Source: an uncultured Opitutia bacterium
GTDB taxonomy: Bacteria; Verrucomicrobiota; Verrucomicrobiia; Opitutales; Opitutaceae
Length of the DNA: 62,486 nt
Direction of reading: 5' to 3'
NCBI GenBank assembly: GCA_903840415.1
Contig: CAIMFY010000075.1
Location: forward strand, 1-62,486
A program made the translations under genes and the position numbers. The notes below the pieces were generated by a model that saw only the letters and a list, made by a program, of their open reading frames with translations, did not search any database and had not been told where the DNA came from. Positions within the stretch are counted from its first letter, which is position 1; each line of letters starts with the position of its first letter. This document shows, piece after piece, positions 1-62,486 of this stretch.

Positions 1-140
1 GCCTGAATCGGCCGACTCTCCGTGTTCTCCGCTGTTTGGTCGCTTGCTGCGGCAAGCCTTATGGCTCCTGTCCTCGCAAGCGACCAAACAGCTACCCGTC
101 AACGCGGTTGTCTGTGTCCACTAATTCGAGGCAATCTCAA
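1..140. repeat. left copy of flanking inverted repeat, with perfect 16-bp hairpin
   Basis: Bases 42-140 are the exact reverse complement of 62388-62486, the last 99 bases of the window; similarity stops sharply at 140/62388. Inside it, 31-46 (GCTGTTTGGTCGCTTG) pairs perfectly with 77-92, and a nested GCTTGC/GCAAGC hairpin lies at 42-57. No coding sequence is visible. The inner end, read outward as TGAGATTGCC...GTGGACA, resembles the style of IS3-family ends, but that is recollection and not a match I can verify. Alternatives are a dispersed intergenic repeat, or contig ends broken at a multicopy sequence. Confidence 0.85.
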
Positions 141-220
141 ACCGTTTACCAAAGGCTTAACCCAACGCCTCCTGCCTTTCACCTGATACTCAAGGTCGAG
201 GTCTAAGGCAATGGCTCGGG

Positions 221-487
221 TCAACGCTGGCCCCGGCGTGCGGCAACTTTCTTCGGCTTGCGGTGATGCGAGACCTTCGCTTTCGACTTGATCAGTCGAA
301 ACCCCTTTTTCTGCTTTTGCACGGTCAGGACGCCGCCGAGGCGGTGGCCGGCCACGCGGATGGCCGTGGCTAGTTTGAGGGACTGGGCGAAGTGCGCTGA
401 CTTTTTCCCCAGGAGCAGTTGATCGGCAATTTCTTTGTTGCTCACGTCGGTACTATGCCACGCAACCTCCCCGAACCCTGAAGTCAC
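221..487 (-). CDS. hypothetical small basic protein (88 aa)
   Basis: An open frame of 88 codons ends in a strongly basic tail ('HHRKPKKVAARRGQR'). No signal peptide, membrane segment or known domain was recognised. It lies between the flanking repeat and the first binding-protein gene, outside the regulated block, with no operator upstream. It could be a remnant of a mobile-element gene or a chance frame, and the call is weak. Confidence 0.3.
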   Translation of the reverse strand: MTSGFGEVAWHSTDVSNKEIADQLLLGKKSAHFAQSLKLATAIRVAGHRLGGVLTVQKQKKGFRLIKSKAKVSHHRKPKKVAARRGQR

Positions 488-948
488 CGCTGCTCACCAG
501 TATGCTGGTGCGTTTTCTGCCGAAGCGTGCGCACGCCCCGTGGCGATTTTTTTGGTGACCATGCTTCAACTGCTGAAATAGCTCCGGAAAGATAACCTAC
601 TTACAGCCCACCCCACTGGAATTGTCACCCGATCGGGTGTAGCGTCCTGCGTGGTCATGGGACCACATGACAGATGACAGGTTGATCGGCTGATAGGTTA
701 GGGATCTTGGAAGCGATTGTGGTTTCTGACCGATCAAAAGGTTGGCAGGTCTGATGTCAGATCAGGTCAGGGTAAGGTTAGGTAGTAGTCCAAAAGTTAA
801 CAACTCAGTAGACTCCGCCAAAACCAAGACGAAGATTAGCGCCATTGCCGCGCTTGCGGGTTCGTCCCGCACTATGATGAGCCTCCTCGATGATGTTCGA
901 GGAGGCTCAACTGTATCATCTCAGCTCCCCGATTCCTGTTCTGGGTAA
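488..948. other. non-coding stretch left of the first operator
   Basis: No convincing gene was found. A 68-codon frame at 742-948 is rejected because it runs through a perfect hairpin and has no family features. The segment 640-780 is rich in GATC and GGTTA/GGTCAG-like words but shows no exact iteron pattern. A small GTGGTC/GACCAC hairpin lies near 650. Confidence 0.5.
879..908. terminator. perfect 12-bp stem-loop, possible terminator or boundary hairpin
   Basis: GAGCCTCCTCGA (879-890) pairs perfectly with 897-908 across a 6-nt loop. No T-run follows on either strand, so intrinsic termination is uncertain. It sits 40 bp upstream of the operator of the first binding-protein gene and may insulate it from upstream transcription. 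Confidence 0.4.
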
Positions 949-1002
949 CTGAATTTTTTTTGAGCAAACATTTAGCCACGATTCAGCTACTGCAGCGATG
1001 AT
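949..1002 (+). promoter_or_regulatory. 11-bp-phased operator and -10 for gene at 1036
   Basis: CTGAA at 949, TTGAG at 960, TTTAG at 971 and TTCAG at 982 start exactly 11 bp apart. GATGAT at 997-1002 sits 15 bp after the start of the last unit and acts as the -10-like hexamer. This is the only plus-strand copy of the element, and its geometry is identical to the twelve minus-strand copies. Confidence 0.75.
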
Positions 1003-1035
1003 TCCGCTTCCGGCCGAACATGCCGGTCTTGATTT

Positions 1036-2145
1036 ATGCCCCGTCATTACCTCACCTGTCGCTTAAGTTTTTTCTTCGTTTCCGCCATCGCCGCATTTGC
1101 GCAGATCCCGCGCAAGATGCCGACCCCAGCCTCGCCGGCCGAAGCCACAAAGTGGCGCCAAGAAGGCCGCACGTTGCCGACCCCCGAGTTGCTCCAGCCG
1201 ACGCTCGACGCTACCCTGCCCTCCTTTGTGCCGCGCCCCGCGACCGAACTCTCGGGCCACTTCAAGGGCGCGTCATCCGACGTCCTGGCGGTGCTCACCC
1301 AAAATTGGATCGCCGCGTTTCAAAAATATTACCCCAGAGTCAGCATCGATCTGCCACCGCCCTACGCGGGTAGCCTCGGCGCGGTCGAGCTCATCAAAGG
1401 CGACCTCGATTTCGTGATGGTCTCGCGCGAACTGCGGCCGGCCGACGTCTCCGAGTTCCAAAAAAAATTCAGCTACGATCCCACGAGCATTCCGATCTCC
1501 GGTGGCACATGGCGGCAATTTGGCTTTCTCGATGCCATTGGTGTTTTCGTTCATGCGGAGAATCCGCTGAACAAACTCTCTTTTGCGCAACTCGACGCAA
1601 TCTATTCGAGCACCCATCACCGCGGCGGCACACCGATCACGACGTGGGGCCAGCTCGGTCTCACCGGCGAATGGGCCGATCAGCCGATCCATCGCTGGGG
1701 CGTGAAGCCGTGGAATGGTTTCGAGGAATTTATGCGCCAGCGCGTGCTCAGCGTCGGCGACAAGCGCGGAGAATGGCGCGACGACATTAGTTTCGTGGAT
1801 ACCGTTTTCCCGATCTGGCCCGCAGTCGCAAAGGATCGCTACGCAATCGGTTACGCGGGACTGGCCTACGTCGCCGACGGGGTAAAATTTGTTGCGCTTT
1901 CAACCACGGAGGGGCTCCCATTCGTGCTGCCCGGCTATGAAGAAGTCGCCCGGGCGGATTATCCGCTAAGCCGACTGTGCTTCATGAATTTTAATCGTGC
2001 GCCCGGTAAAGCGATCAATCCTGTGCTGGCCGAACTCCTCCGTTTCATCCTCAGCCGCGAGGGCCAGCGCGTGATTCTCGATCAGGCCGTCTTCCTGCCG
2101 TTGCGTGAATCGCAGGCGGCCACGAGTCGCGCGGCACTGCAGTAA
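1036..2145 (+). CDS. PstS-like secreted substrate-binding protein
   Basis: 369 aa, predicted to be exported (signal peptide about residues 1-23). Fold marks of the PstS/PBP_like_2 family are visible: an 'F.KYYPRV' strand near 95, 'GDLDFVMVSRE' near 122-132, 'NPL..LSFAQLDAIY' near 176-190, the loop 'TTWGQLGLTGEWADQPIH' at 202-219 and 'LRFILSREGQ' near the C-terminus. In canonical PstS proteins these segments shape the oxyanion cleft; the ligand here is unknown. It is monocistronic, the only plus-strand member, and closest by eye to the member at the opposite end (61195-62265). The start at 1036 lies 33 bp after the -10-like element. Confidence 0.88.
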   Translation: MPRHYLTCRLSFFFVSAIAAFAQIPRKMPTPASPAEATKWRQEGRTLPTPELLQPTLDATLPSFVPRPATELSGHFKGASSDVLAVLTQNWIAAFQKYYPRVSIDLPPPYAGSLGAVELIKGDLDFVMVSRELRPADVSEFQKKFSYDPTSIPISGGTWRQFGFLDAIGVFVHAENPLNKLSFAQLDAIYSSTHHRGGTPITTWGQLGLTGEWADQPIHRWGVKPWNGFEEFMRQRVLSVGDKRGEWRDDISFVDTVFPIWPAVAKDRYAIGYAGLAYVADGVKFVALSTTEGLPFVLPGYEEVARADYPLSRLCFMNFNRAPGKAINPVLAELLRFILSREGQRVILDQAVFLPLRESQAATSRAALQ

Positions 2146-2156
2146 GCGCGGCCTTC

Positions 2157-2180
2157 GCGCCCGGCGAAGAGGCCGGGCGC
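2157..2180. terminator. bidirectional stem-loop between convergent genes
   Basis: GCGCCCGGC (2157-2165) pairs perfectly with GCCGGGCGC (2172-2180) around the loop GAAGAG. It lies in the 41-bp gap between the stop of the plus-strand binding protein and the stop of the minus-strand RND gene, where a shared terminator is expected. There is no long T-run. Confidence 0.65.
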
Positions 2181-2186
2181 ACCCGC

Positions 2187-5100
2187 TCACTTCGCCAACT
2201 CAGGCGCTCGCTTGCCGATGTGCAGTGAGAGCAGCACGGGCAGCACAATCAGCACGAGCGGCATTTGCAGGGTGAGACCGGAGATGATCGCGATGGCGAG
2301 CGGCTGTTGCATCGCGGAGCCCGCGCCGATGCCCAAGGCGAGCGGCAGGAGCGCGAGGATCGCCGCGAAGGTCGTCATCGCGATTGGACGCATGCGGTTC
2401 AATCCGGCGGTGATGAGGGCGTCGTGCGGCGCCAGTTCGCTGGAGAGCGAGACGAGTTCGCTCACGTAGAAAATCGCCACCTCGGTCGCGATGCCCACGA
2501 TCATCGTCATGCCCATCATGGAGGAGATGTTGAGCTCGGTGTTGGTCAGCCACAGGCCGATCGTGACAGCGGAAAGCGCAAGCAGCGTGCAACCGAGCAT
2601 CGCGAGCGAGGTCCGAAAACTCTCGTAGAGAAACAACAGGAGCAAATACACAAGCGCCACTGCTCCGGCGAATACTGCGATGAGCCCGGCAAACGCCTTC
2701 TGCTGCTCGGCGTAAGTCCCGCCCAGCGCGGAGTAAACGCCCTTCGGCAAAGCGCCCGGCTTGGCGAGGGCGGCCTGCACGTCACGAATCGTCGATCCGA
2801 GATCGCGGCCGGTGATGCGGCCGGTCACGGCGATCATCGGCTTCAAATCGTCGCGCGTGATTTCCGGCTGGCCGGTCACGGCCGTGATCGTCGCCACGCG
2901 TTTCAGCGCGAAGAAATGCCCGTCCGGGGCGCGAAGGCGGAGGTTCGCGATCACTTCGGCGGTGTGGCGGCTTTTCTCGGGAATCCACGCACGCAGGCCG
3001 ACGAGCTTCGGGCCGCTTTCGAATTTCGTCGTGGCGGTCGCACCGCTGAGCAGGCCGTTGAGGGCTTGCGTGACCGAGTCAGGGTCCATGCCTTCCAACG
3101 CCGCCTTGGCACGGTCGACTTGGATATTGAGCGCGTCGCCAGCGAGCACGATACCGTCCTTCACATCGACCACTCCGGGAATGGCGCCGATCAGTTTGGC
3201 GACCTGTGGCGCCGTCGCCGAAAGGAGCGCGCCGTCGTCGGAGTAGAGCTTGATCTCGATCGGTTGCGGAACGGCGGTGAGATCGCCGATGAGATCCTCC
3301 ATTAGCTGGGGCATCTCGATTTCGAGACCGGGGATACCCTTCTCCACCTTCTGGCGGATTTCATCCATGACTTCCTCGATGTCGCGGCGCGGCGCCCCTT
3401 TCAAACGAACAAAATAATCGCCCTGGTTTGATTCGGTGATGCCACCGCCAAGTTGCAGCCCGGTGCGGCGCGAGTAGGTCTGCACCTCCGGCGTCTCCTG
3501 CAAGACTTGCTCGACCTGCCGCAGCAGCCGGTCGGTTTCGCTGAGCGAAGTGCCGGGCTCGGCGACGTAGTCGAGGATGAAGCCGCCTTCGTCCATCTTC
3601 GGCATGAACCCGCTGCCGACGTTTTGATAACACAGCCACGCCAGCACCAGCAACGGCACGATGCCGAACAAGGTGAGCGCCGGTCGCACGAGCAACACGC
3701 GGAGCAGCTTGGAATACCAGACATGAATTTTAGTGGTAAACGCCCCGCCTTCCTCCTGGTCAGCGTCTTTCTCGTTGAGAAAATGATCCGCCAGGATCGG
3801 CACCGCGAGCCACGCGATCAGAAAGGAAATCACCAGGCTCGCGGCCATCGTGAGCGACAGCGCCTTGAAGAATTCGCCGGTGACGCCCGAGAGAAACGCG
3901 AGCGGCGCGAAGATGACGATGGTGGAAAGCGACGAAGCGACCAGTGGGCGGGTGAATTCAGCCGCCGCCGTCCACACCCGGCCATGGTGCGGCCCGTGGA
4001 CTCCACGCAGTCGCCGCACGACGTGCTCCACCATCACGATCGCATCGTCGATGATCAGGCCGACCGCTGCCGCCATGCCGCCGAGCGTCATGATGTTGAA
4101 GCTGCCGTGCAGGAGCTTGAGCAGCAGGACCGTCGCCGCGAGCGTGGCCGGCACACACGCCATCGCGATCAGCGTAATTTTGCCGTTGCGCAAAAACACG
4201 AGGAGCACGGCGCCCGCGAGGAGCACACCGATGAAGACCGCGTCGCGCACACTCACCGCCGAGGCGACGATGAGTTCGCTCTGATCATACCAGTTGGCAA
4301 TTTTCACCGCTCGCGGGAGCTGGCTCTTGAACGCGGCGAGTTTGGCGCGCACGTCCTCGGCGATCTGCACGGTGTTCGCGTCAGGCTGCTGGTAAACTTG
4401 GAAGATGACCGCGTCGCGCCCGTCGGCCGTCACGCGCGTCCACTGCGGGACCGTGCTGAGTTCGACGGTGCCGATGTCGGAAACGCGCAGCAGGCCGTTG
4501 GGGCCCTTGAGCAACACGGTTTCGCCGATTTGATCGGCGCTGGTGAAGCGGCTGTCGGCGAGCGTGAGGTAGAGTTTGTAGTGATCTTCGAGTTTGCCGA
4601 CCGCGCTGATGGAATTCGCGGAGGATAGCGCCTTCGCGACATCCTCCAGCGTGAGCCCGTGCGACTCCAGCCGCGCCGGATCGGCCGTGATGCGATATTC
4701 GGCTTCCGTGCCGCCAAACACCTGCACGCGGGCCACACCGGTCACGGTCGAGAGCAGCGGGCGCAACTGGTAATACGCGACGTCGCGCAGCTCAGTGAGC
4801 GACTGCTTCTGCGAAGTGAGCGTGTAGGCGATTGTCGGAAACACCGTCGGGTCCATCCGCCGCACCTCGAACGTCGTGCCTGCCGGCAACGAGGCCAGCG
4901 TCTGATTGATCGCCGACTCGACCTGCAGCATCGCCGAAATCATGTCCTGACCCCAATCGAAGTTGATCGAGATCTCTGAGGCGCCGCGGCTTGACGTGGA
5001 GCGCAGGCTGCGCAGGCCGGGCACCGATCGCACCGCCTCTTCGACCGGCATCGTGACCTCGGTCGTCATACGCTCGGCCGGCCGATCGCCGGCATCGAGG

Positions 5101-5243
5101 CTCACGACGATGCGCGGGAACTGCACTTGCGGAAAGAGCGCCACCGGCAGCCTAAACGTCGCAACGATTCCGGCGACGATCAGCAATCCGAGCAGGAACA
5201 GCACCGAGCGCCGGTGCGTCTGCATCCACGCCACAAAATTCAT
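2187..5243 (-). CDS. RND-family efflux pump inner-membrane subunit
   Basis: 1018 aa, the usual AcrB/MdtB length, so complete. An N-terminal TM helix (about 13-30) is followed by a large periplasmic loop, a TM bundle from about 335, a second periplasmic loop and a C-terminal TM bundle. The TM4 motif 'GLIIDDAIVMVEH' carries the paired Asp (399, 400) of the proton relay, fitting the HAE1/multidrug-type branch better than the single-Asp metal pumps. The start overlaps the stop of the membrane-fusion gene by 4 bp. With its two partners it would span the envelope and export an unknown substrate using the proton gradient. Confidence 0.93.
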   Translation of the reverse strand: MNFVAWMQTHRRSVLFLLGLLIVAGIVATFRLPVALFPQVQFPRIVVSLDAGDRPAERMTTEVTMPVEEAVRSVPGLRSLRSTSSRGASEISINFDWGQDMISAMLQVESAINQTLASLPAGTTFEVRRMDPTVFPTIAYTLTSQKQSLTELRDVAYYQLRPLLSTVTGVARVQVFGGTEAEYRITADPARLESHGLTLEDVAKALSSANSISAVGKLEDHYKLYLTLADSRFTSADQIGETVLLKGPNGLLRVSDIGTVELSTVPQWTRVTADGRDAVIFQVYQQPDANTVQIAEDVRAKLAAFKSQLPRAVKIANWYDQSELIVASAVSVRDAVFIGVLLAGAVLLVFLRNGKITLIAMACVPATLAATVLLLKLLHGSFNIMTLGGMAAAVGLIIDDAIVMVEHVVRRLRGVHGPHHGRVWTAAAEFTRPLVASSLSTIVIFAPLAFLSGVTGEFFKALSLTMAASLVISFLIAWLAVPILADHFLNEKDADQEEGGAFTTKIHVWYSKLLRVLLVRPALTLFGIVPLLVLAWLCYQNVGSGFMPKMDEGGFILDYVAEPGTSLSETDRLLRQVEQVLQETPEVQTYSRRTGLQLGGGITESNQGDYFVRLKGAPRRDIEEVMDEIRQKVEKGIPGLEIEMPQLMEDLIGDLTAVPQPIEIKLYSDDGALLSATAPQVAKLIGAIPGVVDVKDGIVLAGDALNIQVDRAKAALEGMDPDSVTQALNGLLSGATATTKFESGPKLVGLRAWIPEKSRHTAEVIANLRLRAPDGHFFALKRVATITAVTGQPEITRDDLKPMIAVTGRITGRDLGSTIRDVQAALAKPGALPKGVYSALGGTYAEQQKAFAGLIAVFAGAVALVYLLLLFLYESFRTSLAMLGCTLLALSAVTIGLWLTNTELNISSMMGMTMIVGIATEVAIFYVSELVSLSSELAPHDALITAGLNRMRPIAMTTFAAILALLPLALGIGAGSAMQQPLAIAIISGLTLQMPLVLIVLPVLLSLHIGKRAPELAK

Positions 5244-6391
5244 TGCTTGGCCTCCGCAGCCTTCTCCGCTTTCGGCGCGTCCTTGGCGTCAGGTTTTTTT
5301 TCGTCCTTCACCGCCTCGTCTTTCTCGTCTTTTTTCTCTGCGGGTTGGATCGCCATGCCGTCCTCAAGTTCGTAGTTGCCGAGGGCAACAACTAGGTCGC
5401 CCTCGCGCAGATCCTTGTTGATGACTTCCACCAGGTCGCCGCTGGTGATGCCGACTTTCACCTCGTGTTTCACGGCCTTGCCGTCCTTCACGGTGAACAA
5501 AATCTGTTTCTCGTCGTCGGGCAGCACGGCACTGCGCGGGGCGACAAGGGTTTCTTTTTTCTGCAGCTCGATCGAAGCTTTCACGTGTTCGCCGAGCAGC
5601 AGCTCCGCGTTGCCGGGCACGGCCACGCGGATTTCCGCCGCGCCGGTCAGCGGGTCGAGCGACTTGCCCACGACGCGAATCGTCGAGGTCACGGACTCGA
5701 CCTCCGACCGCGCCGCCGAGAGCAGCACCACCGGCTGGCCCTCGGTCAGCTGCGCGAGGTCGGCCGCCTCGACGCCAAGCTTTACCTCCAATTTGTCGGC
5801 GCTGGCCACGCTGACGAGCAACGTCCCCGCGGGCACGATGGTCCCGGCGGTCACCTCCAGTTTGCTGACAATGCCCGCGACGCTCGCGGTGATTTTGCCA
5901 TCACCGCTGACGCCCCGCGCCTCCAGGCTGGCGACTTTGGCTTGCGCGTCCTGGGCCGCCTGCTGTGCGGCGAGCAGATCCTGATTCGTTGCCAGTTTCA
6001 ATTCGAAGCGCTGCTTCGTCGCGGCGAGAGTCTTGGTGGCAAGGTCCGCCGCGCTGCGCGCGGAATCGAGGGTCAGTCTTGACTCCGGGCTCGGATCGAT
6101 TTCCAGGAGCAGGTCGCCGACATTCACCGCCGCGCCGGTCGCCGCGGTGACGCCGCGCACGACGCACTCATAGGTGGCCGTGACCGTGTGATCCCCGGAC
6201 GGTGCGGCGACGACGACGCCAAACGCGCCGAGCGTTTGAGAAATTTCCTGCCGCTTGAGCGGGACGACCTCGACCTTGGCGGCGGGCTTCTCCGCCTTTT
6301 CCTCGGCCGCCGCGGCGCTGCGGTGTTTCCAGAAAAACCATCCGCCAGCGAGCACGGCCAAGGCGAGGAGCGAAAACAGGATCTTTTTCAT
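5240..6391 (-). CDS. RND membrane-fusion (periplasmic adaptor) protein
   Basis: 383 aa from the ATG at 6391, which begins 'MKKILFSLLALAVLAGG', a signal anchor. The domain order fits an adaptor: lipoyl-like half motifs near 70-100 ('GVTAATGAAVNVGDLLLEI') and 175-200, an intervening Ala/Gln-rich helical hairpin (about 105-160), then beta-barrel and membrane-proximal domains. The C-terminus is an unusual Lys/Glu/Asp-rich tail of about 40 residues. It is second to last in the YncE-OMF-MFP-RND operon and links the pump to the outer-membrane factor. Confidence 0.9.
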   Translation of the reverse strand: MKKILFSLLALAVLAGGWFFWKHRSAAAAEEKAEKPAAKVEVVPLKRQEISQTLGAFGVVVAAPSGDHTVTATYECVVRGVTAATGAAVNVGDLLLEIDPSPESRLTLDSARSAADLATKTLAATKQRFELKLATNQDLLAAQQAAQDAQAKVASLEARGVSGDGKITASVAGIVSKLEVTAGTIVPAGTLLVSVASADKLEVKLGVEAADLAQLTEGQPVVLLSAARSEVESVTSTIRVVGKSLDPLTGAAEIRVAVPGNAELLLGEHVKASIELQKKETLVAPRSAVLPDDEKQILFTVKDGKAVKHEVKVGITSGDLVEVINKDLREGDLVVALGNYELEDGMAIQPAEKKDEKDEAVKDEKKPDAKDAPKAEKAAEAKQ

Positions 6392-6410
6392 GACGAGATT
6401 TTTTGGTGGC

Positions 6411-7790
6411 TCAGTTGGACGCCGTGGGCGTGAGGAGCGCGCGGCCGGTGGCAAGTTCCAGCGCCACGCCGAGCTCAAGGATGTCCTGTCGCATTTTAGC
6501 CTGCTCAGTCCGGCGCGCGAGGAGCGTGGCGCGCGCGTCACGCCACGCCTGGGTGTCGGCGTTGCGGGTTTTCAACGCCTGGTCGAGGGCCGTGGCGATC
6601 GACTCCAATTCGGGCAGCTCAGCGTCGAGCGTGCTGAGTTGCGCGCGGGCGATCGCGAGATTGGAAAGAATCTGCATGACGTCGGCGCGCGCCTCGGATA
6701 CGCGAGCGACATACTCGTCGAAGAGCTGCTGGCGCGTCGCCGTGCCCACGGCGATCTGGCCCTGGTTGCGATCGAAGAACGGCAGGTCGGCGGTCACACC
6801 GTAACTCCGCGTGCGGACATCGCTCGTATCGTGCGCCTTCGCGAAACTGAGAGCGATCTTTGGAAACTGTGCTTTCACCGCGGCACGCAACGACGCTTCC
6901 GCGCTCTCGTAGCCCAGCGTGAGTGCCACGAGATCGAGGCGGCGCTTTTCGAGGCCGTCCAGAAGCGCGGCGGCGTTGGTTGCATCCGCGGGCAGGGTGG
7001 GCAACGCGGTGCCACCCTTAAGCTGCAAGAGTGAGCCGGCGGATTGACCGAGCGCCAGATTGAGGGCGAGCCGCTGCGACGTGAGATCCTGTTCGATCGC
7101 GAAACGCGCGTCCTGCGCCGCGCTCCAAGCCTCGGTGGTCGCGGCCAGATCGGACATCGTCAGGTGACCCAGCGCCTGGGCTTTTCGTGCCAGCGCGAGC
7201 GCGTCTGCGAGTTCGATTTCGGTTTCGTGAGCGAGGGGCAGACGAGACTCGAGCGACAGTACGCGATACGCGGCGAGTCGGGCGGCTTGGGCGGCCTGCC
7301 ATTCCTGCCACGCTAGGTCGAGGTCGAGCGCGGCGGCCGTAGCCTTGGCGCTGGCAACGCGATCGCGGTAGCCGAGCAAGGCGGTGACTTCCCAGCTCAA
7401 GCCGAGGCTTTCGCCGTTGATGAGAGTGGGATCGCTGTTGCCGTGCTGCTGGTCGAGCGAGTAGCCGAGCTGCGGGTTGGGCAACAGGCCGGCCTGCACG
7501 ACCTGCGCTTGGGCGACGCCGCGCTGGTCGCGGACCGCGCGCAATTGCGGGCTCGTGATGACGGCCATCAAAGCAATCTCATCCGCCGTGAAGCCGTCCC
7601 GGCCGTCGATCACGAGCGGCGCGAGCAGCGGGTGGGAGAACTTTTCCGCGGCGATCCGAACAGCCTCGAGCTTGGGCGCGGCAAGCGCGGTCTCGACGGC
7701 TGCGGGTGCGAGCGGCTGCGCGTGATACGACGTGCAGCCGGTCAGCAGCGCGCCCGTGGCCGCGACAGCGGTAAGGGTGCGGAGCCTCAT
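6411..7790 (-). CDS. TolC/CusC-like outer-membrane efflux lipoprotein
   Basis: 459 aa with the lipobox 'LLTGC' (Cys19), so a lipid-anchored outer-membrane factor. Two repeats of long Ala/Gln/Leu-rich helices ('SPQLRAVRDQRGVAQAQVVQAG', cut here to 'QLRAVRDQRGVAQAQ', near 83-97) are typical of the OEP family. The gene starts 7 bp after the stop of the upstream propeller gene and is followed within 19 bp by the adaptor gene, completing a tripartite pump. Confidence 0.9.
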   Translation of the reverse strand: MRLRTLTAVAATGALLTGCTSYHAQPLAPAAVETALAAPKLEAVRIAAEKFSHPLLAPLVIDGRDGFTADEIALMAVITSPQLRAVRDQRGVAQAQVVQAGLLPNPQLGYSLDQQHGNSDPTLINGESLGLSWEVTALLGYRDRVASAKATAAALDLDLAWQEWQAAQAARLAAYRVLSLESRLPLAHETEIELADALALARKAQALGHLTMSDLAATTEAWSAAQDARFAIEQDLTSQRLALNLALGQSAGSLLQLKGGTALPTLPADATNAAALLDGLEKRRLDLVALTLGYESAEASLRAAVKAQFPKIALSFAKAHDTSDVRTRSYGVTADLPFFDRNQGQIAVGTATRQQLFDEYVARVSEARADVMQILSNLAIARAQLSTLDAELPELESIATALDQALKTRNADTQAWRDARATLLARRTEQAKMRQDILELGVALELATGRALLTPTASN

Positions 7791-7797
7791 GGCAAAA

Positions 7798-8814
7798 TCA
7801 GCGAGTCACGACGACGAGGTGAAACGAGCCTGGCAGCAGCGGCGCACGTGGTTCCGGCACGTCCTTCGTCGGCGCCGGCTTCGGACCGAGTTTCGCGGTC
7901 GGCAGAAACACGCGGCCGCCCTCCGCGTCGATCGCGATCGTGCGGCAGCCTTGCTCGGTCGTCACGTTTTGCACGACCGTAAATTTGTCAGGCGAGTCCT
8001 CGTGGATGACCGTCAGCGTGCCGTCGACGTTCGAGGTGAAAATGGTGCCCGTGGTCGCATCGAACGCCACACCATCTGGGTCAGAACCGATCGTGGGTGT
8101 CGCGACGACTTTGCCGGTGTCGCTGTCGAGGACGACGAGCTTGTTGTTGCCGCACGCGGAAAAGATGCGGTGGTGTTCGCGATCGACTGCGAGGCCGGTG
8201 CCGCCCTCGCCCGGCTTAAGCGACCAGACGGCGGTAACGGCGAGCTTCTGAAGGTCGAGCACATGCACGGCACTCTGTTCCTCATCGTTGATAAACGCGT
8301 GGCCGCGGCCATCGAAACCGATCTGCTCGAGTTTGGTGCCGCCGACCGACACCGTGCGGACGATGGCCATTTTTTCGGGATCGATGAGGCTCACGTCGCC
8401 CGTGCTGCCGCCGTTGACGCAGTAAACGCGATTGGTGTCGGGATCGTATTCGATCGAGTCGGGCTTGACGCCGGTCGGCTTGATGACAGCCAGGGTCTTC
8501 AGCGTCTTAAGGTCGAACACGAGGACGCTGCGATCGTCACCACTGCTGATGAACCCGCGGCCCAGCGCCGGCACAAACGCGACGCCATGCGCGCGCTTCG
8601 TCGGCGCAATCTCACCGATTTTCTTGCCGCTCTCGCTGTCGAGGACCTCGAACCGCTTGTCGTGCGCGATGAAAATCCGGTGCGACGCGGCGTCATAGCG
8701 GACGTAGTCGTAAGTGCCGTCGCCCCCGATGGGGTAGCTGGCAGTGACTTTGTAATCCGCGCGAGCCGCGGTGGCGAAAGTGACAAGAAGGAAGAAAGCA
8801 ATGATATGACGCAT
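7798..8814 (-). CDS. YncE-like secreted beta-propeller protein (copy 1)
   Basis: 338 aa from the ATG at 8814; an upstream frame to 8862 is excluded because it would start inside the operator. The signal peptide is 'MRHIIAFFLLVTFATAARA'. Six to seven repeats of the type 'FDLKTLKTLAVIKPTGVKPD' and 'VLDSDTGKVVATPTIGSDPD' mark a YVTN/YncE propeller. It is the first gene of the RND operon. Function is unknown; E. coli YncE is an iron-regulated periplasmic propeller, which is only an analogy. Confidence 0.88.
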   Translation of the reverse strand: MRHIIAFFLLVTFATAARADYKVTASYPIGGDGTYDYVRYDAASHRIFIAHDKRFEVLDSESGKKIGEIAPTKRAHGVAFVPALGRGFISSGDDRSVLVFDLKTLKTLAVIKPTGVKPDSIEYDPDTNRVYCVNGGSTGDVSLIDPEKMAIVRTVSVGGTKLEQIGFDGRGHAFINDEEQSAVHVLDLQKLAVTAVWSLKPGEGGTGLAVDREHHRIFSACGNNKLVVLDSDTGKVVATPTIGSDPDGVAFDATTGTIFTSNVDGTLTVIHEDSPDKFTVVQNVTTEQGCRTIAIDAEGGRVFLPTAKLGPKPAPTKDVPEPRAPLLPGSFHLVVVTR

Positions 8815-8833
8815 AGGAATTGAGGGGACGAAA

Positions 8834-8887
8834 AGCATGGGAGCGAAAGCTAAATGAAGCATGAAGCCGGACTGAAAAAAATTTCAG
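8834..8887 (-). promoter_or_regulatory. 11-bp-phased operator and -10 for the YncE/RND operon
   Basis: On the coding strand, CTGAA (8887-8883), TTCAG (8876-8872), TTCAT (8865-8861) and TTTAG (8854-8850) are spaced 11 bp, then CATGCT at 8839-8834. The predicted leader to the ATG at 8814 is only about 13 nt. In the opposite direction, toward the response-regulator gene, the correctly spaced hexamer is CTCGCG, so the element appears to drive only the minus strand. Confidence 0.8.
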
Positions 8888-8948
8888 CGAGATTGGCCTC
8901 GCGCAGAACGACCACACAATCCTGAATAATGACACAGGATATTTTGCC

Positions 8949-9644
8949 GTGCAGCCTCAGCCGGTAGCCCACCCCGTCGTGAAAATTCTCATCGTCGAAG
9001 ACCAGCGCCGCCTCGGCCAGTTCTTGAAACGCAGCCTGACCGAGCGGGCCTACACTGTCACCTGGGTGCAAACCTGCGCCGAGGCGCGCGATGCCCTGTG
9101 CGAAACGAACTACGACGTCATCATCCTCGACCTCGGGTTGCCCGACGGCGACGGGCTCGATTTGCTCAAGGAATGGCGCAAGGGCGGCTTCCAGGAACCT
9201 GTGCTCATCCTCAGCGCCCGCGACGCGGTCGACGATCGGATCAAGGGCCTCGACGTCGGCGCTGACGATTATCTCGCGAAACCGTTCAGCCTGGAGGAAC
9301 TGCTGGCCCGCGTGCGTTCGCTGCTGCGGCGGCAGAGCAGTTCCAAGGAGACGGTGCTCAAACATGGCGGCATCCGCATGGACCTGCTCGGACGCACCGT
9401 GACGCAAAACGGCCAGCCCCTTGAAATGACGAGCCGCGAATTCGCGCTGCTGGAAGTCTTCCTTCAGAACCCCGGCCGGATCCTCACTCGCACCCTCATC
9501 AGTGAAAAAATCTGGGAGTCGCATTACGACGTCGATACTAACCTCCTCGACGTCTACATGAGCAAACTACGGGGCAAGCTCGAAGTGGAACCCGGCAAAC
9601 CCGTGTTCAAGACCATCCGCGGCGTGGGCTACCAGCTGTTGTGA
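8949..9644 (+). CDS. OmpR/PhoB-family response regulator
   Basis: 231 aa from a GTG with AGGA 11 nt upstream; a shorter GTG start at 8979 gives the classical 'KILIVEDQ' beginning. The receiver domain has the acidic pair in 'VEDQ', phospho-acceptor Asp61 in 'VIILDLGLPDG', Ser89 and Lys111 ('LAKPFS'). A winged-helix domain from about 135 ends 'VFKTIRGVGYQLL', close to the CusR/CopR/QseB group. Its stop overlaps the kinase start by 4 bp. As an OmpR/PhoB-type DNA binder it is the natural candidate to read the 11-bp repeats found before every other transcription unit here. That link is inference. Confidence 0.93.
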   Translation: MQPQPVAHPVVKILIVEDQRRLGQFLKRSLTERAYTVTWVQTCAEARDALCETNYDVIILDLGLPDGDGLDLLKEWRKGGFQEPVLILSARDAVDDRIKGLDVGADDYLAKPFSLEELLARVRSLLRRQSSSKETVLKHGGIRMDLLGRTVTQNGQPLEMTSREFALLEVFLQNPGRILTRTLISEKIWESHYDVDTNLLDVYMSKLRGKLEVEPGKPVFKTIRGVGYQLL

Positions 9645-11071
9645 AGTCGCTCAGCGCCAGGCTCGCGATGCTGTATGCCTTCGTCTCGACGGCGACGCTC
9701 GCGGTCCTGTTTGTCGCAGGCTATTATTTGCTCAACCAACACTTGGTGCGCGCGCTCGATGTGTTGAACGACGCCGAGTTTGGCCAAATCAAGGCGAGCC
9801 TTGGGCCGGACTACGCCGCGCTGACCACTGATAAAATCGAGGAACGCATCCGGCGCACGACGGAAGTGGCCTCCGTGCTGTTCTTCATCGAAGTGCACGA
9901 AAAGGGCGAAGGCGTGCTCTTCAGCTCGAAGAATCTCGGCGACCGGCGCATCCCCGACGTCATCGGCGCCGCCAAATTCAACGTGGTCCTCGAAAACGTG
10001 GGCGAACTGCGCGTCGGCGAATATCTGCTGGGCACCAAAGACGTAATGATCGCGACCTCGCTCATTCAGGTGCGCAAGGTGATGGACGGCTACGCAGAGA
10101 TCAGTCTGGTGCTCATCTGCTTCATGCTGATTGTGAGTGTCATCACGGGTCTGGTGTTGAGCCGCGTGGCGCTACGGCCGGTCCGACTCATGCAGGAAAC
10201 GGCGCACCGGATCCGCTCGGACAACTTGAGCGAACGCATTCCGGTCTCCGCGGTGCAGGACGAGATCTCCGATCTCGCCCGCCTGCTCAACGAGATGTTT
10301 GACCGGCTGGAATCATCCTTCAACCAAGTGCGGCGGTTCAGCGCCGAGGCCTCGCACGAGTTGAAAACGCCGCTCTCGCTCGTGCGCCTGCACGCCGAGA
10401 AACTGCTCATCGAGGGCGGCCTGACGCCCGCGCAGGAGGAAGCGGTGCAATCGCAACTCGAGGAAATCGCGCGCCTCAACAAGATCATCGAGGAACTGCT
10501 GTTCCTCTCGCGCGTCGAAGCACGCGCCGTCACTCCGGAATTGAAGCGCGAAGATCCGAGGCGCTTCCTGCAAAACTTCGCGCAGGACGCGCACGTCCTC
10601 GCGGAGAGCCGCGACGTGCGCTTCACCGAAACTCTCGAGGGCACCGGCATCGTCGACTACGACCCGAAATGGATCCGGCAGGTGTTGCTTAACCTCGTCG
10701 CCAACGCCCTCAAGTTTTCCCCCCGCGGCGGGCTCGTCTCGCTCACGTCAGAATTCACCATCGACGGATGGCGCGTGGCCATCGAGGACGACGGACCCGG
10801 CGTGCCCGCCGAACAGCGCGAGCGCATCTTCGAGCGTTTCGTCCGGCTCAACAATGAGCACCAACTCGAAGACAGCGGCAGCGGACTCGGGCTGGCCATT
10901 TCACGCAGCATTCTCGGCCTGCACCACGGCACGATCCGCGCCGAAGGGGGCACCCGCGGAGCCGGGTTGTGCGTGGTGTTTGAGATTCCCCTCGCCCGCC
11001 CCACGCCGGCCGAACCACCTGCGCCGCGCGGGATCACTGTCGGCGCACTGGCGCCTACCACAGGCCAATGA
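9641..11071 (+). CDS. sensor histidine kinase (CusS-like architecture)
   Basis: 476 aa from a GTG overlapping the regulator stop (GTGA). TM1 is about 8-30, the periplasmic sensor about 31-155, TM2 about 155-175 and a HAMP linker about 175-228. The H-box 'EASHELKTPLSLV' carries His239, followed by the N-box 'NLVANALKFSP' and the G boxes 'DDGPGVP' and 'GSGLGLAISRS'. The sensor domain has no recognised ligand motif. The C-terminal tail is Pro/Ala-rich and its last 17 bp overlap the end of the convergent transporter gene. Confidence 0.93.
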   Translation: MKSLSARLAMLYAFVSTATLAVLFVAGYYLLNQHLVRALDVLNDAEFGQIKASLGPDYAALTTDKIEERIRRTTEVASVLFFIEVHEKGEGVLFSSKNLGDRRIPDVIGAAKFNVVLENVGELRVGEYLLGTKDVMIATSLIQVRKVMDGYAEISLVLICFMLIVSVITGLVLSRVALRPVRLMQETAHRIRSDNLSERIPVSAVQDEISDLARLLNEMFDRLESSFNQVRRFSAEASHELKTPLSLVRLHAEKLLIEGGLTPAQEEAVQSQLEEIARLNKIIEELLFLSRVEARAVTPELKREDPRRFLQNFAQDAHVLAESRDVRFTETLEGTGIVDYDPKWIRQVLLNLVANALKFSPRGGLVSLTSEFTIDGWRVAIEDDGPGVPAEQRERIFERFVRLNNEHQLEDSGSGLGLAISRSILGLHHGTIRAEGGTRGAGLCVVFEIPLARPTPAEPPAPRGITVGALAPTTGQ

Positions 11072-12467
11072 CCTGCCACCAGACGAGGCCGACCCCGAGC
11101 CAGATCGCGAGATTGACGAACGACAGCGCGAATCCGAGCGTCCACCAGGTGCTCTGCGAGACGTAGCCCGGGCTGAAATAAACCGGCGCCGAGCCCGTGC
11201 CATAGTGCGTGATGCCGGCATTGAGGTTGGAAAGAAACGCCAGCGACAGCACCGCGACCATCGGCGGCACGCCGGCCGCGAGCGCGGCACTGAGAAACAC
11301 CGGATAGAGCGCCGTCACATGTGCGGTCATGCTCGCGAAGCCGTAGTGTGCGTAGAGGTAAAGTGCGGCCAACGCCGCCAGCACTACCGGCCACGGCCAG
11401 CCATGCAGGAGCGTGAAGGCCGGCGAAAAAATGATTGTAATGACGCCCGTGTCGCTCAGCGCGTCGGCCATCACGATGAGCGGCCCGAACCAGCTGATGG
11501 TGTCCCACGTCTTCGAATCCCCAAGCAATTCTGGCCACGAAACCACGCCGGTGAGCAAGATCGCGCACACCCCGGCCAGCGCGACAATCGTGGTCGCCAC
11601 GCCGTGCAGCGGGGCCGTGACCCATCCCGCGACCACGACGATCATGATGACGGTGAGGATCACTTGCTCGCGCGACATCGGGCCCATTTGGCTGAGCCGG
11701 TCACGGGCGAGAGCCCGGGCGGTCTCCGTTTCCTTGAGTTCGGGCGGATGCAACTGGTGCAGCAGCCACGGCATGAGCGCAAAGGTGCACAGCCCCGGCA
11801 CGCTGGCCGCTGCCGCCCAGCGGCCCCACGTGAGATCGACGTGGGCAAGGCGACCGGCGAGTTCGGCGATCAGTGGATTCGCCGCCATGCCCGTCAAAAA
11901 CATCGCCGACGCCGCGTAGGTGCAGTGAAACCCCACCAGCGTGAGGTAGGCCCCGATGCGGTTTGCCGTTGGGCCGGGCTCGGAACCGAGTGCGGTCGCC
12001 AGCCCGCGCACCACCGGAGCGATAATGGCGCCGCCGCGCGCCGTGTCGGAGGGCACGAACGGTGCGAGCATGAGGTCGGAAATTGCGACCGAGTAGCCCA
12101 GCGTCAGCGGGGTGCGCGCAAACCGACTGATGAAAAAAAAGGCGAGCCGGAGGGCGAGTTGCGTCTTCGTCACTGCCCGCGCGAAGAGAAACGCGGAAAA
12201 AACGAGCCACACAATGCTGTTGCCAAAGCCGGCGAAAATCTGGGTCGGAGCAAGCGTATGGGTGAGCGCGACGAGCGTCATCGTCACCAGCACGCTCACG
12301 CCCATCGGCACCGGTCGCGCCATGAACGCAACGATCATGGCGACGAAAAACGCGAGCAGATGGCGCTGCACAGGTTCCATCCCAGGCAGCGGGGAGAAAT
12401 ACAGCAACACGCCGGGCACAAGCACTACGGCCCAACGGCGCAGGGGAATCGGAGCAGGCAAACTCAT
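11055..12467 (-). CDS. DASS-family sodium-coupled di/tricarboxylate transporter
   Basis: 470 aa from the ATG at 12467, with about 12 hydrophobic segments. Family marks include 'PSDTARGGAI' (the first carboxylate-binding Ser/Thr motif), 'TGMAANPL' and 'ASMTAHVTALYPVF' (the second motif), close to 2-oxoglutarate/malate-type carriers such as SodiT1/YflS. It is the last gene of the PepSY-CitS-RraA-DASS operon and would move organic anions across the inner membrane. The substrate is not readable from sequence. Confidence 0.9.
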   Translation of the reverse strand: MSLPAPIPLRRWAVVLVPGVLLYFSPLPGMEPVQRHLLAFFVAMIVAFMARPVPMGVSVLVTMTLVALTHTLAPTQIFAGFGNSIVWLVFSAFLFARAVTKTQLALRLAFFFISRFARTPLTLGYSVAISDLMLAPFVPSDTARGGAIIAPVVRGLATALGSEPGPTANRIGAYLTLVGFHCTYAASAMFLTGMAANPLIAELAGRLAHVDLTWGRWAAAASVPGLCTFALMPWLLHQLHPPELKETETARALARDRLSQMGPMSREQVILTVIMIVVVAGWVTAPLHGVATTIVALAGVCAILLTGVVSWPELLGDSKTWDTISWFGPLIVMADALSDTGVITIIFSPAFTLLHGWPWPVVLAALAALYLYAHYGFASMTAHVTALYPVFLSAALAAGVPPMVAVLSLAFLSNLNAGITHYGTGSAPVYFSPGYVSQSTWWTLGFALSFVNLAIWLGVGLVWWQVIGLW

Positions 12468-12495
12468 CGCGGGGTGAAGCGCCCGACACGATGTC

Positions 12496-12513
12496 GCCCG
12501 CTGCACCGCGGGC
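12496..12513 (-). other. small stem-loop between RraA-like and DASS genes
   Basis: GCCCGC and GCGGGC pair across a 6-nt loop in the 70-bp gap of the operon, next to a second short hairpin (CGACA/TGTCG, 12484-12496). It could modulate read-through or mRNA stability. No T-run is present. Confidence 0.35.
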
Positions 12514-12537
12514 AATCACGGAAACGCGAGCCGTCCT

Positions 12538-13029
12538 TCAGGCGATCGTGAGCGGCGATTCCGCGACCAGAATGCCGTCGTCGTCGCTGTAGAGCCAATA
12601 ACCCGGCGTGAAGGTGACGCCGCCAAAAGCTACCGCCACATCGGGTTCCCCGAGTCCACGCTTTTCGCTTTTGCACGGATTCGTGCCGAGCGCTTTTACG
12701 CCGAAATCGAGTTGCGCGAGAGCGACAGAATCGCGCACGGCGCCGTAAATCACGACACCAGCCCAGCCGTTCTGGGCGCCGAGCGCCGCGAGTCGGTCGC
12801 CCAGCAGTGCGGCGCCGAGAAAACCGCCACCATCGACGACCAGCACCTCGCCCGCGGACGGCATTTCGAGGACGCGCCGCACGAGCACGTTGTCCGCATA
12901 GCAGCGCACCGTGCGGATGCGGCCGCCGTAAGCGCGCCGCCCACCGAACTGGCGGAATTGCACGGCGCACGCCAGACAGCGGTTGCCCGCGGCATCAGCA
13001 AGATCAGCGGTCGCAAAAGGTGCAGCCAT
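12538..13029 (-). CDS. RraA-like protein / 4-hydroxy-4-methyl-2-oxoglutarate aldolase family
   Basis: 163 aa, the usual RraA length. Conserved segments are visible: '[15 protein letters not shown]', 'VLVVDGGG', '[14 protein letters not shown]' with the metal/pyruvate-binding Arg-Asp, and '[13 protein letters not shown]'. Members are either RNase E inhibitors or HMG/oxaloacetate-cleaving aldolases; sequence alone does not separate these. Placement between two organic-acid transporters favours an aldolase or oxaloacetate decarboxylase role. It starts 3 bp after the stop of the CitS-like gene. Confidence 0.85.
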
Positions 13030-13032
13030 AAC

Positions 13033-14397
13033 TCAAGCGCTGAGATGCGATAGTGCGTAAAGCGAAACGGAAACCGTGACGAGGCCGCCAATGCGCGTCG
13101 CGATCTGCGCGAACGGCATCAACTGCATCCGATTCGAGGCCGTGAGGATCGCGACGTCGCCCGTGCCACCCTGGCCGCAGCGACAGGAGTTCACGATGGC
13201 CGCCTCGATCGGGTAAAGCTTTACCCACTTTCCTACGACGAAGCCGGTGGCGACCATCGTGACAACCGTCGCGATGATCGTCGCAAGATTCGCCGGCGCA
13301 AAAGCGGCGACGAGTTTCTCCCACGGAGTCATCGCCACGCCAATGGCGAACAGCAACGGATACGTCACGGCACTGGCGAAAAATTTATACACGACGTGCG
13401 CACCTTGCTGGAGTTTCGGCGAGACCATGTGCGCGAGTTTGGCGAGCACCGCCAGCGCAAGCATCGTCAGCGCAGCGGGCCAGACCTTGCCAAATTTCGC
13501 ACCGACGGCGGCGATGAAAAGGCCGAGAATGTAGAATGCAATCGCGAGGCTGCCGGCGGCGGCGACATGCGTCACGTCCATGTGACCGGTGATCTCGTCT
13601 TTCTTCGGATCGATTTCGTCGTGCTCGCCGGGTTGGAGGCGGCCGTCGCCCGTGAGATGCGGGAAGCGTTTGCCGATAAAGTTGAGCGCGCCGGCAAGCA
13701 GAATCGCCGTCAGGCTGCCGAACATCACCGGCGGCAGAATCTGGGCAAACTCGTCGCCTTGCTTCACATGAAGAATCTCGGCGTAACCGGTCGAAAGCGG
13801 AATCGCACCCTCGCCTACGCCACCTGCCATCACCGGCGCCACGAGATAAAAAAACGTGTGCTTTGCGCCCAACCCGAGCATCGATCCCACTCCCACTCCC
13901 ACGAGCGCAGCCAGCACGGAGCCAGCTGCCATCGGAATGAAGATTTTCACGAAACCGCGAATCAGTACTGTGCGATCCATGCCGAGAATGCTACCGACAA
14001 TCACCGCTGCGATGAAGAGATAGAGAAAATTGGTGCCTTTCGTGAAATCGGTGACGGCCGTGACGAGAGTATCGGGCAGGATTTTTTTATAGACGAGAAA
14101 CGAGGGAATGAACGTCGCGAAAATCGCGGCCGTGCCGAAATGATGGAGCACGGGAAGGCGTTTGCCGAGTTCGCCGCAAGCGAAACCACCGACGGCCAGC
14201 ACGGCCATCATCATGCAGATTTCGGTGGGGTATTTCCCGGGTTGCGCCGCGAACCAACCAACAATCCCAAGCAGCAGCACGAACACCGGCACCGGCAGGA
14301 TGCCGACACGAAGCTCCATGAGTTTCCACCAGCCCTGCGGCCAGAAACCGGAGGATAATTTTTCGGCGACGGAGCGGTCGGAGGGGGTATCGTTCAT
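13033..14397 (-). CDS. 2-hydroxycarboxylate transporter family (CitS/MaeN-like)
   Basis: 454 aa from the ATG at 14397, which overlaps the PepSY stop by 4 bp; a longer frame upstream is an artefact. The two re-entrant-loop signatures of the 2-HCT family are present: 'AGGVGEGAIPLS' (191-202) and 'CRCGQGGTGDVAIL' (405-418), followed by 'QIATRIGG' with the Arg equivalent to the citrate-binding one of CitS. It is expected to be a sodium-coupled citrate or malate carrier, in uptake or exchange mode. Confidence 0.92.
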   Translation of the reverse strand: MNDTPSDRSVAEKLSSGFWPQGWWKLMELRVGILPVPVFVLLLGIVGWFAAQPGKYPTEICMMMAVLAVGGFACGELGKRLPVLHHFGTAAIFATFIPSFLVYKKILPDTLVTAVTDFTKGTNFLYLFIAAVIVGSILGMDRTVLIRGFVKIFIPMAAGSVLAALVGVGVGSMLGLGAKHTFFYLVAPVMAGGVGEGAIPLSTGYAEILHVKQGDEFAQILPPVMFGSLTAILLAGALNFIGKRFPHLTGDGRLQPGEHDEIDPKKDEITGHMDVTHVAAAGSLAIAFYILGLFIAAVGAKFGKVWPAALTMLALAVLAKLAHMVSPKLQQGAHVVYKFFASAVTYPLLFAIGVAMTPWEKLVAAFAPANLATIIATVVTMVATGFVVGKWVKLYPIEAAIVNSCRCGQGGTGDVAILTASNRMQLMPFAQIATRIGGLVTVSVSLYALSHLSA

Positions 14398-15512
14398 TTG
14401 GCTGACACAGGTTCGGGGTTGAGCGCCACCACCGAAACCGGTGTGCGAGCGCGAGATTTGCGACGGAGGTAACTGGCGACACCCGTCCACGCGAGCAGCG
14501 GCACGCAGAGTGTCGCCGTCAGAAGCAGGAGTTGCACCACGATGCCGCCAGTGGCGGCGGAGTGCAACGAGAGCATCCAGTAGTAAAGCCGGTAGCCGGC
14601 GCTGGCCTGCGCCCAGGGTGCGTAACGGATCACTGATGCCGCCGGGTCGAGAAATACGTAGGAGCGCGCATTCGGGTGCGGTGCGTCGGCCGCGATGGCG
14701 TAGGCGGAAATAAGGCCGGCTTTCGGCAGTGGGATATAGGTCTCCCGCGCAGCGGGCATCAGCTTGGCGATCTGGCGACCAACGACATCGAAACCGGCGA
14801 AGGCGGTCGGGACACCAACCGGCGCCGAAGGCGGTTGTTCGCGTTTCGAAAATGTGATCAGGTCGAGCACGGGCCAAGTAGACTCGAACGAAATGGGAAT
14901 GCCGCTGACCGCACTGAAAAGCAGCACGAGCCCGGCGTAGGCACCGATGGTCTTGTGGAGGTTGAGCTGCCACGGGCGGCCGGTGAGCTTGCGGTTCAGG
15001 GTGAGGCCAGCGACGAGCGCGCGCCGCGTGGCCGGCCACCAGAGCACAAAACCCGTGAGCAGCAGCGCCGCGAATACGCCGGCAAAGGTGCCGTTGACGC
15101 TTTCGCCGAGCGTTGGTTCAAGCCGCAGGTATTTGTGCAGCCCCTCGATCCACCCGAAACCCTCGCCGTAGCGCGCACGAGTGCCGAGAATCGCGCCAGT
15201 GTAGGGGTTAAGGTGGACGTAGTTCCTGTCGGCAAAGTAGGCCGTGAATGACGCCGTCGGGTCGCTCCAGTAACGCACGCTAAGGAAATCTACACCCGGA
15301 TGCGCCACCCTTGCGCGCGCCACGAGATTGTCGATCGGCAGGCGCGTCGCTCCGGGTTCAACCACAAAGCGCTGGGGATCGAGGGTGCGCTCAAGTTTGC
15401 TGCGGAAAATCAGCGCCGTGCCGGACAACGCCACCACCATGAACACCACGCCCACGGTAATACCCGTCCAGAGATGAAAGGTGAGCAAAGGGGTGCGCAG
15501 GACAGGCTTCAT
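14394..15512 (-). CDS. PepSY-TM domain membrane protein
   Basis: 372 aa. The N-terminus 'FHLWTGITVGVVFMVVALSG' is TM1, and later segments with His residues ('IEGLHKYLRL', 'LNLHKTIGAYAGL', 'MLSLHSAATGG') mark the PepSY-associated TM family. That family is often iron-regulated and beside TonB siderophore receptors, where ferric-siderophore reduction is suspected. It is the first gene of the organic-acid transport operon. The predicted leader is about 9 nt. Confidence 0.88.
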   Translation of the reverse strand: MKPVLRTPLLTFHLWTGITVGVVFMVVALSGTALIFRSKLERTLDPQRFVVEPGATRLPIDNLVARARVAHPGVDFLSVRYWSDPTASFTAYFADRNYVHLNPYTGAILGTRARYGEGFGWIEGLHKYLRLEPTLGESVNGTFAGVFAALLLTGFVLWWPATRRALVAGLTLNRKLTGRPWQLNLHKTIGAYAGLVLLFSAVSGIPISFESTWPVLDLITFSKREQPPSAPVGVPTAFAGFDVVGRQIAKLMPAARETYIPLPKAGLISAYAIAADAPHPNARSYVFLDPAASVIRYAPWAQASAGYRLYYWMLSLHSAATGGIVVQLLLLTATLCVPLLAWTGVASYLRRKSRARTPVSVVALNPEPVSAK

Positions 15513-15528
15513 GCGATCGCGTGCGGAG

Positions 15529-15582
15529 AACTTAGGTCGAAAGACTAAAACGAGACTGAACCCCTTCTGAATTTTTTTTAAC
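15529..15582 (-). promoter_or_regulatory. 11-bp-phased operator and -10 for the PepSY/CitS operon
   Basis: On the coding strand GTTAA (15582-15578), TTCAG (15571-15567), TTCAG (15560-15556) and TTTAG (15549-15545) are spaced 11 bp, then TAAGTT at 15534-15529. The ATG at 15512 lies 16 bp after the hexamer. Confidence 0.8.
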
Positions 15583-15647
15583 GGGACCCGAACCAGACTC
15601 GCGAAACGAACGAAATCCCGGATGCAAACGACTGAAATCAGCGCCGG

Positions 15648-16292
15648 TCATTTCCCGCCGTCCAACTCGCGGAACCATCCCGGCCGGCGCACCCGCGCCC
15701 AGCTCGCTGTCACGGTGCCCTTCACCATCGAGGCAAACGTGCCCGGCTCGCCGATCGTCGCCTTATAGATGTGGACGAGCAAACCGCCGGTCATAATGAC
15801 TGCCAGCACCCGGTGAGTTGTGCGACAGACCGGATAAACCCCCGGGGGCATCCAAGGCTCTCTCCTCCACCACCACACCAGACCAGTGATCAGAAATATC
15901 ACCGTGCTGATCACGAATGCCCAGAAAAACATTTTCTGCCCTCCGTTGAAAAATCCGGTATCGTTCGGTGGCACCTGCTCCGGCCGCATCGCATGTTCCC
16001 GCAAATGGCGGACGAAATAGGAATCCGTGGCGGTCCAACGCATCCGCTTTCGCCATGCAAAAAAAATCGGAATGGTTAATAGCGCGAGGCCCAGACCGGA
16101 CGTGAAATGAACCCCGATGGATCCATACGGCCCTCCGAAAAACGGCTGCATCCAGCTGAGAATGCTCACCCAATAGAGCGCAAAGCCCGTCGCAACAGCG
16201 AGGAGGAAACAGACCGCGATTAACCAATGAACGGTGCGCACGAAGTCGGAATGGCGCACGATTTCCGTTGCTGGGGCGGAGGGGGTTTCCAT
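15648..16292 (-). CDS. formate dehydrogenase gamma-like cytochrome b, orphan
   Basis: 214 aa, full length for FdnI/FdoI-type diheme subunits, with four hydrophobic segments. Candidate heme ligands are His22 ('RTVHWLIA'), His62 ('GVHFTSG'), His160 and His174 ('GLLVHIYKATIGEPGT'). 'DTGFFNGGQKMFFW' (111-124) is the typical gamma-subunit sequence. No alpha or beta subunit lies nearby, so it may serve another periplasmic reductase. It is monocistronic with its own operator; the hexamer ends 7 bp before the ATG, which predicts a leaderless mRNA. Confidence 0.87.
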   Translation of the reverse strand: METPSAPATEIVRHSDFVRTVHWLIAVCFLLAVATGFALYWVSILSWMQPFFGGPYGSIGVHFTSGLGLALLTIPIFFAWRKRMRWTATDSYFVRHLREHAMRPEQVPPNDTGFFNGGQKMFFWAFVISTVIFLITGLVWWWRREPWMPPGVYPVCRTTHRVLAVIMTGGLLVHIYKATIGEPGTFASMVKGTVTASWARVRRPGWFRELDGGK

Positions 16293-16299
16293 GCAGGGA

Positions 16300-16353
16300 A
16301 CTGTGCTGGCCGAAGCTTAACCGAGGATGAACCGCACCTGTAATTTTTTTCAG
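16300..16353 (-). promoter_or_regulatory. 11-bp-phased operator and -10 for the cytochrome b gene
   Basis: On the coding strand CTGAA (16353-16349), TACAG (16342-16338), TTCAT (16331-16327) and TTAAG (16320-16316) are spaced 11 bp, then CACAGT at 16305-16300. A start site about 7 bp later would fall at or next to the ATG at 16292. Confidence 0.8.
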
Positions 16354-16365
16354 AATGGCCCGCGA

Positions 16366-17469
16366 TCAATCGAGCTTGGCCCGCTGCTCGGCGGCGAAGG
16401 GAGGAGGCAATGGGAGAAACCCGCCGTCGTCAGCCACGACTTGCTGGCCTTCGCGGCTGAGGACGAAGCGGAGGAACTCGCGCAGTCTGGGCTCTAGCGC
16501 GGTGCCAGGTTTGCGGTTGAGATAGATGTAGATGCTGCGGACGAGCGGATACGTTCGGGCCTGAAAACTTTCGCGGCTCGGCACGACAAAAGGCCCGGCG
16601 TCGCTCGTGGCGAGCGCGATGGACTTAATGCCCGCGATGCCTTTCGCCTGCGGCATGATCGTCCACGCGATGCCGTAAGGGTCATGCGCGAGTTCGTCGG
16701 CGAGCATGTGCCTGATGCCGAGGCGTTGGGTGGCCTGGTCGGAATCGCCGATCATCTTGCTGCCGGTTTCGACGTAACCTCGGTAGTTAGCGTTCCACTT
16801 GTCGGAGTTCTTCAACACCTGGTATTCGAAAAACCGCGAAGCCCCCGACGGAGCGTGGCCGTAGGTCTGGATCGGTTTGTCGGCCCACTCGCCGGTGAAC
16901 CCGAGCTGGCCCCACGTGCGGATATTTTGCTCCGGGCCGCGCGCATCCTCCGGCGACCACTTGAAGCCGCGGAGCCCGCCGGTGCGTTCGGCGCCAAAGA
17001 TACCGTCGAGCTGCTTGAGCGTGAGTCGCGTGAGCGGATTTTTCTCGTTTACGAAAATCACCATGCCGGGCGAACGCCCCTCGGCGTCGTAGGTGCCGCT
17101 CGCCACCGTGATGGCCGTCGCGTGGTAACCGTAGACTTCGTAGAACGCCAGGGTCTCGGTCAGCGCCGGCTCAGAACCGTCGGGCGCAAGGTCGGTTACT
17201 CCCGTGATGAGCGCGGGAAAAGCCGCGTCGCTCGTCGGCAGGGTGTCGGCAAAGGTGATCTCCGGATGAACTTTCCGGAACGCCTCCTCCCATTTTTTCA
17301 GGACGCCGGCGTAGGCATTACCGTAATTGCGAATGACGCCAGCGACCTTTTGCCCGGGAGCGTAGCCCGGCAGACCATCAAGCGCCGGCACTTGGGCGCA
17401 AAGTGCGCCGGCAGCGAGGCCGACGCACCCGAGGAGCGCGAAAAGGACTGACTGCCGCGAAGCGATCAC
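16366..17469 (-). CDS. PstS-like secreted substrate-binding protein
   Basis: 367 aa from a GTG that overlaps the stop of the Cache-like gene (GTGA). The signal peptide ends near 'GALCAQ' (about 25). Unlike most paralogs it keeps a PstS-like anion-loop sequence, 'APSGASRFFEYQVL', directly after 'TWGQLGFTGEWADKPI', so it may be one of the more canonical oxyanion binders. Its closest relative is the member at 52724-53830 (both 'KVAGVIRNYG', 'ELAHD.YGIAWT'). It is the second and last gene of its operon. Confidence 0.88.
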   Translation of the reverse strand: MIASRQSVLFALLGCVGLAAGALCAQVPALDGLPGYAPGQKVAGVIRNYGNAYAGVLKKWEEAFRKVHPEITFADTLPTSDAAFPALITGVTDLAPDGSEPALTETLAFYEVYGYHATAITVASGTYDAEGRSPGMVIFVNEKNPLTRLTLKQLDGIFGAERTGGLRGFKWSPEDARGPEQNIRTWGQLGFTGEWADKPIQTYGHAPSGASRFFEYQVLKNSDKWNANYRGYVETGSKMIGDSDQATQRLGIRHMLADELAHDPYGIAWTIMPQAKGIAGIKSIALATSDAGPFVVPSRESFQARTYPLVRSIYIYLNRKPGTALEPRLREFLRFVLSREGQQVVADDGGFLPLPPPFAAEQRAKLD

Positions 17470-17981
17470 TGCGCCTTTTCGAATAATGCGGCGTGACTTG
17501 GGATTTGCTTCTGCAACGCGTCGCGAAGATCGCTCGCCATCACGAAAAAGCCGCGCTCGCCCTTAGCGTTGGCACCGTCGTTCTTGTAGGCGAGGACGAG
17601 GAGGCCGATCGTTTCGCCGGTGACATCGCGCAGCGGCATCATCATCACAGACTTCTTCACGGTATCTTTCGTGCGATGCCAGCGCGGATCGATAATCGTG
17701 ATGCCGAGCTTCGTGATCATGATGTCGTCATCGTCGTCCGGGTTGCCGATACGCTCGGGAAACGAGCCCGAGATCATCGTGTAGACATTGGTAAGGCCGG
17801 GCGGCACGGCGTGGAGCGTCACGCTGATCAGTTCTGGATGCGCGGCCATGATCTGGTCGGACAAGGTCTGCGCGTAAATCTTGTAGGCGGGCGGAGTCCA
17901 GTTCTTCTTGGGGGCATCGGCGGCACAAAGCGCGGAAACGCCGAGGGCGAACGCGAGAGCGAGTTTGAGAAATGACTTCAT
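17466..17981 (-). CDS. small secreted Cache/PDC-like protein (copy 1)
   Basis: 171 aa from the ATG at 17981, with the signal peptide 'MKSFLKLALAFALGVSALCAA'. The body reads like a single Cache/PDC-type ligand-binding domain: an N-terminal helix 'YKIYAQTLSDQIMAAHPEL', then beta strands with 'PLRDVTGETIGLLVLAY' near 120-136 and a C-terminal helix 'DLRDALQKQIPSHAALF'. An acidic run (five Asp near residue 80) could bind cations. The domain is free-standing, with no kinase or chemoreceptor attached. Family assignment is by appearance only. Confidence 0.75.
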   Translation of the reverse strand: MKSFLKLALAFALGVSALCAADAPKKNWTPPAYKIYAQTLSDQIMAAHPELISVTLHAVPPGLTNVYTMISGSFPERIGNPDDDDDIMITKLGITIIDPRWHRTKDTVKKSVMMMPLRDVTGETIGLLVLAYKNDGANAKGERGFFVMASDLRDALQKQIPSHAALFEKAQ

Positions 17982-18018
17982 GATTGGTTGAGGAGGTTGG
18001 GGATAAGTTGGAGTTGCG

Positions 18019-18072
18019 ACGGTAGCAGCTGAGACTGAAACGAACATTAAACGGTGCTGAATTTTACTAAAG
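18019..18072 (-). promoter_or_regulatory. 11-bp-phased operator and -10 for the Cache/PstS-like pair
   Basis: On the coding strand CTTTA (18072-18068), TTCAG (18061-18057), TTAAT (18050-18046) and TTCAG (18039-18035) are spaced 11 bp, then TACCGT at 18024-18019. It lies just after the stop of the preceding operon at 18103. Confidence 0.78.
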
Positions 18073-18102
18073 GAAAGCTCGTGGGGCGAACCTCACCATA
18101 GC

Positions 18103-19287
18103 TCAGTTTAGCTTTTTGAGTTGCTCGCGCGAAACCTCCGCGGTGAGCGGAAGATATTTTCCGTCGCGCATGATTTCGGTTTGCCCCTCGCGGCTCACAA
18201 TGAAGCGCAGATACTCGCGGACCTTGGGGTCGATAGACTGGCCGGAATTCTGATCGGTGTAGGCGTAGATCTCGTCGACGAGCGGATATTTCCGACTGCG
18301 GAGATTCTCCATCGTGTAGGCGTAGTAGGGGCCGGCGGTGGTCCAGCCGAGTTCAAGCGCCTTCAGCTCTTTCGGAAAATTGGCCCCGACAGGTGCGGCG
18401 ACGTAGGCGATGCCGTAGCGGTCTTTGATGAGATCGTCGTTGAGCCCGCGTTTCAGCGCGCCGAAGCCCATCGACGCGCCGCCCGTATTTGGGTCGCCGA
18501 CGTAGTTGGCGTAAATGCGGAGCTTCTCATTCCACTTGTCGCTGCCCTGGAGGATGCGGTCGGAAATCTCGGTGGCCTGGTGATAGCGGGCATTGAGACC
18601 GTAGGGGACAATCTCCTTGTTGGCCCACTCGCCGGTGAGGCCGAGCTGGCCCCACGATCGGATATTTTTCTCCGGGCCGCGCGCAAACTCCGGGTGCCAG
18701 TCGGTGCCAATCCAGCCGCCTAGTCGCTCGGCGCCGAACACGCCGTCGAGCTGCTCCATCGTGATCTTTGTCAACGGATTGTCTTTCGCGACGACGATGC
18801 CGAACGACGGCTGCCAGCCGGTGACATTGTAGGAACCGGTCGCAATCGTGATCTCGACAGGATCGTGATTCTTGTAGCGCTGGAAAAGCTGCATCTCCTC
18901 GGTCGTGATTTTTCGGCCCATGCCAAGGTCGGACACGCCGAACACCAGCGACGGCACCGCGGCCCGCGTCGTCAGCATGTGATATTCGATCTTCACGCCC
19001 GGGTGGAATTTCTGAAACGCCTTCTCCCAGTATTCGCCGACGTTGCCATCGACGATGTAGTTGCTGCCCCAGAGCCGAATCGTGCCCGTGACCTTTTCCT
19101 TCGGTTCATAGGCGGGCAAGTCGCTGAGGTCCCATTTGTCGGCGGGATAATAGGCTTTCTTGCCCTTGGTCACTAGGCCGTCGGCACGCGCCTTCTGCAT
19201 CGCGAGGCCAGTGGACGCTTTTTCGGTTTGCGCATGGAGCGCGACGGCGAGTGCGAGCGCCGCGGTGAGGAGGAGTTTGGTTTTCAT
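18103..19287 (-). CDS. PstS-like secreted substrate-binding protein
   Basis: 394 aa from the ATG at 19287 ('MKTKLLLTAALALAVALHAQ', signal peptide); an upstream extension to 19383 overlaps the neighbouring gene and is rejected. It belongs to the long subgroup with an extra N-terminal segment 'ARADGLVTKGKKAYYPADKW' before 'WDLSDLPAY'. The loop 'SWGQLGLTGEWANKEI' lies at 211-226. It is the nearest paralog of 23934-25142 over its whole length, a clear duplicate. It is the last of seven genes in the operon that begins at 26929. Confidence 0.88.
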   Translation of the reverse strand: MKTKLLLTAALALAVALHAQTEKASTGLAMQKARADGLVTKGKKAYYPADKWDLSDLPAYEPKEKVTGTIRLWGSNYIVDGNVGEYWEKAFQKFHPGVKIEYHMLTTRAAVPSLVFGVSDLGMGRKITTEEMQLFQRYKNHDPVEITIATGSYNVTGWQPSFGIVVAKDNPLTKITMEQLDGVFGAERLGGWIGTDWHPEFARGPEKNIRSWGQLGLTGEWANKEIVPYGLNARYHQATEISDRILQGSDKWNEKLRIYANYVGDPNTGGASMGFGALKRGLNDDLIKDRYGIAYVAAPVGANFPKELKALELGWTTAGPYYAYTMENLRSRKYPLVDEIYAYTDQNSGQSIDPKVREYLRFIVSREGQTEIMRDGKYLPLTAEVSREQLKKLN

Positions 19288-19318
19288 GGTGAGTTGGCGA
19301 TGAAGCAATGCGGAGGAC

Positions 19319-20509
19319 TCAGTCGAGTTTCTTGAGTTCGCGCTGCACGAGCGCGGCGGTGAGCGGGAGGTATTTGCCGTCACGGGCGACGGCGGCCTGG
19401 CCCTCGCGACTGAGGACGAAGCGGAGAAATTCCTTCAATTTCGGATCGAGCGGTGTGCCCGGCTTGCGATTCAGATAGAGGAACATGTCGAGCGAGAGTG
19501 GGTAACGGCGGTCGCGCACGGTGCGAATCGTGAGCGGCACCGCCGCGCCGCCGCCGCGCGGGGCGACCGCGAGCGCCTTGGTCGTGGGAGTAAGATTTTG
19601 AATGCCGGTCCAGCCGATCGCGTAGCGGTCGGCGCTGACATCCTTCATCAACTGCTGCGCTGAAATCGCGAGCGTGCCGTCGGGCTTCACGTAGTTCGCA
19701 TACTCGCGGAGATTTTCGTTCCACTTGTCGCCACCCTGGAAGACTTCGCGCTCGAACTGATCGCAGTTGTTGTAGCGGAGGTTCAGGCCGTAAACGTGGA
19801 TCGGCTTGTCGGCCCAATCGCCGGTGAGGCCGAGCTGACCCCAGGTGCGGAGATTTTTTTCGGGGCCGCGCGCCGCCTCGGGGTGCCACGTCGTGCCGTC
19901 CCAACCGCCGTCGCGCGCGGTGCCGTAGATGCCGTCGAGCTGCTCGACGGTGAGCTGCGCGAGCGGATTGTCCTTGTGGACGACGATGCAGAACGCCGCC
20001 ATCCAGCCGTTCACATCGTAGGCGCCTGTCGCCATCGTAACGCCGAACGGGGTGTAGTTATACATCCGCTCGAACGATTCCACCTCGGCAAACGTGATGT
20101 GCCGGTTCGCCGAGATATCAGCGAGCCCGGACACCAAACCCGCCGTCGCGATCAGCGCGCTCTTGAGATTCGTGAGATCGAATTTCGCGTCCGGATGGAA
20201 GCGGCGAAACTCCTTTTCCCAATCCTGGCCGAGGCCGGAATCGAGCAGATAATTATTGCCCCAAAAACGGATCGGGCCGCTGACCGTTTGTTGCGGCACA
20301 TAGGCCGGCAAATCGCTGAGATCCCACATCGTCGCGTCGTAATAGGTTTTTCGCTGGTGGAGTTCGAGCGTCTTGGCGCGGGCCTTCTGGACTTCGAGCC
20401 CGTCGCGATCCGTCGCGGTTTGCGCGAAGGCGGGCGGGGTCGCGAATGTCGCGGCGGCAGCGAACACCAGGACGAACGCAGGGCGGAATCTTTTTGATGA
20501 GGTGATCAT
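19319..20509 (-). CDS. PstS-like secreted substrate-binding protein
   Basis: 396 aa, long subgroup ('RAKTLELHQRKTYYDATMW'). The signal peptide ends near 'PPAFAQ' (30). After 'TWGQLGLTGDWADKPIHVYG' the anion-loop position reads 'LNLRYNNCDQF' and lacks the SGT-type motif of PstS. The start overlaps the stop of the preceding gene by 4 bp (ATGA), implying translational coupling. The C-terminus is 'REGQAAVARDGKYLPL'. Confidence 0.87.
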   Translation of the reverse strand: MITSSKRFRPAFVLVFAAAATFATPPAFAQTATDRDGLEVQKARAKTLELHQRKTYYDATMWDLSDLPAYVPQQTVSGPIRFWGNNYLLDSGLGQDWEKEFRRFHPDAKFDLTNLKSALIATAGLVSGLADISANRHITFAEVESFERMYNYTPFGVTMATGAYDVNGWMAAFCIVVHKDNPLAQLTVEQLDGIYGTARDGGWDGTTWHPEAARGPEKNLRTWGQLGLTGDWADKPIHVYGLNLRYNNCDQFEREVFQGGDKWNENLREYANYVKPDGTLAISAQQLMKDVSADRYAIGWTGIQNLTPTTKALAVAPRGGGAAVPLTIRTVRDRRYPLSLDMFLYLNRKPGTPLDPKLKEFLRFVLSREGQAAVARDGKYLPLTAALVQRELKKLD

Positions 20510-21684
20510 TCGATTTTGCGAAGCTGCTCGCGGACGGTGGCGGCCGGGAGCGGGAGGATTTTTCCATCGTGCACGACGGCTTCCTGCCCTTCACGGCTCA
20601 GCACGTAGCGGATAAACTCCCGCACTTTCGGGTCCACCGGCTTGCCCGGCTCGCGATTGATGTAGAAATAATTTGTGCTGTGAAAATAGTAGCTGCGATC
20701 CTGCACCGTCTCGATCGTGGGCGCAATGTAGGGTCCGCCATCGGCCGTCGCGATGGCCACGGCCTTGGTCTGCGGCGTCAAAAAGCCGAGGTCGCTCCAG
20801 CCGATCGCATAGGGATCATTGGCGATGTCCTTGACCAGTTCCTCCGCGCCGATGGCGAGCTTGCCGTCGGCCCGCACGTATTGCGGATACTGCCGCAGTT
20901 TCTCGTTCCATTTGTCGCTGCCCTTGATCACCAGCCGGCAGAAGGTGTTGGAGGGATCGTATTGGAGCGGCATGCTGTAGACGTGGATGGGCTTGTCGGC
21001 CCACTCGCCAGTGAGCCCGAGCTGGCCCCAGGTGCGGATGTTCTCCTCGGGCCCGCGCGCAAACTCCGGGTGCCACGTCGTGCCGACCCAGCCGCCGTTG
21101 CGCTCAGCACCGAAGATGCCGTCGAGCTGTTTCACGGTGAGCCGCGCGATCGGGTTGTCCTTCTGGAGCACGATCACCCACGCGGGGTTCCACCCGAGCA
21201 CGTCGAACGCGCCGTTCAGCGCGTCGATTTGCAGTGGGTCGTAGCCGAAAGTCCGCTGAAACCCGAGCAGCTCCATGAAATTGAGATGCCGGCCGATGCC
21301 GATGTCGGCCACGCCGGTCATGAGCGAGGGCAGAGCGATCGCGGATGTCGTCAGTTGGATGTCGAGCGTGATGCCCGGCTGAAAGCGGTGGAAATCTTCG
21401 GTGAAGAATTTCAAGAGCTGGCCGCGCTTGAGGACATCGTTGCCCCGGAGGCGCAGGACTCCGGAGACTTGTTGTTCCGGCACGTAGGCTGGAAGTGCGC
21501 TCAGGTCCCACGCGCGCGTGTAAAATCTTTTTTCGGTGATCCCTTCCCCGTGGGCGGTGCGAGCGCGCTGGACGGCCAAGGCATCGCGGTTGATTTCCGA
21601 CGCGGGCGTCTGGGCGCAAAGTCCCCCACCCGCCAGCGCAGCGGCTGCGGACAGTGCCACGAAATATTGCGACGGCAACCTCAT
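20506..21684 (-). CDS. PstS-like secreted substrate-binding protein
   Basis: 392 aa with the signal peptide 'MRLPSQYFVALSAAAALAGG...CAQ'. It belongs to the long subgroup, with an atypical 'RTAHGEGITEKRFYTRAW' N-terminal segment. The post-loop sequence 'YSMPLQYDPSNTFCRLV' differs from its neighbours and contains a Cys in the predicted cleft region. It is coupled by 4-bp overlaps on both sides. Confidence 0.87.
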   Translation of the reverse strand: MRLPSQYFVALSAAAALAGGGLCAQTPASEINRDALAVQRARTAHGEGITEKRFYTRAWDLSALPAYVPEQQVSGVLRLRGNDVLKRGQLLKFFTEDFHRFQPGITLDIQLTTSAIALPSLMTGVADIGIGRHLNFMELLGFQRTFGYDPLQIDALNGAFDVLGWNPAWVIVLQKDNPIARLTVKQLDGIFGAERNGGWVGTTWHPEFARGPEENIRTWGQLGLTGEWADKPIHVYSMPLQYDPSNTFCRLVIKGSDKWNEKLRQYPQYVRADGKLAIGAEELVKDIANDPYAIGWSDLGFLTPQTKAVAIATADGGPYIAPTIETVQDRSYYFHSTNYFYINREPGKPVDPKVREFIRYVLSREGQEAVVHDGKILPLPAATVREQLRKIE

Positions 21685-22748
21685 GGCAGCTTGGCCAACT
21701 CCACCCGCGCCACCTCGGCGGTCAGCGGCAGAAAATCGCCCTCGGCGAGCACCTGCTGCTGGCCCTCGCGACTGAGCACATAGCGCAGAAATTCGATCAC
21801 CTTCGGGTCGGCGGGGATCGCGGGGCCGGCGTTGACGTAGAAACGCACCGGTCGCGCCAGCGGATAGGCGCGGCGCGCGACGTTTTCCTTTGTGGCCTCG
21901 ACGAACGGCCCGCCGTCGTCGGCCGCGAGCGCGACGAGCTTCGCGTTCGGATTCCGATAGCCCGCCCCCGCCAGCCCGATCGCGAAGCGATCCGCTCCGA
22001 CGGCATCGACGACTTTTTGGTAGGCATCGACGTGCCGGGCGATCTGGGGCGTCACCTTTTCATCGCCGCGGGAAGGGGTTTCATCCTCATCGTTTTCGCA
22101 CTGCCGCAGCGCCTCGTTCCAGAGCACGCTGCCTTTCATTACCGTTTGGGAGAAGAAATACGCCGGCGCCTCGTAGGCGAGACCGCTGTAAGGATGGATC
22201 GGCTGGGCGCTCCACTCTCCCGCCGCGTCGAGCTGATCCCAAGTGCGGATGTTCGCCTTGGCGCCCCGCCGATGTTCGGCTCCCCATATCGCGTCCAGTT
22301 GGGTGAAGGTCAAGCGCGAGACCGGATTGTCCCGATGCACAAAAATTCCGAGCGCCATGATCTTATCCTGATTGCCGTAGCTCCCCGTCAGCACCGTGAT
22401 CGGAGTCAGTTTTTGCCGGGTGATTTTTTCGTAGGCGGCGACCTCCGGCGGCGTAATCTCCCGGGCCAGCACGCCGAGATCGGCGCGCTCGGTGTAGAGG
22501 CCGGCGATGGCGGAGGCACTGGACACCAGCTTGTCCTCGAAGCGGACGCCGGGATGATATTTCTGAAACCCCTCTTCCCACAGCTTCATCATGGGACGCA
22601 GGAAGCCATGACCCCAACTGCGGATCGTGCCGTTCACTCGCTGCGCCGGCCGGTAAAGCGGCAACGCGCTGAGATCCTGTGCGCGGGCCACGCCACTGAG
22701 CAGTAGCAGCGCCATCGCAAGTCGGGAGATGATTTTGATCGGCGTCAT
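21681..22748 (-). CDS. PstS-like secreted substrate-binding protein
   Basis: 355 aa from the ATG at 22748; a TTG at 22766 would only add an improbable leader. It belongs to the shorter subgroup without the 'KARAD' segment. The central loop is altered to 'TWDQLDAAGEWSAQPIH', and a charged insertion rich in Asp/Glu follows it ('ENDEDETPSRGDEK'), not seen in neighbours. The 'RTWDQL' loop and 'GAEHRRGAK' segment place it near 29237-30319 and 38324-39400. Confidence 0.86.
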   Translation of the reverse strand: MTPIKIISRLAMALLLLSGVARAQDLSALPLYRPAQRVNGTIRSWGHGFLRPMMKLWEEGFQKYHPGVRFEDKLVSSASAIAGLYTERADLGVLAREITPPEVAAYEKITRQKLTPITVLTGSYGNQDKIMALGIFVHRDNPVSRLTFTQLDAIWGAEHRRGAKANIRTWDQLDAAGEWSAQPIHPYSGLAYEAPAYFFSQTVMKGSVLWNEALRQCENDEDETPSRGDEKVTPQIARHVDAYQKVVDAVGADRFAIGLAGAGYRNPNAKLVALAADDGGPFVEATKENVARRAYPLARPVRFYVNAGPAIPADPKVIEFLRYVLSREGQQQVLAEGDFLPLTAEVARVELAKLP

Positions 22749-22776
22749 GGTTTTTTCTGGCGCCAAACACGATCGC

Positions 22777-23937
22777 TTAGTCGAGCTTTTTGAGCTGCTC
22801 GCGCACCACGGCGGCGGGGAGCGGAATGTATTTTGCGTCCTGCTGGACGGCGTCCTGGCCTTCGCGGCTCAGAATGTAGCGGAGAAACTCGCGCACCTTC
22901 GGATCGATCGGCTGGCCGGCGTCGCGGCGGAAATAATAATAAACTTCGTCGAAGAGCGGGTAGGCGCGGCTATGCAGAGTTTCCAAATTGAGCTCGACGT
23001 AGTTTTTCGTGCCGCGCGGTGCGACGGCGACGCGCTTGGTTTGCGGCGTGGCGAAACCATAGCCCGAATAGCCGATGCCATAGCGATCGTTCGCGACGGC
23101 GTCGGCGGTCTGCTTGCCCTCGAGCTCGGTCGTGCCGTCGGCGTTTTTGTAGTTGGTGAACTCGACGAGATTTTCGTTCCACTTCGCCCCGCCCTGGAAC
23201 ACGAGCCGCTCGAACGTGCGCGGGATGTGGTATTGGAGGTTGAAGCCGTAAACGTGGATCGGCTTGTCGGCCCATTCGCCGGTAAGGCCGAGTTGGCCCC
23301 ACGTGCGGATGTTTTTGTCGGTGCCGCGGGCGACCGAGGTGTCCCACGAAATATCGACGAAGGCGCCCGCTCGTGGCGCGCCGAAAATGCCGTCGAGCTG
23401 CTCGATGGTGAGCTTCGCGAGCGGGTTGTCCTTGTTGACGTAGATCGCGATCGCGTAGTTCCAGCCGGGGACGTTGAGGCTGCCGGTGACCGCCGAAATT
23501 TCGACGGGGTGCGACTCGTGGTAGCGTTGAAATAACAGCAGATCGTCCGAAGTGATGTGCCGGCTCGGTCCGAGGTCGGAGAGCCCGAGCGTCAGCGCCG
23601 GAATCGCAACGAGCGTGGTCTTGAGCTCGTCTTGAAAAGTCACGCCGGGATGGAATTTTCTGAAGCCATCCTCCCACGCTTTGCCGAGTGGACTATCCTT
23701 GAAATAATTCGAACCCCACTGGCGAATCACGCCGGTGACCTGCTGGTCGGGCTTGTAGGCGGGCAGTTCGGCGAGATCCCAGCGGGTGTCGTAGTAAGTG
23801 ATCGCGCCGCGCTTCTTGAGTTTGTCGTCGCGGCCTTTCTGGACCTCGATGGCGTCGCGAATTTGGGCGGACGCGGCGACGGTGAGCGCGGCGAAGAGGA
23901 GGAAACTGCGCAACGGGGTATTCATCGGGCGATTCAC
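22777..23937 (-). CDS. PstS-like secreted substrate-binding protein
   Basis: 386 aa from a GTG overlapping the upstream stop (GTGA); an ATG at 23925 gives a cleaner signal peptide ('MNTPLRSFLLFAALTVAASAQ'). It belongs to the long subgroup ('KGRDDKLKKRGAITYYDTRW'). The loop is 'TWGQLGLTGEWADKPIHVYG', followed by 'FNLQYHIPRTFERLVFQ'. It is the third gene of the seven-gene operon. Confidence 0.87.
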   Translation of the reverse strand: MNRPMNTPLRSFLLFAALTVAASAQIRDAIEVQKGRDDKLKKRGAITYYDTRWDLAELPAYKPDQQVTGVIRQWGSNYFKDSPLGKAWEDGFRKFHPGVTFQDELKTTLVAIPALTLGLSDLGPSRHITSDDLLLFQRYHESHPVEISAVTGSLNVPGWNYAIAIYVNKDNPLAKLTIEQLDGIFGAPRAGAFVDISWDTSVARGTDKNIRTWGQLGLTGEWADKPIHVYGFNLQYHIPRTFERLVFQGGAKWNENLVEFTNYKNADGTTELEGKQTADAVANDRYGIGYSGYGFATPQTKRVAVAPRGTKNYVELNLETLHSRAYPLFDEVYYYFRRDAGQPIDPKVREFLRYILSREGQDAVQQDAKYIPLPAAVVREQLKKLD

Positions 23938-25142
23938 TGGAGCTTTTTGACCTGCTCGCGCGCGGCCTCGGCGGTGAGCGGGAGATATTTGCCGTCGCGC
24001 ATCACAGCTTCCTGTCCCTCGCGACTTACGATGAAGCGCAGGTATTCCCGGACCTTCGGGTCCGCCACCCGCGCATGATCCGCATCGGCATAGGCGTAAA
24101 TCTGATCGAAGAGCGGATACCGCCGGGAGCGGAGATTCTCGATGGAGTAGCCGTAATAGGGCCCGGCCGAAGTTTCGGCGAGCTCCAGCAGTTTCAACTC
24201 GGGGGGAAGATTCGGCCCGACGGGTGATCCGACATAGGCGATGCCGAAACGATCTTTCACCAAATCCTCGTTCAGTCCGCGCTTGAGGCGACCAAAGCCC
24301 ATGGTGTTGCCCGAGCCGCCGGCGTCGGCTGCGGCGTAGTTGGCGTAGATGCGGAGCCGCTCATTCCACTTGTCGCTCCCGCCAAGGATGCGATCGGAAA
24401 TCCACGAGGCCTGGCTGTAGCGCTGGTTCAAACCGTAGGGCGTAATCGCTTTGTCATCCCATTCCCCGGCCAGGCCGAGTTGGCCCCAGGTGCGGATGTT
24501 TTTCTCCGGGCCGCGCGCGAACTCCGGATGCCAGTCGGTGCCGATCCAGCCGCCGAGTCGCTCGGCGCCGAAAATTCCGTCGAGCTGGGTAAGCGTGATT
24601 TTCGTGAGCGGGTTGTCTTTCGAGACGACAATGCCGAAGCCCGGATTCCAGCCGGTGACGTTGTAGGATCCGGTGGCGACGACGATTTCTACGGGGTCGG
24701 AATTCTTGTAGCGCTGATAAAGCTGCAGTTCCTCGAATTTGATTTTCCGTCCGATGCCGAGGTCGGCGACGCCAAACACCAGAGACGGCACGGCGGCGCG
24801 GGTCGTGAGCATGTTGTATTCAAAGGTGATGCCGGGATGAAATTTCTGAAACGCCTTCTCCCAGTATTCGCCAAGACTCCCATCGACTATGTAGTTGCTG
24901 CCCCACAGCCGAATGACGCCCGAGATTTTTTCCTTCGGCGCGTAGGCGGGCAGATCGCTGAGATCCCACTTGTCCGCGGGATAGTAGGCCTTTTTGCCCT
25001 TGGTCACGAGCCCCTCGGCGCGCGCCTGCTGCATGGCGAGGCCGGTGGAGGATTTGCCGGCGGGCGGCTGCGCTTGAGCGTGCAGCGAGGCGGCGCCGGC
25101 GATCGCGAGGACGCAAAATGAAAACGAGAGGGCGGATTTCAC
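23934..25142 (-). CDS. PstS-like secreted substrate-binding protein
   Basis: 402 aa from a GTG. The signal peptide ends near 'GAASLHAQA' (25). It is the close duplicate of 18103-19287, sharing 'STGLAMQ.ARA.GLVTKGKK' and 'RLWGSNYIVDG'. The loop reads 'TWGQLGLAGEWDDKAI'. It is the second gene of the operon, 47 bp after the fused gene at 25190-26929. Confidence 0.87.
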   Translation of the reverse strand: MKSALSFSFCVLAIAGAASLHAQAQPPAGKSSTGLAMQQARAEGLVTKGKKAYYPADKWDLSDLPAYAPKEKISGVIRLWGSNYIVDGSLGEYWEKAFQKFHPGITFEYNMLTTRAAVPSLVFGVADLGIGRKIKFEELQLYQRYKNSDPVEIVVATGSYNVTGWNPGFGIVVSKDNPLTKITLTQLDGIFGAERLGGWIGTDWHPEFARGPEKNIRTWGQLGLAGEWDDKAITPYGLNQRYSQASWISDRILGGSDKWNERLRIYANYAAADAGGSGNTMGFGRLKRGLNEDLVKDRFGIAYVGSPVGPNLPPELKLLELAETSAGPYYGYSIENLRSRRYPLFDQIYAYADADHARVADPKVREYLRFIVSREGQEAVMRDGKYLPLTAEAAREQVKKLQ

Positions 25143-25189
25143 AATGCGGAGGCGAGCGAAGGGCGGGTCACAGACCCGCCCAACTTTGC

Positions 25190-26929
25190 TCAGTCGAGTT
25201 TCTTAAGCTGTTCTTTCAGATAGGCGGCCTTGAGCGGATAATAGTAGCCGACCTTCGCGATGATCTCCTGGCCTTCGCGGCTGAGGACAAAGCGCATGAA
25301 TTCGCGCGCTCGCGGATCGAGTTTTCCGCCCGGCGGTTTGTTCACGTAGAAATACGCGTCGCGAATCAGCGGGTAGGTGCGGTTGGCGACGTTGTCGGGC
25401 GTAAACGCCACCGCGGCACCGCCGCCCCGCGGCGAGACGGCGAGCACCTTCAAATTCGGATAATCCTTTACGTGCATCAGCGCAGCGATGCCGATGGCAA
25501 ACTTGTCTTTCGAGAGCGCCTCCAGCGGACGCACGCTGTCCACCTTCGCCCCGTCGGCATCGGAGGTGACCTGCTTGGTCTCGACGTATTCCATGAAGTT
25601 GCCGTTCCACTTGTCCGACCAGTGAAACAGGGAGCGTTGGACGGAAATCTCAAAGCCGGGGGCGATGTAGCCAAATGTCTGGATCTCCTTGTCAGCAAAT
25701 TCACCGGTGAGTCCGAGCTGGCCCCACTTGCGGATGTTGGTGTCGGCACTGCGGGCGTATTTGGCCGTGTAGAGAAAGTTCTCGTTGTTCACGAGTTCCC
25801 AGCCGCCACTGCGCTCGCTGCCGAACGCGCGCTCGAGCTGGTCCATCGAGATTTCGTTCAGCGGATTGTCCTTGTTGACGACGATGGCCCACGCGAAGAG
25901 CGAACCGCGCTTCTCGTAGCCACCGGTGGCCACGGAAATCTCCGTCGGCATGTAGCCGTAGGCGTTGTAGAACGGCATTTGATCGGTGATCTTCGCGTCG
26001 TCGCCCATCGGGGCCACGTCCGAGATGCCGCAGTAGAGCCCGGCGATGCCACCCTCGCTGCTGGGGATGTGGCTGACGACCACACGGGCGTCGGGATGGA
26101 ATTTGGCGAAGCCGTCGGCGAGGTACTGGACGGCGTTCTTGAGCTCGCTGCCGACGACGCGCACGCCGCCGACGATGATCGTCTCCGGCTTGTAGGGCGG
26201 CAGGTCGCTCAGGTCCGGCGGCGGCAATTCGGTGTAGCTGCCATAGGTGCCGAAACCATCGGTGCGTAGCGTGTCCTTGATCTTGTCGAACGCCGCGTAG
26301 GTCGGAACCGATGCGGTAAGTTTTGCGCGGATGCCGGTTTTCATTGTGCCGATCGCGGCAAAAGCGACGGAGTCTCGATATTCGAGCACAGAGAGCGCAT
26401 TGACTTGGCCCGTCTCGCCGCGCTCGTGATACATCGTGTAGCGGACGAGATGCTTCGTCGCGCGCATCGCCTCGTAGAGCGGCTTGATATAGCCCTGCAC
26501 AAACTCGTTGTAGCGATCGCGGGCCACGAGCGGCGTGTAGGTGTTGACGACGAAGATCGAGTGATTCGAGTCACGCGGCGAAAGCTCGTTATGCACGAGC
26601 GCGTCGGCGCGGCGCACGATCAAGCCGGCGGGCAACGCCGGCGCGGATTCCTTTTGCCAAATCTCGGCCGAGTTCTCGCTCGGAAACTCGAGGACCGCGA
26701 ACGTCTCGAACTGCGCCTTGTGGTCGGAGCCCGGATTTTCCGCCCGGCCTTGGGTGAGGAGCAGCGCGTTGGCGACTTGGCCCGACTGGCGCCACTGCGC
26801 GAGCAGCGAAGCGACCTCGGCGGGCATCGGTTGACCGGCGGGGACTCGGATAACGACGTTAGCCGGGACGGCCCAGACCGCGGTGGCGAAGATCAACGAA
26901 ACGAGGGTAATAAGTAACTTGGTTTTCAT
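25190..26929 (-). CDS. fusion: unrecognised N-terminal domain plus PstS-like binding domain
   Basis: 579 aa, about 190 residues longer than its paralogs. The signal peptide is 'MKTKLLITLVSLIFATAVWA'. Residues about 22-215 form an extra region with two alpha/beta repeats ('VVIRVPAGQPMP' and 'VNTYTPLVARDRYNEFVQGY') that look like tandem ferredoxin-like or Dabb/EthD-type folds, though I cannot confirm a family. From about 235 ('PDLSDLPPYKPE') the PstS-like domain follows, with the loop 'KWGQLGLTGEFADKEI' and 'REGQEIIAKVGYYYPL'. It is first in the seven-gene operon, directly after an operator. Confidence 0.85.
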   Translation of the reverse strand: MKTKLLITLVSLIFATAVWAVPANVVIRVPAGQPMPAEVASLLAQWRQSGQVANALLLTQGRAENPGSDHKAQFETFAVLEFPSENSAEIWQKESAPALPAGLIVRRADALVHNELSPRDSNHSIFVVNTYTPLVARDRYNEFVQGYIKPLYEAMRATKHLVRYTMYHERGETGQVNALSVLEYRDSVAFAAIGTMKTGIRAKLTASVPTYAAFDKIKDTLRTDGFGTYGSYTELPPPDLSDLPPYKPETIIVGGVRVVGSELKNAVQYLADGFAKFHPDARVVVSHIPSSEGGIAGLYCGISDVAPMGDDAKITDQMPFYNAYGYMPTEISVATGGYEKRGSLFAWAIVVNKDNPLNEISMDQLERAFGSERSGGWELVNNENFLYTAKYARSADTNIRKWGQLGLTGEFADKEIQTFGYIAPGFEISVQRSLFHWSDKWNGNFMEYVETKQVTSDADGAKVDSVRPLEALSKDKFAIGIAALMHVKDYPNLKVLAVSPRGGGAAVAFTPDNVANRTYPLIRDAYFYVNKPPGGKLDPRAREFMRFVLSREGQEIIAKVGYYYPLKAAYLKEQLKKLD

Positions 26930-26973
26930 GAAGGGGTGAGAGGCAAAACGAAAATACTGCGATGCCAGATTAG

Positions 26974-27027
26974 ATTAAACGACCGTGAGCTTAACGAAAC
27001 ATGAAGCCGCTCTGAATTAATTTTCAG
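26974..27027 (-). promoter_or_regulatory. 11-bp-phased operator and -10 for the seven-gene operon
   Basis: On the coding strand CTGAA (27027-27023), TTCAG (27016-27012), TTCAT (27005-27001) and TTAAG (26994-26990) are spaced 11 bp, then TTTAAT at 26979-26974, the copy closest to a consensus -10. Confidence 0.8.
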
Positions 27028-27067
27028 GCGGCGCGGACATTTCGATCAGACGCCTGAGAATCCGGCG

Positions 27068-28135
27068 TCATTTTGGGGAGTAGGTCAGAAGCACAAACGT
27101 GTCTTTGAAATACGTGTTCGGATAGAACGGCGCGACACTGGTCTTCCAAGCCTTTGCCGGATCAACGGTGCCTTCGGCCGTGGTGAGGTAAACCGTCTTC
27201 GTCTTCGGATCGAGGGCCATCGTCCGCGCATAGGGGCGCGTCGTCGCGGCTTCGGCGAGCTTGTAAGTGTTCGCATCGACCTGCTCGACGATCACCAGCG
27301 TGCCGTCGAAGCCGTTCGAGGTGTAGATCTTCTTGGCGGCGGCATCGAAGATCACCTGATCATTGCCGCGGCCGATGACCGGCTCGGCGACGACCTTGCC
27401 CGATACTGCGTCGAACACGAGCAACGCGGGGTTTTCACCGCGCGTAGAAACAAAGACGCGTTGGTTCGCAGCATCGTAGGCGACGCCGTTGGGCAGCTTG
27501 TGGCCGATGACTTTCCACTCCGCCACGAGGGCGCGGGTGCGACCGTCGATTTTGATGACCTTGTCGCGATCACGCAGCGCCATGAAGAAGTTGCCTTCGC
27601 CGTCGGGGGCGACGCCCTCGAGGCTATTGCTGTCGATCTTGAGCACGCCAGTGACTGCGCCCGTCTTAGCGTCGAGAAACGTGGCCTGACCGCTGTCGCC
27701 CTGGGTAATGAGAATCTGTTTGGTTACACCGTCGTAGAAACCGTTGTCGGCATCTTCGCCGAATTTTGCGCGGCTGAGTGTCTTCAACGTGGAGAGTTGG
27801 AAGATCGTCGTGCTACCGTCCTGGTTAATGACAAAGCCGCGATCAAATTCGGGCACGAGGACGGTGGCGTTGCCACCTTGGGAATTTTCGATGGCGCCGG
27901 TGATCTTTTTCGCCTTCGCGTCGTAGATGAGAATTCCGTCGTCGCGTCGCGCGATATAAAGGTAGTCGTGCGAAACATCAAAGGTGAGATAGTCCCACGA
28001 CGGAGCGGAGGGGCTCTTAATAGTGAGCGCCGACTCCAACCGATAGAGAGGCGCGGCGTCGGTCGACACTACGCCAAAAGCGAGGGCGGCAAGAGTCGCA
28101 AATTTTAGGACACGAGAGATCGGGGTAGGATTCAT
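27068..28135 (-). CDS. YncE-like secreted beta-propeller protein (copy 2)
   Basis: 355 aa from the ATG at 28135. The signal peptide ends near 'FGVVSTDA' (25). Repeats such as 'IYDAKAKKITGAIENSQGG', 'FLDAKTGAVTGVLKIDSNS' and 'VFDAVSGKVVAEPVIGRGND' mark the propeller blades. It is a single-gene unit with its own operator, placed between two long binding-protein operons. Its ligand or partner is unknown. Confidence 0.87.
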   Translation of the reverse strand: MNPTPISRVLKFATLAALAFGVVSTDAAPLYRLESALTIKSPSAPSWDYLTFDVSHDYLYIARRDDGILIYDAKAKKITGAIENSQGGNATVLVPEFDRGFVINQDGSTTIFQLSTLKTLSRAKFGEDADNGFYDGVTKQILITQGDSGQATFLDAKTGAVTGVLKIDSNSLEGVAPDGEGNFFMALRDRDKVIKIDGRTRALVAEWKVIGHKLPNGVAYDAANQRVFVSTRGENPALLVFDAVSGKVVAEPVIGRGNDQVIFDAAAKKIYTSNGFDGTLVIVEQVDANTYKLAEAATTRPYARTMALDPKTKTVYLTTAEGTVDPAKAWKTSVAPFYPNTYFKDTFVLLTYSPK

Positions 28136-28162
28136 GAATGCAGGGAATAGATGTTCACGGCC

Positions 28163-28216
28163 ACTTTGCCCGGGGCAGTTAAAGCGAAGCTTAACCCGTC
28201 CTGAATTTTGGTTCAG
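28163..28216 (-). promoter_or_regulatory. 11-bp-phased operator and -10 for YncE-like copy 2
   Basis: On the coding strand CTGAA (28216-28212), TTCAG (28205-28201), TTAAG (28194-28190) and TTTAA (28183-28179) are spaced 11 bp, then CAAAGT at 28168-28163. Confidence 0.78.
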
Positions 28217-28235
28217 CCGCGCGCAGACGGCGGTG

Positions 28236-29240
28236 TTATTTGAGCGATTCCCGTCGCAGTCTCGCGGCCTCAGCGTCGAGCGGGAGGAATGCGAGCGGAG
28301 CCGAAACCGCGCGCTGCCCCTCGGGGCTAAGCACGTAGTCCAGAAATTCGCGCACTTTCGAATCGAGCGGCGCATCTGGCGTGCGATTCACGTAGGCGAA
28401 CACCGCACGGGTGAGCGGATAGGTGCGCGCGATGAGCGAATCACGCGTCGGCGCGACGAATGGTCCGGCAGCCTCGACCGCGAGGGAGAGCGCTCTTACC
28501 CTCGTATCGGTGAAGCCCGCGCCAGCGACCGCGAGACCGAGCGGATCGGCCGCAAGGGCAGCGAGAATTTTCTGGCCGGCATCGTGGGTTGCGCCCCTAC
28601 CCTTCGTGTCGGCAAATTCGCGGAGGTGCTCCCAGTCAAGCATCCGGCTGTCATTCAGGACGACGCTGCGGAAAAATCGTCCGGCGCCTTCTTCGGTGTC
28701 GGGTGCGTAGAGGTGAATCGGCCGGTCGCGCCATGTGCCCGTCAGGCCGAGCTGACCCCAGGTGCGGATGTTTTCCGGCGCGCCGCGCAGACGCTCCGAA
28801 CCGAAGGCCGCGTCGAGCTGCGCGAGCGTGATCTGGGTCAGCGGATCGTCGCGGTGCACGTAAACGACGAGCGCGGGCGAATGGCCGGGCGCGCCCAGGC
28901 TGCCGGTCGCCACTTCGATCGCCGTGGGCTTGTAGCGGAAGATCCACTCGAACGCCTTCCCCTCGGCGGCCGTGGCTTCGCGGCCGAGCAGCGCGATGTC
29001 GGCGCGGCGTGTGTAGAGTCCGGGCAGGCCGGCGTCGCTGCCGGTCAGGCGCACTTCGAAACGTGCGTCGGGATGGTTCTTTTTGAAGCCGTCTTGCCAA
29101 CGCTCCAGCAGCGGCCGCAATTCCGCCGTGCCCCACACGCGAATCACGCCGGCAGCTTCCGGCGGTTCGGTCGGCAGCGGCAATGCCACGGCCCGCGTGG
29201 CGATCACGGCCAAGAAACTGAAAAAGGTCGTGCGTCTCAT
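28236..29240 (-). CDS. PstS-like secreted substrate-binding protein
   Basis: 334 aa from the ATG at 29240, which overlaps the preceding stop by 4 bp; the longer open frame to 29762 is not real. The signal peptide is 'MRRTTFFSFLAVIATRAVA'. It belongs to the short subgroup. The loop 'TWGQLGLTGTWRDRPIHLY' is followed by 'APDTEEGAGRFFRSVV', an SGT-like position. Its cognate is 37287-38327, which occupies the same last place in the sister operon. Confidence 0.87.
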   Translation of the reverse strand: MRRTTFFSFLAVIATRAVALPLPTEPPEAAGVIRVWGTAELRPLLERWQDGFKKNHPDARFEVRLTGSDAGLPGLYTRRADIALLGREATAAEGKAFEWIFRYKPTAIEVATGSLGAPGHSPALVVYVHRDDPLTQITLAQLDAAFGSERLRGAPENIRTWGQLGLTGTWRDRPIHLYAPDTEEGAGRFFRSVVLNDSRMLDWEHLREFADTKGRGATHDAGQKILAALAADPLGLAVAGAGFTDTRVRALSLAVEAAGPFVAPTRDSLIARTYPLTRAVFAYVNRTPDAPLDSKVREFLDYVLSPEGQRAVSAPLAFLPLDAEAARLRRESLK

Positions 29241-30319
29241 TTGAGTTTCTCCAGTTGCGCGCGGATGATCTCCGCGCCGAGCGGCAGGTAGCTGCTTTCG
29301 TCGATCAGCGTCTGCTGGCCTTCGCGACTCAGGAGGTAGCGGAGAAATTCCCGCACCTTGGGATCGATCGGCGTGCCGGGGGCGCGGTCGATGAACGCAG
29401 GAATGATGCGCGCGAGAGGATACGTCTGCGCGATGAGAGTTGCGGGCGTCGGCGGGTAGAATGGGCCGTCGGCGCTGTGGCCGAGCGCCAGCACTTTCAC
29501 GTCGGTATTGGCATAGCGAACATTCGAGATCGCGATGCCTAACCGGTCGCGGGCGAGGGCGTCGAGAATGCGCTGGCCGTGGTCGTATTGCGTGCCGTCC
29601 GGACGGATCTCGTGCACATACTCCTTCAACGCGGTGTTCCAGCGGTGCGAGTTTTCCAGCACCGCCTCGCGGAAAAACAGCGCGAAGTCCTCGTCGACCT
29701 TCCAGCCGTAGGGCTGGATGGGCTTGTCGGCCCACTCGCCGGTGAGCCCGAGGTCGCCCCACGTGCGGAGATTGTTCGGCACGCCACGGCGGTGCTCCGC
29801 GCCGAAGATCGCGTCGAGCTGCGCCAGGGAGAGGTGCGCGAGCGGATTGTCGCGATGCACAAAAATCATGTGTGCGTAGTCGAAGAAGTTCACGTCGAGG
29901 CTGCCGGTTGCGACCTGGATGCCGGTCGGCGGATAACCCTTAGTGCGTTCGAACGCCGCGGCCGCGGCCGGGCTGATTTCCTCGCCGAGCAGCGCGATGT
30001 CGCCCGCGCCCGCCAACAGCGCGCCGATCGCGGATGCCGTGCCATACATCCGGTTGTCGAGTTTCACGTCGGGCTGGTAGCGGTTGAACCCTTCCATCCA
30101 ACGGCCGACGAGCCCGTTGATGAAATCGTGCTTCGGGCTGCCGTGGCCCCAGATCCGAATCATGCCGGAAACTTTTTCCTGCGGCACGTAGCGCGGTAGC
30201 GACGCGACGAAGGCGACATCCTCCGGGGCGACCGGTGTCACCCGCGGCTCGGCGGCGAGCGCGCACGACGCGAAGGCAAGCGCGATGAAGATGAAAGAAT
30301 GTAAGCGCGTGGGACTCAT
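29237..30319 (-). CDS. PstS-like secreted substrate-binding protein
   Basis: 360 aa with the signal peptide 'MSPTRLHSFIFIALAFASCALA'. It shares 'IRIWGHGS', 'SAIGALLAGAGDIALLGEEI' and 'FDYAHMIFVHRDNPL' with 38324-39400, its counterpart in the sister operon. The loop is 'TWGDLGLTGEWADKPIQPYG'. It is coupled to both neighbours by ATGA overlaps. Confidence 0.88.
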   Translation of the reverse strand: MSPTRLHSFIFIALAFASCALAAEPRVTPVAPEDVAFVASLPRYVPQEKVSGMIRIWGHGSPKHDFINGLVGRWMEGFNRYQPDVKLDNRMYGTASAIGALLAGAGDIALLGEEISPAAAAAFERTKGYPPTGIQVATGSLDVNFFDYAHMIFVHRDNPLAHLSLAQLDAIFGAEHRRGVPNNLRTWGDLGLTGEWADKPIQPYGWKVDEDFALFFREAVLENSHRWNTALKEYVHEIRPDGTQYDHGQRILDALARDRLGIAISNVRYANTDVKVLALGHSADGPFYPPTPATLIAQTYPLARIIPAFIDRAPGTPIDPKVREFLRYLLSREGQQTLIDESSYLPLGAEIIRAQLEKLK

Positions 30320-31548
30320 TCGAGTTTCTTGAGCTCGGCGCGGACGAATTCGGCGGTGAGCGGCATGTAGCGGCCTTCGCGCTGAATGCAGTCCTGGCCT
30401 TCCTGGCTCAAGACGAAGCGCAGGAACTCCTCCACTTTTGGCTCGATGGGCTGGCCGGGCTCGCGGTTCAGGTAGAAATAAGACTCGTGGTAGAGTGGAT
30501 AGGCGTGGTCGTGGATCGATTCCACGCTGCGCTTCACATATGGCCCGCCCTCGTAAGCCTGGACCGCCAGCTCCTTCAACTCCGGGCCCATCGACGCCGG
30601 GGAAACATAATACATGGCATACTTGTCCTTCGCGATCGCGCGGCGCGCCTGCAGGCTCCAGCTGTTGATCTTGCCATCCGACGTGATGTAGTTGGTGACC
30701 GCGTTATAGCCTTCGGCAAACTGATAGCTGCCGCGCAGCACCTTGATCTGGAAATCGTAGGACGCGCCCGCAGTCAGGTTCTGGCCGCCAATGTGGATCG
30801 GCTTGCCCGCCCACTCGCCGGTCAGGCCGAGTTGGTCCCAGGTGCGGATGTTTTCCTCGGCGCCGCGCGAATAGGGATACTCGGTGTGCCACACGCTGCC
30901 GACGTAGCCGCCGGTGCGCGCGCCGCCGAAAACGCCGTCGAGCTGCTTCATGCTGATCTGGTCGAGCGGGTTGTCCTTGTTCACCGCGATGATGGTCGCC
31001 GGCTGCCAGCCGTAAACGTCGTAGGACCCGGTGAAGATCGTGATCTCAGTAACCGGGTGGTGAAACATCTGCTCGAACACGAGCAGGTCCGTGAGCCGCG
31101 CCTTGTAACACAGCCCGAGGTCGGCGACGCCGCACGCGAGGGCGGGCACGGCGATCGTGGCGGTCGGCGTATGATACTCGAGGGTGACGCCCGGCTGGAG
31201 TTTCTTGAACGCCTCGGTCCAGAAATTTGCGAGGTCGCCATCCTTGATGTAATTGTTGCCCCAGATCCTGAGGGTGCCGGTCACCTGCCGCTTGGGCGCG
31301 TAGTGCGGCATCCCGCTCAAGTCCCACTTCTTCGTGTAGCCGCCGACGGCACCGTGCTCCTTGCGGAAACCGGTAACGTTTTGCGTCCAGATACTGACAC
31401 CAGCGTTCGGCGGCTCCGCCTTCGTGCCGGGCTCAAGCGTGACCGTTAATTTTTCCTGCGCGCCGAGCCAGAGCGGCCACGCCAGCAGCGCGCCGAGCAG
31501 CGTGCAGTTCATCGAAATGGAGGCCGTTGGTTTCATGGGCTTGATCAT
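30316..31548 (-). CDS. PstS-like secreted substrate-binding protein
   Basis: 410 aa. The signal peptide ends near 'WPLWLGAQ' (31). It is nearly the same as the C-terminal half of the preceding fused gene: both carry 'AGVSIWTQNVT.FRK.HGA' and a Tyr-rich 'HTEYPYSRGA' before the loop 'TWDQLGLTGEWAGKPIH'. The post-loop sequence 'GGQNLTAGASYDFQIKVL' is specific to this pair. It has no counterpart in the sister operon, so it probably arose by duplicating the fused gene's second domain. Confidence 0.87.
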   Translation of the reverse strand: MIKPMKPTASISMNCTLLGALLAWPLWLGAQEKLTVTLEPGTKAEPPNAGVSIWTQNVTGFRKEHGAVGGYTKKWDLSGMPHYAPKRQVTGTLRIWGNNYIKDGDLANFWTEAFKKLQPGVTLEYHTPTATIAVPALACGVADLGLCYKARLTDLLVFEQMFHHPVTEITIFTGSYDVYGWQPATIIAVNKDNPLDQISMKQLDGVFGGARTGGYVGSVWHTEYPYSRGAEENIRTWDQLGLTGEWAGKPIHIGGQNLTAGASYDFQIKVLRGSYQFAEGYNAVTNYITSDGKINSWSLQARRAIAKDKYAMYYVSPASMGPELKELAVQAYEGGPYVKRSVESIHDHAYPLYHESYFYLNREPGQPIEPKVEEFLRFVLSQEGQDCIQREGRYMPLTAEFVRAELKKLE

Positions 31549-33731
31549 TCAATCTTTTTGAGCTGCTCGCGCACGAGATCGGCGGTGAGCGGGATATAGC
31601 GGCCCTCGCGCTGCACGCACTCCTGGCCTTCCTGACTGAGCACAAAACGAATGAACTCCTCCGCTTTCGGATCGACGGCCTTGCCCGGCGCCCGGTTCAC
31701 GTAAAAGAAATACTGGCCGTAAAGCGGATAGGTCCGGTTGTGAATCGTCTCGAGCGTGCGCGGCACGGCAGCGCGGCCTTCGTAGGGTGCGATCGCCAGC
31801 TCCTTCAAGTCCGGGCTCATCGAGGCGGGCGAAACATAATACATCGCATACTTGTCCTGTGCGAGCGCGTGCTGGGCCTGCACGCTCCAGCTGTTTATTT
31901 TTCCGTCGGGCGTGATGTAGTTCGCGTAGGCGCGGTAGCCCTCGGCAAACTGATCGCTGCCGCGCAGGACGACGTCGGAGAATTGCACGGTCTGGTTGCC
32001 GCGCTGTGACTGGCCGCCGGTGTGGATCGGTTGATTGGCCCATTCGCCGGTGAGGCCGAGCTGGCCCCAGGTGCGGATATTTTCGTCCGCGCCGCGCGAG
32101 TAGGGATACTCGGTGTGCCAGACGCTGCTGATGTAGCCGCCGAGCCGCGCGCCGCCGAACACGCCGTCGAGCTGCTTCATCGAAATTTTCGTGAGGGGGT
32201 TATCCTTGTTTACCGCAATGATGAACGCCGGCGACCAGCCATAGACGTCATACGAGCCCGTTACGACGGAGAGCTCGGTGACCGGATAATGATAAACCTG
32301 CTCAAACGTCAGCAGATCCATGAGGATCGCTTTGCGGCTCATCACGAGATCCGCGACGCCGCACGAGAGCGCCGGGATCGCGATGCCCGTCGTCGGCAAA
32401 TGCCAGTCGATCGTGAGATCGGGGTGGAATTTTTTGAACTCCGCCTCCCAATAATCCCGGAGGTCGCCATCCTTGATGTAATTGTTGCCCCAGAAGCGTA
32501 GCGTACCGGTGAGTTTTTGTTTCGGCTCGTAGTGCGGCAGTGCGCTCAGGTCCCACTTCGTCGTGTAGCCACCGACTGCGCCGTGATCCTTGCGAAACGC
32601 CGTGACGTTTTGCGTCCAAATGCTCACGCCGGCGTTGGCTGGCTCCGTCGAAGCAGCCGCGACTGGAATCGCCTGCATCGCGCGCGTGGCAAACTCGTTC
32701 GTGTAGAGCTCGGCTTCCTTCACTTTCGCCGCGTCACCCGATGCGCGCCATAAGCCTTCTTCGCTGCTGTCGAACGCCGACCAGAGCATCGCATCGGTCA
32801 CGAGATGGATCGCGTCGGCCGGAAATGCATAGCTGCCCCTCGCATACGCGGGCAGCGTGTTCTTCACGAATTTGATCTGCGCCTGGCGGTCTTTCCCCTC
32901 GAAGAAACTGTCCGGCAGATGCGAGAGAATGTCGTCGATGCTGTGCGAGTTGAGGTAGCGCAACGCGCGAACATAGGCGTTGACGAGCCGCTGCACCGTC
33001 TCCGGGTGATCCTTGATGAACTGCGGTGCCATCAGGATCGATTGCGCCGGGAACGCCGTGCCGAGCGCCTTCACCGTGCCCTCGCGCGATGTGAGATCGT
33101 AGAGGGTCGAGACCTGATTGGTTTCCATCAGGCCGGAGGTTATCGGCTCTTGAAAAGTCATCACGTCGAGCTTGTCCGCCTTTAAATCGCCGAGCACGAG
33201 CTTCAGGCGGTTTTCCGTCGGGTGATTGATGGGGTTGTAGCTGTTGCGCGGCAGCCCAGCTTGTTTGGCGAGATAACGCGTCACCACCGCCTTCGTGGCA
33301 TAGCCCGCGCCCTCGGCCACGTTGCGGCCCTTGAAGTCGGCCGCACTCTTAATCTGGTCCTTCATCCGGTTGGCCACCATGACCTTCATTGCCGGCGCGT
33401 CGTTCAACATGAGCACGGCCTTGATCGGGAGATCGTGGCGCGCGCCAAAGATCGTGTGGTTGAACCAGTGCTCGACCACGTCGACCTGCCCGTTCACCAA
33501 CGGCTCCTGAATTAGGTAGTCCTCTTTCACAAACTTGGTGATGTCGACAGGCACGATCTCGAGGCCCTCCTGTGTGAAATAGCCGAGGCTGTCGGCGATT
33601 CGCGTGACGACGAGGTCTTCGTCGAAACTCATTCGGACCTTGGTGAGAGTATCGGCCGCGACCAGCGGAATACTCGCGACGAACGCGAGCACCGCACAGC
33701 GCAGCGGAACGAAACGAAGCGATGATTTCAT
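31545..33731 (-). CDS. fusion: SsuA/NMT1-like binding domain plus PstS-like binding domain
   Basis: 728 aa with one signal peptide (about 1-26, 'VASIPLVAA'). Residues about 27-355 form a TauA/SsuA/NMT1-type binding protein ('YFTQEGLEIVPVDITKF', 'DQIKSAADFKGRNVAEGAGY', 'EPITSGL'), closely related to the stand-alone gene 39426-40514. After 'AASTEPANAGVSIWTQN' (about 365) a full PstS-like domain follows with the loop 'TWGQLGLTGEWANQPIH'. Two binding proteins of different families in one chain is unusual and suggests paired ligands or a relay. It is translationally coupled to the next gene. Confidence 0.9.
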   Translation of the reverse strand: MKSSLRFVPLRCAVLAFVASIPLVAADTLTKVRMSFDEDLVVTRIADSLGYFTQEGLEIVPVDITKFVKEDYLIQEPLVNGQVDVVEHWFNHTIFGARHDLPIKAVLMLNDAPAMKVMVANRMKDQIKSAADFKGRNVAEGAGYATKAVVTRYLAKQAGLPRNSYNPINHPTENRLKLVLGDLKADKLDVMTFQEPITSGLMETNQVSTLYDLTSREGTVKALGTAFPAQSILMAPQFIKDHPETVQRLVNAYVRALRYLNSHSIDDILSHLPDSFFEGKDRQAQIKFVKNTLPAYARGSYAFPADAIHLVTDAMLWSAFDSSEEGLWRASGDAAKVKEAELYTNEFATRAMQAIPVAAASTEPANAGVSIWTQNVTAFRKDHGAVGGYTTKWDLSALPHYEPKQKLTGTLRFWGNNYIKDGDLRDYWEAEFKKFHPDLTIDWHLPTTGIAIPALSCGVADLVMSRKAILMDLLTFEQVYHYPVTELSVVTGSYDVYGWSPAFIIAVNKDNPLTKISMKQLDGVFGGARLGGYISSVWHTEYPYSRGADENIRTWGQLGLTGEWANQPIHTGGQSQRGNQTVQFSDVVLRGSDQFAEGYRAYANYITPDGKINSWSVQAQHALAQDKYAMYYVSPASMSPDLKELAIAPYEGRAAVPRTLETIHNRTYPLYGQYFFYVNRAPGKAVDPKAEEFIRFVLSQEGQECVQREGRYIPLTADLVREQLKKIE

Positions 33732-33749
33732 GTAGGAGAAAAGGCGGGC

Positions 33750-34877
33750 TCAGTTTTCCATGAACCGGTGTTCCGGCGGAATTTCGGTGGAATCGAGTTT
33801 CTGTAATTGCGCGCGGGCGGCCGCGGTCGTGAGGGGCAGGTAGCTGCCTTCGGCCGCGACGTCATGCTGGCCCTGTTGGCTGACGATGTAGCGGAGAAAC
33901 TCCTTAACGCGCGGATCGCCGAGCGTGGGCGTGAGTTCGGTGTTGGCGTTGTCGCGGGTGTAGTAGACATAGACCGGACGGTGCAGGGGGTAGGTGCGCG
34001 CCGCCACGCTCTCGCGGTTGAGCGAAACGAAGGGCCCGGCCGGCGTCTCACCGAGCGCGAGCGCCTTGACGCCGGGTCCGGCGTAAGCGATCGGCGCATA
34101 GGCGAGACCAAGCGGATCCTTGGCGAGATCGGCGAGCATCTGCCCGCGATCGGCATATTCGCGCAGATCTTCGTTCCACGTCTCGGCTCCGCCGAAAACG
34201 CGCGTTTGGAAAAACGTGATGGCGCCTGCGCCGAGACCGGCCGCGCCGTAAACATGGATTGGGCGGCTCGCCCACTCGCCGGTCAGGCCGAGCTGCCCCC
34301 ACGTGCGAACGTCGTCCTTCGGGGTGCGCGCGACCGAGGCGTCCCAGGTCAGCGCGTTCCAACCGCCGCCGCGCTCGGCGCCAAAAATGCGGTCGAGCTC
34401 GCGCACACTCAGATGCGCGAGCGGATTGCTGTCATGGACTAGGATCGCGAGCGCCGGCGATTTGTGCAGCGCCTCGGCGCTACCCGTCGCCACTTCGAGC
34501 TCAGCCGGGTAAACCCACGAACGTTCGTAGACGCCGTAGCGTTCATAGGGAAAAATTGCGCGGCCCATCAACGCGAAGTCGGCGGTGCGCATATCGAGGT
34601 TATACATCCCCGATGCACTGCTCTTGAGGTCGTCGGTAAACTGGACGTCTGGATGAAAATGTTTGAAGCCGGCCTGCCAGCGCTGCAGCAGCGCCGCCAT
34701 CTGCGGATTGCCGCAGCTGCGCAGCACGCCGGTCACATTCATGCGCGGCTGATAGTCGGGCAGTCCGTCGGCGGCCTGCGCGCCGGCGGTGAGAAGGACC
34801 ACGCTCGCTGCGAGCAGCGCACCGCGGAAGGGGAAGGAAGCGAGTGAAATTTTCATGGCGCGGGAGCGGAGGCTCAT
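33750..34877 (-). CDS. PstS-like secreted substrate-binding protein
   Basis: 375 aa; starts at 34877 (overlapping ATGA) and 34856 ('MKISLASF') are both possible. The signal peptide ends near 'TAGAQAA'. The post-loop 'YGAAGLGAGAITFF' is Gly-rich. A C-terminal extension of about 16 residues after 'LQKLD' is unique in the array. Its counterpart in the sister operon is 40524-41558 ('SCGNPQMAALLQRW' versus 'SWGNPHMAALMKHW'). Confidence 0.87.
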   Translation of the reverse strand: MSLRSRAMKISLASFPFRGALLAASVVLLTAGAQAADGLPDYQPRMNVTGVLRSCGNPQMAALLQRWQAGFKHFHPDVQFTDDLKSSASGMYNLDMRTADFALMGRAIFPYERYGVYERSWVYPAELEVATGSAEALHKSPALAILVHDSNPLAHLSVRELDRIFGAERGGGWNALTWDASVARTPKDDVRTWGQLGLTGEWASRPIHVYGAAGLGAGAITFFQTRVFGGAETWNEDLREYADRGQMLADLAKDPLGLAYAPIAYAGPGVKALALGETPAGPFVSLNRESVAARTYPLHRPVYVYYTRDNANTELTPTLGDPRVKEFLRYIVSQQGQHDVAAEGSYLPLTTAAARAQLQKLDSTEIPPEHRFMEN

Positions 34878-35983
34878 TGGAGTTTGGCCAGTTCGGTCTT
34901 GGCTTGCTCGGCGCTGAGTGGAACGAAGAGGCGGCTCTCAGCGATGAGCTGCTGGCCCTCGCGGCTGAGGATAAACTTCACGAACTCCGCCTCCCGCGCG
35001 CCGAGCAGCTGGCCAGGCGCGCGATTGAGGTAGAGGTAGGCGCCATTGTGCAGCGGGTAACTCCCGTCGAAGAACGTCTGAGCGCTTGGCGTGATCAAGC
35101 GGTCGCCCGACTTCATGGCGAGCGGCAGCACGCGCACGTTGCCGTGGTTGGCGTTGATCACGCGCTGAAAGATGAAGCCGATGGCCGCGGGGTCATTCTC
35201 GACGGCCTCGAGGATGAGCTGGTCGCGCGTTTTGCCCTGGGCTTTCGTGCCGATGTCGGCGCGCGGCGCTTCGTTGAGGGCGGGATTCCATTTGGTGCCG
35301 CCGTGAAAACACTCGCGCTCGATCAGGTCCGCCCAATTGCTGAGCGTTACGTCGGAGCCGTAGAGTCGGATCGTCCGGTCCGCCCACTCGCCCGTCAGAC
35401 CGAGCTGGCCCCACGTGCGGAGATTTTTCTCGGGGCCGCGGGCCGGGGCCGGGGACCATTGGCCGTTCACCCAACCGCCCGAACGCTGCGCGCCGTAGAT
35501 GCCGTCAATCTGTTCGAGCGTCAGGCCGGCGAGCGGATTATTTTTGTTCACGATGAACATCAGGCCCGGCGTCGTGCCCTGCGGATCGTCGTAGGAGCCG
35601 CTGGCAAACCGGATCTCGAGCGGCGCGTAGCCGAACTGCGCCTGGAACGCTTGGAAGCCGTTGCGCCACTGGCGGTGGCCCATCAGGCCGATGTCCGCCG
35701 AGCCGGTCACCAGACCCGCGAAGGCCTGCGACGTGTTGATCAAATATGCGTTGAGTCGGACTTGGCCGTGGTAGCCGCGAAATGCGTTGCCCAGCTTGCC
35801 GACCAAATCCTCGAGCGGCGTGCCGTAGATGCGCAACACGCCTGTGACCCGCTGGGTCTTGGCATACGATGGCAGTGCGCTAAGATCGTAGCGGACAGGG
35901 ACATAGTTGGCTGCCGGCGCGTCGGCGCCGAGCAGCGGCCCCGCGAGCAGGCCGAGGAAGAACAAGGCGAGACGTTGCATCAC
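34874..35983 (-). CDS. PstS-like secreted substrate-binding protein
   Basis: 369 aa from a GTG overlapping the upstream stop. The signal peptide ends near 'GLLAGPLLGA'. It pairs with 41555-42631 of the sister operon through 'GH..WR..F.AF....GY.PLEI' and 'RGPEKN.RTWGQLGLTGEWAD'. The post-loop 'YGSDVTLSNWADLIER' lacks an SGT-type motif. It is the second gene of its operon. Confidence 0.87.
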   Translation of the reverse strand: MMQRLALFFLGLLAGPLLGADAPAANYVPVRYDLSALPSYAKTQRVTGVLRIYGTPLEDLVGKLGNAFRGYHGQVRLNAYLINTSQAFAGLVTGSADIGLMGHRQWRNGFQAFQAQFGYAPLEIRFASGSYDDPQGTTPGLMFIVNKNNPLAGLTLEQIDGIYGAQRSGGWVNGQWSPAPARGPEKNLRTWGQLGLTGEWADRTIRLYGSDVTLSNWADLIERECFHGGTKWNPALNEAPRADIGTKAQGKTRDQLILEAVENDPAAIGFIFQRVINANHGNVRVLPLAMKSGDRLITPSAQTFFDGSYPLHNGAYLYLNRAPGQLLGAREAEFVKFILSREGQQLIAESRLFVPLSAEQAKTELAKLQ

Positions 35984-37161
35984 TGGATTTTCTTGAGTTG
36001 TTCGCGCACGACCTCGGCCGTGAGCGGGAGGAATTTTCCGTCACGCTGGACTTCCGCCTGACCCTCCTGGCTGAGGATGAAACGGATGAACTCACGCACC
36101 TTCGGATCCATTTTTGCGCCGGGTGCGACGGACGTATAAAAATATTCGTGGGTCGCGAGCGGGTAGCTGCGGTTCTGCACGTTCCCGATCGTGTGCTCGA
36201 CGGGCGGACCGTCCTCGCCGAGCGCGAGTCGCTTCACGTGCTCGCGCTCGCCACGGTACCGGTTGTAACCGATCGCGTATTTGTCCTTGCCGATCGCTTC
36301 GGTGATCTGGTCGGCCTCGACGTAGCGCTTGCCGTCGGGGGCCATGTAGTTGCCGTAGGCGTGGATGTTTTCGTTCCATTTGTCGCTGCCCTTGAGCACC
36401 CGGTCGCAGAAATCCACGGCGGTGTTGTAGCGCAGGCTGAAGCCGTAAAGGTGGATCGGCTTGTCGGCCCACTCGCCGGTCACCCCGAGCTGGCCCCAGG
36501 TGCGGATGTTTTCCTCGGGACCGCGCGCGAGGTCGGGCCGCCAGTTCGTGCCGACCCAGCCGCCGTCGCGCGGCGCGCCGAACACGCCGTCGAGTTGCTT
36601 CATCGTGATTCCCTTCAGCGGATTCGCGTCGTTCACGAGAATCACGAACGAGTTGTCCCAGCCGCCGACATCATAGGAGCCGGTCACGACCGCAATCTCG
36701 GTCGGATCGAAATTCTTGATCCGTTCGTAGGCGAGCAAGTCGTAGAAACTCGGTTTGTGCGACATGACGATTTCGGCTAGATCGTAGTCGAGCGCGCCGA
36801 GCGCCGCGGCCGAAGTCGGCAGGAAATACGACAGGTGCGCGCCCGGCTGGAATTTCTCGAACGCCTTCTGCCAGTATTCGCCGAGGCGGCCGTCAATGAG
36901 GTAGTTGTTGCCGTGGATCCGAATCCAGCCGGAGACCTGGGCCTGTGGCTCGTAGTGCGGCAGTTGGCTGAGATCGAACTGCGGCTTGTAGTAGGCTTGC
37001 TGGCCGCGCTCGTGAATGATGCGGAAATGCTCGGCCTGCGCCTTGAGCGCGTTTTTGACGTCAGCGGAAGCAGCGGGCTGCGCGAGAGCGAGCCTGGCCG
37101 TCGCGAGCGCGGTGGCAATCGCGAGCGTGGCCGAGAAGATTTTCATGAGGCGGGTTTTCAT
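35980..37161 (-). CDS. PstS-like secreted substrate-binding protein
   Basis: 393 aa from the ATG at 37161; a TTG extension to 37203 would begin almost at the predicted transcription start and is unlikely. The signal peptide ends near 'ARLALAQ'. It belongs to the long subgroup ('FRIIHERGQQAYYKPQFDL'). The loop 'TWGQLGVTGEWADKPIHLYG' is followed by 'FSLRYNTAVDFCDRVL', with a Cys shared in position with 20506-21684. It is the first gene of a seven-gene operon and has no counterpart in the sister operon. Confidence 0.88.
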   Translation of the reverse strand: MKTRLMKIFSATLAIATALATARLALAQPAASADVKNALKAQAEHFRIIHERGQQAYYKPQFDLSQLPHYEPQAQVSGWIRIHGNNYLIDGRLGEYWQKAFEKFQPGAHLSYFLPTSAAALGALDYDLAEIVMSHKPSFYDLLAYERIKNFDPTEIAVVTGSYDVGGWDNSFVILVNDANPLKGITMKQLDGVFGAPRDGGWVGTNWRPDLARGPEENIRTWGQLGVTGEWADKPIHLYGFSLRYNTAVDFCDRVLKGSDKWNENIHAYGNYMAPDGKRYVEADQITEAIGKDKYAIGYNRYRGEREHVKRLALGEDGPPVEHTIGNVQNRSYPLATHEYFYTSVAPGAKMDPKVREFIRFILSQEGQAEVQRDGKFLPLTAEVVREQLKKIQ

Positions 37162-37210
37162 AGTGAGTGAAAGCGGGGGGCTGACGCGGACGGAAGAAAG
37201 CAACGGTCCG

Positions 37211-37264
37211 AAGGTGCGCGCGCATCCTGAAGCAAATGTGAATGCCGGCTGAATTCCAGTTCAG
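37211..37264 (-). promoter_or_regulatory. 11-bp-phased operator and -10 for the operon starting at 37161
   Basis: On the coding strand CTGAA (37264-37260), TTCAG (37253-37249), TTCAC (37242-37238) and TTCAG (37231-37227) are spaced 11 bp, then CACCTT at 37216-37211. The repeat block is almost identical to the one at 42660-42697, including the spacer bases, consistent with block duplication. Confidence 0.8.
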
Positions 37265-37286
37265 TCACCCAATGCCGAGCGGGGAC

Positions 37287-38327
37287 TCACTCGATCTTCC
37301 GCCACTGCTCGAGGGCGAGCGCTTCGGGCAGCGGCAGAAAATGTCCTTCCCGGGCATAATCCCTCTGGCCGGCCGGGCTGAGCACATAGCGGAGGAACTC
37401 GCGCACCTTCGGGTCGAGCGGCAGGCCGGGCGGACGATTGACGCAGGCGAGAATCGGCCGGGCGAGCGGGTAGGTGCGCGCAATGCAATTCTCGCGGGTC
37501 GGGGTGAAGAACAGCCCGCCGTCCGACGCCGCGAGCGCGAGCGGCTTCACGCCGGAATCGGCGTCGTGCAGATTCGCGACGGCGAGCCCGAATCGATCGG
37601 CGCGCAGCGCGGCGAGACTTTGCGCGGCGGCGCGGTCGGTCGTGCCATCGGGTCGGCGGAGGTTCTTGAATTCGGTGATGCGCTCCCAGTTGAACTTCCG
37701 GCTGTCCCGCATGACGACGCGTTGAAAGAACTGGCTCGGGCCCGTATGCGTGTCGTCGGCGTAGAGGTTGATCGGTTGATCGCGCCACTCGCCGCCGAGC
37801 CCGAGATCGCCCCACGTGCGAATGGCGGCGGGCGCACCGCGCCGGCGCTCGGCGCCGAAAATCGCGTCGAGCTGCGCGAGCGTGAGGTGCGCGAGCGGGT
37901 TGTCGCGGTGGACGAACACGACGAGCGCGGGCGACTGGCCCGGCTTGTCGAGGCTCCCCGTGCCGATCTCAATCGCGAGGTGCGGATACTTGAGCACGTG
38001 CGCGAAGCCGTCGATGTCCGTCGCGATCAGGTCGCGGCCGAAGAGCGCGACATCGGCAAAGCCGGTGTAGAGCGCGGGCATCGCGGTGCCGTCGCCGAGC
38101 AAATTTGACTCGGCGGACCACTCGGCGTGCGCGGCGTGAAATTCCTCCGCCCAGCGCAGCGCGAGCGCCGACAGGAAACGATCACCCCACAGCCGCACGA
38201 CCGGCATGCGGTTCGCCGGCGGTTGAAACGGCGGGAGCGGGCCGGGATCCTGCGCGCGCAGCGCGGCCGCCGCGACGAACGCCAGCGCGACGAAGGTGAA
38301 GGCAAAAGCGCGCGCGGAGATTTTCAT
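37287..38327 (-). CDS. PstS-like secreted substrate-binding protein
   Basis: 346 aa with the signal peptide 'MKISARAFAFTFVALAFVA...RAQ'. The loop is 'TWGDLGLGGEWRDQPINLY', followed by 'ADDTHTGPSQFF'. It shares 'SPALVV.VHRD' and 'CIARTYPLARP' with its counterpart 28236-29240. It is the last gene of the five-gene operon and starts with a 4-bp overlap. Confidence 0.87.
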   Translation of the reverse strand: MKISARAFAFTFVALAFVAAAALRAQDPGPLPPFQPPANRMPVVRLWGDRFLSALALRWAEEFHAAHAEWSAESNLLGDGTAMPALYTGFADVALFGRDLIATDIDGFAHVLKYPHLAIEIGTGSLDKPGQSPALVVFVHRDNPLAHLTLAQLDAIFGAERRRGAPAAIRTWGDLGLGGEWRDQPINLYADDTHTGPSQFFQRVVMRDSRKFNWERITEFKNLRRPDGTTDRAAAQSLAALRADRFGLAVANLHDADSGVKPLALAASDGGLFFTPTRENCIARTYPLARPILACVNRPPGLPLDPKVREFLRYVLSPAGQRDYAREGHFLPLPEALALEQWRKIE

Positions 38328-39400
38328 TGCAGCTTTTTCAACTCCGCCGCGACGGCGTCGGTGTTGAGTGGCAGGTAGCCGCCGTCGTTGACGATGTCCT
38401 GCTGGCCCTCGCGGCTGAGGAGGTAACGCAGGAATTCGCGCGCCTTGGGCTCGACGGGCGATCCCGGCGGACGATCGATGAAGGCGGGGATGAGCCGGGT
38501 GAGCGGGTAGCTTTGGGTGATGAGATTTTCCTTCGTGACTGCGACCGCTGTTGCGCCGGCGCGTGCGGCGAGTGCGAGCGGCTTCACGTCGGGACCTGCG
38601 TAGCGGAGGTTTGACACTGCGATACCGTAGCGATCCGCGCCGAGCGCATCGAGCGCCTGCTGGCCGTGATCGTAAATCGTCCCGTCGGGGCGCGTAATGT
38701 GCGAAAACTCTCGGAGTGCGTTGTTCCAGCGGTGGCTGCCTTCGAGCAGCGCGGCTTCGAGGTAAATCCCAAAGCTGTCGTCAATCCGCCAGCCGTAGGG
38801 CGTGATGGGCCGGTCGGCCCACTCGCCGGTGAGGCCGAGCTGGCCCCATGTGCGGATGTTCACGGGCCCGCGGCGGTGCTCCGCGCCGAAAATCGCATCG
38901 AGCTGCGCGAGCGTGAGCGACGCGAGCGGATTGTCGCGATGGACGAAAAACATCTGGGCGTAGTCGAAGTTGCGCACATCGACGCTGCCCGTCGCGATTT
39001 CGATGCCGAACGGCGCATAGTGTTTCACGCGCTCGAACGTCTCGACCGCCTCGGGCAATATCTCTTCGCCGAGAATCGCGATGTCGCCAACGCCTAGCCA
39101 CAGCGCCGGAATCGCGGACGAGGTGCCGTAGAGTTCCTCGTCAATTTTGCAGTCGGGGTGAAACTTCGCGAAGCCCGTCTTCCACCGCGCGACGAGCCGC
39201 CGCATGAACGGTCGCGAGAAACTCCCGTGCCCCCACAGCCGGATCGTGCCGGACACGATTTGCTCCGGGCGGTAAGCCGGCATCGCATCGACGACGCGCT
39301 GCTCGTAGCTCGGCACTGCGGCGCGCTCCTGTGCGGGCAGTGGCAGCGCGGCGAGCACGAGCGTGGCGAGGAATGATCGCGGGGTAAGTATTTTCATCAC
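38324..39400 (-). CDS. PstS-like secreted substrate-binding protein
   Basis: 358 aa. The signal peptide ends near 'AALPLPAQ'. The counterpart is 29237-30319 ('IRLWGHGSFSRPFMRRLV', 'GDIAILGEEILPEAVETFER'). The segment before the loop is shortened to 'AEHRRGPVNIRTWGQLG'. The stretch encoding the loop contains a 29-bp DNA identity (38820-38848) with loops of two distant paralogs. Confidence 0.88.
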   Translation of the reverse strand: MMKILTPRSFLATLVLAALPLPAQERAAVPSYEQRVVDAMPAYRPEQIVSGTIRLWGHGSFSRPFMRRLVARWKTGFAKFHPDCKIDEELYGTSSAIPALWLGVGDIAILGEEILPEAVETFERVKHYAPFGIEIATGSVDVRNFDYAQMFFVHRDNPLASLTLAQLDAIFGAEHRRGPVNIRTWGQLGLTGEWADRPITPYGWRIDDSFGIYLEAALLEGSHRWNNALREFSHITRPDGTIYDHGQQALDALGADRYGIAVSNLRYAGPDVKPLALAARAGATAVAVTKENLITQSYPLTRLIPAFIDRPPGSPVEPKAREFLRYLLSREGQQDIVNDGGYLPLNTDAVAAELKKLQ

Positions 39401-39425
39401 GCGGATCGCGTGCGATCGATCTGGC

Positions 39426-40514
39426 TCACTTGAGCTCTTTCATCGCCCGTTCGACGAAGCGGTTGTCGTAGGTCATCTCCGGCTGGACCTTGCCGCTCTT
39501 CGCGGCCGTGCGGCGATATTTACCTTCCGGGCTTTCGTCGAAATCGGTGTGGAAGAGAACGTCGCAGGCGAACTTCGCGGCGGATGGCGGGATCGAATAG
39601 TCGCCGCTGGTCAGACCGGGCTGCACCTTCGCGATTTCGTCGAGTTTCGTTTTTTTGTAGTCGGCCCAGAGGTCGTTGTTCATGTCGGGGGCGAAGTAAC
39701 CCGGGCCGATCTTCGCGACGATTTCCTCGGCGGTGTGCGTGTTGATGTAGCGCATCGTGCGGGTGAAGACATTCACGAGCCGCTGCACGCGGTCGGGGTG
39801 CGCCTGAATGTAGCTCGGTGCGAGATAGAGGCAGCGCGCTGGCCACACGTCGCCGATCGCCCGACGCGTGCCTTCACCAGTCGAGAGATCATAGAGCGGC
39901 GTGACGAGGTGGGTGGCGGCGAGATTGGTGGTCATCGGCTCCATGCAGGCAACGATGTCCACCTCGCTCGCTTGGAGCGCTTTCGTGAGCAGCGGCAGTT
40001 TCGCGGAGAGTTCGGCGGCGGCCGGCTGGTAGCTGCCGCGCGGCAGGCCGGCTCGCTCGACGATGAGATCGGTCAGGTAGCGGCGCGTCGAAAACCCGGC
40101 GGAGTCGGCGATCGTGCGGCCTTTGAAATCGGCGGCCGTCTTAATCTGGTCGCGCAGCCGGTTGGCGACGGAGATCGTGAGGTGCGGGCTGTTTTCAATG
40201 AGGAACACCGCTTGGGCCGGCGCACCGTTGCCGATGCCGAAGACGACGCGCTGATACCAGCAAATCTCGGCATCGATGGTGCCGTCGTTCAGCAGCTCCG
40301 TGGAGAAAAAATCCTCGTCGCGATAGTTCATCACGTTGACCAGCTCGAGTTCGATCCCCTCCTGAGCGAAGTAGTCGAGCCCCAGCGCGAGCTCGGGCAC
40401 GAGGTGGCCGATGCCCGGCATGGGCGCGAGGCGGATTTTGATCTTCTCCGGAGCGGCGGAGAGCGTGGCGGCGAATGCGCAGAAAAGCGCGAGGGCGGGG
40501 AAGCGGATTTTCAT
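39426..40514 (-). CDS. SsuA/TauA/NMT1-like secreted substrate-binding protein
   Basis: 362 aa with the signal peptide 'MKIRFPALALFCAFAATLSA'. The fold marks of the NMT1/ABC sulfonate-nitrate binding group are visible: 'LDYFAQEGIELELVNV' near 48-63, 'DQIKTAADFKGRTIADS', 'EVDIVACMEPMTTN' and 'QAHPDRVQRLVNVF'. It matches the N-terminal half of the fused gene 31545-33731 and occupies the same slot in the sister operon. No cognate permease or ATPase is nearby. Confidence 0.9.
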   Translation of the reverse strand: MKIRFPALALFCAFAATLSAAPEKIKIRLAPMPGIGHLVPELALGLDYFAQEGIELELVNVMNYRDEDFFSTELLNDGTIDAEICWYQRVVFGIGNGAPAQAVFLIENSPHLTISVANRLRDQIKTAADFKGRTIADSAGFSTRRYLTDLIVERAGLPRGSYQPAAAELSAKLPLLTKALQASEVDIVACMEPMTTNLAATHLVTPLYDLSTGEGTRRAIGDVWPARCLYLAPSYIQAHPDRVQRLVNVFTRTMRYINTHTAEEIVAKIGPGYFAPDMNNDLWADYKKTKLDEIAKVQPGLTSGDYSIPPSAAKFACDVLFHTDFDESPEGKYRRTAAKSGKVQPEMTYDNRFVERAMKELK

Positions 40515-40523
40515 GGGGAGAAT

Positions 40524-41558
40524 TCAGTTGAGCTGGCCGAGCTGAGCGCGCGCGGCCTCGGCGGTGAGCTGCAGATAGTCGCCTTCGCGCGCGACGTCGG
40601 CCTGGCCCTGGCGACTCAGGATGTAGCGCAGGAACTCGCGCACTTTCGGATCAGTGTTCGGTTTCGCCGGCTCGCCGCCGGGCGTGTCGGGCGCGAAGTA
40701 GATGTAAACGGTGCGCGCGAGCGGATAGGTACGATCCGCGACGGTGGCCCGTGTCAGCGCGACGGCGGGGACGCCGGGCTTTTCGGCGAGCGCGAGCGGC
40801 TTCGTCTGCGGCGTCTGGTAGCAGAGGCCGGTATAGGCAATGCCGAGTGGATCGCGGCTGAGGGCCTCCATCATTTTCTTCCGATCCTCGAATTCCATCA
40901 GACCCTCGGCCCACGTGTCGGCGCCGCCCAGCACGCGGCGTTGGAAGAATGACTGGCCGCCCGGATAGATTCCCGGCGGCCCGTAGAGATGAATCGGTTT
41001 GGCCGCCCAGTCACCAGTGAGGCCGAGCTGGCCCCAAGTCCGGATGTTCCTTTCCGGGCTGCGCGCAGACTCCTTGCGCCAGTTCAACCCGTCCCACCCG
41101 CCGTCGCGCTGCGCGCCAAAGAGGCCGTCGAGCTGGGCGAGCGTAAGCGACGCGAGCGGATTATCGTGGTGAACGAAGACTGCGACCGCGAAGGACTTCC
41201 CTGGCACGTCGAGGCTGCCGGTGGCGACGGCGATTTCCACGGGTAGCAGGAGCGAGCGGCGGTAGATGCCGTAGAATTCATAAGTGTAGATCTGCCGGCC
41301 CATGACCGCGAGGTCGGCGACGTTTTCGCTCAGGCCGAAGATTCCGGTCGCGGTGCTCTTCAGGTTGTCGGCGAAATAGATGTCGGGGTGAAATTGTCGG
41401 AAACCCGCCTCCCAGTGCTTCATCAGCGCGGCCATATGCGGGTTGCCCCAGCTGCGGATGACGCCGGAAAGCTTCTCCGCGGGTCGATACTCGGGCAGCT
41501 CGGGCGCGGCCGAGGCGAGAGCGGCGCCGAAAAGAAAAATGAGCGTGCGCACATTCAT
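40524..41558 (-). CDS. PstS-like secreted substrate-binding protein
   Basis: 344 aa from the ATG at 41558 (overlapping the preceding stop); the open frame extending to 42050 is an artefact. The signal peptide is 'MNVRTLIFLFGAALASAA'. The loop is 'TWGQLGLTGDWAAKPIHLYG', followed by 'PPGIYPGGQSFF'. Its counterpart is 33750-34877. Confidence 0.87.
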   Translation of the reverse strand: MNVRTLIFLFGAALASAAPELPEYRPAEKLSGVIRSWGNPHMAALMKHWEAGFRQFHPDIYFADNLKSTATGIFGLSENVADLAVMGRQIYTYEFYGIYRRSLLLPVEIAVATGSLDVPGKSFAVAVFVHHDNPLASLTLAQLDGLFGAQRDGGWDGLNWRKESARSPERNIRTWGQLGLTGDWAAKPIHLYGPPGIYPGGQSFFQRRVLGGADTWAEGLMEFEDRKKMMEALSRDPLGIAYTGLCYQTPQTKPLALAEKPGVPAVALTRATVADRTYPLARTVYIYFAPDTPGGEPAKPNTDPKVREFLRYILSRQGQADVAREGDYLQLTAEAARAQLGQLN

Positions 41559-42631
41559 TGGAGTTTCGCGAGCTGCTCGCGCGCGGCGTCGGGAATTAGC
41601 GGGATGAACATCCCATCCTCGACGACGTCGCGCTGGCCGTCGCGACTCAGGACATAGGTCAGGAATTCTTTCAGCCGCGGCGGGACCGGCTGGCCCGGCG
41701 GACGGTTGAGATAGATATAAACCGCCGTGACGAGCGGATACGTGCGCGCATAGAAACTTTCGTTGCTCGGTGCGACGAGCGGCCCGGCGGGCTCGCGGGC
41801 GAGCGCAAGGGGCTTCACGCCGGAGTTTTTTTCCACGACGCGCATGAAACTGAACCCGATCGCGAAGCGATCCGCCGCGACGCTCGAGACGATTTGTTCG
41901 TCGGCGGGAATCTCGGCGCCGCCGCGCACGAGTTCGTGGATCGCGGGATTCCATTTGTCGCCGCCGTGAAATACGACGCGCTGCACGAGCCCCGACCAGC
42001 CGCTGAGCGTGGCGTCGATCCCGAAGATCGCGATCGGCCGGTCGGCCCACTCACCCGTCAGCCCAAGCTGGCCCCAGGTGCGGATGTTTTTTTCGGGGCC
42101 GCGCGCGGCGTCGGTCGTCCATTTCGTGCCGACCCAGCCGCCGCTGCGCTCGGCGCCGAAAATACCGTCGAGCTGATCGAGCGTGAGACCGGCGAGCGGA
42201 TTGTCCTTGTGCACGAAGACGATCAGGCCGGGCGTGTTGCCCTTGCGGAGGTTGAAGCCGCCGGTGGCGATCATGATTTCGAGCGGCGGATAGCCGTAGA
42301 TGCTTTCGAACGCCTTCAGGTCCGAGCGCCACGCGTCGTGACCGGTGACCGCGAGATCGGCGGTGCCGGCGCACAGGCCGCTGAACCACGCGGGCACGGT
42401 ATATTCCGAATAGCGCACGAGCGGGTGAATCTTGAGAAAGCGATCCTGCCAGAGGTGGACGAGATGCTGCGTGAGCTCGGTGTCGTGGATCCGGACGACG
42501 CCGTGCTGCTTGGGCGCCGTCTCGCCGTAGGCGGGCAGTCCGCTGAGATCAAAATTCTGGGCGCGACTTCCAACGCAGGCGGCCGCCGCAAGCAGCGATG
42601 TAGTGGCGCGGACGAGCGGGGCGATTCTCAT
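41555..42631 (-). CDS. PstS-like secreted substrate-binding protein
   Basis: 358 aa from the ATG at 42631; an upstream start at 42658 lies inside the operator and is excluded. The signal peptide ends near 'AAACVGSRAQ'. The predicted leader is only about 5 nt. The loop is 'TWGQLGLTGEWADRPIAIFG', followed by 'IDATLSGWSGLVQR'. It is first in the five-gene operon; its counterpart is 34874-35983. Confidence 0.87.
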   Translation of the reverse strand: MRIAPLVRATTSLLAAAACVGSRAQNFDLSGLPAYGETAPKQHGVVRIHDTELTQHLVHLWQDRFLKIHPLVRYSEYTVPAWFSGLCAGTADLAVTGHDAWRSDLKAFESIYGYPPLEIMIATGGFNLRKGNTPGLIVFVHKDNPLAGLTLDQLDGIFGAERSGGWVGTKWTTDAARGPEKNIRTWGQLGLTGEWADRPIAIFGIDATLSGWSGLVQRVVFHGGDKWNPAIHELVRGGAEIPADEQIVSSVAADRFAIGFSFMRVVEKNSGVKPLALAREPAGPLVAPSNESFYARTYPLVTAVYIYLNRPPGQPVPPRLKEFLTYVLSRDGQRDVVEDGMFIPLIPDAAREQLAKLQ

Positions 42632-42643
42632 GGGGGCACGCAC

Positions 42644-42697
42644 AGCATGCGGACTCATCCTGAAGCAAACGTGAATGGCGGCTGAATTCCGCTTTAG
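42644..42697 (-). promoter_or_regulatory. 11-bp-phased operator and -10 for the operon starting at 42631
   Basis: On the coding strand CTAAA (42697-42693), TTCAG (42686-42682), TTCAC (42675-42671) and TTCAG (42664-42660) are spaced 11 bp, then CATGCT at 42649-42644. Confidence 0.8.
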
Positions 42698-42726
42698 GAA
42701 CCGCGCCGGTTGGCAGCGACGAGATC

Positions 42727-42758
42727 AACAAAAAAGCCGCGTCCGGACGGACGCGGCT
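42727..42758 (-). terminator. rho-independent terminator of the TonB receptor gene
   Basis: AGCCGCGTCC and GGACGCGGCT form a perfect 10-bp stem with a 4-nt loop (42735-42758), followed on the coding strand by six T. It lies 28 bp after the receptor stop and separates it from the next operator. Confidence 0.9.
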
Positions 42759-42785
42759 CTCGCTGGCACACCGGCGAACCGGGGT

Positions 42786-45065
42786 TTAGAATTTGGTCGA
42801 GGCCGAGAAGGTGAACTTGCGCTGCTCGCCCAGGTTGAGCGTGAGCGCGCTTTGGGCGGAGGCGATATAGCGGCGGTCGAGGAGATTTTGAATATTGAGC
42901 GAGAAGCGGTAGCGCTTCCAAACGTAGTAAGCGGAGCTGTCGACGCGCGCCCAGCCAGGCATGTTGTAGTAAACGGTCGTGGTCGGGTCGCCGGCCCACG
43001 CTTTGCCAACGTAAACGAGGCCGCTGCCGAAGCCGAGGCCCTTCAGCTCGCCCTTCGCGATATTGTAGCGTGTCCAGAAATTGCCGGACACGCGTGGTGC
43101 GTTGGCGAGATCCATCCCGATTGTCGCGGGATTTTTGACGGAGGCGGCGATGATGGCCTTGGAGTAAGCGTAGCCAGCCTGGAGCTGCCAGTTTGGGATC
43201 GGCTGCCATTGCACTTCGCACTCGATGCCCTTGCTGGTCTGTTTGCCGTCGAGGCGGGAGATGGCCTGGCCGACTTGGGCCGCGCCCGTCGCCACGGTGA
43301 AGTTGGTGCCGGAGGCGACGACGACGTTGGTGCGGTTGATTTCGTAGGAGGCGAGCGTGATGTTTAAGTTCTTGCTGGCGGTGTCGAATTTGATGCCGCC
43401 CTCATATTGCTCACCGGATTCCGGCGGGAAGGTGGAGTTACCGCTGGTGTCGAAGGCGATATTGGTCTGGGGCTTGAGCGACTGACTCCAACTGGTGTAA
43501 GCGGAGAAGTTGCTGTTGAGGTCGTAGACGAGGCCGAGCTGTTTGGTGTTGGCGCTCAATTCCGTCGCGAAGGTGGTCAGCGCGGGGGTGAGGGTATTGA
43601 GCCCGTGAACGCGCTGGCGGTCGTGGCGGATGCCGAGCGAAAGGTGGAGCGAATCGCCGAACTTGAGTTGATCGGAGATGTATTCGCCGAGCGCGTTCTG
43701 CCAGGTCAGCTGGTTGGTGACGCCGGTGCCGTCGGCTGGATAGGCAAACTGGTCGAGGAGCGGACTTGTGAGCGCGACCGCTTGGGTGACGAGTTGGTTG
43801 GGGCCGAAGGCGAGGCGGGCGTTGCCGAAGAACTCGCCGCCACCGCCGACGCCGGCAAGCACGATTTGGGTGAGCTTGCCGGTGGTGAACGTATGATAGA
43901 CATTGGCGTCGACGAAATTATAGCGGTGGCCGTTCTTCACGTAGTTGTATTGGCGGCGCAGCGTGGAGGTAGGCTTCGCGAACGCGGAGGTGGGGTTGAA
44001 GACGTTGGCGTTGTTGATCGTGAGTTCACGCACCACGTCGAGATGCCACACCGAGCGGCTCTGGACGCGGAGGTTCCACTTGCCGGGGAGCACGGTTTGG
44101 AATTTCATCGCCGCCGAGGAGCCGCGGTCGATGGCCTTGTCCTTGGCGTCGTTGTAGACGGTGTCGAACGGCGCCGTGTAATAGGCGGCGGTCGGGCCGA
44201 AGGCGGTGGCGGTGGCGAAGATCGGGGTCACGCCATCATCCTGGCGCCGAAAATCCTCGCTGGCTTCGAACTTGAGCGCGAGCTGCGTCTCCGGGGTCCA
44301 TTTGTAGGTGAGCGCCGGGTAAATCGAGAGGGAGTTGTCCCAATTGCCGGGGCGGGACGAAGCTTGGTGGCCCACATCGGTCACGAGGCGGTAGAAAAGA
44401 TGCTTGCTGCTGCCGACGGGACCGGTGGTGTCGAGGCTCACGGTTTCGGTGCTCTTATCGCCGAAGGAATTGAACTTCCCGGCAAAGGTGCCGAAGGTCG
44501 TGCGGATGGAAGTCTCGGTGGTTTCCTTCGGATTCTTCGTGACAATGTTGAGCAGTCCGCCGGGATTCATCTGACCATAGAGCACGCCGTTGGGACCCTT
44601 GAGGAATTCGAGGCTGTCCACGTTGGAGGCGCTCGCGCCGCCCTTTTTCAGCGTGGCACCCATGAGGCCGTCATACTGGATGTTTTGGGTGTAGCTGCCG
44701 GTGTTGGGAAAACCGCGAAAAGAAAACCCGTTGACGGAATTCTGCGAGGCCGTGGCGCCGACCACGTATGCCACGACATCGGTCAAGATGACGGCATTAC
44801 GGTCGGTGATGGCGGCCGAGTTCAAAATGGAGAGCGACGAAGGAAGTTCCTTCAAATCCATCGGCAGCTTTGACGCCATCGTCGACGACGTCTGGTGATA
44901 ACTTTCAATCGACGTTGAGACAGTGAAAGCCTCGAGTTGGACGACTTCAGTGTCGGCCTTTTGCGGAGCGGTCTGCGCCCGGGTGAATGCGGCGAAAAAG
45001 CTTAGGCTCACAGAAACAAGTCCGGCGAGGCGGTTGCAGCCAAAGAGAGAACGAACAGTATGCAT
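42786..45065 (-). CDS. TonB-dependent siderophore-type receptor, intact
   Basis: 759 aa from the ATG at 45065. The signal peptide ends near 'SFFAAFTRAQ'. The TonB-box region 'VVQLEAFTVSTSIESYHQTS' opens the mature protein. The plug domain follows, with 'FSFRGFP' and 'LEFLKGPNGVLYGQMNPGG', then a 22-strand-type barrel ending in aromatic 'STKF'. The sequence style fits the ferrichrome/ferric-siderophore class. It is monocistronic between its own operator and a strong terminator, and it is the only undamaged TonB receptor in the window. Confidence 0.92.
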   Translation of the reverse strand: MHTVRSLFGCNRLAGLVSVSLSFFAAFTRAQTAPQKADTEVVQLEAFTVSTSIESYHQTSSTMASKLPMDLKELPSSLSILNSAAITDRNAVILTDVVAYVVGATASQNSVNGFSFRGFPNTGSYTQNIQYDGLMGATLKKGGASASNVDSLEFLKGPNGVLYGQMNPGGLLNIVTKNPKETTETSIRTTFGTFAGKFNSFGDKSTETVSLDTTGPVGSSKHLFYRLVTDVGHQASSRPGNWDNSLSIYPALTYKWTPETQLALKFEASEDFRRQDDGVTPIFATATAFGPTAAYYTAPFDTVYNDAKDKAIDRGSSAAMKFQTVLPGKWNLRVQSRSVWHLDVVRELTINNANVFNPTSAFAKPTSTLRRQYNYVKNGHRYNFVDANVYHTFTTGKLTQIVLAGVGGGGEFFGNARLAFGPNQLVTQAVALTSPLLDQFAYPADGTGVTNQLTWQNALGEYISDQLKFGDSLHLSLGIRHDRQRVHGLNTLTPALTTFATELSANTKQLGLVYDLNSNFSAYTSWSQSLKPQTNIAFDTSGNSTFPPESGEQYEGGIKFDTASKNLNITLASYEINRTNVVVASGTNFTVATGAAQVGQAISRLDGKQTSKGIECEVQWQPIPNWQLQAGYAYSKAIIAASVKNPATIGMDLANAPRVSGNFWTRYNIAKGELKGLGFGSGLVYVGKAWAGDPTTTVYYNMPGWARVDSSAYYVWKRYRFSLNIQNLLDRRYIASAQSALTLNLGEQRKFTFSASTKF

Positions 45066-45123
45066 AGTAAATCGGCGAGTTATGCCGAAGTTAGGGTTTT
45101 TTGGGGCGGTGCTGGTCAGCGGG

Positions 45124-45177
45124 AGGGTGCATTTGTGATCTGAAATCAAACTGAAACAAAACTTAATTCGTTTTAAG
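45124..45177 (-). promoter_or_regulatory. 11-bp-phased operator and -10 for the intact TonB receptor
   Basis: On the coding strand CTTAA (45177-45173), TTAAG (45166-45162), TTCAG (45155-45151) and TTCAG (45144-45140) are spaced 11 bp, then CACCCT at 45129-45124. The upstream units overlap the last codons of the preceding gene (stop at 45163). Confidence 0.78.
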
Positions 45178-46149
45178 AAATTCCCCGTGGTTGGCGGCCA
45201 GATCTAGTTTAGACCGTTCACCTGCTACATCCTGCGCGTTGAGTGGGAGATAGCCGAGCGAGCCATCGGCGATGATTTGCTGTCCGTCGCGCGATAATAC
45301 GAAACGCAGGAATTCACTGATCCATGGCTCCACCGGCGTTCGCAGGCAGATCAACAAATGTCGATCGAGAGGGTAGCGGCCAGCAATGATGGTTTCCTCA
45401 GTTAAGGCGATCGGCGCCTCACCGGCCCGTTCGACGAGCGCTATCATCTTCACGGCGGCCGTTGCACGGCATGCCGCCGCAAAGCCAATGGCGTGCGCAT
45501 CCTCCCCCACCCGCTGCACGACCTCCGCCGACTGTGCCAGCGCAACAAAGTCCGCCGCGAACTTGCGCTGGCCGAGCACGCGCTCGCGAAAAAAAAGTCC
45601 GAGGGCCGCTTCCGCCGCGACGCCACACGGTCGCAATCCTCGCCTCGAATCCATGCCCGCGAAAATTTCGGCGAGATCCTCGAGTGTCAGCGACGAGAGT
45701 GGATTGTCGCGGTGCACGAAGATCGCCAGCGGTCCGCTGAGCGCCTGCGGCTTGAGCGACGCATGCGCGATGCGAATCACTAACGGCGGCGCCCGGGTGA
45801 TTTTTTCGTAGTCCGCAAGCTGAGGTGGCGTCATCGGCGCCCCCATCGGAGCAAACGCCGATCTGCCAGGGGCCAGTGCCGCGGGTGCGGCCTTGGTTCC
45901 GGATAAGTTCCATGCGAATCGAAATCCCGGGTGCGCCGCACCAAAGCGCGCGCCGATCACCATAAGCATTTCCGCCATGTCATTGTAGCCGATGACTGCG
46001 ATTGCGCCATCCGGCGTCACGTAGCTCGCGCCCTTCGGCGAAGCGACTGCGCGCGGCTCATACTCCGGCAGTAACGGATCGACTGTCATGCTTCGCCCAA
46101 GTGCCACTACCGCCGCGAACAGCGCAACTAGCCGCGCGGTAGCCCTCAC
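45163..46149 (-). CDS. divergent PstS-like secreted protein lacking the central loop
   Basis: 328 aa from a GTG overlapping the preceding stop. 'AIFVHRDNPLSSLTLEDLAEI' and 'LRFVLSRDGQQIIADGSLGYLPL' (each abbreviated from longer matches) place it in the family. However, the whole 'TWGQLGLTGEWADKPIH' element is missing: 'MDSRRGLRPCG' runs straight into 'LGLFFRERVLGQRKF'. Ligand binding is therefore probably altered or lost. It is the last gene of the operon starting at 49175, and its tail overlaps the next operator. Confidence 0.85.
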   Translation of the reverse strand: MRATARLVALFAAVVALGRSMTVDPLLPEYEPRAVASPKGASYVTPDGAIAVIGYNDMAEMLMVIGARFGAAHPGFRFAWNLSGTKAAPAALAPGRSAFAPMGAPMTPPQLADYEKITRAPPLVIRIAHASLKPQALSGPLAIFVHRDNPLSSLTLEDLAEIFAGMDSRRGLRPCGVAAEAALGLFFRERVLGQRKFAADFVALAQSAEVVQRVGEDAHAIGFAAACRATAAVKMIALVERAGEAPIALTEETIIAGRYPLDRHLLICLRTPVEPWISEFLRFVLSRDGQQIIADGSLGYLPLNAQDVAGERSKLDLAANHGEFLKTN

Positions 46150-46652
46150 GGTGCCGGCGCGAACAAGTCCGCGACGCTGGAAATCTCCTTCGCCACCTGC
46201 TCGCGAATCGCGGTCGCTTCGGCAAAATATTTCACCTGATCTTCGCCGTCGTGGTATTTGAACGCCAGCGCGAGCGCTCCAATGATTTTTCCCGCGCGAT
46301 CGTGCAGCGGGAGCATCACGCCCAGCTTCGGCACCTTCAAATTCGGATTGAGGTGTGTGAATCCCTGCGCACCCACCTCGACATCCTCCGGATCGCTCGG
46401 CTTTCCGATGACGTTGAGCGTCGACGCAATGATCTGCTGGCGGACGCCGCCGGGTGGCACACAGTGCAATCCCGCGGTGAGCAGCATCGGATTGGCCGCC
46501 ATGATCTTTGTCACCAGCGCCTGCGCGAAAATTTTATTGTCCGCCGCGAGTCCGTATTTGGGCGCGTCGGCCCCAAACCCGATCAAGGAACCGGCGCCCA
46601 GCGCGACGACGACCAACCATGCGCGGGAAAAATATTTCAGCAGTGCGTTCAT
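46146..46652 (-). CDS. small secreted Cache/PDC-like protein (copy 2)
   Basis: 168 aa with the signal peptide 'MNALLKYFSRAWLVVVALGAG'. It shares 'NKIFAQALVTKIMAANPML', 'LPLHDRAGKIIGALALAF' and a C-terminal 'AIREQVAKEISSVADLF' with copies 1 and 3. It is paired directly, with an overlapping stop/start, with a PstS-like gene, as copy 1 is. Confidence 0.75.
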   Translation of the reverse strand: MNALLKYFSRAWLVVVALGAGSLIGFGADAPKYGLAADNKIFAQALVTKIMAANPMLLTAGLHCVPPGGVRQQIIASTLNVIGKPSDPEDVEVGAQGFTHLNPNLKVPKLGVMLPLHDRAGKIIGALALAFKYHDGEDQVKYFAEATAIREQVAKEISSVADLFAPAP

Positions 46653-46665
46653 CGGATGGACAGGA

Positions 46666-47637
46666 TCAGTTGAGTTTCGCTAGTTCGGTGGCCATCTGCG
46701 CGGGCGTGAGTGGCAGATAGTTTTCTAGGGCGTTGATCGCCTGCCCGTCTGGACTGAGCACAAAGCGGATGAACTCCCGCACGATCGGATCTACCGGCGT
46801 GCCCGGCCGGCGGTTCACATAGAAGCAGAGCGGGCGATCGAGCGGGTAGCGGTTCGTCGCGCAACTTTCCGCGGTAGCCACGACGAAGGGCTGGCCGTCT
46901 TCCTCCGCGAGTGGGAGCGCCCGCACGCCGGCACTCTGGTAGGCGAATCCCGCAAACCCGATTCCGTCCTGGTCAGCCGCGATCGCGCCGACGACATCGA
47001 CCGACACGCCCTTGCCGGGGACGGTGACCGTGGGGCTAAACTCCGCCCCACGGCACACGACTTCGCGGACATGCGTGGTCGCTTCGTTGTCGAGCGACCG
47101 TGAGTAAGCGTGGATCGGCCGCGCGGCCCATTCACCGGTGAGTCCGAGGTCGCCCCATGTCTTTATTTCCCGCGGCCAGCCGCGGCGGTGCGCCGTCGAA
47201 TAGATGCGGTCGAGTTGCGCGAGTGTAAGGCCCGCGAGCGGATTGCTTGAATGCACAAACACGCCCAGCGCCTGCACGCGCTTCGGCGTGTCGAACGTCG
47301 CGAGCGACACCATGACGCGGAGCGGATCATAGTGGTATTTTTGCGCGAACACTTCGCCTGTGCTGGCAAAAACCTCCTCGGTATCGGGCCCGAGCGCCGT
47401 GCGGTCGCGCGACTCGCTCGTCGTGGTCTTGAACTGAATTTTTGCGCCGGGCTGCAGCTGCCGAAAGGCCATGTTCCAGCGCTGCATGACCGATTCCATC
47501 GTGTCGGGGCCAGTCGCCGCGATCTCGCCACTCACGCTCGCCGTCGCAGCGTAATTCGGCGCGGCCGTGCCGCCGCCGGCACGCAACGCCAGCGCAGCGA
47601 CCACCAGCGTCACAGAAAATAACAGCAGGCGTTTCAC
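46666..47637 (-). CDS. PstS-like secreted substrate-binding protein
   Basis: 323 aa from the GTG at 47637, which gives a normal signal peptide ('KRLLLFSVTLVVAALALRA'); a GTG at 47673 would add 12 residues before it. It carries 'SRDRTALGPDTEEVF', a segment also found in 53856-54875 ('EERIALGPNTDEVF') and nowhere else in the array. The loop is 'TWGDLGLTGEWAARPIHAY'. It sits between the propeller and Cache-like genes of its operon. Confidence 0.85.
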   Translation of the reverse strand: MKRLLLFSVTLVVAALALRAGGGTAAPNYAATASVSGEIAATGPDTMESVMQRWNMAFRQLQPGAKIQFKTTTSESRDRTALGPDTEEVFASTGEVFAQKYHYDPLRVMVSLATFDTPKRVQALGVFVHSSNPLAGLTLAQLDRIYSTAHRRGWPREIKTWGDLGLTGEWAARPIHAYSRSLDNEATTHVREVVCRGAEFSPTVTVPGKGVSVDVVGAIAADQDGIGFAGFAYQSAGVRALPLAEEDGQPFVVATAESCATNRYPLDRPLCFYVNRRPGTPVDPIVREFIRFVLSPDGQAINALENYLPLTPAQMATELAKLN

Positions 47638-47673
47638 GGAAAGATCGGACGCGGCATCAATGTCTGCCGCCAC

Positions 47674-48639
47674 TTAGGGCTGGAGGTAGGACTGCGCGAA
47701 GGAATTTTTTCCGTCGGTAAACGTGGTCCACACCGCGTGCGTGACGGAATCGACGGCGACGTTTTTCGCGGTGGCGTTGGTTTCGATCGTCGCGACGCTG
47801 GCGAGCCCCTCGTCGCTGCTCTGCACGACCGACATCTTGCCGGGTCCGGCGCAGAACACGCGACTCGTGCCGGCGTCGAACGCGATTTGATCGACGTGAT
47901 CGGCGATGGCCGCCTGGCTGACGACCTTGCCGCTCTTCGTGTCGAGCGCCACGAGCAGCCCGTTGTCGCCCGAGACGTAAATGCGTCCGCGCGCGGCGTC
48001 GATCACGAGCCCATGGGGGCCGGTGGCGGGCGCGGTCGGCCACGTAGCGACGACGGCGTTGGTCTTCGTGTCGATCACCGAAACGAGGTTCGCGACCTTC
48101 GCGTTAAGGTAAATCCGATCCGTCGCCGCTTCGTGCGCCATGCACTCGGGGCCATCGGCGACCGCGATCGTCGCGACAACTTTCCTCGCATCGGGATCGA
48201 CCGCCCAGAGAGCTTTGCCGTTGTCGTTCGTGATGTAGATGCGGCGATCTTTCGCATCGAAGAGAATGGCGTCCGTCTCGCCCGGCAGCTCAATCGATCC
48301 AATTTCTTTGAGGGATTTGCCGTCGATGATCGCGATGCGTTTATCATCCTGCACGCTGCCGAAATAATTCCCCGTCTTCGGATCGACAGTGACGCCGACG
48401 CACGGGCCGGTCTTAACACGCGTGATGAGCGTGTTCGTGTTGAGATCGAAGAAGTCGGCGGTATCGTCCTTCTCGTGACCGGCGAGCAGCCGGTGCGCGG
48501 CGGAATCGACTTCGAGGAAATCGAATTTGCCGGTCGAGCCAGCCAGCGTGATGACCGGGCCGGGTTTGAACACGGGCGACGCGACCGCGGCGAGCGAACT
48601 AAGACCGAGTGCAGCGAAAGCAAGGGAGCGACGGATCAT
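47674..48639 (-). CDS. YncE-like secreted beta-propeller protein (copy 3)
   Basis: 321 aa with the signal peptide 'MIRRSLAFAALGLSSLAAVA'. Blade repeats include 'FFDLNTNTLITRVKTGP', 'IIDGKSLKEIGSIELPGE' and 'VIDTKTNAVVATWPTAPAT'. It is the second gene of a five-gene operon: Cache-like, propeller, PstS-like, Cache-like, PstS-like. Confidence 0.87.
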   Translation of the reverse strand: MIRRSLAFAALGLSSLAAVASPVFKPGPVITLAGSTGKFDFLEVDSAAHRLLAGHEKDDTADFFDLNTNTLITRVKTGPCVGVTVDPKTGNYFGSVQDDKRIAIIDGKSLKEIGSIELPGETDAILFDAKDRRIYITNDNGKALWAVDPDARKVVATIAVADGPECMAHEAATDRIYLNAKVANLVSVIDTKTNAVVATWPTAPATGPHGLVIDAARGRIYVSGDNGLLVALDTKSGKVVSQAAIADHVDQIAFDAGTSRVFCAGPGKMSVVQSSDEGLASVATIETNATAKNVAVDSVTHAVWTTFTDGKNSFAQSYLQP

Positions 48640-48659
48640 GATGTGAAGGGGAAATGGGT

Positions 48660-49175
48660 TCAGAGCTGCGCAGGGGCAAAGAGGGCCTCGAAGGTCGGCG
48701 TCTTGCTCGCCAACTCATCGCGAAACGCCAGCGCCTTGGTCAGCAGCGTGATTTCGCTGTCGCCTTTCTTGTATTTGAACACGAAGCCCGCGGCGGCGGT
48801 CAGCTGATTGCCCGCGGCGTCCTTCAGCCAGACCTGCACTTCAAACTTGGCCGAGTCTTTCAGATTCGGCGCGAGGATGATCTTGTGCTCGACGGAGACG
48901 GCCTTGTCGTCGTCATCGTCCTTTTTGCTGACGCGATCGAGATTGGTCGCGATCATGGTCTGCTCCTTCGCGCCGGGCGCCGTGGCATGGAGGCCGACGA
49001 CCACGAGCTCGGGATGCGCGGCCATGAGCTCGTTGACGAGCTTCTGCGCGAGGATGTGATTGGCGGCGGCCTTTTTCCACGAAGCCATTTCTTCCGGCGT
49101 CGGATCTTGGGCCGCGAGACGGGCGGCGGTGAACGTGAGAACCAGGGCGGTGGCGGCCAGACGGAGCATTTTCAT
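48660..49175 (-). CDS. small secreted Cache/PDC-like protein (copy 3)
   Basis: 171 aa from the ATG at 49175; a start at 49214 is excluded because it lies in the -10 element. The signal peptide is 'MKMLRLAATALVLTFTAARLAA'. It shares 'NHILAQKLVNELMAAHPEL' and an acidic 'KKDDDDDK' segment with copy 1. 'VWLKDAAGNQLTAAAGFVF' replaces the more usual 'IGALVLAF' strand. It is the first gene of its operon. Confidence 0.75.
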   Translation of the reverse strand: MKMLRLAATALVLTFTAARLAAQDPTPEEMASWKKAAANHILAQKLVNELMAAHPELVVVGLHATAPGAKEQTMIATNLDRVSKKDDDDDKAVSVEHKIILAPNLKDSAKFEVQVWLKDAAGNQLTAAAGFVFKYKKGDSEITLLTKALAFRDELASKTPTFEALFAPAQL

Positions 49176-49209
49176 GGGGTGCGGGAGTTGAGTTTTTAAG
49201 CGTAGCGAA

Positions 49210-49263
49210 AGCATGGAGAAATTTCCTGAAACCGGGCTGAAACAAACGTGAATTTCTGTTCAG
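49210..49263 (-). promoter_or_regulatory. 11-bp-phased operator and -10 for the operon starting at 49175
   Basis: On the coding strand CTGAA (49263-49259), TTCAC (49252-49248), TTCAG (49241-49237) and TTCAG (49230-49226) are spaced 11 bp, then CATGCT at 49215-49210. Confidence 0.8.
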
Positions 49264-49309
49264 GGATGAGTGGGTGGCGCAGGTAAAGTGGCAGCCGTCG
49301 CGGACGCCG

Positions 49310-50314
49310 TCACCGCAGCCGAGCGAGCTCAGCCGCGGCCAATTCCGCCGGCAACGGCAGCCAGCCGCCAGACGCGGCGAACGCCTGCTGGCCCGGTGCA
49401 CTCAGCACGAAGCGCAGGAATTGCGCCTGGAGCGGCGCGATCGCCTGACCCGGCGCGCGGTCGATGACCATGTAGATGGGCCGGACGAGCGGGTAGCGGA
49501 GGGTTTGCACCTCCTCGAGCGTGCCGGTGTAGTAAGGGCCACGGTCGGATTCGGCCACGGCGAGCGTGTGCACGCCCGGGATCACGTTACCGAAACAGCC
49601 GAAGCCGATCGCCGCTGGATCGCTCGCGACGGCCTGCGCGACAAGCTCGTCGGGGCCGAGGTTGCCGCGGCGCATCGGCAGATCGGTCACGGACTTTTTG
49701 AAGTCCGCACCGCGGGTGACGACTTTCTGGATGAAGTAGTCGATGCCGTTCGGCAGCCGGTGCGCGAGCGCGTGGATCGGGCGCGCGGCCCAGTCGCCGG
49801 TCGCGCCGAGATCGCCCCACGTGACAACATCCTGCGCGAGGCCGCGGCGGCGCGCCCGGGAGTAGATCGCGTCGAGCTGGTCGAGCGTGATGCGCGTGAG
49901 CGGATTGCTCGCGTGCACCAAAACACCGAGCGCCGGCGTGAGCCCCGGCGTCGCGTGTGCGCCGATTCCGACTAGGACGACGAACGGTTCGTAGCCGCGG
50001 AGCTTGCGAAACAACTCTTCCTCGTAAGGCCACAGCTCGCGCGCCGGAAACCCCAGATCGGTCGCGCCGGAGATCACCATGGGCACCGCGGCCAAGGGCG
50101 ACGTCGACCGCACGATGAGGTTCATCCCGGGCTGCACGCGTTTGAACCCTTCGACCCACAGCGTCATCAATGGCTCGGCCGAGCTCTCGGCGACGAGGCG
50201 CAGGTCGCCGATGACTTTCGGGCCGGGTGAATATTCGGGATAAGCGGTCTGAGCCTGCGCCAGTGCGGAAAGGCCGCAGGCGGCGAAGGCGAGACAGAGA
50301 TTCATGAAATTCAT
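49310..50314 (-). CDS. PstS-like secreted substrate-binding protein
   Basis: 334 aa with the signal peptide 'MNFMNLCLAFAACGLSALAQA'. It is a divergent member: the loop reads 'TWGDLGATGDWAARPIHAL' and the preceding segment is 'YSRARRRGLAQDVV' instead of 'FGAER'. No operator lies upstream; it follows the frameshifted TonB gene by 108 bp and is probably the tail of the FecI-led transcript. Confidence 0.86.
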   Translation of the reverse strand: MNFMNLCLAFAACGLSALAQAQTAYPEYSPGPKVIGDLRLVAESSAEPLMTLWVEGFKRVQPGMNLIVRSTSPLAAVPMVISGATDLGFPARELWPYEEELFRKLRGYEPFVVLVGIGAHATPGLTPALGVLVHASNPLTRITLDQLDAIYSRARRRGLAQDVVTWGDLGATGDWAARPIHALAHRLPNGIDYFIQKVVTRGADFKKSVTDLPMRRGNLGPDELVAQAVASDPAAIGFGCFGNVIPGVHTLAVAESDRGPYYTGTLEEVQTLRYPLVRPIYMVIDRAPGQAIAPLQAQFLRFVLSAPGQQAFAASGGWLPLPAELAAAELARLR

Positions 50315-50355
50315 GATAGGCTTGGGTGTGGTGAAGTATCGCAGAGCACAGAGAA

Positions 50356-50402
50356 CGCCGAGCGCAGAGGGGGAAACTGATTTCTTCTCGGGGCGCCCGG
50401 CG
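50356..50402 (-). other. imperfect inverted repeat after the frameshifted TonB gene
   Basis: CGCCGAGCGC (50356-50365) and GCGCCCGGCG (50393-50402) can form a 10-bp stem with one wobble and a 27-nt loop. No T-run follows, so it is a weak terminator candidate or an mRNA-processing hairpin. Confidence 0.3.
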
Positions 50403-50422
50403 TTTTGTCGAACAGGACCATG

Positions 50423-52692
50423 CTAGAACGGCGTGGTGAGCGAGAAGGTCATCTTCCTCGGGTCGCCCGCATGCACATTGTTATTCGAAGCCACGTAGGA
50501 GAGATAGCCCCGATCAAGCGCGTTGGAGATGTTCAGCGCGAAACTGTAATGCTTCCACTGATAGAATAACGCGGTGTCGACGCGCACATACGACGGAATC
50601 TCATCCACGCCGACGGAATGTTGGAGAAGGCGCCGTGCCGGTTGCCCGTGTAAATCACCCCGAGACCAAAGCCGAGACCGCGCAGTTCGCCATCGGGAAT
50701 GTTGTAGCGCGTCCAGAGGTTAGCTTGCTGGCGGGGCGCGTTGGAGTTCCGCGCATTGACCTGAGTGGGATCGAGCGAGCGGGTGATGCGCACATCGTCG
50801 TAGGTATAACCAGTCTGAAGCTGCCAGTTTTTCACCGGTTGGTAGGTCACCGAAAACTCCACACCCTCACTTTCCTCCTGGCCAGATACCACAAAGGTCT
50901 GGGCGCCGTCTATGGGCGAGACGCCGTTCGGAATCGGCTCGGCGACATTGTTGCGCACGATGTCATAAAGCGAGAGGGTGGTGTTCAGCTTGTGGTCGAT
51001 CATGTCCGCTTTGACGCCGACTTCGAGCTGGTTGGAAACGGTCGGCACGAAATTCGCGCTGCCGTTGGCATCGACGGTCGTGGCGTTGGGCGGCACGAAA
51101 GATTTCGCATAACTGACATAATAGCCGACATTGTCCGTCGGCTGATACATCAGGCCGAATGAGGGCACCCACGCCTCGTCGGAGCGGCTGCGGTGCTGAA
51201 TGGGATTGGCGAACCTGTCGTCGTAGGAACCGTCCTGCCGGTCGTGGCGGGCCGAGAGCACGAGGCGCCAATGATTCGCGAGCTTGATCTGATCCGAGAG
51301 GTAAACGCCGTAGTTATACTGGCGCGTGATGCCGTCGGACGGCGGAGTCACGGCGTCGGGCGGGAACGGCACGACGGTGAAGACCGGGTTATACAGGTTG
51401 ACGTTGAAGGGCGCGGAGCGCTGGAACGCGAGCCGGAGGAAGTTGCTGTTCTCGTAGCCGCCGTTGAGTCCGAACAGCACCGTATTGCGGAAGGATTCGG
51501 GGCCGAACTCGCCGTAGATGTTCGCATCGATGAAGGTGTATTGGCGCAGATTTTTTTGGTGGCGGAGGCGCCGCACCAAGATCGAGTTCTGGACGTCGGC
51601 GAGCGTCGGCACGATCGGCGGCACAGTGCCGAGGCTGTCGACGGAGGTGACATTCTGATTTTCAAATGCAAGCTTGCCGTCGGTGTGCTCGACGTGGCGG
51701 CCCTGCACTTTCAGCACCCAGTTGTTGTCGAAGCGGTGGCTGAAATTCAGCCCGTAGGTCTCACCCCAGTCGTATTCCTTGCTGCTCGGATCCTGATAGA
51801 CCGTGCCAAAGTTGGGGTGGAGCGAGGGCGTGAAGAAAGGGATGGCAAGAAAACTGTTCGAGAAGCGTTCCTGCCGGGTGATTTCGACGGTGGCGGTCAC
51901 CTGCGTCTTTTCGTCGAGACGATAGGTGAGCGATGGGAAGAAAGAATAGTTGTGGGCCCACATCGGCACTTGGAATCCCGCGAGATGCTCGTAGTCCGCG
52001 ATGATCCGATAGAGCCAATGCTTGCCGGCATCAAGCGGACCGGTGCTGTCCAACTGGCTGATGAAATTCAGGCTGTTGCCGAAGCTCGCGCCCGTGCCAA
52101 ACGTGCCTGCGTCACCGGCGTAGGTGCCGACCGAGGCGAACACGGTGTTGCTCCGCTTCTGGAGCGGCTGCTTCGTGATGATGTTCACGATGCCGCCGGG
52201 CTGCATCAGACCGTAGAGGACGGACGTCGGGCCTTTGATGAGTTCGACCCGATCGACGTTGGCGGTAGTGGGCGAGCCAAAGCGGGAGGCGAGACCCGGC
52301 AGACCGTCGACCTGAAGATTGTTCAGCGTGTCGTCGATGCTGTTGCTGAAACCGCGCAGCGTGAAGCCCACGGCGACGGCCGCCTCGCGGGTCATGCCGA
52401 TGACATACGGGTAAATGTCGTCCAGCGTCTGCGCCCGGAGATCCTGGAGCAACGCGGCATTGAGCACCTGCACGGTTTTCGGCAGGTCTTTCAAATCCAT
52501 CGGCGTCTTGCTGCCGGCGGAGGTCGCTTGCTCGACATAGCTGCCGATAGTGGTGCTGACGGTGAACTGTTCGAGCTTGATGATCTCCTCCTTGTTTTCC
52601 TGCGCCGCGAGCGCGAGTGGGAGCAAGGCCAGCAGGAGGCGGAACGCGCGGGAAGCGCGGCGGCCGCTTTGGGTATCATGGGTGGTTCTCAT
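50423..52692 (-). pseudogene. TonB-dependent siderophore-type receptor with C-terminal frameshift
   Basis: The frame from 52692 (signal peptide ending 'LPLALAAQ', 'IIKLEQFTVSTTIGSYVEQA', plug 'VELIKGPTSVLYGLMQPGG') runs through most of the barrel. Near 50610-50620 the reading frame changes: the last barrel strands ('SYVRVDTALFYQWKHYSFAL' to the terminal 'LTTPF') continue in another frame to 50423. A single missing base near 'NIPS' would explain this. The read-through frame instead ends at 50533 with unrelated residues, and loss of the terminal strands should prevent barrel assembly. It is related to 42786-45065. It could be a sequencing error or a real lesion. Confidence 0.85.
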
Positions 52693-52723
52693 TTTCTTTG
52701 GGTGTGGGTTGGGACGCAGGAAT

Positions 52724-53830
52724 TCACGGAGCCGGGTCGAGCCGGGTGCGCTGCTCGCTCACGGCGGCCGCTGTGAGCGGTAGATAATTGCCGTTGTTGA
52801 CGACGGCCTGCTGGCCTTCGCGGCTCAGGATGTAGCGGAGAAACTCGCGGAGCTTCGGATCGAGCGGCTGGCCGGGCGCGCGGTTGAGCTGGATGAAAAC
52901 ACTGCGCGCGAGCGGATAGGTGCGTTGCTGGATGGTGCGGCGCGTCGGTTCGACGAATGGCCCTGCGTCCGACGCGGCGAGCGCGAGCGGTTTCACTTCC
53001 AACAGGCCGGCGGCGTGCGGAAGACCCGTCCAGGCGATGCCGTATTTATCGTGGGCCAGTTCCTCCGTGAGCATGTGCTGAATGCTGCCCGTCGCGCCGA
53101 CCGGACCGTCGGAGACCATTTTCCCGGCCTCGACGTATTCGCGATAATTGGGCGCCCATTTGTCGCCGCCGTGAAAAACTTTCAGTTGAAAAAAATTCGC
53201 CATGCCAGTGAACGCATAGCCGTAAGTGTGGATCGGCTGGTGCGTCCATTCGCCGCCAAGACCGAGCTGGCCCCACGTGCGGATGTTATCCTCGGGGCCG
53301 CGGCCGGCTTGCGGAATCCATTTGAAGCCGGTGTAGCCACCGGTGCGCTCGGCGCCGAAAATTCCGTCGAGCTGCTTCAGCGTCAGTTGCGTGAGCGGGT
53401 TGTCACGATGGACGTAGATGACGAGGCTCCACGTGCGGCCCTTGATGTCCGCCGCGCCGGTGGCGACGGTGATCTCGGTGAGGTCGTGGCCGAACGCCTC
53501 GGTGAACGCGAGGCATTCGATCAGCATCGGCTCGCGGCCGTTGGTTGCCAGATCGGCCACGCCGCTGACGAGCCCGCCGATGATCGCGGCGTCACTGCCG
53601 GGAAATTTGTCGTCAAAGCTGACGCCGGGCTGCCGCGCGCGGAAACCGTCCTCCCACTTTTGCAACGTGCCCGCGTAGTCGATGCCGTAGTTGCGGATGA
53701 CGCCGGCGACTTTCTGATCCGGCACGTAGGCCGGCAGTCCGCTTAAGTCCCACTCCGCAGCGGCGGCCAGCTTCAGCGCGAGGGTTGCGAGCAGCGCGCC
53801 GGTCAGAAATTTTTGTGTATGCCGCGACAT
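52724..53830 (-). CDS. PstS-like secreted substrate-binding protein
   Basis: 368 aa from the ATG at 53830. The signal peptide is 'MSRHTQKFLTGALLATLALKL'. The loop 'TWGQLGLGGEWTHQPIHTYG' is followed by 'YAFTGMANFFQLKVF'. Its sister is 16366-17469. It lies 25 bp after the next PstS-like gene and 31 bp before the frameshifted TonB gene. Confidence 0.87.
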   Translation of the reverse strand: MSRHTQKFLTGALLATLALKLAAAAEWDLSGLPAYVPDQKVAGVIRNYGIDYAGTLQKWEDGFRARQPGVSFDDKFPGSDAAIIGGLVSGVADLATNGREPMLIECLAFTEAFGHDLTEITVATGAADIKGRTWSLVIYVHRDNPLTQLTLKQLDGIFGAERTGGYTGFKWIPQAGRGPEDNIRTWGQLGLGGEWTHQPIHTYGYAFTGMANFFQLKVFHGGDKWAPNYREYVEAGKMVSDGPVGATGSIQHMLTEELAHDKYGIAWTGLPHAAGLLEVKPLALAASDAGPFVEPTRRTIQQRTYPLARSVFIQLNRAPGQPLDPKLREFLRYILSREGQQAVVNNGNYLPLTAAAVSEQRTRLDPAP

Positions 53831-53855
53831 GAGGAGTGATCGATGGACGCGACGC

Positions 53856-54875
53856 CTACTCAAGCTTGCCGCGCTCCACCGACGCGATGGCGGCCGGCAG
53901 CGGCAGGTAGTGATCCTTCGCGACCAGTTTCTGCCCCTCGCGGCTGAGGACAAAGAGGATAAATTCTTTGACGAGCGGATCGAGCGGCTGGCCGGGGGGC
54001 CGGTTCAAATAGAAATACACGAAGCGCTGCAATGGATAGCGGCCGCTCGCCATGTCCCCGAGGACCGGTTGCCCCAGCACGCCGTTCCGATCGGAGAGCG
54101 CCAGCGGTTTGACCTGATCGCTTTGGAAGTAGGAGAAATTTCCGAACGCGATCCCGTAGCGATCCTCGGTCAACGCCGTAAGGATGTCCTGTGAAACCTT
54201 CGGCGTGCGCCGTTTCATGTCGTCGCCGGGAACGCGGTAGGCGTCCTTGAACGGCGCATCGAGCATCACCAGCTCGCGGAAATATTTCGTGACATCGTCC
54301 CGCCAATAAAAGCCGTAAGGATGCACAGGTTTGTCGGCCCATTCGCCCGTCAGACCGAGTTGTCCCCACGTCGTGAGGTCGGCCGGATAGCCGCGGCGGC
54401 GCTCGGCGGAATAGAGCGCGTCGAGTTCGGCGAGTGACAGGCGGGCGAGCGGGTTGTCCTTGTGCGTGAAAACGCCGATGGCCGAGACGTGGCTCTTCAA
54501 CACGAAGGCGGCCAGACAGATTTTCACGCGAAACGGCTCGTAGCCGTAGGTGTCTTCGAACACCGCGTTGTCCGAATGGAAGACTTCGTCGGTGTTGGGC
54601 CCGAGCGCGATCCGCTCCTCGGGGCCGACGTTTTTCTGGCCAATGGTGATGTTGGCTCCGGGATGAATTTTCCTGAAGGCTTCGCCCCAGGCGCCCATCA
54701 TCGCCTCCACGGTGTCCATGCCGCTGATGCCTGCGAGCGAGCCGGCGACCGGTCGCTGCGGAGCGTAGCCCGGAAGCGCGGGATCGACCAGAACGCTGGT
54801 CGCTTGCGCCATAAGGTGTGTGTTGGCCGCCAAGACCGTGGTGGCGACGACAAAGCCGAGGAGGAGTGACTTCAT
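53856..54875 (-). CDS. PstS-like secreted substrate-binding protein
   Basis: 339 aa with the signal peptide 'MKSLLLGFVVATTVLAANTHLMAQ'. It shares 'ALGPNTDEVF' with 46666-47637. The loop 'TWGQLGLTGEWADKPVHPYG' is followed by 'FYWRDDVTKYFRELV'. It is the first binding protein after the FecI-FecR-TonB genes, separated from the receptor stop by 90 bp holding a strong hairpin. Confidence 0.87.
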   Translation of the reverse strand: MKSLLLGFVVATTVLAANTHLMAQATSVLVDPALPGYAPQRPVAGSLAGISGMDTVEAMMGAWGEAFRKIHPGANITIGQKNVGPEERIALGPNTDEVFHSDNAVFEDTYGYEPFRVKICLAAFVLKSHVSAIGVFTHKDNPLARLSLAELDALYSAERRRGYPADLTTWGQLGLTGEWADKPVHPYGFYWRDDVTKYFRELVMLDAPFKDAYRVPGDDMKRRTPKVSQDILTALTEDRYGIAFGNFSYFQSDQVKPLALSDRNGVLGQPVLGDMASGRYPLQRFVYFYLNRPPGQPLDPLVKEFILFVLSREGQKLVAKDHYLPLPAAIASVERGKLE

Positions 54876-54899
54876 AAGCGGACAAGCGCCACCGAAGGT

Positions 54900-54921
54900 G
54901 CGGAGCAGCGTGGTGCTCCGC
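54900..54921 (-). terminator. perfect 8-bp stem-loop between TonB receptor and PstS-like gene
   Basis: GCGGAGCA and TGCTCCGC pair across a 6-nt loop. There is no T-run on the coding strand. It could attenuate transcription or stabilise the upstream transcript, giving unequal expression of receptor and binding protein. Confidence 0.45.
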
Positions 54922-54965
54922 GCGCCCGGCGGGCTAAACCGTGGGAAGTGGGCCGTGTTTGCGGC

Positions 54966-57900
54966 TCAGAACTTCACGTTACCGGAGACGAACAGCAGCC
55001 GGCCGATCGGCGAGTATTGCGCGGTGTCGGCGTTGTTGTTGTTATTGGCGGCGGCTTGCGAGAGGCCGGCGTAGGGCGGCATCCGGTTGAAGAGGTTGTT
55101 CACGCCGACCGTGACTTTCATGCCCTTGAGGAACGACCACAGGGCGCCGACCTCGGTTTTGTTGAACGTGTAGCTCTCCTGCAAATCCCACGAATAGTAG
55201 GAGCCGACCGTCGCGGACGTGTGTGTCGCCTGCCAGACAGCGGGTGGCGTGCCGCCGACGTCGGTGACCGAGGACGAGTAGCTGTTACCGACAATGGTGT
55301 CCCAGTTGTGCATTTTCCACGCGAGCGTGGAGTAGAAGCTATATTGGGGCATCGTGCCGGCGATGGTCTGGCCATTCGTCGAAAAACCCGCGAATTCGTA
55401 GAACGGCTGGTTCGGCAGCGTCTGATATTTATATGACTGGAGATAAGTGCCGGTGGTGCCGACGGTCCATGTGCCCATGGTCTCCGTCTGAAATTGAAAC
55501 TCGGGACGGAGGTCGAACGACTGCACATGGACGCCGCCGGAATTCACGAAATGATCGGCGATGTAGAGATCGTTTTTGTAATTTCCGCCGACGAGGTAAT
55601 TGGCAAGGCCGCCTGGGCTGGCGAGCAGCGTCTGACTTGCACCCGGCTGGCCGGGCAGACCGCCGACGGCAATGGCGCTGAAGTAGGGCGAGGCGGAACC
55701 GAGGGTGTTCACGCTGGCAATGATGTTGTTGCCGCCGATGCCGGCGGGCAGCCCTTTATAGAACAGATTCGAGTAATCCACCGAGAGCGTGAAGTGCTTC
55801 AGAGCTTTTGGCGAGAAGACGAAGCCGAGGTTGCGCGTCCACGCCTGGCTGGGCTTGAGGTCGGGATTGTTGCCGTTGCCGGAGAAATAAACGAAGGTGG
55901 TGTTGAGCCGCGGATCGGCCGGGAGGTTCGTCGCGAAAAACGTCGAGCTCGAAGACTGCGTGGCGTTCGCCGGCGCATATTCGTGGGAAAGATCGGGGGC
56001 CGCGAACGCCTTCGAGTAAGTGAAGCGCACCGTGAGCTGATCATCGACAGGCTGCCAGCGCAGGCCGAGCTTGGGGACGCTCGATTTGCCGACGTCGGTG
56101 TATTTTTCGCTGCGCTCCGCCGCCGTCACATCGAGAGCATGAGCACCGGTGAACTCATGTCCGGCGCTCGCGAGTGGCACGCGCACTTCGGCGAACACCG
56201 AGTCGATCGCACGGCCCTTCGCGAACGGATCGAAGGCGAGGCCCGCGGCCCAGTTCTTGTTGTTTGGAAAATTCGCCTTGGTGTAGGAATCCTTGTCCGG
56301 GGTGCCGGCGAGGCGTTCCTTGCGCGTGGCGGCACCGAGGGCGAAGCCGAGTTTGCCCGCGGGCAGGTCGAGCGGTTGGCCGACGATCTTGGCGTCGAAC
56401 GAGGTGAGCTTGCTCTCACCCAGCACCTGCTGCGTGCCGAGGACGTTCGCGAGCGAGGCGGCACTCGCGCCGCTGCGCGCGAACGGATCGAGCGCGGGCT
56501 GGATGACATAGTTGATGGTGTTCGGGTAAGTCGTGATGTCGATCACGCGGCTGAAAGCGCCGCCCGGCGTGGCCACACCCGAGGCATTGTAGCCGCCGGC
56601 GATGGCGAGGTCCTGGTTGGGCACGTAGAGATTGTTCGCGATGCGCTGGGTGATTTTTTCGTTGCTGTAGGTAGCGCCGACTTCCCAGCTCCACTCGGGA
56701 TTGATTTCACCGCGCAGGCCGCCGGTCACGCGATCTCCGCTGGCGTCGTTGAACGTCTGGAGCGGATGGTCGAGGAAGCCGACCGAGACGCCGGTAGCGG
56801 CGACGGTGAGTGGGTTGAACGGCGAGCCGGCGGGCACATTGACGCCCGTGCGCAGATTGCCGAGGAAGGTGGTCGTCTGGTTGAAGCCTTTCGTGCGCGA
56901 CAAGAGCGCGTCGCCGAAGGCGACGAGTTTTTTCGGCACGAGATCGAACGAGGCATTCACCACCGCGCCGCGCTGCTCGGACTGCATGAGCAGCGTGATG
57001 TAGGGCGAGGCGTTAAAGAGCGGAATCGAAGGATCGCCCGCGCCCACATAGGTGCCGTTGGCGACGAGTGCGGCGTAACTCGTGGCGGTGGCGGCGGTGC
57101 CGGTGGGATTTTTTCCACTCGGGGTCGCGAGCGAGGCGGTCAGAAAATTGCCGCCGGCAAAGCCGGGAAACGCCGTGCCGGTCTTCAGGTTCTGTTCGAT
57201 GAACGGTCGCTGGTTTTGCCAGAGCGGATCCGTTTTGGACCAACTGCCGCTCACGGTGAGGCTGACGCCGCTGCGGGCGGCGCCGGCGATGAGATAGCCG
57301 GAGCGCTCCGAGTAGTGTCATGTGTTGGTGGAGACGGCGTAGCGACCACCCAACTCGGCGCCTTCGTAGTTGGACTTGAGGATGATGTTGACCACGCCGC
57401 CGATCGCATCGGAGCCATAGATTGCGGAGGCGCCGTCGGTGAGCACTTCCATGTGATCGATGGCGGCGACGGGAATCTGGTTGATGTCCACGAAGTTTTT
57501 GCCGCCGGTGGCGTTGATGCCGCTCATCGCGATGCGGCGGCCGTTGAGGAGGATGAGCGTGTCCAGATTATGGAGCGCGATCTGCGAGCCGCCGGCGGTG
57601 TTTTGATTGACGTTGGTGGCATTGCTCACGCCGGAGTTGCTGCGGCCGGCGAAGGCCGGAATGCTCTCGCGGAGGATTTGGAGGAGGTTGGCGTTAAGGC
57701 CGGTTTGCTCGATGTCCTGCCGGCCGATGATGACGACGGGGGCGTCGGTGGAGTCGGCGGCGGTGGGAATGTTCGAGCCGGTGACGACGAAGGTGGCGAG
57801 CTTCACGGGCGTATCGGCGTCAGTCGCGGGTGCGGTGATTTTGTCGGACTTTTTTTCCGGCGGGGCGGCGACAGGGCGACGGACGGCGAGTGCGCCGGTC

Positions 57901-58205
57901 TTCGCGTCTTCGCTGGAGACGAGGCCAGTGTCGGCGAGCATCGCGTCGAGCGCCTGGCGCGGCGTGAGCGTGCCCTGCACGGGGCGCGTCTGCACATTGC
58001 CGACCGAATCGGCGAACACGATCTCGCGGCCGGCTTGGGCGGCGAATTGCTTGAGCGTCAAGCTCGCCGCGCCCGGGGGCACGTCGAACGTTCGCACTTC
58101 GGGGTCGGCCGCGAGGGCGCGAGAGGACAGGAGGGTCGCAGTGAAGCAGAGCAAGCCGAGCACAAGCCCGACGGCCCGGCGCACCTTGGGGAGGGGAACA
58201 TTCAT
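54966..58205 (-). pseudogene. FecA-type TonB receptor with in-frame TGA at 57318-57320
   Basis: The ATG at 58205 begins a signal peptide ('GLVLGLLCFTATLLSSRALA'). An STN signalling domain (about 35-110, 'LTLKQFAAQAGREIVF') and a plug follow, with 'LILLNGRRI' and 'MEVLTDGASAIYGSDAIGG'. Codon 296 is TGA, and the same frame continues without shift ('HYSERSGYLIAG...') through a full barrel to 54966, ending 'SGNVKF'. A one-base nonsense change therefore separates plug from barrel. The STN domain fits the adjacent FecR/FecI pair as signal transducer. No selenocysteine context was seen. Unless the stop is read through or is a sequencing error, only a 295-aa STN-plug fragment is made. Confidence 0.88.
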
Positions 58206-58233
58206 GGTTGAGTGGGGTTGATGTGGGTTCGTC

Positions 58234-58260
58234 AATACGAACCGCTGCGGCGGAGTTTCC
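58234..58260 (-). promoter_or_regulatory. candidate ECF-type promoter before the FecA-like gene
   Basis: On the coding strand GGAAAC (58260-58255) is followed 15 bp later by CGTATT (58239-58234), similar to ECF sigma -35/-10 pairs. It lies about 30 bp before the ATG, in the 109-bp gap after FecR. A 6-bp inverted repeat (GGTTCG/CGAACC, 58226-58243) overlaps it. It is plausible as the FecI target, but short motifs like this occur by chance. Confidence 0.35.
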
Positions 58261-58314
58261 GTTAAGGAAATATTTCGCGCCCGCGCCACGCGGTGAACGC
58301 TCACCACGCGCGGC

Positions 58315-59364
58315 CTACCGCGCACGGTGCAGGACAATCGTCGCCTCGTCGCGGCGTTCGGCGATCATGCCGAAGTCGGACTCCATCAGCCGGACGAAAC
58401 CCTCGACGTTGTCGGAGCGAAAACTCGCACTGAGGCGCAGCGCCTCGAGGGCGGGCTCGCCCAGCGTAAGACGCACCGAGTTATGGCGGTTAAATTCGGC
58501 GGCGATGTCTGCGAGCGGCGCCTCTGCGAAGTCGAGCAGGCGAGGCTGCCACGCGAGTCTTTCCTCGATCTGGTTCGTAGAAAGCGCGGCAATGGGGGGC
58601 ACGGGCGTCGCGGGCGCGAGCGGCACGACGGCATTCTCGCCGGCAGCGAGCAGCGGCACGGCGGCGCTCATGCCGGTCGGCGAATGTTCGTCGGGATGGT
58701 CGACGCGCACCTTGCCCTCGGTCACGAGCACCTCGACCGCCGCGCTGCCGAGGCGCACGTTGAACACCGTGCCGACCGCCTTCACCTGGACACCGTGCGC
58801 GACGACGATGAACGGCCGTGCCGGATTCTTGGCGACCGTGAAGCTGGCCTCGCCGCACACGAGCCGCACGCGCCGCTCCGTGGGCGTGAATTCCACGGCG
58901 AGCACCGAGCCGCGGTTCAACTGCACCACCGATCCGTCTGGCAGCGCGCGCTGCTCAATCTGCGCCACCGCCGGGCGGGGCGGCGGAGGCGCCGGGATCG
59001 GCGCGGCGCGTGGCCCCGCCCCCGGTGCCCGGAGGAAAATTCCGATCGCGAGGGCCGCGGCGGCGGCGAGCGCGAGCGGTGCAAAGCGGAGGCAGCGCCG
59101 AAAAAATACCCCGCGCCGCGGCGCGAGCAAATCCGGATCGGGCACGGCGCACACGGACGATTGCAGGCCGGCGAGCCGATCCAGTTCTTCCCAGCCGCGG
59201 CGGTGATCCGCCCACGCCGCGCGGTGCTCGGCGCGCCCGGCGAGCCACTGCGAAAACGCGTCCTGCTCCGCGGCTGTCAGCCCGCGATCCTGGCGCAGCA
59301 CCCAGTGGGCGGCGTCACGGGCGACGGCATCGTCGTCGGCCGGCGTTGGTGTTTCGTCATTCAT
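58315..59364 (-). CDS. FecR-family anti-sigma factor / sigma regulator
   Basis: 349 aa from the ATG at 59364, overlapping the FecI stop by 4 bp. The N-terminal cytoplasmic FecR_N motif is 'AAHWVLRQDRGLTAAEQDAF' (about 15-35) with 'WLAGRAEHRAAW'. One TM segment lies about 95-115 ('FAPLALAAAAALAIGIFL'). The periplasmic FecR domain has 'LPDGSVVQLNRGSVLAVEF' and 'VKAVGTVFNV', and a C-terminal secretin-like domain follows from about 275. It relays receptor occupancy from the STN domain to the sigma factor. Confidence 0.92.
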   Translation of the reverse strand: MNDETPTPADDDAVARDAAHWVLRQDRGLTAAEQDAFSQWLAGRAEHRAAWADHRRGWEELDRLAGLQSSVCAVPDPDLLAPRRGVFFRRCLRFAPLALAAAAALAIGIFLRAPGAGPRAAPIPAPPPPRPAVAQIEQRALPDGSVVQLNRGSVLAVEFTPTERRVRLVCGEASFTVAKNPARPFIVVAHGVQVKAVGTVFNVRLGSAAVEVLVTEGKVRVDHPDEHSPTGMSAAVPLLAAGENAVVPLAPATPVPPIAALSTNQIEERLAWQPRLLDFAEAPLADIAAEFNRHNSVRLTLGEPALEALRLSASFRSDNVEGFVRLMESDFGMIAERRDEATIVLHRAR

Positions 59365-59894
59365 CGGCGCGCGCGCTGGTGCTGGCGGAAATACTCCACG
59401 CATTTGCGCAGGCCGATGCCGCCCTGTGCCTCGACGGTGTGTTCGGCGATGCCGAGACGCGCCGCCACCTCCTTTTGGGAAAGACCGTAGATTTTCCGCA
59501 AGGTGAGGACCTGGCGGCAGCGCTCGGGCAGGGACTGGATGGCGGCGATCAAGAGTTGGAGATCCTCGGCGCGCGCGATCGATTCGGGAATGCCCGCGCC
59601 ATCATCCAAGACAGTCGAGACGGTGGTTTCCGTTAAAACTTCCGGCTGCAACAGGCGCAGATGGCGGAGCTGGTTGAGCGCGAGGTTGCGCGCGGTGGCG
59701 AACAAAAACGCGCGCGGACTGGCGATCGAGCCGGTTTCGCGCGCCTTCAGCAGCCGGATGTAGGACTCCTGCACCAAATCGTCGGCGTCACCCAGCGTGG
59801 GGAAACGCACCCGCAGCCAAGCGTGCAGCGCGGGGCCGTGCGGTAGCACCTCCTTCGTGAACCAGCAGTCGGTTTCGCGATCAGGTGCGTGCAT
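59361..59894 (-). CDS. FecI-like ECF sigma factor
   Basis: 177 aa from the ATG at 59894. Region 2 has 'DADDLVQESYIRLLKA' and 'RAFLFATARNLALNQLR'; region 4 has 'LPERCRQVLTLRKIYGLSQK' and 'EVAARLGIAEHTVEA'. It is first of the coupled FecI-FecR-TonB unit. The nearest upstream promoter candidate is the 11-bp-phased operator at 60153-60206, which would put this sigma factor under the same regulator as the rest of the window. Confidence 0.92.
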   Translation of the reverse strand: MHAPDRETDCWFTKEVLPHGPALHAWLRVRFPTLGDADDLVQESYIRLLKARETGSIASPRAFLFATARNLALNQLRHLRLLQPEVLTETTVSTVLDDGAGIPESIARAEDLQLLIAAIQSLPERCRQVLTLRKIYGLSQKEVAARLGIAEHTVEAQGGIGLRKCVEYFRQHQRARR

Positions 59895-59934
59895 GAACGC
59901 GATGGGGGCGTGCGACCGTGCTACGGAGATGAAC

Positions 59935-60030
59935 CTATTTCGCCGGCGCGTAGAGCGCGGCATAGCTCGGAATCGGCTTTTCTAGAGCGTCGCGGATGGC
60001 ACAGGAGATCAGAAGTTTTTGGGTATACAT
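59935..60030 (-). pseudogene. 31-codon remnant of a Cache/PDC-like gene
   Basis: The ATG at 60030 opens a 31-codon frame whose last 21 residues ('AIRDALEKPIPSYAALYAPA') match the C-terminus of the Cache-like copies ('DLRDALQKQIPSHAALF'). Its first residues ('YTQKLLIS') resemble the start of their mature domain ('LAQKLVNEL'). About 100 internal codons and the signal peptide are gone. It still lies between an operator and FecI, the place where copies 1 and 3 head their operons. It may persist as a leader peptide. Confidence 0.65.
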
Positions 60031-60152
60031 GGGGGAACTATGGGTTGCAGGGACACAGGGGAAAAGGACACCGCAGATCCCGACGCATCGGGACCAATCT
60101 CTGCCGGCGCGAAAGCAGCGCTCGCGGCGTGGGTGGGGGTTCACGACCCAGA

Positions 60153-60206
60153 CTCTATCAGGCTCACCTTAAACTTTGCCTGAATAGTGTCTGAATTTAT
60201 ATTAAC
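60153..60206 (-). promoter_or_regulatory. 11-bp-phased operator before the remnant/FecI unit
   Basis: On the coding strand GTTAA (60206-60202), TTCAG (60195-60191), TTCAG (60184-60180) and TTTAA (60173-60169) are spaced 11 bp. At the standard distance the hexamer is ATAGAG, or GATAGA one base earlier. This is the only copy whose -10 does not fit exactly, so promoter strength may differ. Confidence 0.7.
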
Positions 60207-60232
60207 CGGACGCCAGTCGTCGGGTCCTGTGA

Positions 60233-61192
60233 TCAGCGCGCGATTTCACGGCTCGCCGCCGAGATCGTGTCGGGTGGCAGCGGGAAAAACTTCTGCGCAT
60301 CTTCCGCAATTGCACGCTGGCCGGCGGCGCTGAGGGCGTAGCGGATGAAGGCGCGTGTCGCGTCGCCTGGGGCGCGGCCGATGCAAAGGTAAATGGTGCG
60401 CGCGAGCGGATAGTCGCGGTTCGCGACTTCTTCGGCGGTGCCGGGGAAGAACGGCCCTGCGTCGGTCTCGGCGAGCGCGAGCGTCTTCGTGCCGGGCTGC
60501 GCGTAGCCAAAGCCGCTGTAACCGAGGGCTCTTTCGTCGGTGGCGACGGCGCGCACAATGAGTTCCAGACCCTGCGGGCCGTTTCCCGCGTCGGCATGCT
60601 CGGCGAAATCAGTCCGCCACGCTCGACCGGTAAGCAGACGCTGCTCCAGAAAATTCACGATGCCGGGCGGATTCCCAGTTTCGCGCCTCACCACCATACC
60701 GTGCAGCGAGATTTTTTTCTTCGCCCATTCGCCTTTGAGACCGAGCTGGCCCCACGTCGCGATGTGGGTGTCGCGAGCGAAGACTTCGCGGAGTTGGTCG
60801 AGCGAAATGTGTGTGAGTGGATTTTTCTCGTTCACAAATATCGCGATCGCGTGCGTGCCGCCTTTTGTCGCGCGGCTACCCGTCGCCACGGGCACGAGTT
60901 GCGGCGGGCCGCCAAATTTCTTCACGTAGGTGTCGCGCTCGGCGGGAAACAATTCGCGGGCGAATGGCACGACTTCCACTTCGCCGCGCACGAATGCGTC
61001 AAACGCCGCGGCGGCAAATTTCTCCCGCAGCGTCACCCGCGCGGGCGTCTCGGCTGGGAGCGCGTTGAAGCCGCGCGTCCACGCATCCATCAGTCCGGCC
61101 ATGCTCTCGGCGCTGGCGCAGCGCAGCTCGCCCGCGAAACCGCGGGCGAATATCGCGAGCGCGAATACCGCGAGGGCGGCGCGCGCGTTCAT
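60233..61192 (-). CDS. PstS-like secreted substrate-binding protein
   Basis: 319 aa from the ATG at 61192, the shortest loop-bearing member; the open frame to 61609 is not real. The signal peptide ends near 'FARGFAG'. The loop is 'TWGQLGLKGEWAKKKISLHG', with several Lys in the usual 'ADKPIH' stretch. The 'FGAERTGG' segment is reduced to 'FARDTHI'. It is the second gene of the two-gene operon at the right edge, starting 2 bp after the upstream stop. Confidence 0.87.
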   Translation of the reverse strand: MNARAALAVFALAIFARGFAGELRCASAESMAGLMDAWTRGFNALPAETPARVTLREKFAAAAFDAFVRGEVEVVPFARELFPAERDTYVKKFGGPPQLVPVATGSRATKGGTHAIAIFVNEKNPLTHISLDQLREVFARDTHIATWGQLGLKGEWAKKKISLHGMVVRRETGNPPGIVNFLEQRLLTGRAWRTDFAEHADAGNGPQGLELIVRAVATDERALGYSGFGYAQPGTKTLALAETDAGPFFPGTAEEVANRDYPLARTIYLCIGRAPGDATRAFIRYALSAAGQRAIAEDAQKFFPLPPDTISAASREIAR

Positions 61193-61194
61193 CG

Positions 61195-62265
61195 TCAGTT
61201 GAGTTTCGCGAGCTCTTCCTGCACGACCGCGGGGAGAAGCGGCATGAAGACACCTTCGGCGGCAACGACGTCCTGCCCTTGTTTGCTGAGGACGGCCTTG
61301 AGGAACTCCTTGATCTTCGGCTCGAGCGGCTGGCCCGGCGGACGGTTGACGTAAATATAAACGTAGCGCGAGAGCGGGTAAGTGTGTTGGTAAACCGTCT
61401 CGATCGTAGGCATGATGAACGGATCGCCGTCTTTTTCCGCGAGCGGCACCACTCGCACGTCGGGGGTGACATTCGCGAGCAGCGCATAGGTGAGACCGCC
61501 GAGCTGCGTGTGCATGTCGTTCGATGCGACCGTGAACGCGTGGGTGAAACCGATGCCCTTGACGTTTTGGATGCCGTCGCGCCATTCGCCGTTTTGCAGC
61601 ACCTTCCATTTGACGAACTGCTCAATGCCGTTCGGTGGCTTGAGCCCGTAGGTGTGAATCGGGCGATTGGCCCACTCGCCGGTGAGGCCGAGCTGGCCCC
61701 ACGTGGTGATCTCGCTGCCGCCGCGGTTGTGCGACTTCGAGTAGATTTGATCGAGCTGCTTAAACGTGAGGCCCGAGATCGGGTTGTCCTTCGCCACGAG
61801 GACAATCGAGGTTGCGGTCTTGCCGAGCGAGCCGAGCGAACCGGTCGCGACCTTAATCGCGAACGGCTCGTAGCCGAATTTCTTCACGAATGCGTCGTGC
61901 TCGGCCGGCAATGCCTCGCGACCGACTGGCGCCATATGTGCAATCCCAGCGGTGAGTGCAGGCACGCCTGAGCCGGAGGCGCGCGCCTCCATCGTCACGC
62001 TGAGCCGCGGATACGCGGGGCGGAAAAGTTTGATCCAGCCGAGCGTGATTTCGTCCATGATGTCGGCGCCAACAAGGTTGAGTTCTTCCTCTGGCACGGA
62101 CGTGACCGGGCCTGGCTTCCAGACCGGCAGCGCCGGATCGGCCTTGAGGTGATGCTCAACCGCAGCGTATTTCAGCGCGAAAGCCGGTGCCGCCGCGGCG
62201 ATGAACGCGGCAGCAATCAGCCAGCCGTGTGGACGTGAGCGGAGCGAAGGCAGGTCGAATTTCAT
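61195..62265 (-). CDS. PstS-like secreted substrate-binding protein
   Basis: 356 aa. The signal peptide is about 1-30 ('LIAAAFIAAAAPAFA'). 'ASGSGVPALTAGIAHMAPVG' near 96-115 and 'TTWGQLGLTGEWANRPIH' at 187-204 are the cleft-forming segments. It is the closest relative of the plus-strand gene at 1036-2145 (shared 'RGG..ITTWGQLGLTGEWA', '.NG.E.F'), so the two ends of the island carry sister genes facing inward. First in its operon. Confidence 0.88.
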   Translation of the reverse strand: MKFDLPSLRSRPHGWLIAAAFIAAAAPAFALKYAAVEHHLKADPALPVWKPGPVTSVPEEELNLVGADIMDEITLGWIKLFRPAYPRLSVTMEARASGSGVPALTAGIAHMAPVGREALPAEHDAFVKKFGYEPFAIKVATGSLGSLGKTATSIVLVAKDNPISGLTFKQLDQIYSKSHNRGGSEITTWGQLGLTGEWANRPIHTYGLKPPNGIEQFVKWKVLQNGEWRDGIQNVKGIGFTHAFTVASNDMHTQLGGLTYALLANVTPDVRVVPLAEKDGDPFIMPTIETVYQHTYPLSRYVYIYVNRPPGQPLEPKIKEFLKAVLSKQGQDVVAAEGVFMPLLPAVVQEELAKLN

Positions 62266-62308
62266 GGGGACAGGGTAAAACCAACGAAGATTTGTGACGT
62301 GAATCCGG

Positions 62309-62351
62309 AGAGTGTCACAAAATCCTGAATCCGGTCTGAACTAAGTCTGAA
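62309..62351 (-). promoter_or_regulatory. 11-bp-phased operator (three units) and -10 for the right-edge operon
   Basis: On the coding strand TTCAG at 62351-62347, 62340-62336 and 62329-62325 are three perfect units spaced 11 bp, then CACTCT at 62314-62309 at the standard distance. The fourth, outermost unit of the other copies is not recognisable here. Confidence 0.8.
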
Positions 62352-62387
62352 TTGAATGGCGCTTAAGTAAGCCCTAAAGTTTGCTTG

Positions 62388-62486
62388 TTGAGATTGCCTC
62401 GAATTAGTGGACACAGACAACCGCGTTGACGGGTAGCTGTTTGGTCGCTTGCGAGGACAGGAGCCATAAGGCTTGCCGCAGCAAGC
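62388..62486. repeat. right copy of flanking inverted repeat (cut by window end)
   Basis: These 99 bases are the exact reverse complement of 42-140. The window ends inside the hairpin loop, so the full extent is unknown. The repeat begins 36 bp beyond the outermost operator unit, leaving almost no spacer at this edge. Confidence 0.85.

What the first reader, a model, noticed from the sequence alone, without database searches (positions are those of the whole stretch)
949..62351. One 54-bp operator/promoter architecture heads thirteen transcription units
Four pentamers (consensus on the coding strand cTgAA, TTCAG, TTCAn, TTcAG) are spaced exactly 11 bp, and a hexamer with A2 and T6 starts 15 bp after the start of the last pentamer. 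Coding-strand spans: 949-1002 (+); and minus-strand 8887-8834, 15582-15529, 16353-16300, 18072-18019, 27027-26974, 28216-28163, 37264-37211, 42697-42644, 45177-45124, 49263-49210, 60206-60153, 62351-62309. Eleven fit the hexamer well, one (TTTAAT) differs at A2 but is close to consensus, and one (60153) does not fit exactly. The geometry matches PhoB/OmpR-family direct-repeat boxes, but the word is not the TGTCA PHO word. Binding proteins, pump, organic-acid transporters, cytochrome b, propellers and TonB receptors would thus form one regulon.
Basis: partly seen in the sequence, partly recalled or inferred. Interest (0 to 1): 0.9.

Follow-up and report, generated by a model that had tools for sequence, protein, structure and literature searches.

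The report
One switch controlling a binding-protein island
Some members of one bacterial family carry a DNA island of about 25 binding proteins in which the gene groups start with the same four-part switch, apparently read by one regulator encoded in the island.

Summary
All 13 sites are at the stated places; in leave-one-out tests each outscores every non-site position of the window. A model of them has 14 strong matches in the 4.9-Mb genome, 13 of them here. Forty-eight of 50 ORFs examined lie downstream of a site; the other two are a regulator and its kinase.

Two corrections. The first pentamer (CTGAA) is the reversed half-site: the operator is a 16-bp inverted repeat plus two direct half-sites, 11 bp apart, then a -10. 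This held in 58 of 60 sites found without using that pentamer. And it is not a PhoB box: it follows the regulator at 8949 (252 family genomes: 46 both, 21 regulator only, 9 operator only, 176 neither), while PhoB shows no association.

The half-site changes with the recognition helix: G at position 16 in 15 of 16 sites near YMS regulators and 0 of 40 near YV/YI-R/K ones, with both kinds in four genomes; the tree suggests one event. The nearest known kind is the CopR/AgrR composite operator. Binding, activation and signal are untested.

The parts
949..1002 (+). operator/promoter of the PBP_like_2 gene 1036-2145
8834..8887 (-). operator/promoter of propeller-OEP-HlyD-RND unit (8814 down to 2187); divergent from the regulator gene
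   Evidence: divergent site beside the regulator also in L119, L123, L128
15529..15582 (-). operator/promoter of PepSY_TM-2HCT-RraA-DASS unit
   Evidence: a site also heads PepSY_TM in L114, L184, L188, L192; in L179 the site lies between PepSY_TM and 2HCT
16300..16353 (-). operator/promoter of cytochrome b561-type gene
18019..18072 (-). operator/promoter of small protein 17981-17466 and PBP_like_2 16366-17469
26974..27027 (-). operator/promoter of seven PBP_like_2 ORFs (26929 down to 18103)
28163..28216 (-). operator/promoter of beta-propeller gene (28135 down to 27068)
37211..37264 (-). operator/promoter of seven PBP_like_2 ORFs (37161 down to 28236)
42644..42697 (-). operator/promoter of four PBP_like_2 and one NMT1-type ORF (42631 down to 37287)
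45124..45177 (-). operator/promoter of TonB receptor (45065 down to 42786)
   Evidence: orthologous promoter in L113 has both arms of the inverted repeat changed together
49210..49263 (-). operator/promoter of small protein-propeller-PBP unit (49175 down to 45163)
60153..60206 (-). weaker operator/promoter 190 bases before ECF sigma-FecR-TonB-PBP unit (59963 down to 49310); -10 imperfect
62309..62351 (-). three-half-site operator/promoter (no inverted block 1) of two PBP_like_2 ORFs (62265 down to 60233)
   Evidence: weaker with model R2, E 0.0285
8949..9644 (+). OmpR-family response regulator, proposed binder; recognition helix TNLLDVYMSKLR
9641..11071 (+). partner sensor kinase (HAMP, HisKA, HATPase_c; nearest NCBIfam TIGR01386, below cut-off)
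16366..62265 (-). array of PstS-like PBP_like_2 proteins without ABC partners among the ORFs examined (with 1036-2145, 26 of the genome's 27 PF12849 matches lie in the window)

Best explanation
The 54-bp element is the activator site plus -10 of one two-component regulon. The regulator encoded at 8949-9644, when activated by the kinase at 9641-11071, binds an inverted pair of TTCAG half-sites (blocks 1 and 2, 16 bp) and two further direct half-sites (blocks 3 and 4), 11 bp apart. The last pair lies where a -35 element would be, so that RNA polymerase is recruited to the -10 hexamer that starts 15 bp after the start of block 4. It thereby switches on about 48 ORFs of this island: 26 PstS-like binding proteins, TonB receptors, propellers, an RND pump, organic-acid transporters and heme-type membrane proteins. 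The regulator is a derived paralogue of a regulator widespread in the family that uses TTCAT/C half-sites; its recognition helix and the half-site changed together. Shown by computation: the sites, their geometry, the co-occurrence with the regulator and the helix/half-site association. Inferred: binding, activation, operon extents, export of the binding proteins (signal-like N-termini seen by eye) and the signal, which is unknown.
For: Sites real and nearly confined to this contig. Block 1 inverted: 12/12, 19/19 and 8/8; 58 of 60 sites found with a pattern that ignores block 1 have NT[GAT]AA there against a background of 0.0048, and 0 of 60 have a direct copy. Regulator and operator co-occur: 46 both, 21 regulator only, 9 operator only, 176 neither, of 252 family genomes (Fisher p 4.7e-25; without the 5 genomes used for the model 42/21/8/176, p 1.1e-23). 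All 16 genomes with a regulator at least 78% identical have the operator. Pattern: 8 hits, in 5 of 10 orthologue loci; 0 in 9 paralogous-regulator loci; 0 in 80 other regulator loci. Helix versus half-site: G at position 16 in 15 of 16 sites near YMS regulators and 0 of 40 near YV/YI-R/K regulators, with both kinds in G089, G090, G092 and G260. S205, which differs between the two kinds, aligns with PmrA His195 (alignment), a residue with base contacts (paper passages). Islands in genomes not used for the model have largely the same genes, with sites at unit heads.
Against: No binding or expression data. Nine of 252 genomes have the operator without the regulator at the cut-off used (G022, G023, G062, G144, G169, G180, G194, G196, G205), some with strong sites; four of them (G022; G194, G196, G205) keep sites before small-protein/propeller genes. 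Twenty-one have the regulator without an operator hit at E <= 0.01, though five of these have sites by pattern (G029, G111, G182, G210, G265); 15 of the 60 loci had no pattern hit. The YMS regulators form one clade, so the helix/half-site change is probably one event and 15/16 versus 0/40 overstates independence. G204's site has C, not G, at position 16. Sites 60153 and 62309 are weak.
Confidence: 0.86

Rival explanations
1. The sites are PHO boxes bound by the genome's PhoB (C94), and the island is part of the phosphate regulon because it encodes PstS-like proteins.
For: 11-bp half-sites upstream of a -10 is PhoB-like geometry (recalled); the genes are PstS-like.
Against: The pst operon beside PhoB has no such site (best full-matrix score 2.7 in the 19-kb locus). 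A PhoB match is in 218 of 252 genomes and shows no association with the operator (49 of 218 versus 6 of 34, p 0.66); G010 has six operators, the regulator and no PhoB match at E <= 1e-65. The array proteins have lost residues of the canonical PstS phosphate site (their role is recalled).
Confidence: 0.05
2. Promoter similarity is only the trace of tandem duplication of the binding-protein genes, without a common regulator.
For: The binding proteins are paralogues in tandem.
Against: Sites also head units led by unrelated genes (PepSY_TM, b561, TonB, propellers, ECF sigma); information is confined to words and -10 (1.40 bits versus 0.26 in spacers and 0.20 in flanks); the geometry is kept across genera and around the regulator gene.
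Confidence: 0.03
3. Another regulator, for example a paralogous CopR/PmrA-type protein, reads the sites in at least some genomes.
For: Nine genomes have operators but no orthologue above the cut-off; G169 has a 48%-identical regulator fragment about 8.5 kb from its sites.
Against: Strong overall co-occurrence and proximity (of 116 operator hits outside the model genomes, 72 are on a contig with the regulator and 48 within 15 kb of it); 0 pattern hits at 9 paralogue loci.
Confidence: 0.06

Closest known systems
AgrR box of Cupriavidus metallidurans (CopR/CzcR-type regulator; PMC7380067, abstract and passages read)
   Same: 16-bp inverted repeat with an in-phase direct half-site beside it at some operators; both contribute to activation; class II position, poor -35
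   Different: Half-site (A)TTCAG rather than TGTMAT; two extra direct half-sites as a constant feature; inverted repeat about one turn further upstream (about -52 by inference versus -43.5); genes are not silver/copper genes
PmrA box (PMC3973317 and PMC4660055, passages read)
   Same: Half-sites CTTAAG/CTTAAT with 11-bp period; BasR/PmrA is the best PDB relative of the regulator; Thr-Asn at the start of the recognition helix
   Different: PmrA box is a pair of direct half-sites; PmrA NCBIfam cut-off not reached (217.7 of 330)
PhoB/PHO box (recalled)
   Same: 11-bp half-sites replacing the -35
   Different: Word, inverted block 1, target genes, co-occurrence
Salmonella PhoP promoters, boxes 12 nt upstream of the -10 (PMC3335776, passages read)
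   Same: A direct box about one turn upstream of the -10
   Different: GTTTA half-sites; no fixed inverted partner

Membership tests
Pho regulon / PhoB box | PHO word TGTCA in 11-bp repeats (recalled) | tested here: not met
   word is TT(C/A/T)A(G)
Pho regulon / PhoB box | site present before the pst operon | tested here: not met
   no match in L019
Pho regulon / PhoB box | regulator is PhoB | tested here: not met
   TIGR02154 182 of 296.2 bits; separate PhoB-type regulator beside pst on C94; no co-occurrence
CopR/CzcR/SilR heavy-metal regulator (TIGR01387) | score over the family cut-off | tested here: not met
   best NCBIfam match, 221.5 of 279.2 bits; kinase TIGR01386 236.9 of 292.55
CopR/CzcR/SilR heavy-metal regulator (TIGR01387) | 16-bp inverted-repeat operator, with in-phase direct half-sites in AgrR | tested here: met
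CopR/CzcR/SilR heavy-metal regulator (TIGR01387) | responds to Cu/Ag/Zn and controls metal resistance genes | not testable with these tools
   RND pump only partly CusA-like (477.9 of 701.45 bits)
PmrA | equivalog cut-off | tested here: not met
   217.7 of 330 bits
PmrA | TTAAG-type half-sites with 11-bp period | tested here: inconclusive
   TTAAG occurs as a variant (e.g. 45177), consensus TTCAG
PstS phosphate-binding proteins | fold and sequence kinship | tested here: met
   profile of 24 array proteins matches 4omb at E 4.8e-89; model of 61195-62265 pLDDT 86.6, top PDB match 4omb
PstS phosphate-binding proteins | phosphate-site residues (GSDT, Asp, R-N-T-S-S-G-T of the genome's own canonical PstS; roles recalled) | tested here: not met
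   not conserved in 20 array proteins compared, Asp column gapped in 20/20; TIGR02136 below cut-off for the two tested

The most novel reading that the evidence does not exclude
A duplicated two-component regulator changed its recognition helix (YV/YI-R/K to YMS) and its half-site (TTCAT to TTCAG) together, became insulated from the ancestral copy that still sits in some of the same genomes, and took over an island of 26 or more exported PstS-derived proteins that no longer bind phosphate and have no ABC transporter. This would be a new kind of periplasmic binding or sensing battery under one switch.
Probability: 0.35. Interest if true: 0.82.

Novelty: new variant of a known kind. Interest (0 to 1): 0.66.

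Why it matters
It gives a regulator, its operator and nearly its whole local regulon. In the listings I saw from an open-access library of 5.39 million papers (group; operator type) no paper describes this system; most listed papers were seen by title and abstract only, and one search showed 10 of 46. It is a natural case of paralogous OmpR-family regulators with different half-sites coexisting in one genome, with two candidate residues to test. It also ties an unexplained family of 26 or more orphan PstS-like proteins to one signal, so finding the kinase's ligand would point to what they are for.

Tried and rejected
PhoB as binder: rejected. Block 1 as a fourth direct repeat: rejected. Name-bearing search of GTDB genomes with the regulator: 80 of 593 relatives kept, OmpR-family loci at 36-46% identity, used only as controls; none had the pattern. 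HK sensor fold: not attempted, because few admissible sequences cover the sensor. Papers: no paper for Opitutaceae with substrate-binding, TonB, two-component and phosphate, none for a four-term PmrA-box query; some searches listed papers that, by title and start of abstract, are not about this system and were not read. The scan of 372 genomes of the order found, outside the family, only 10 partial matches at E >= 0.0019, which I take as chance; I did not inspect them.

Rows dropped: 4 of 60 sites were left out because the regulator was cut or absent in the locus (two of G175, two of G089). In one search and in model R2 (31 sites) the window site 62362 was left out because it lacks block 1; weak relatives' matches in L122 and L129 were not used either. 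In one search, 20 array proteins and one canonical PstS were aligned, not all 26. In one search the ORF 53860-54885 was a wrong frame; the right one is 53856-54875. Genome scans scored a part of the first-look candidates (150 of 458; 22 per genome; 11).
Full report
What was checked. The 13 sites were read directly and aligned without gaps. They are real. In leave-one-out tests every site outranks all non-site positions of the window. A sequence-only model built from them finds, in the whole 4.9-Mb genome, the 13 sites and one more near the end of contig C96 (193051-193102) at E below 1e-3; the next match is at E 0.078 (150 of 458 first-look candidates scored).

What the window is. Of 50 ORFs examined, two are a response regulator and its kinase, and 48 lie co-directionally downstream of a site: PBP_like_2 proteins (26 of the genome's 27 PF12849 matches), TonB receptors, WD40-like propellers, an RND pump, DASS and 2HCT transporters, RraA-like, PepSY_TM, cytochrome b561, FecR and an ECF sigma factor. 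Operon extents are inferred from gene order. No ABC permease or ATPase was found among these ORFs (Pfam, E <= 0.001); the canonical PstS and the only PstB over its cut-off are on C94.

Anatomy corrected. Block 1 (CTGAA) fits the other half-sites only when reversed: inverted better in 12/12 window sites that have it, 19/19 sites of relatives and 8/8 TTCAT-type sites. The strongest test ignores block 1 in the search: of 60 sites found by blocks 2-4 and the -10, in 45 of 60 loci (most of them chosen because they hold the regulator), 58 have NT[GAT]AA at block 1 (background rate 0.0048) and none has a direct copy. Of the 60, four had also been used to build model R2 (L119, L123) and eight were the TTCAT-type set. 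So the operator is a 16-bp inverted repeat (CTGAA-N6-TTCAG), then two direct half-sites at 11 bp, then a -10 starting 15 bp after the start of block 4. In the TonB promoter the window has CTTAA...TTAAG and the same-genus orthologue CTGAA...TTCAG.

Who binds it. The regulator at 8949 has orthologues (54-100% identity, E <= 1e-65) in 67 of 252 family genomes; other regulators in the wider relatives search stop at 46%. The operator model R2 finds matches at E <= 0.01 in 55 of 252. Overlap: 46 both, 21 regulator only, 9 operator only, 176 neither; without the five genomes used for the model 42/21/8/176. For PhoB (218 of 252) there is no association: operator in 49 of 218 with and 6 of 34 without, p 0.66 (14 of the 34 negatives are not listed and were derived by elimination). 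Pattern hits occur at orthologue loci (8 hits in 5 of 10) but not at 9 paralogous-regulator loci or 80 other regulator loci.

Helix and half-site change together. Sites near regulators with YMS in the recognition helix have G at position 16 in 15 of 16; sites near YV/YI-R/K regulators in 0 of 40. G089, G090, G092 and G260 carry both regulators and both site types. The tree puts its 15 YMS regulators in one clade (100/100; G261 on a long branch), so this is best read as one change, kept since. Window M204/S205/K206 align with PmrA I194/H195/N196; PmrA H195 and N196 contact bases (passages of PMC4660055), and N196 corresponds to PhoB R201 (passage of PMC3973317).

The island elsewhere. G178, a single 4.15-Mb contig, has largely the same genes in about 75 kb (1,435,861-1,510,496), by my count about 33 PBP-type matches, with sites at unit heads; G175, G187, G204, G260 and G110 have large parts of it in the stretches fetched. 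In basal genomes the YV/YI-R/K regulator sits with other genes: YceI, polyprenyl synthetase, MacB-type permease and a FixO-like protein in G021, with parts of such a set in G020, G029, G014, G034, G005 and G007; and sulfatase, a b561-like ORF (seen by eye) and PMT in G004.

What the regulon is for. The array proteins descend from PstS-type proteins (profile against 4omb E 4.8e-89; model pLDDT 86.6; top fold match 4omb with TM-scores 0.57/0.65), but the residues of the canonical PstS phosphate site are not kept in the 20 compared. I therefore do not read it as a phosphate regulon. Organic-acid transporters, a siderophore-type TonB receptor (TIGR01783 228.5 of 223.5 bits), FecR/ECF and b561/PepSY_TM proteins suggest iron, citrate or redox, but this is a guess.

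Comparison. The operator type is closest to AgrR's composite of inverted and direct half-sites (PMC7380067, abstract and passages), with a PmrA-like half-site. The regulator reaches neither family's cut-off, so I file it as working like them, not as a member.

Limits. No experiment was done. Nine genomes have operators without a detected regulator; in five of them (G169, G180, G062, G144, G023) no homologue of the window's target genes was found in the stretch around the site. The counts of sites and genomes are not independent events.

Noticed in passing
window 54966-58364, minus strand: The TonB receptor of the ECF/FecR unit is split by one in-frame stop codon at 57318-57320; the same gene is one open frame in L181 (G178).
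   Followed up: partly
window 17466-17981, 46146-46652 and 48660-49175: Small proteins without a Pfam match, the two that were read in full with a DDDDD stretch; in G194, G196 and G205 (L237-L239) such genes with a propeller keep an operator although no orthologous regulator was found.
   Followed up: partly
G010, many contigs: A 3.0-Mb relative has at least 38 PBP_like_2 matches on many contigs, none as strong as the canonical PstS of its relatives, and no PhoB match at the cut-off.
   Followed up: no
L130 9051-9104 (C96:193051, 0.2 kb from the contig end): A fourteenth site heads an NMT1/PBP31545-like gene at the end of another contig, so the island may continue beyond the window.
   Followed up: partly
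L236 8939-8992 and 10231-10284 (G169): Two strong operators in a genome without an orthologous regulator and without homologues of the window's target genes next to them; a 48%-identical regulator fragment is about 8.5 kb away.
   Followed up: partly
L163, L168, L128, L165 (G021, G020, G014, G029): The YV/YI-R/K-type regulator sits in or near a gene set with YceI, polyprenyl synthetase or FixO-like proteins and an operator at its head, suggesting autoregulation.
   Followed up: partly
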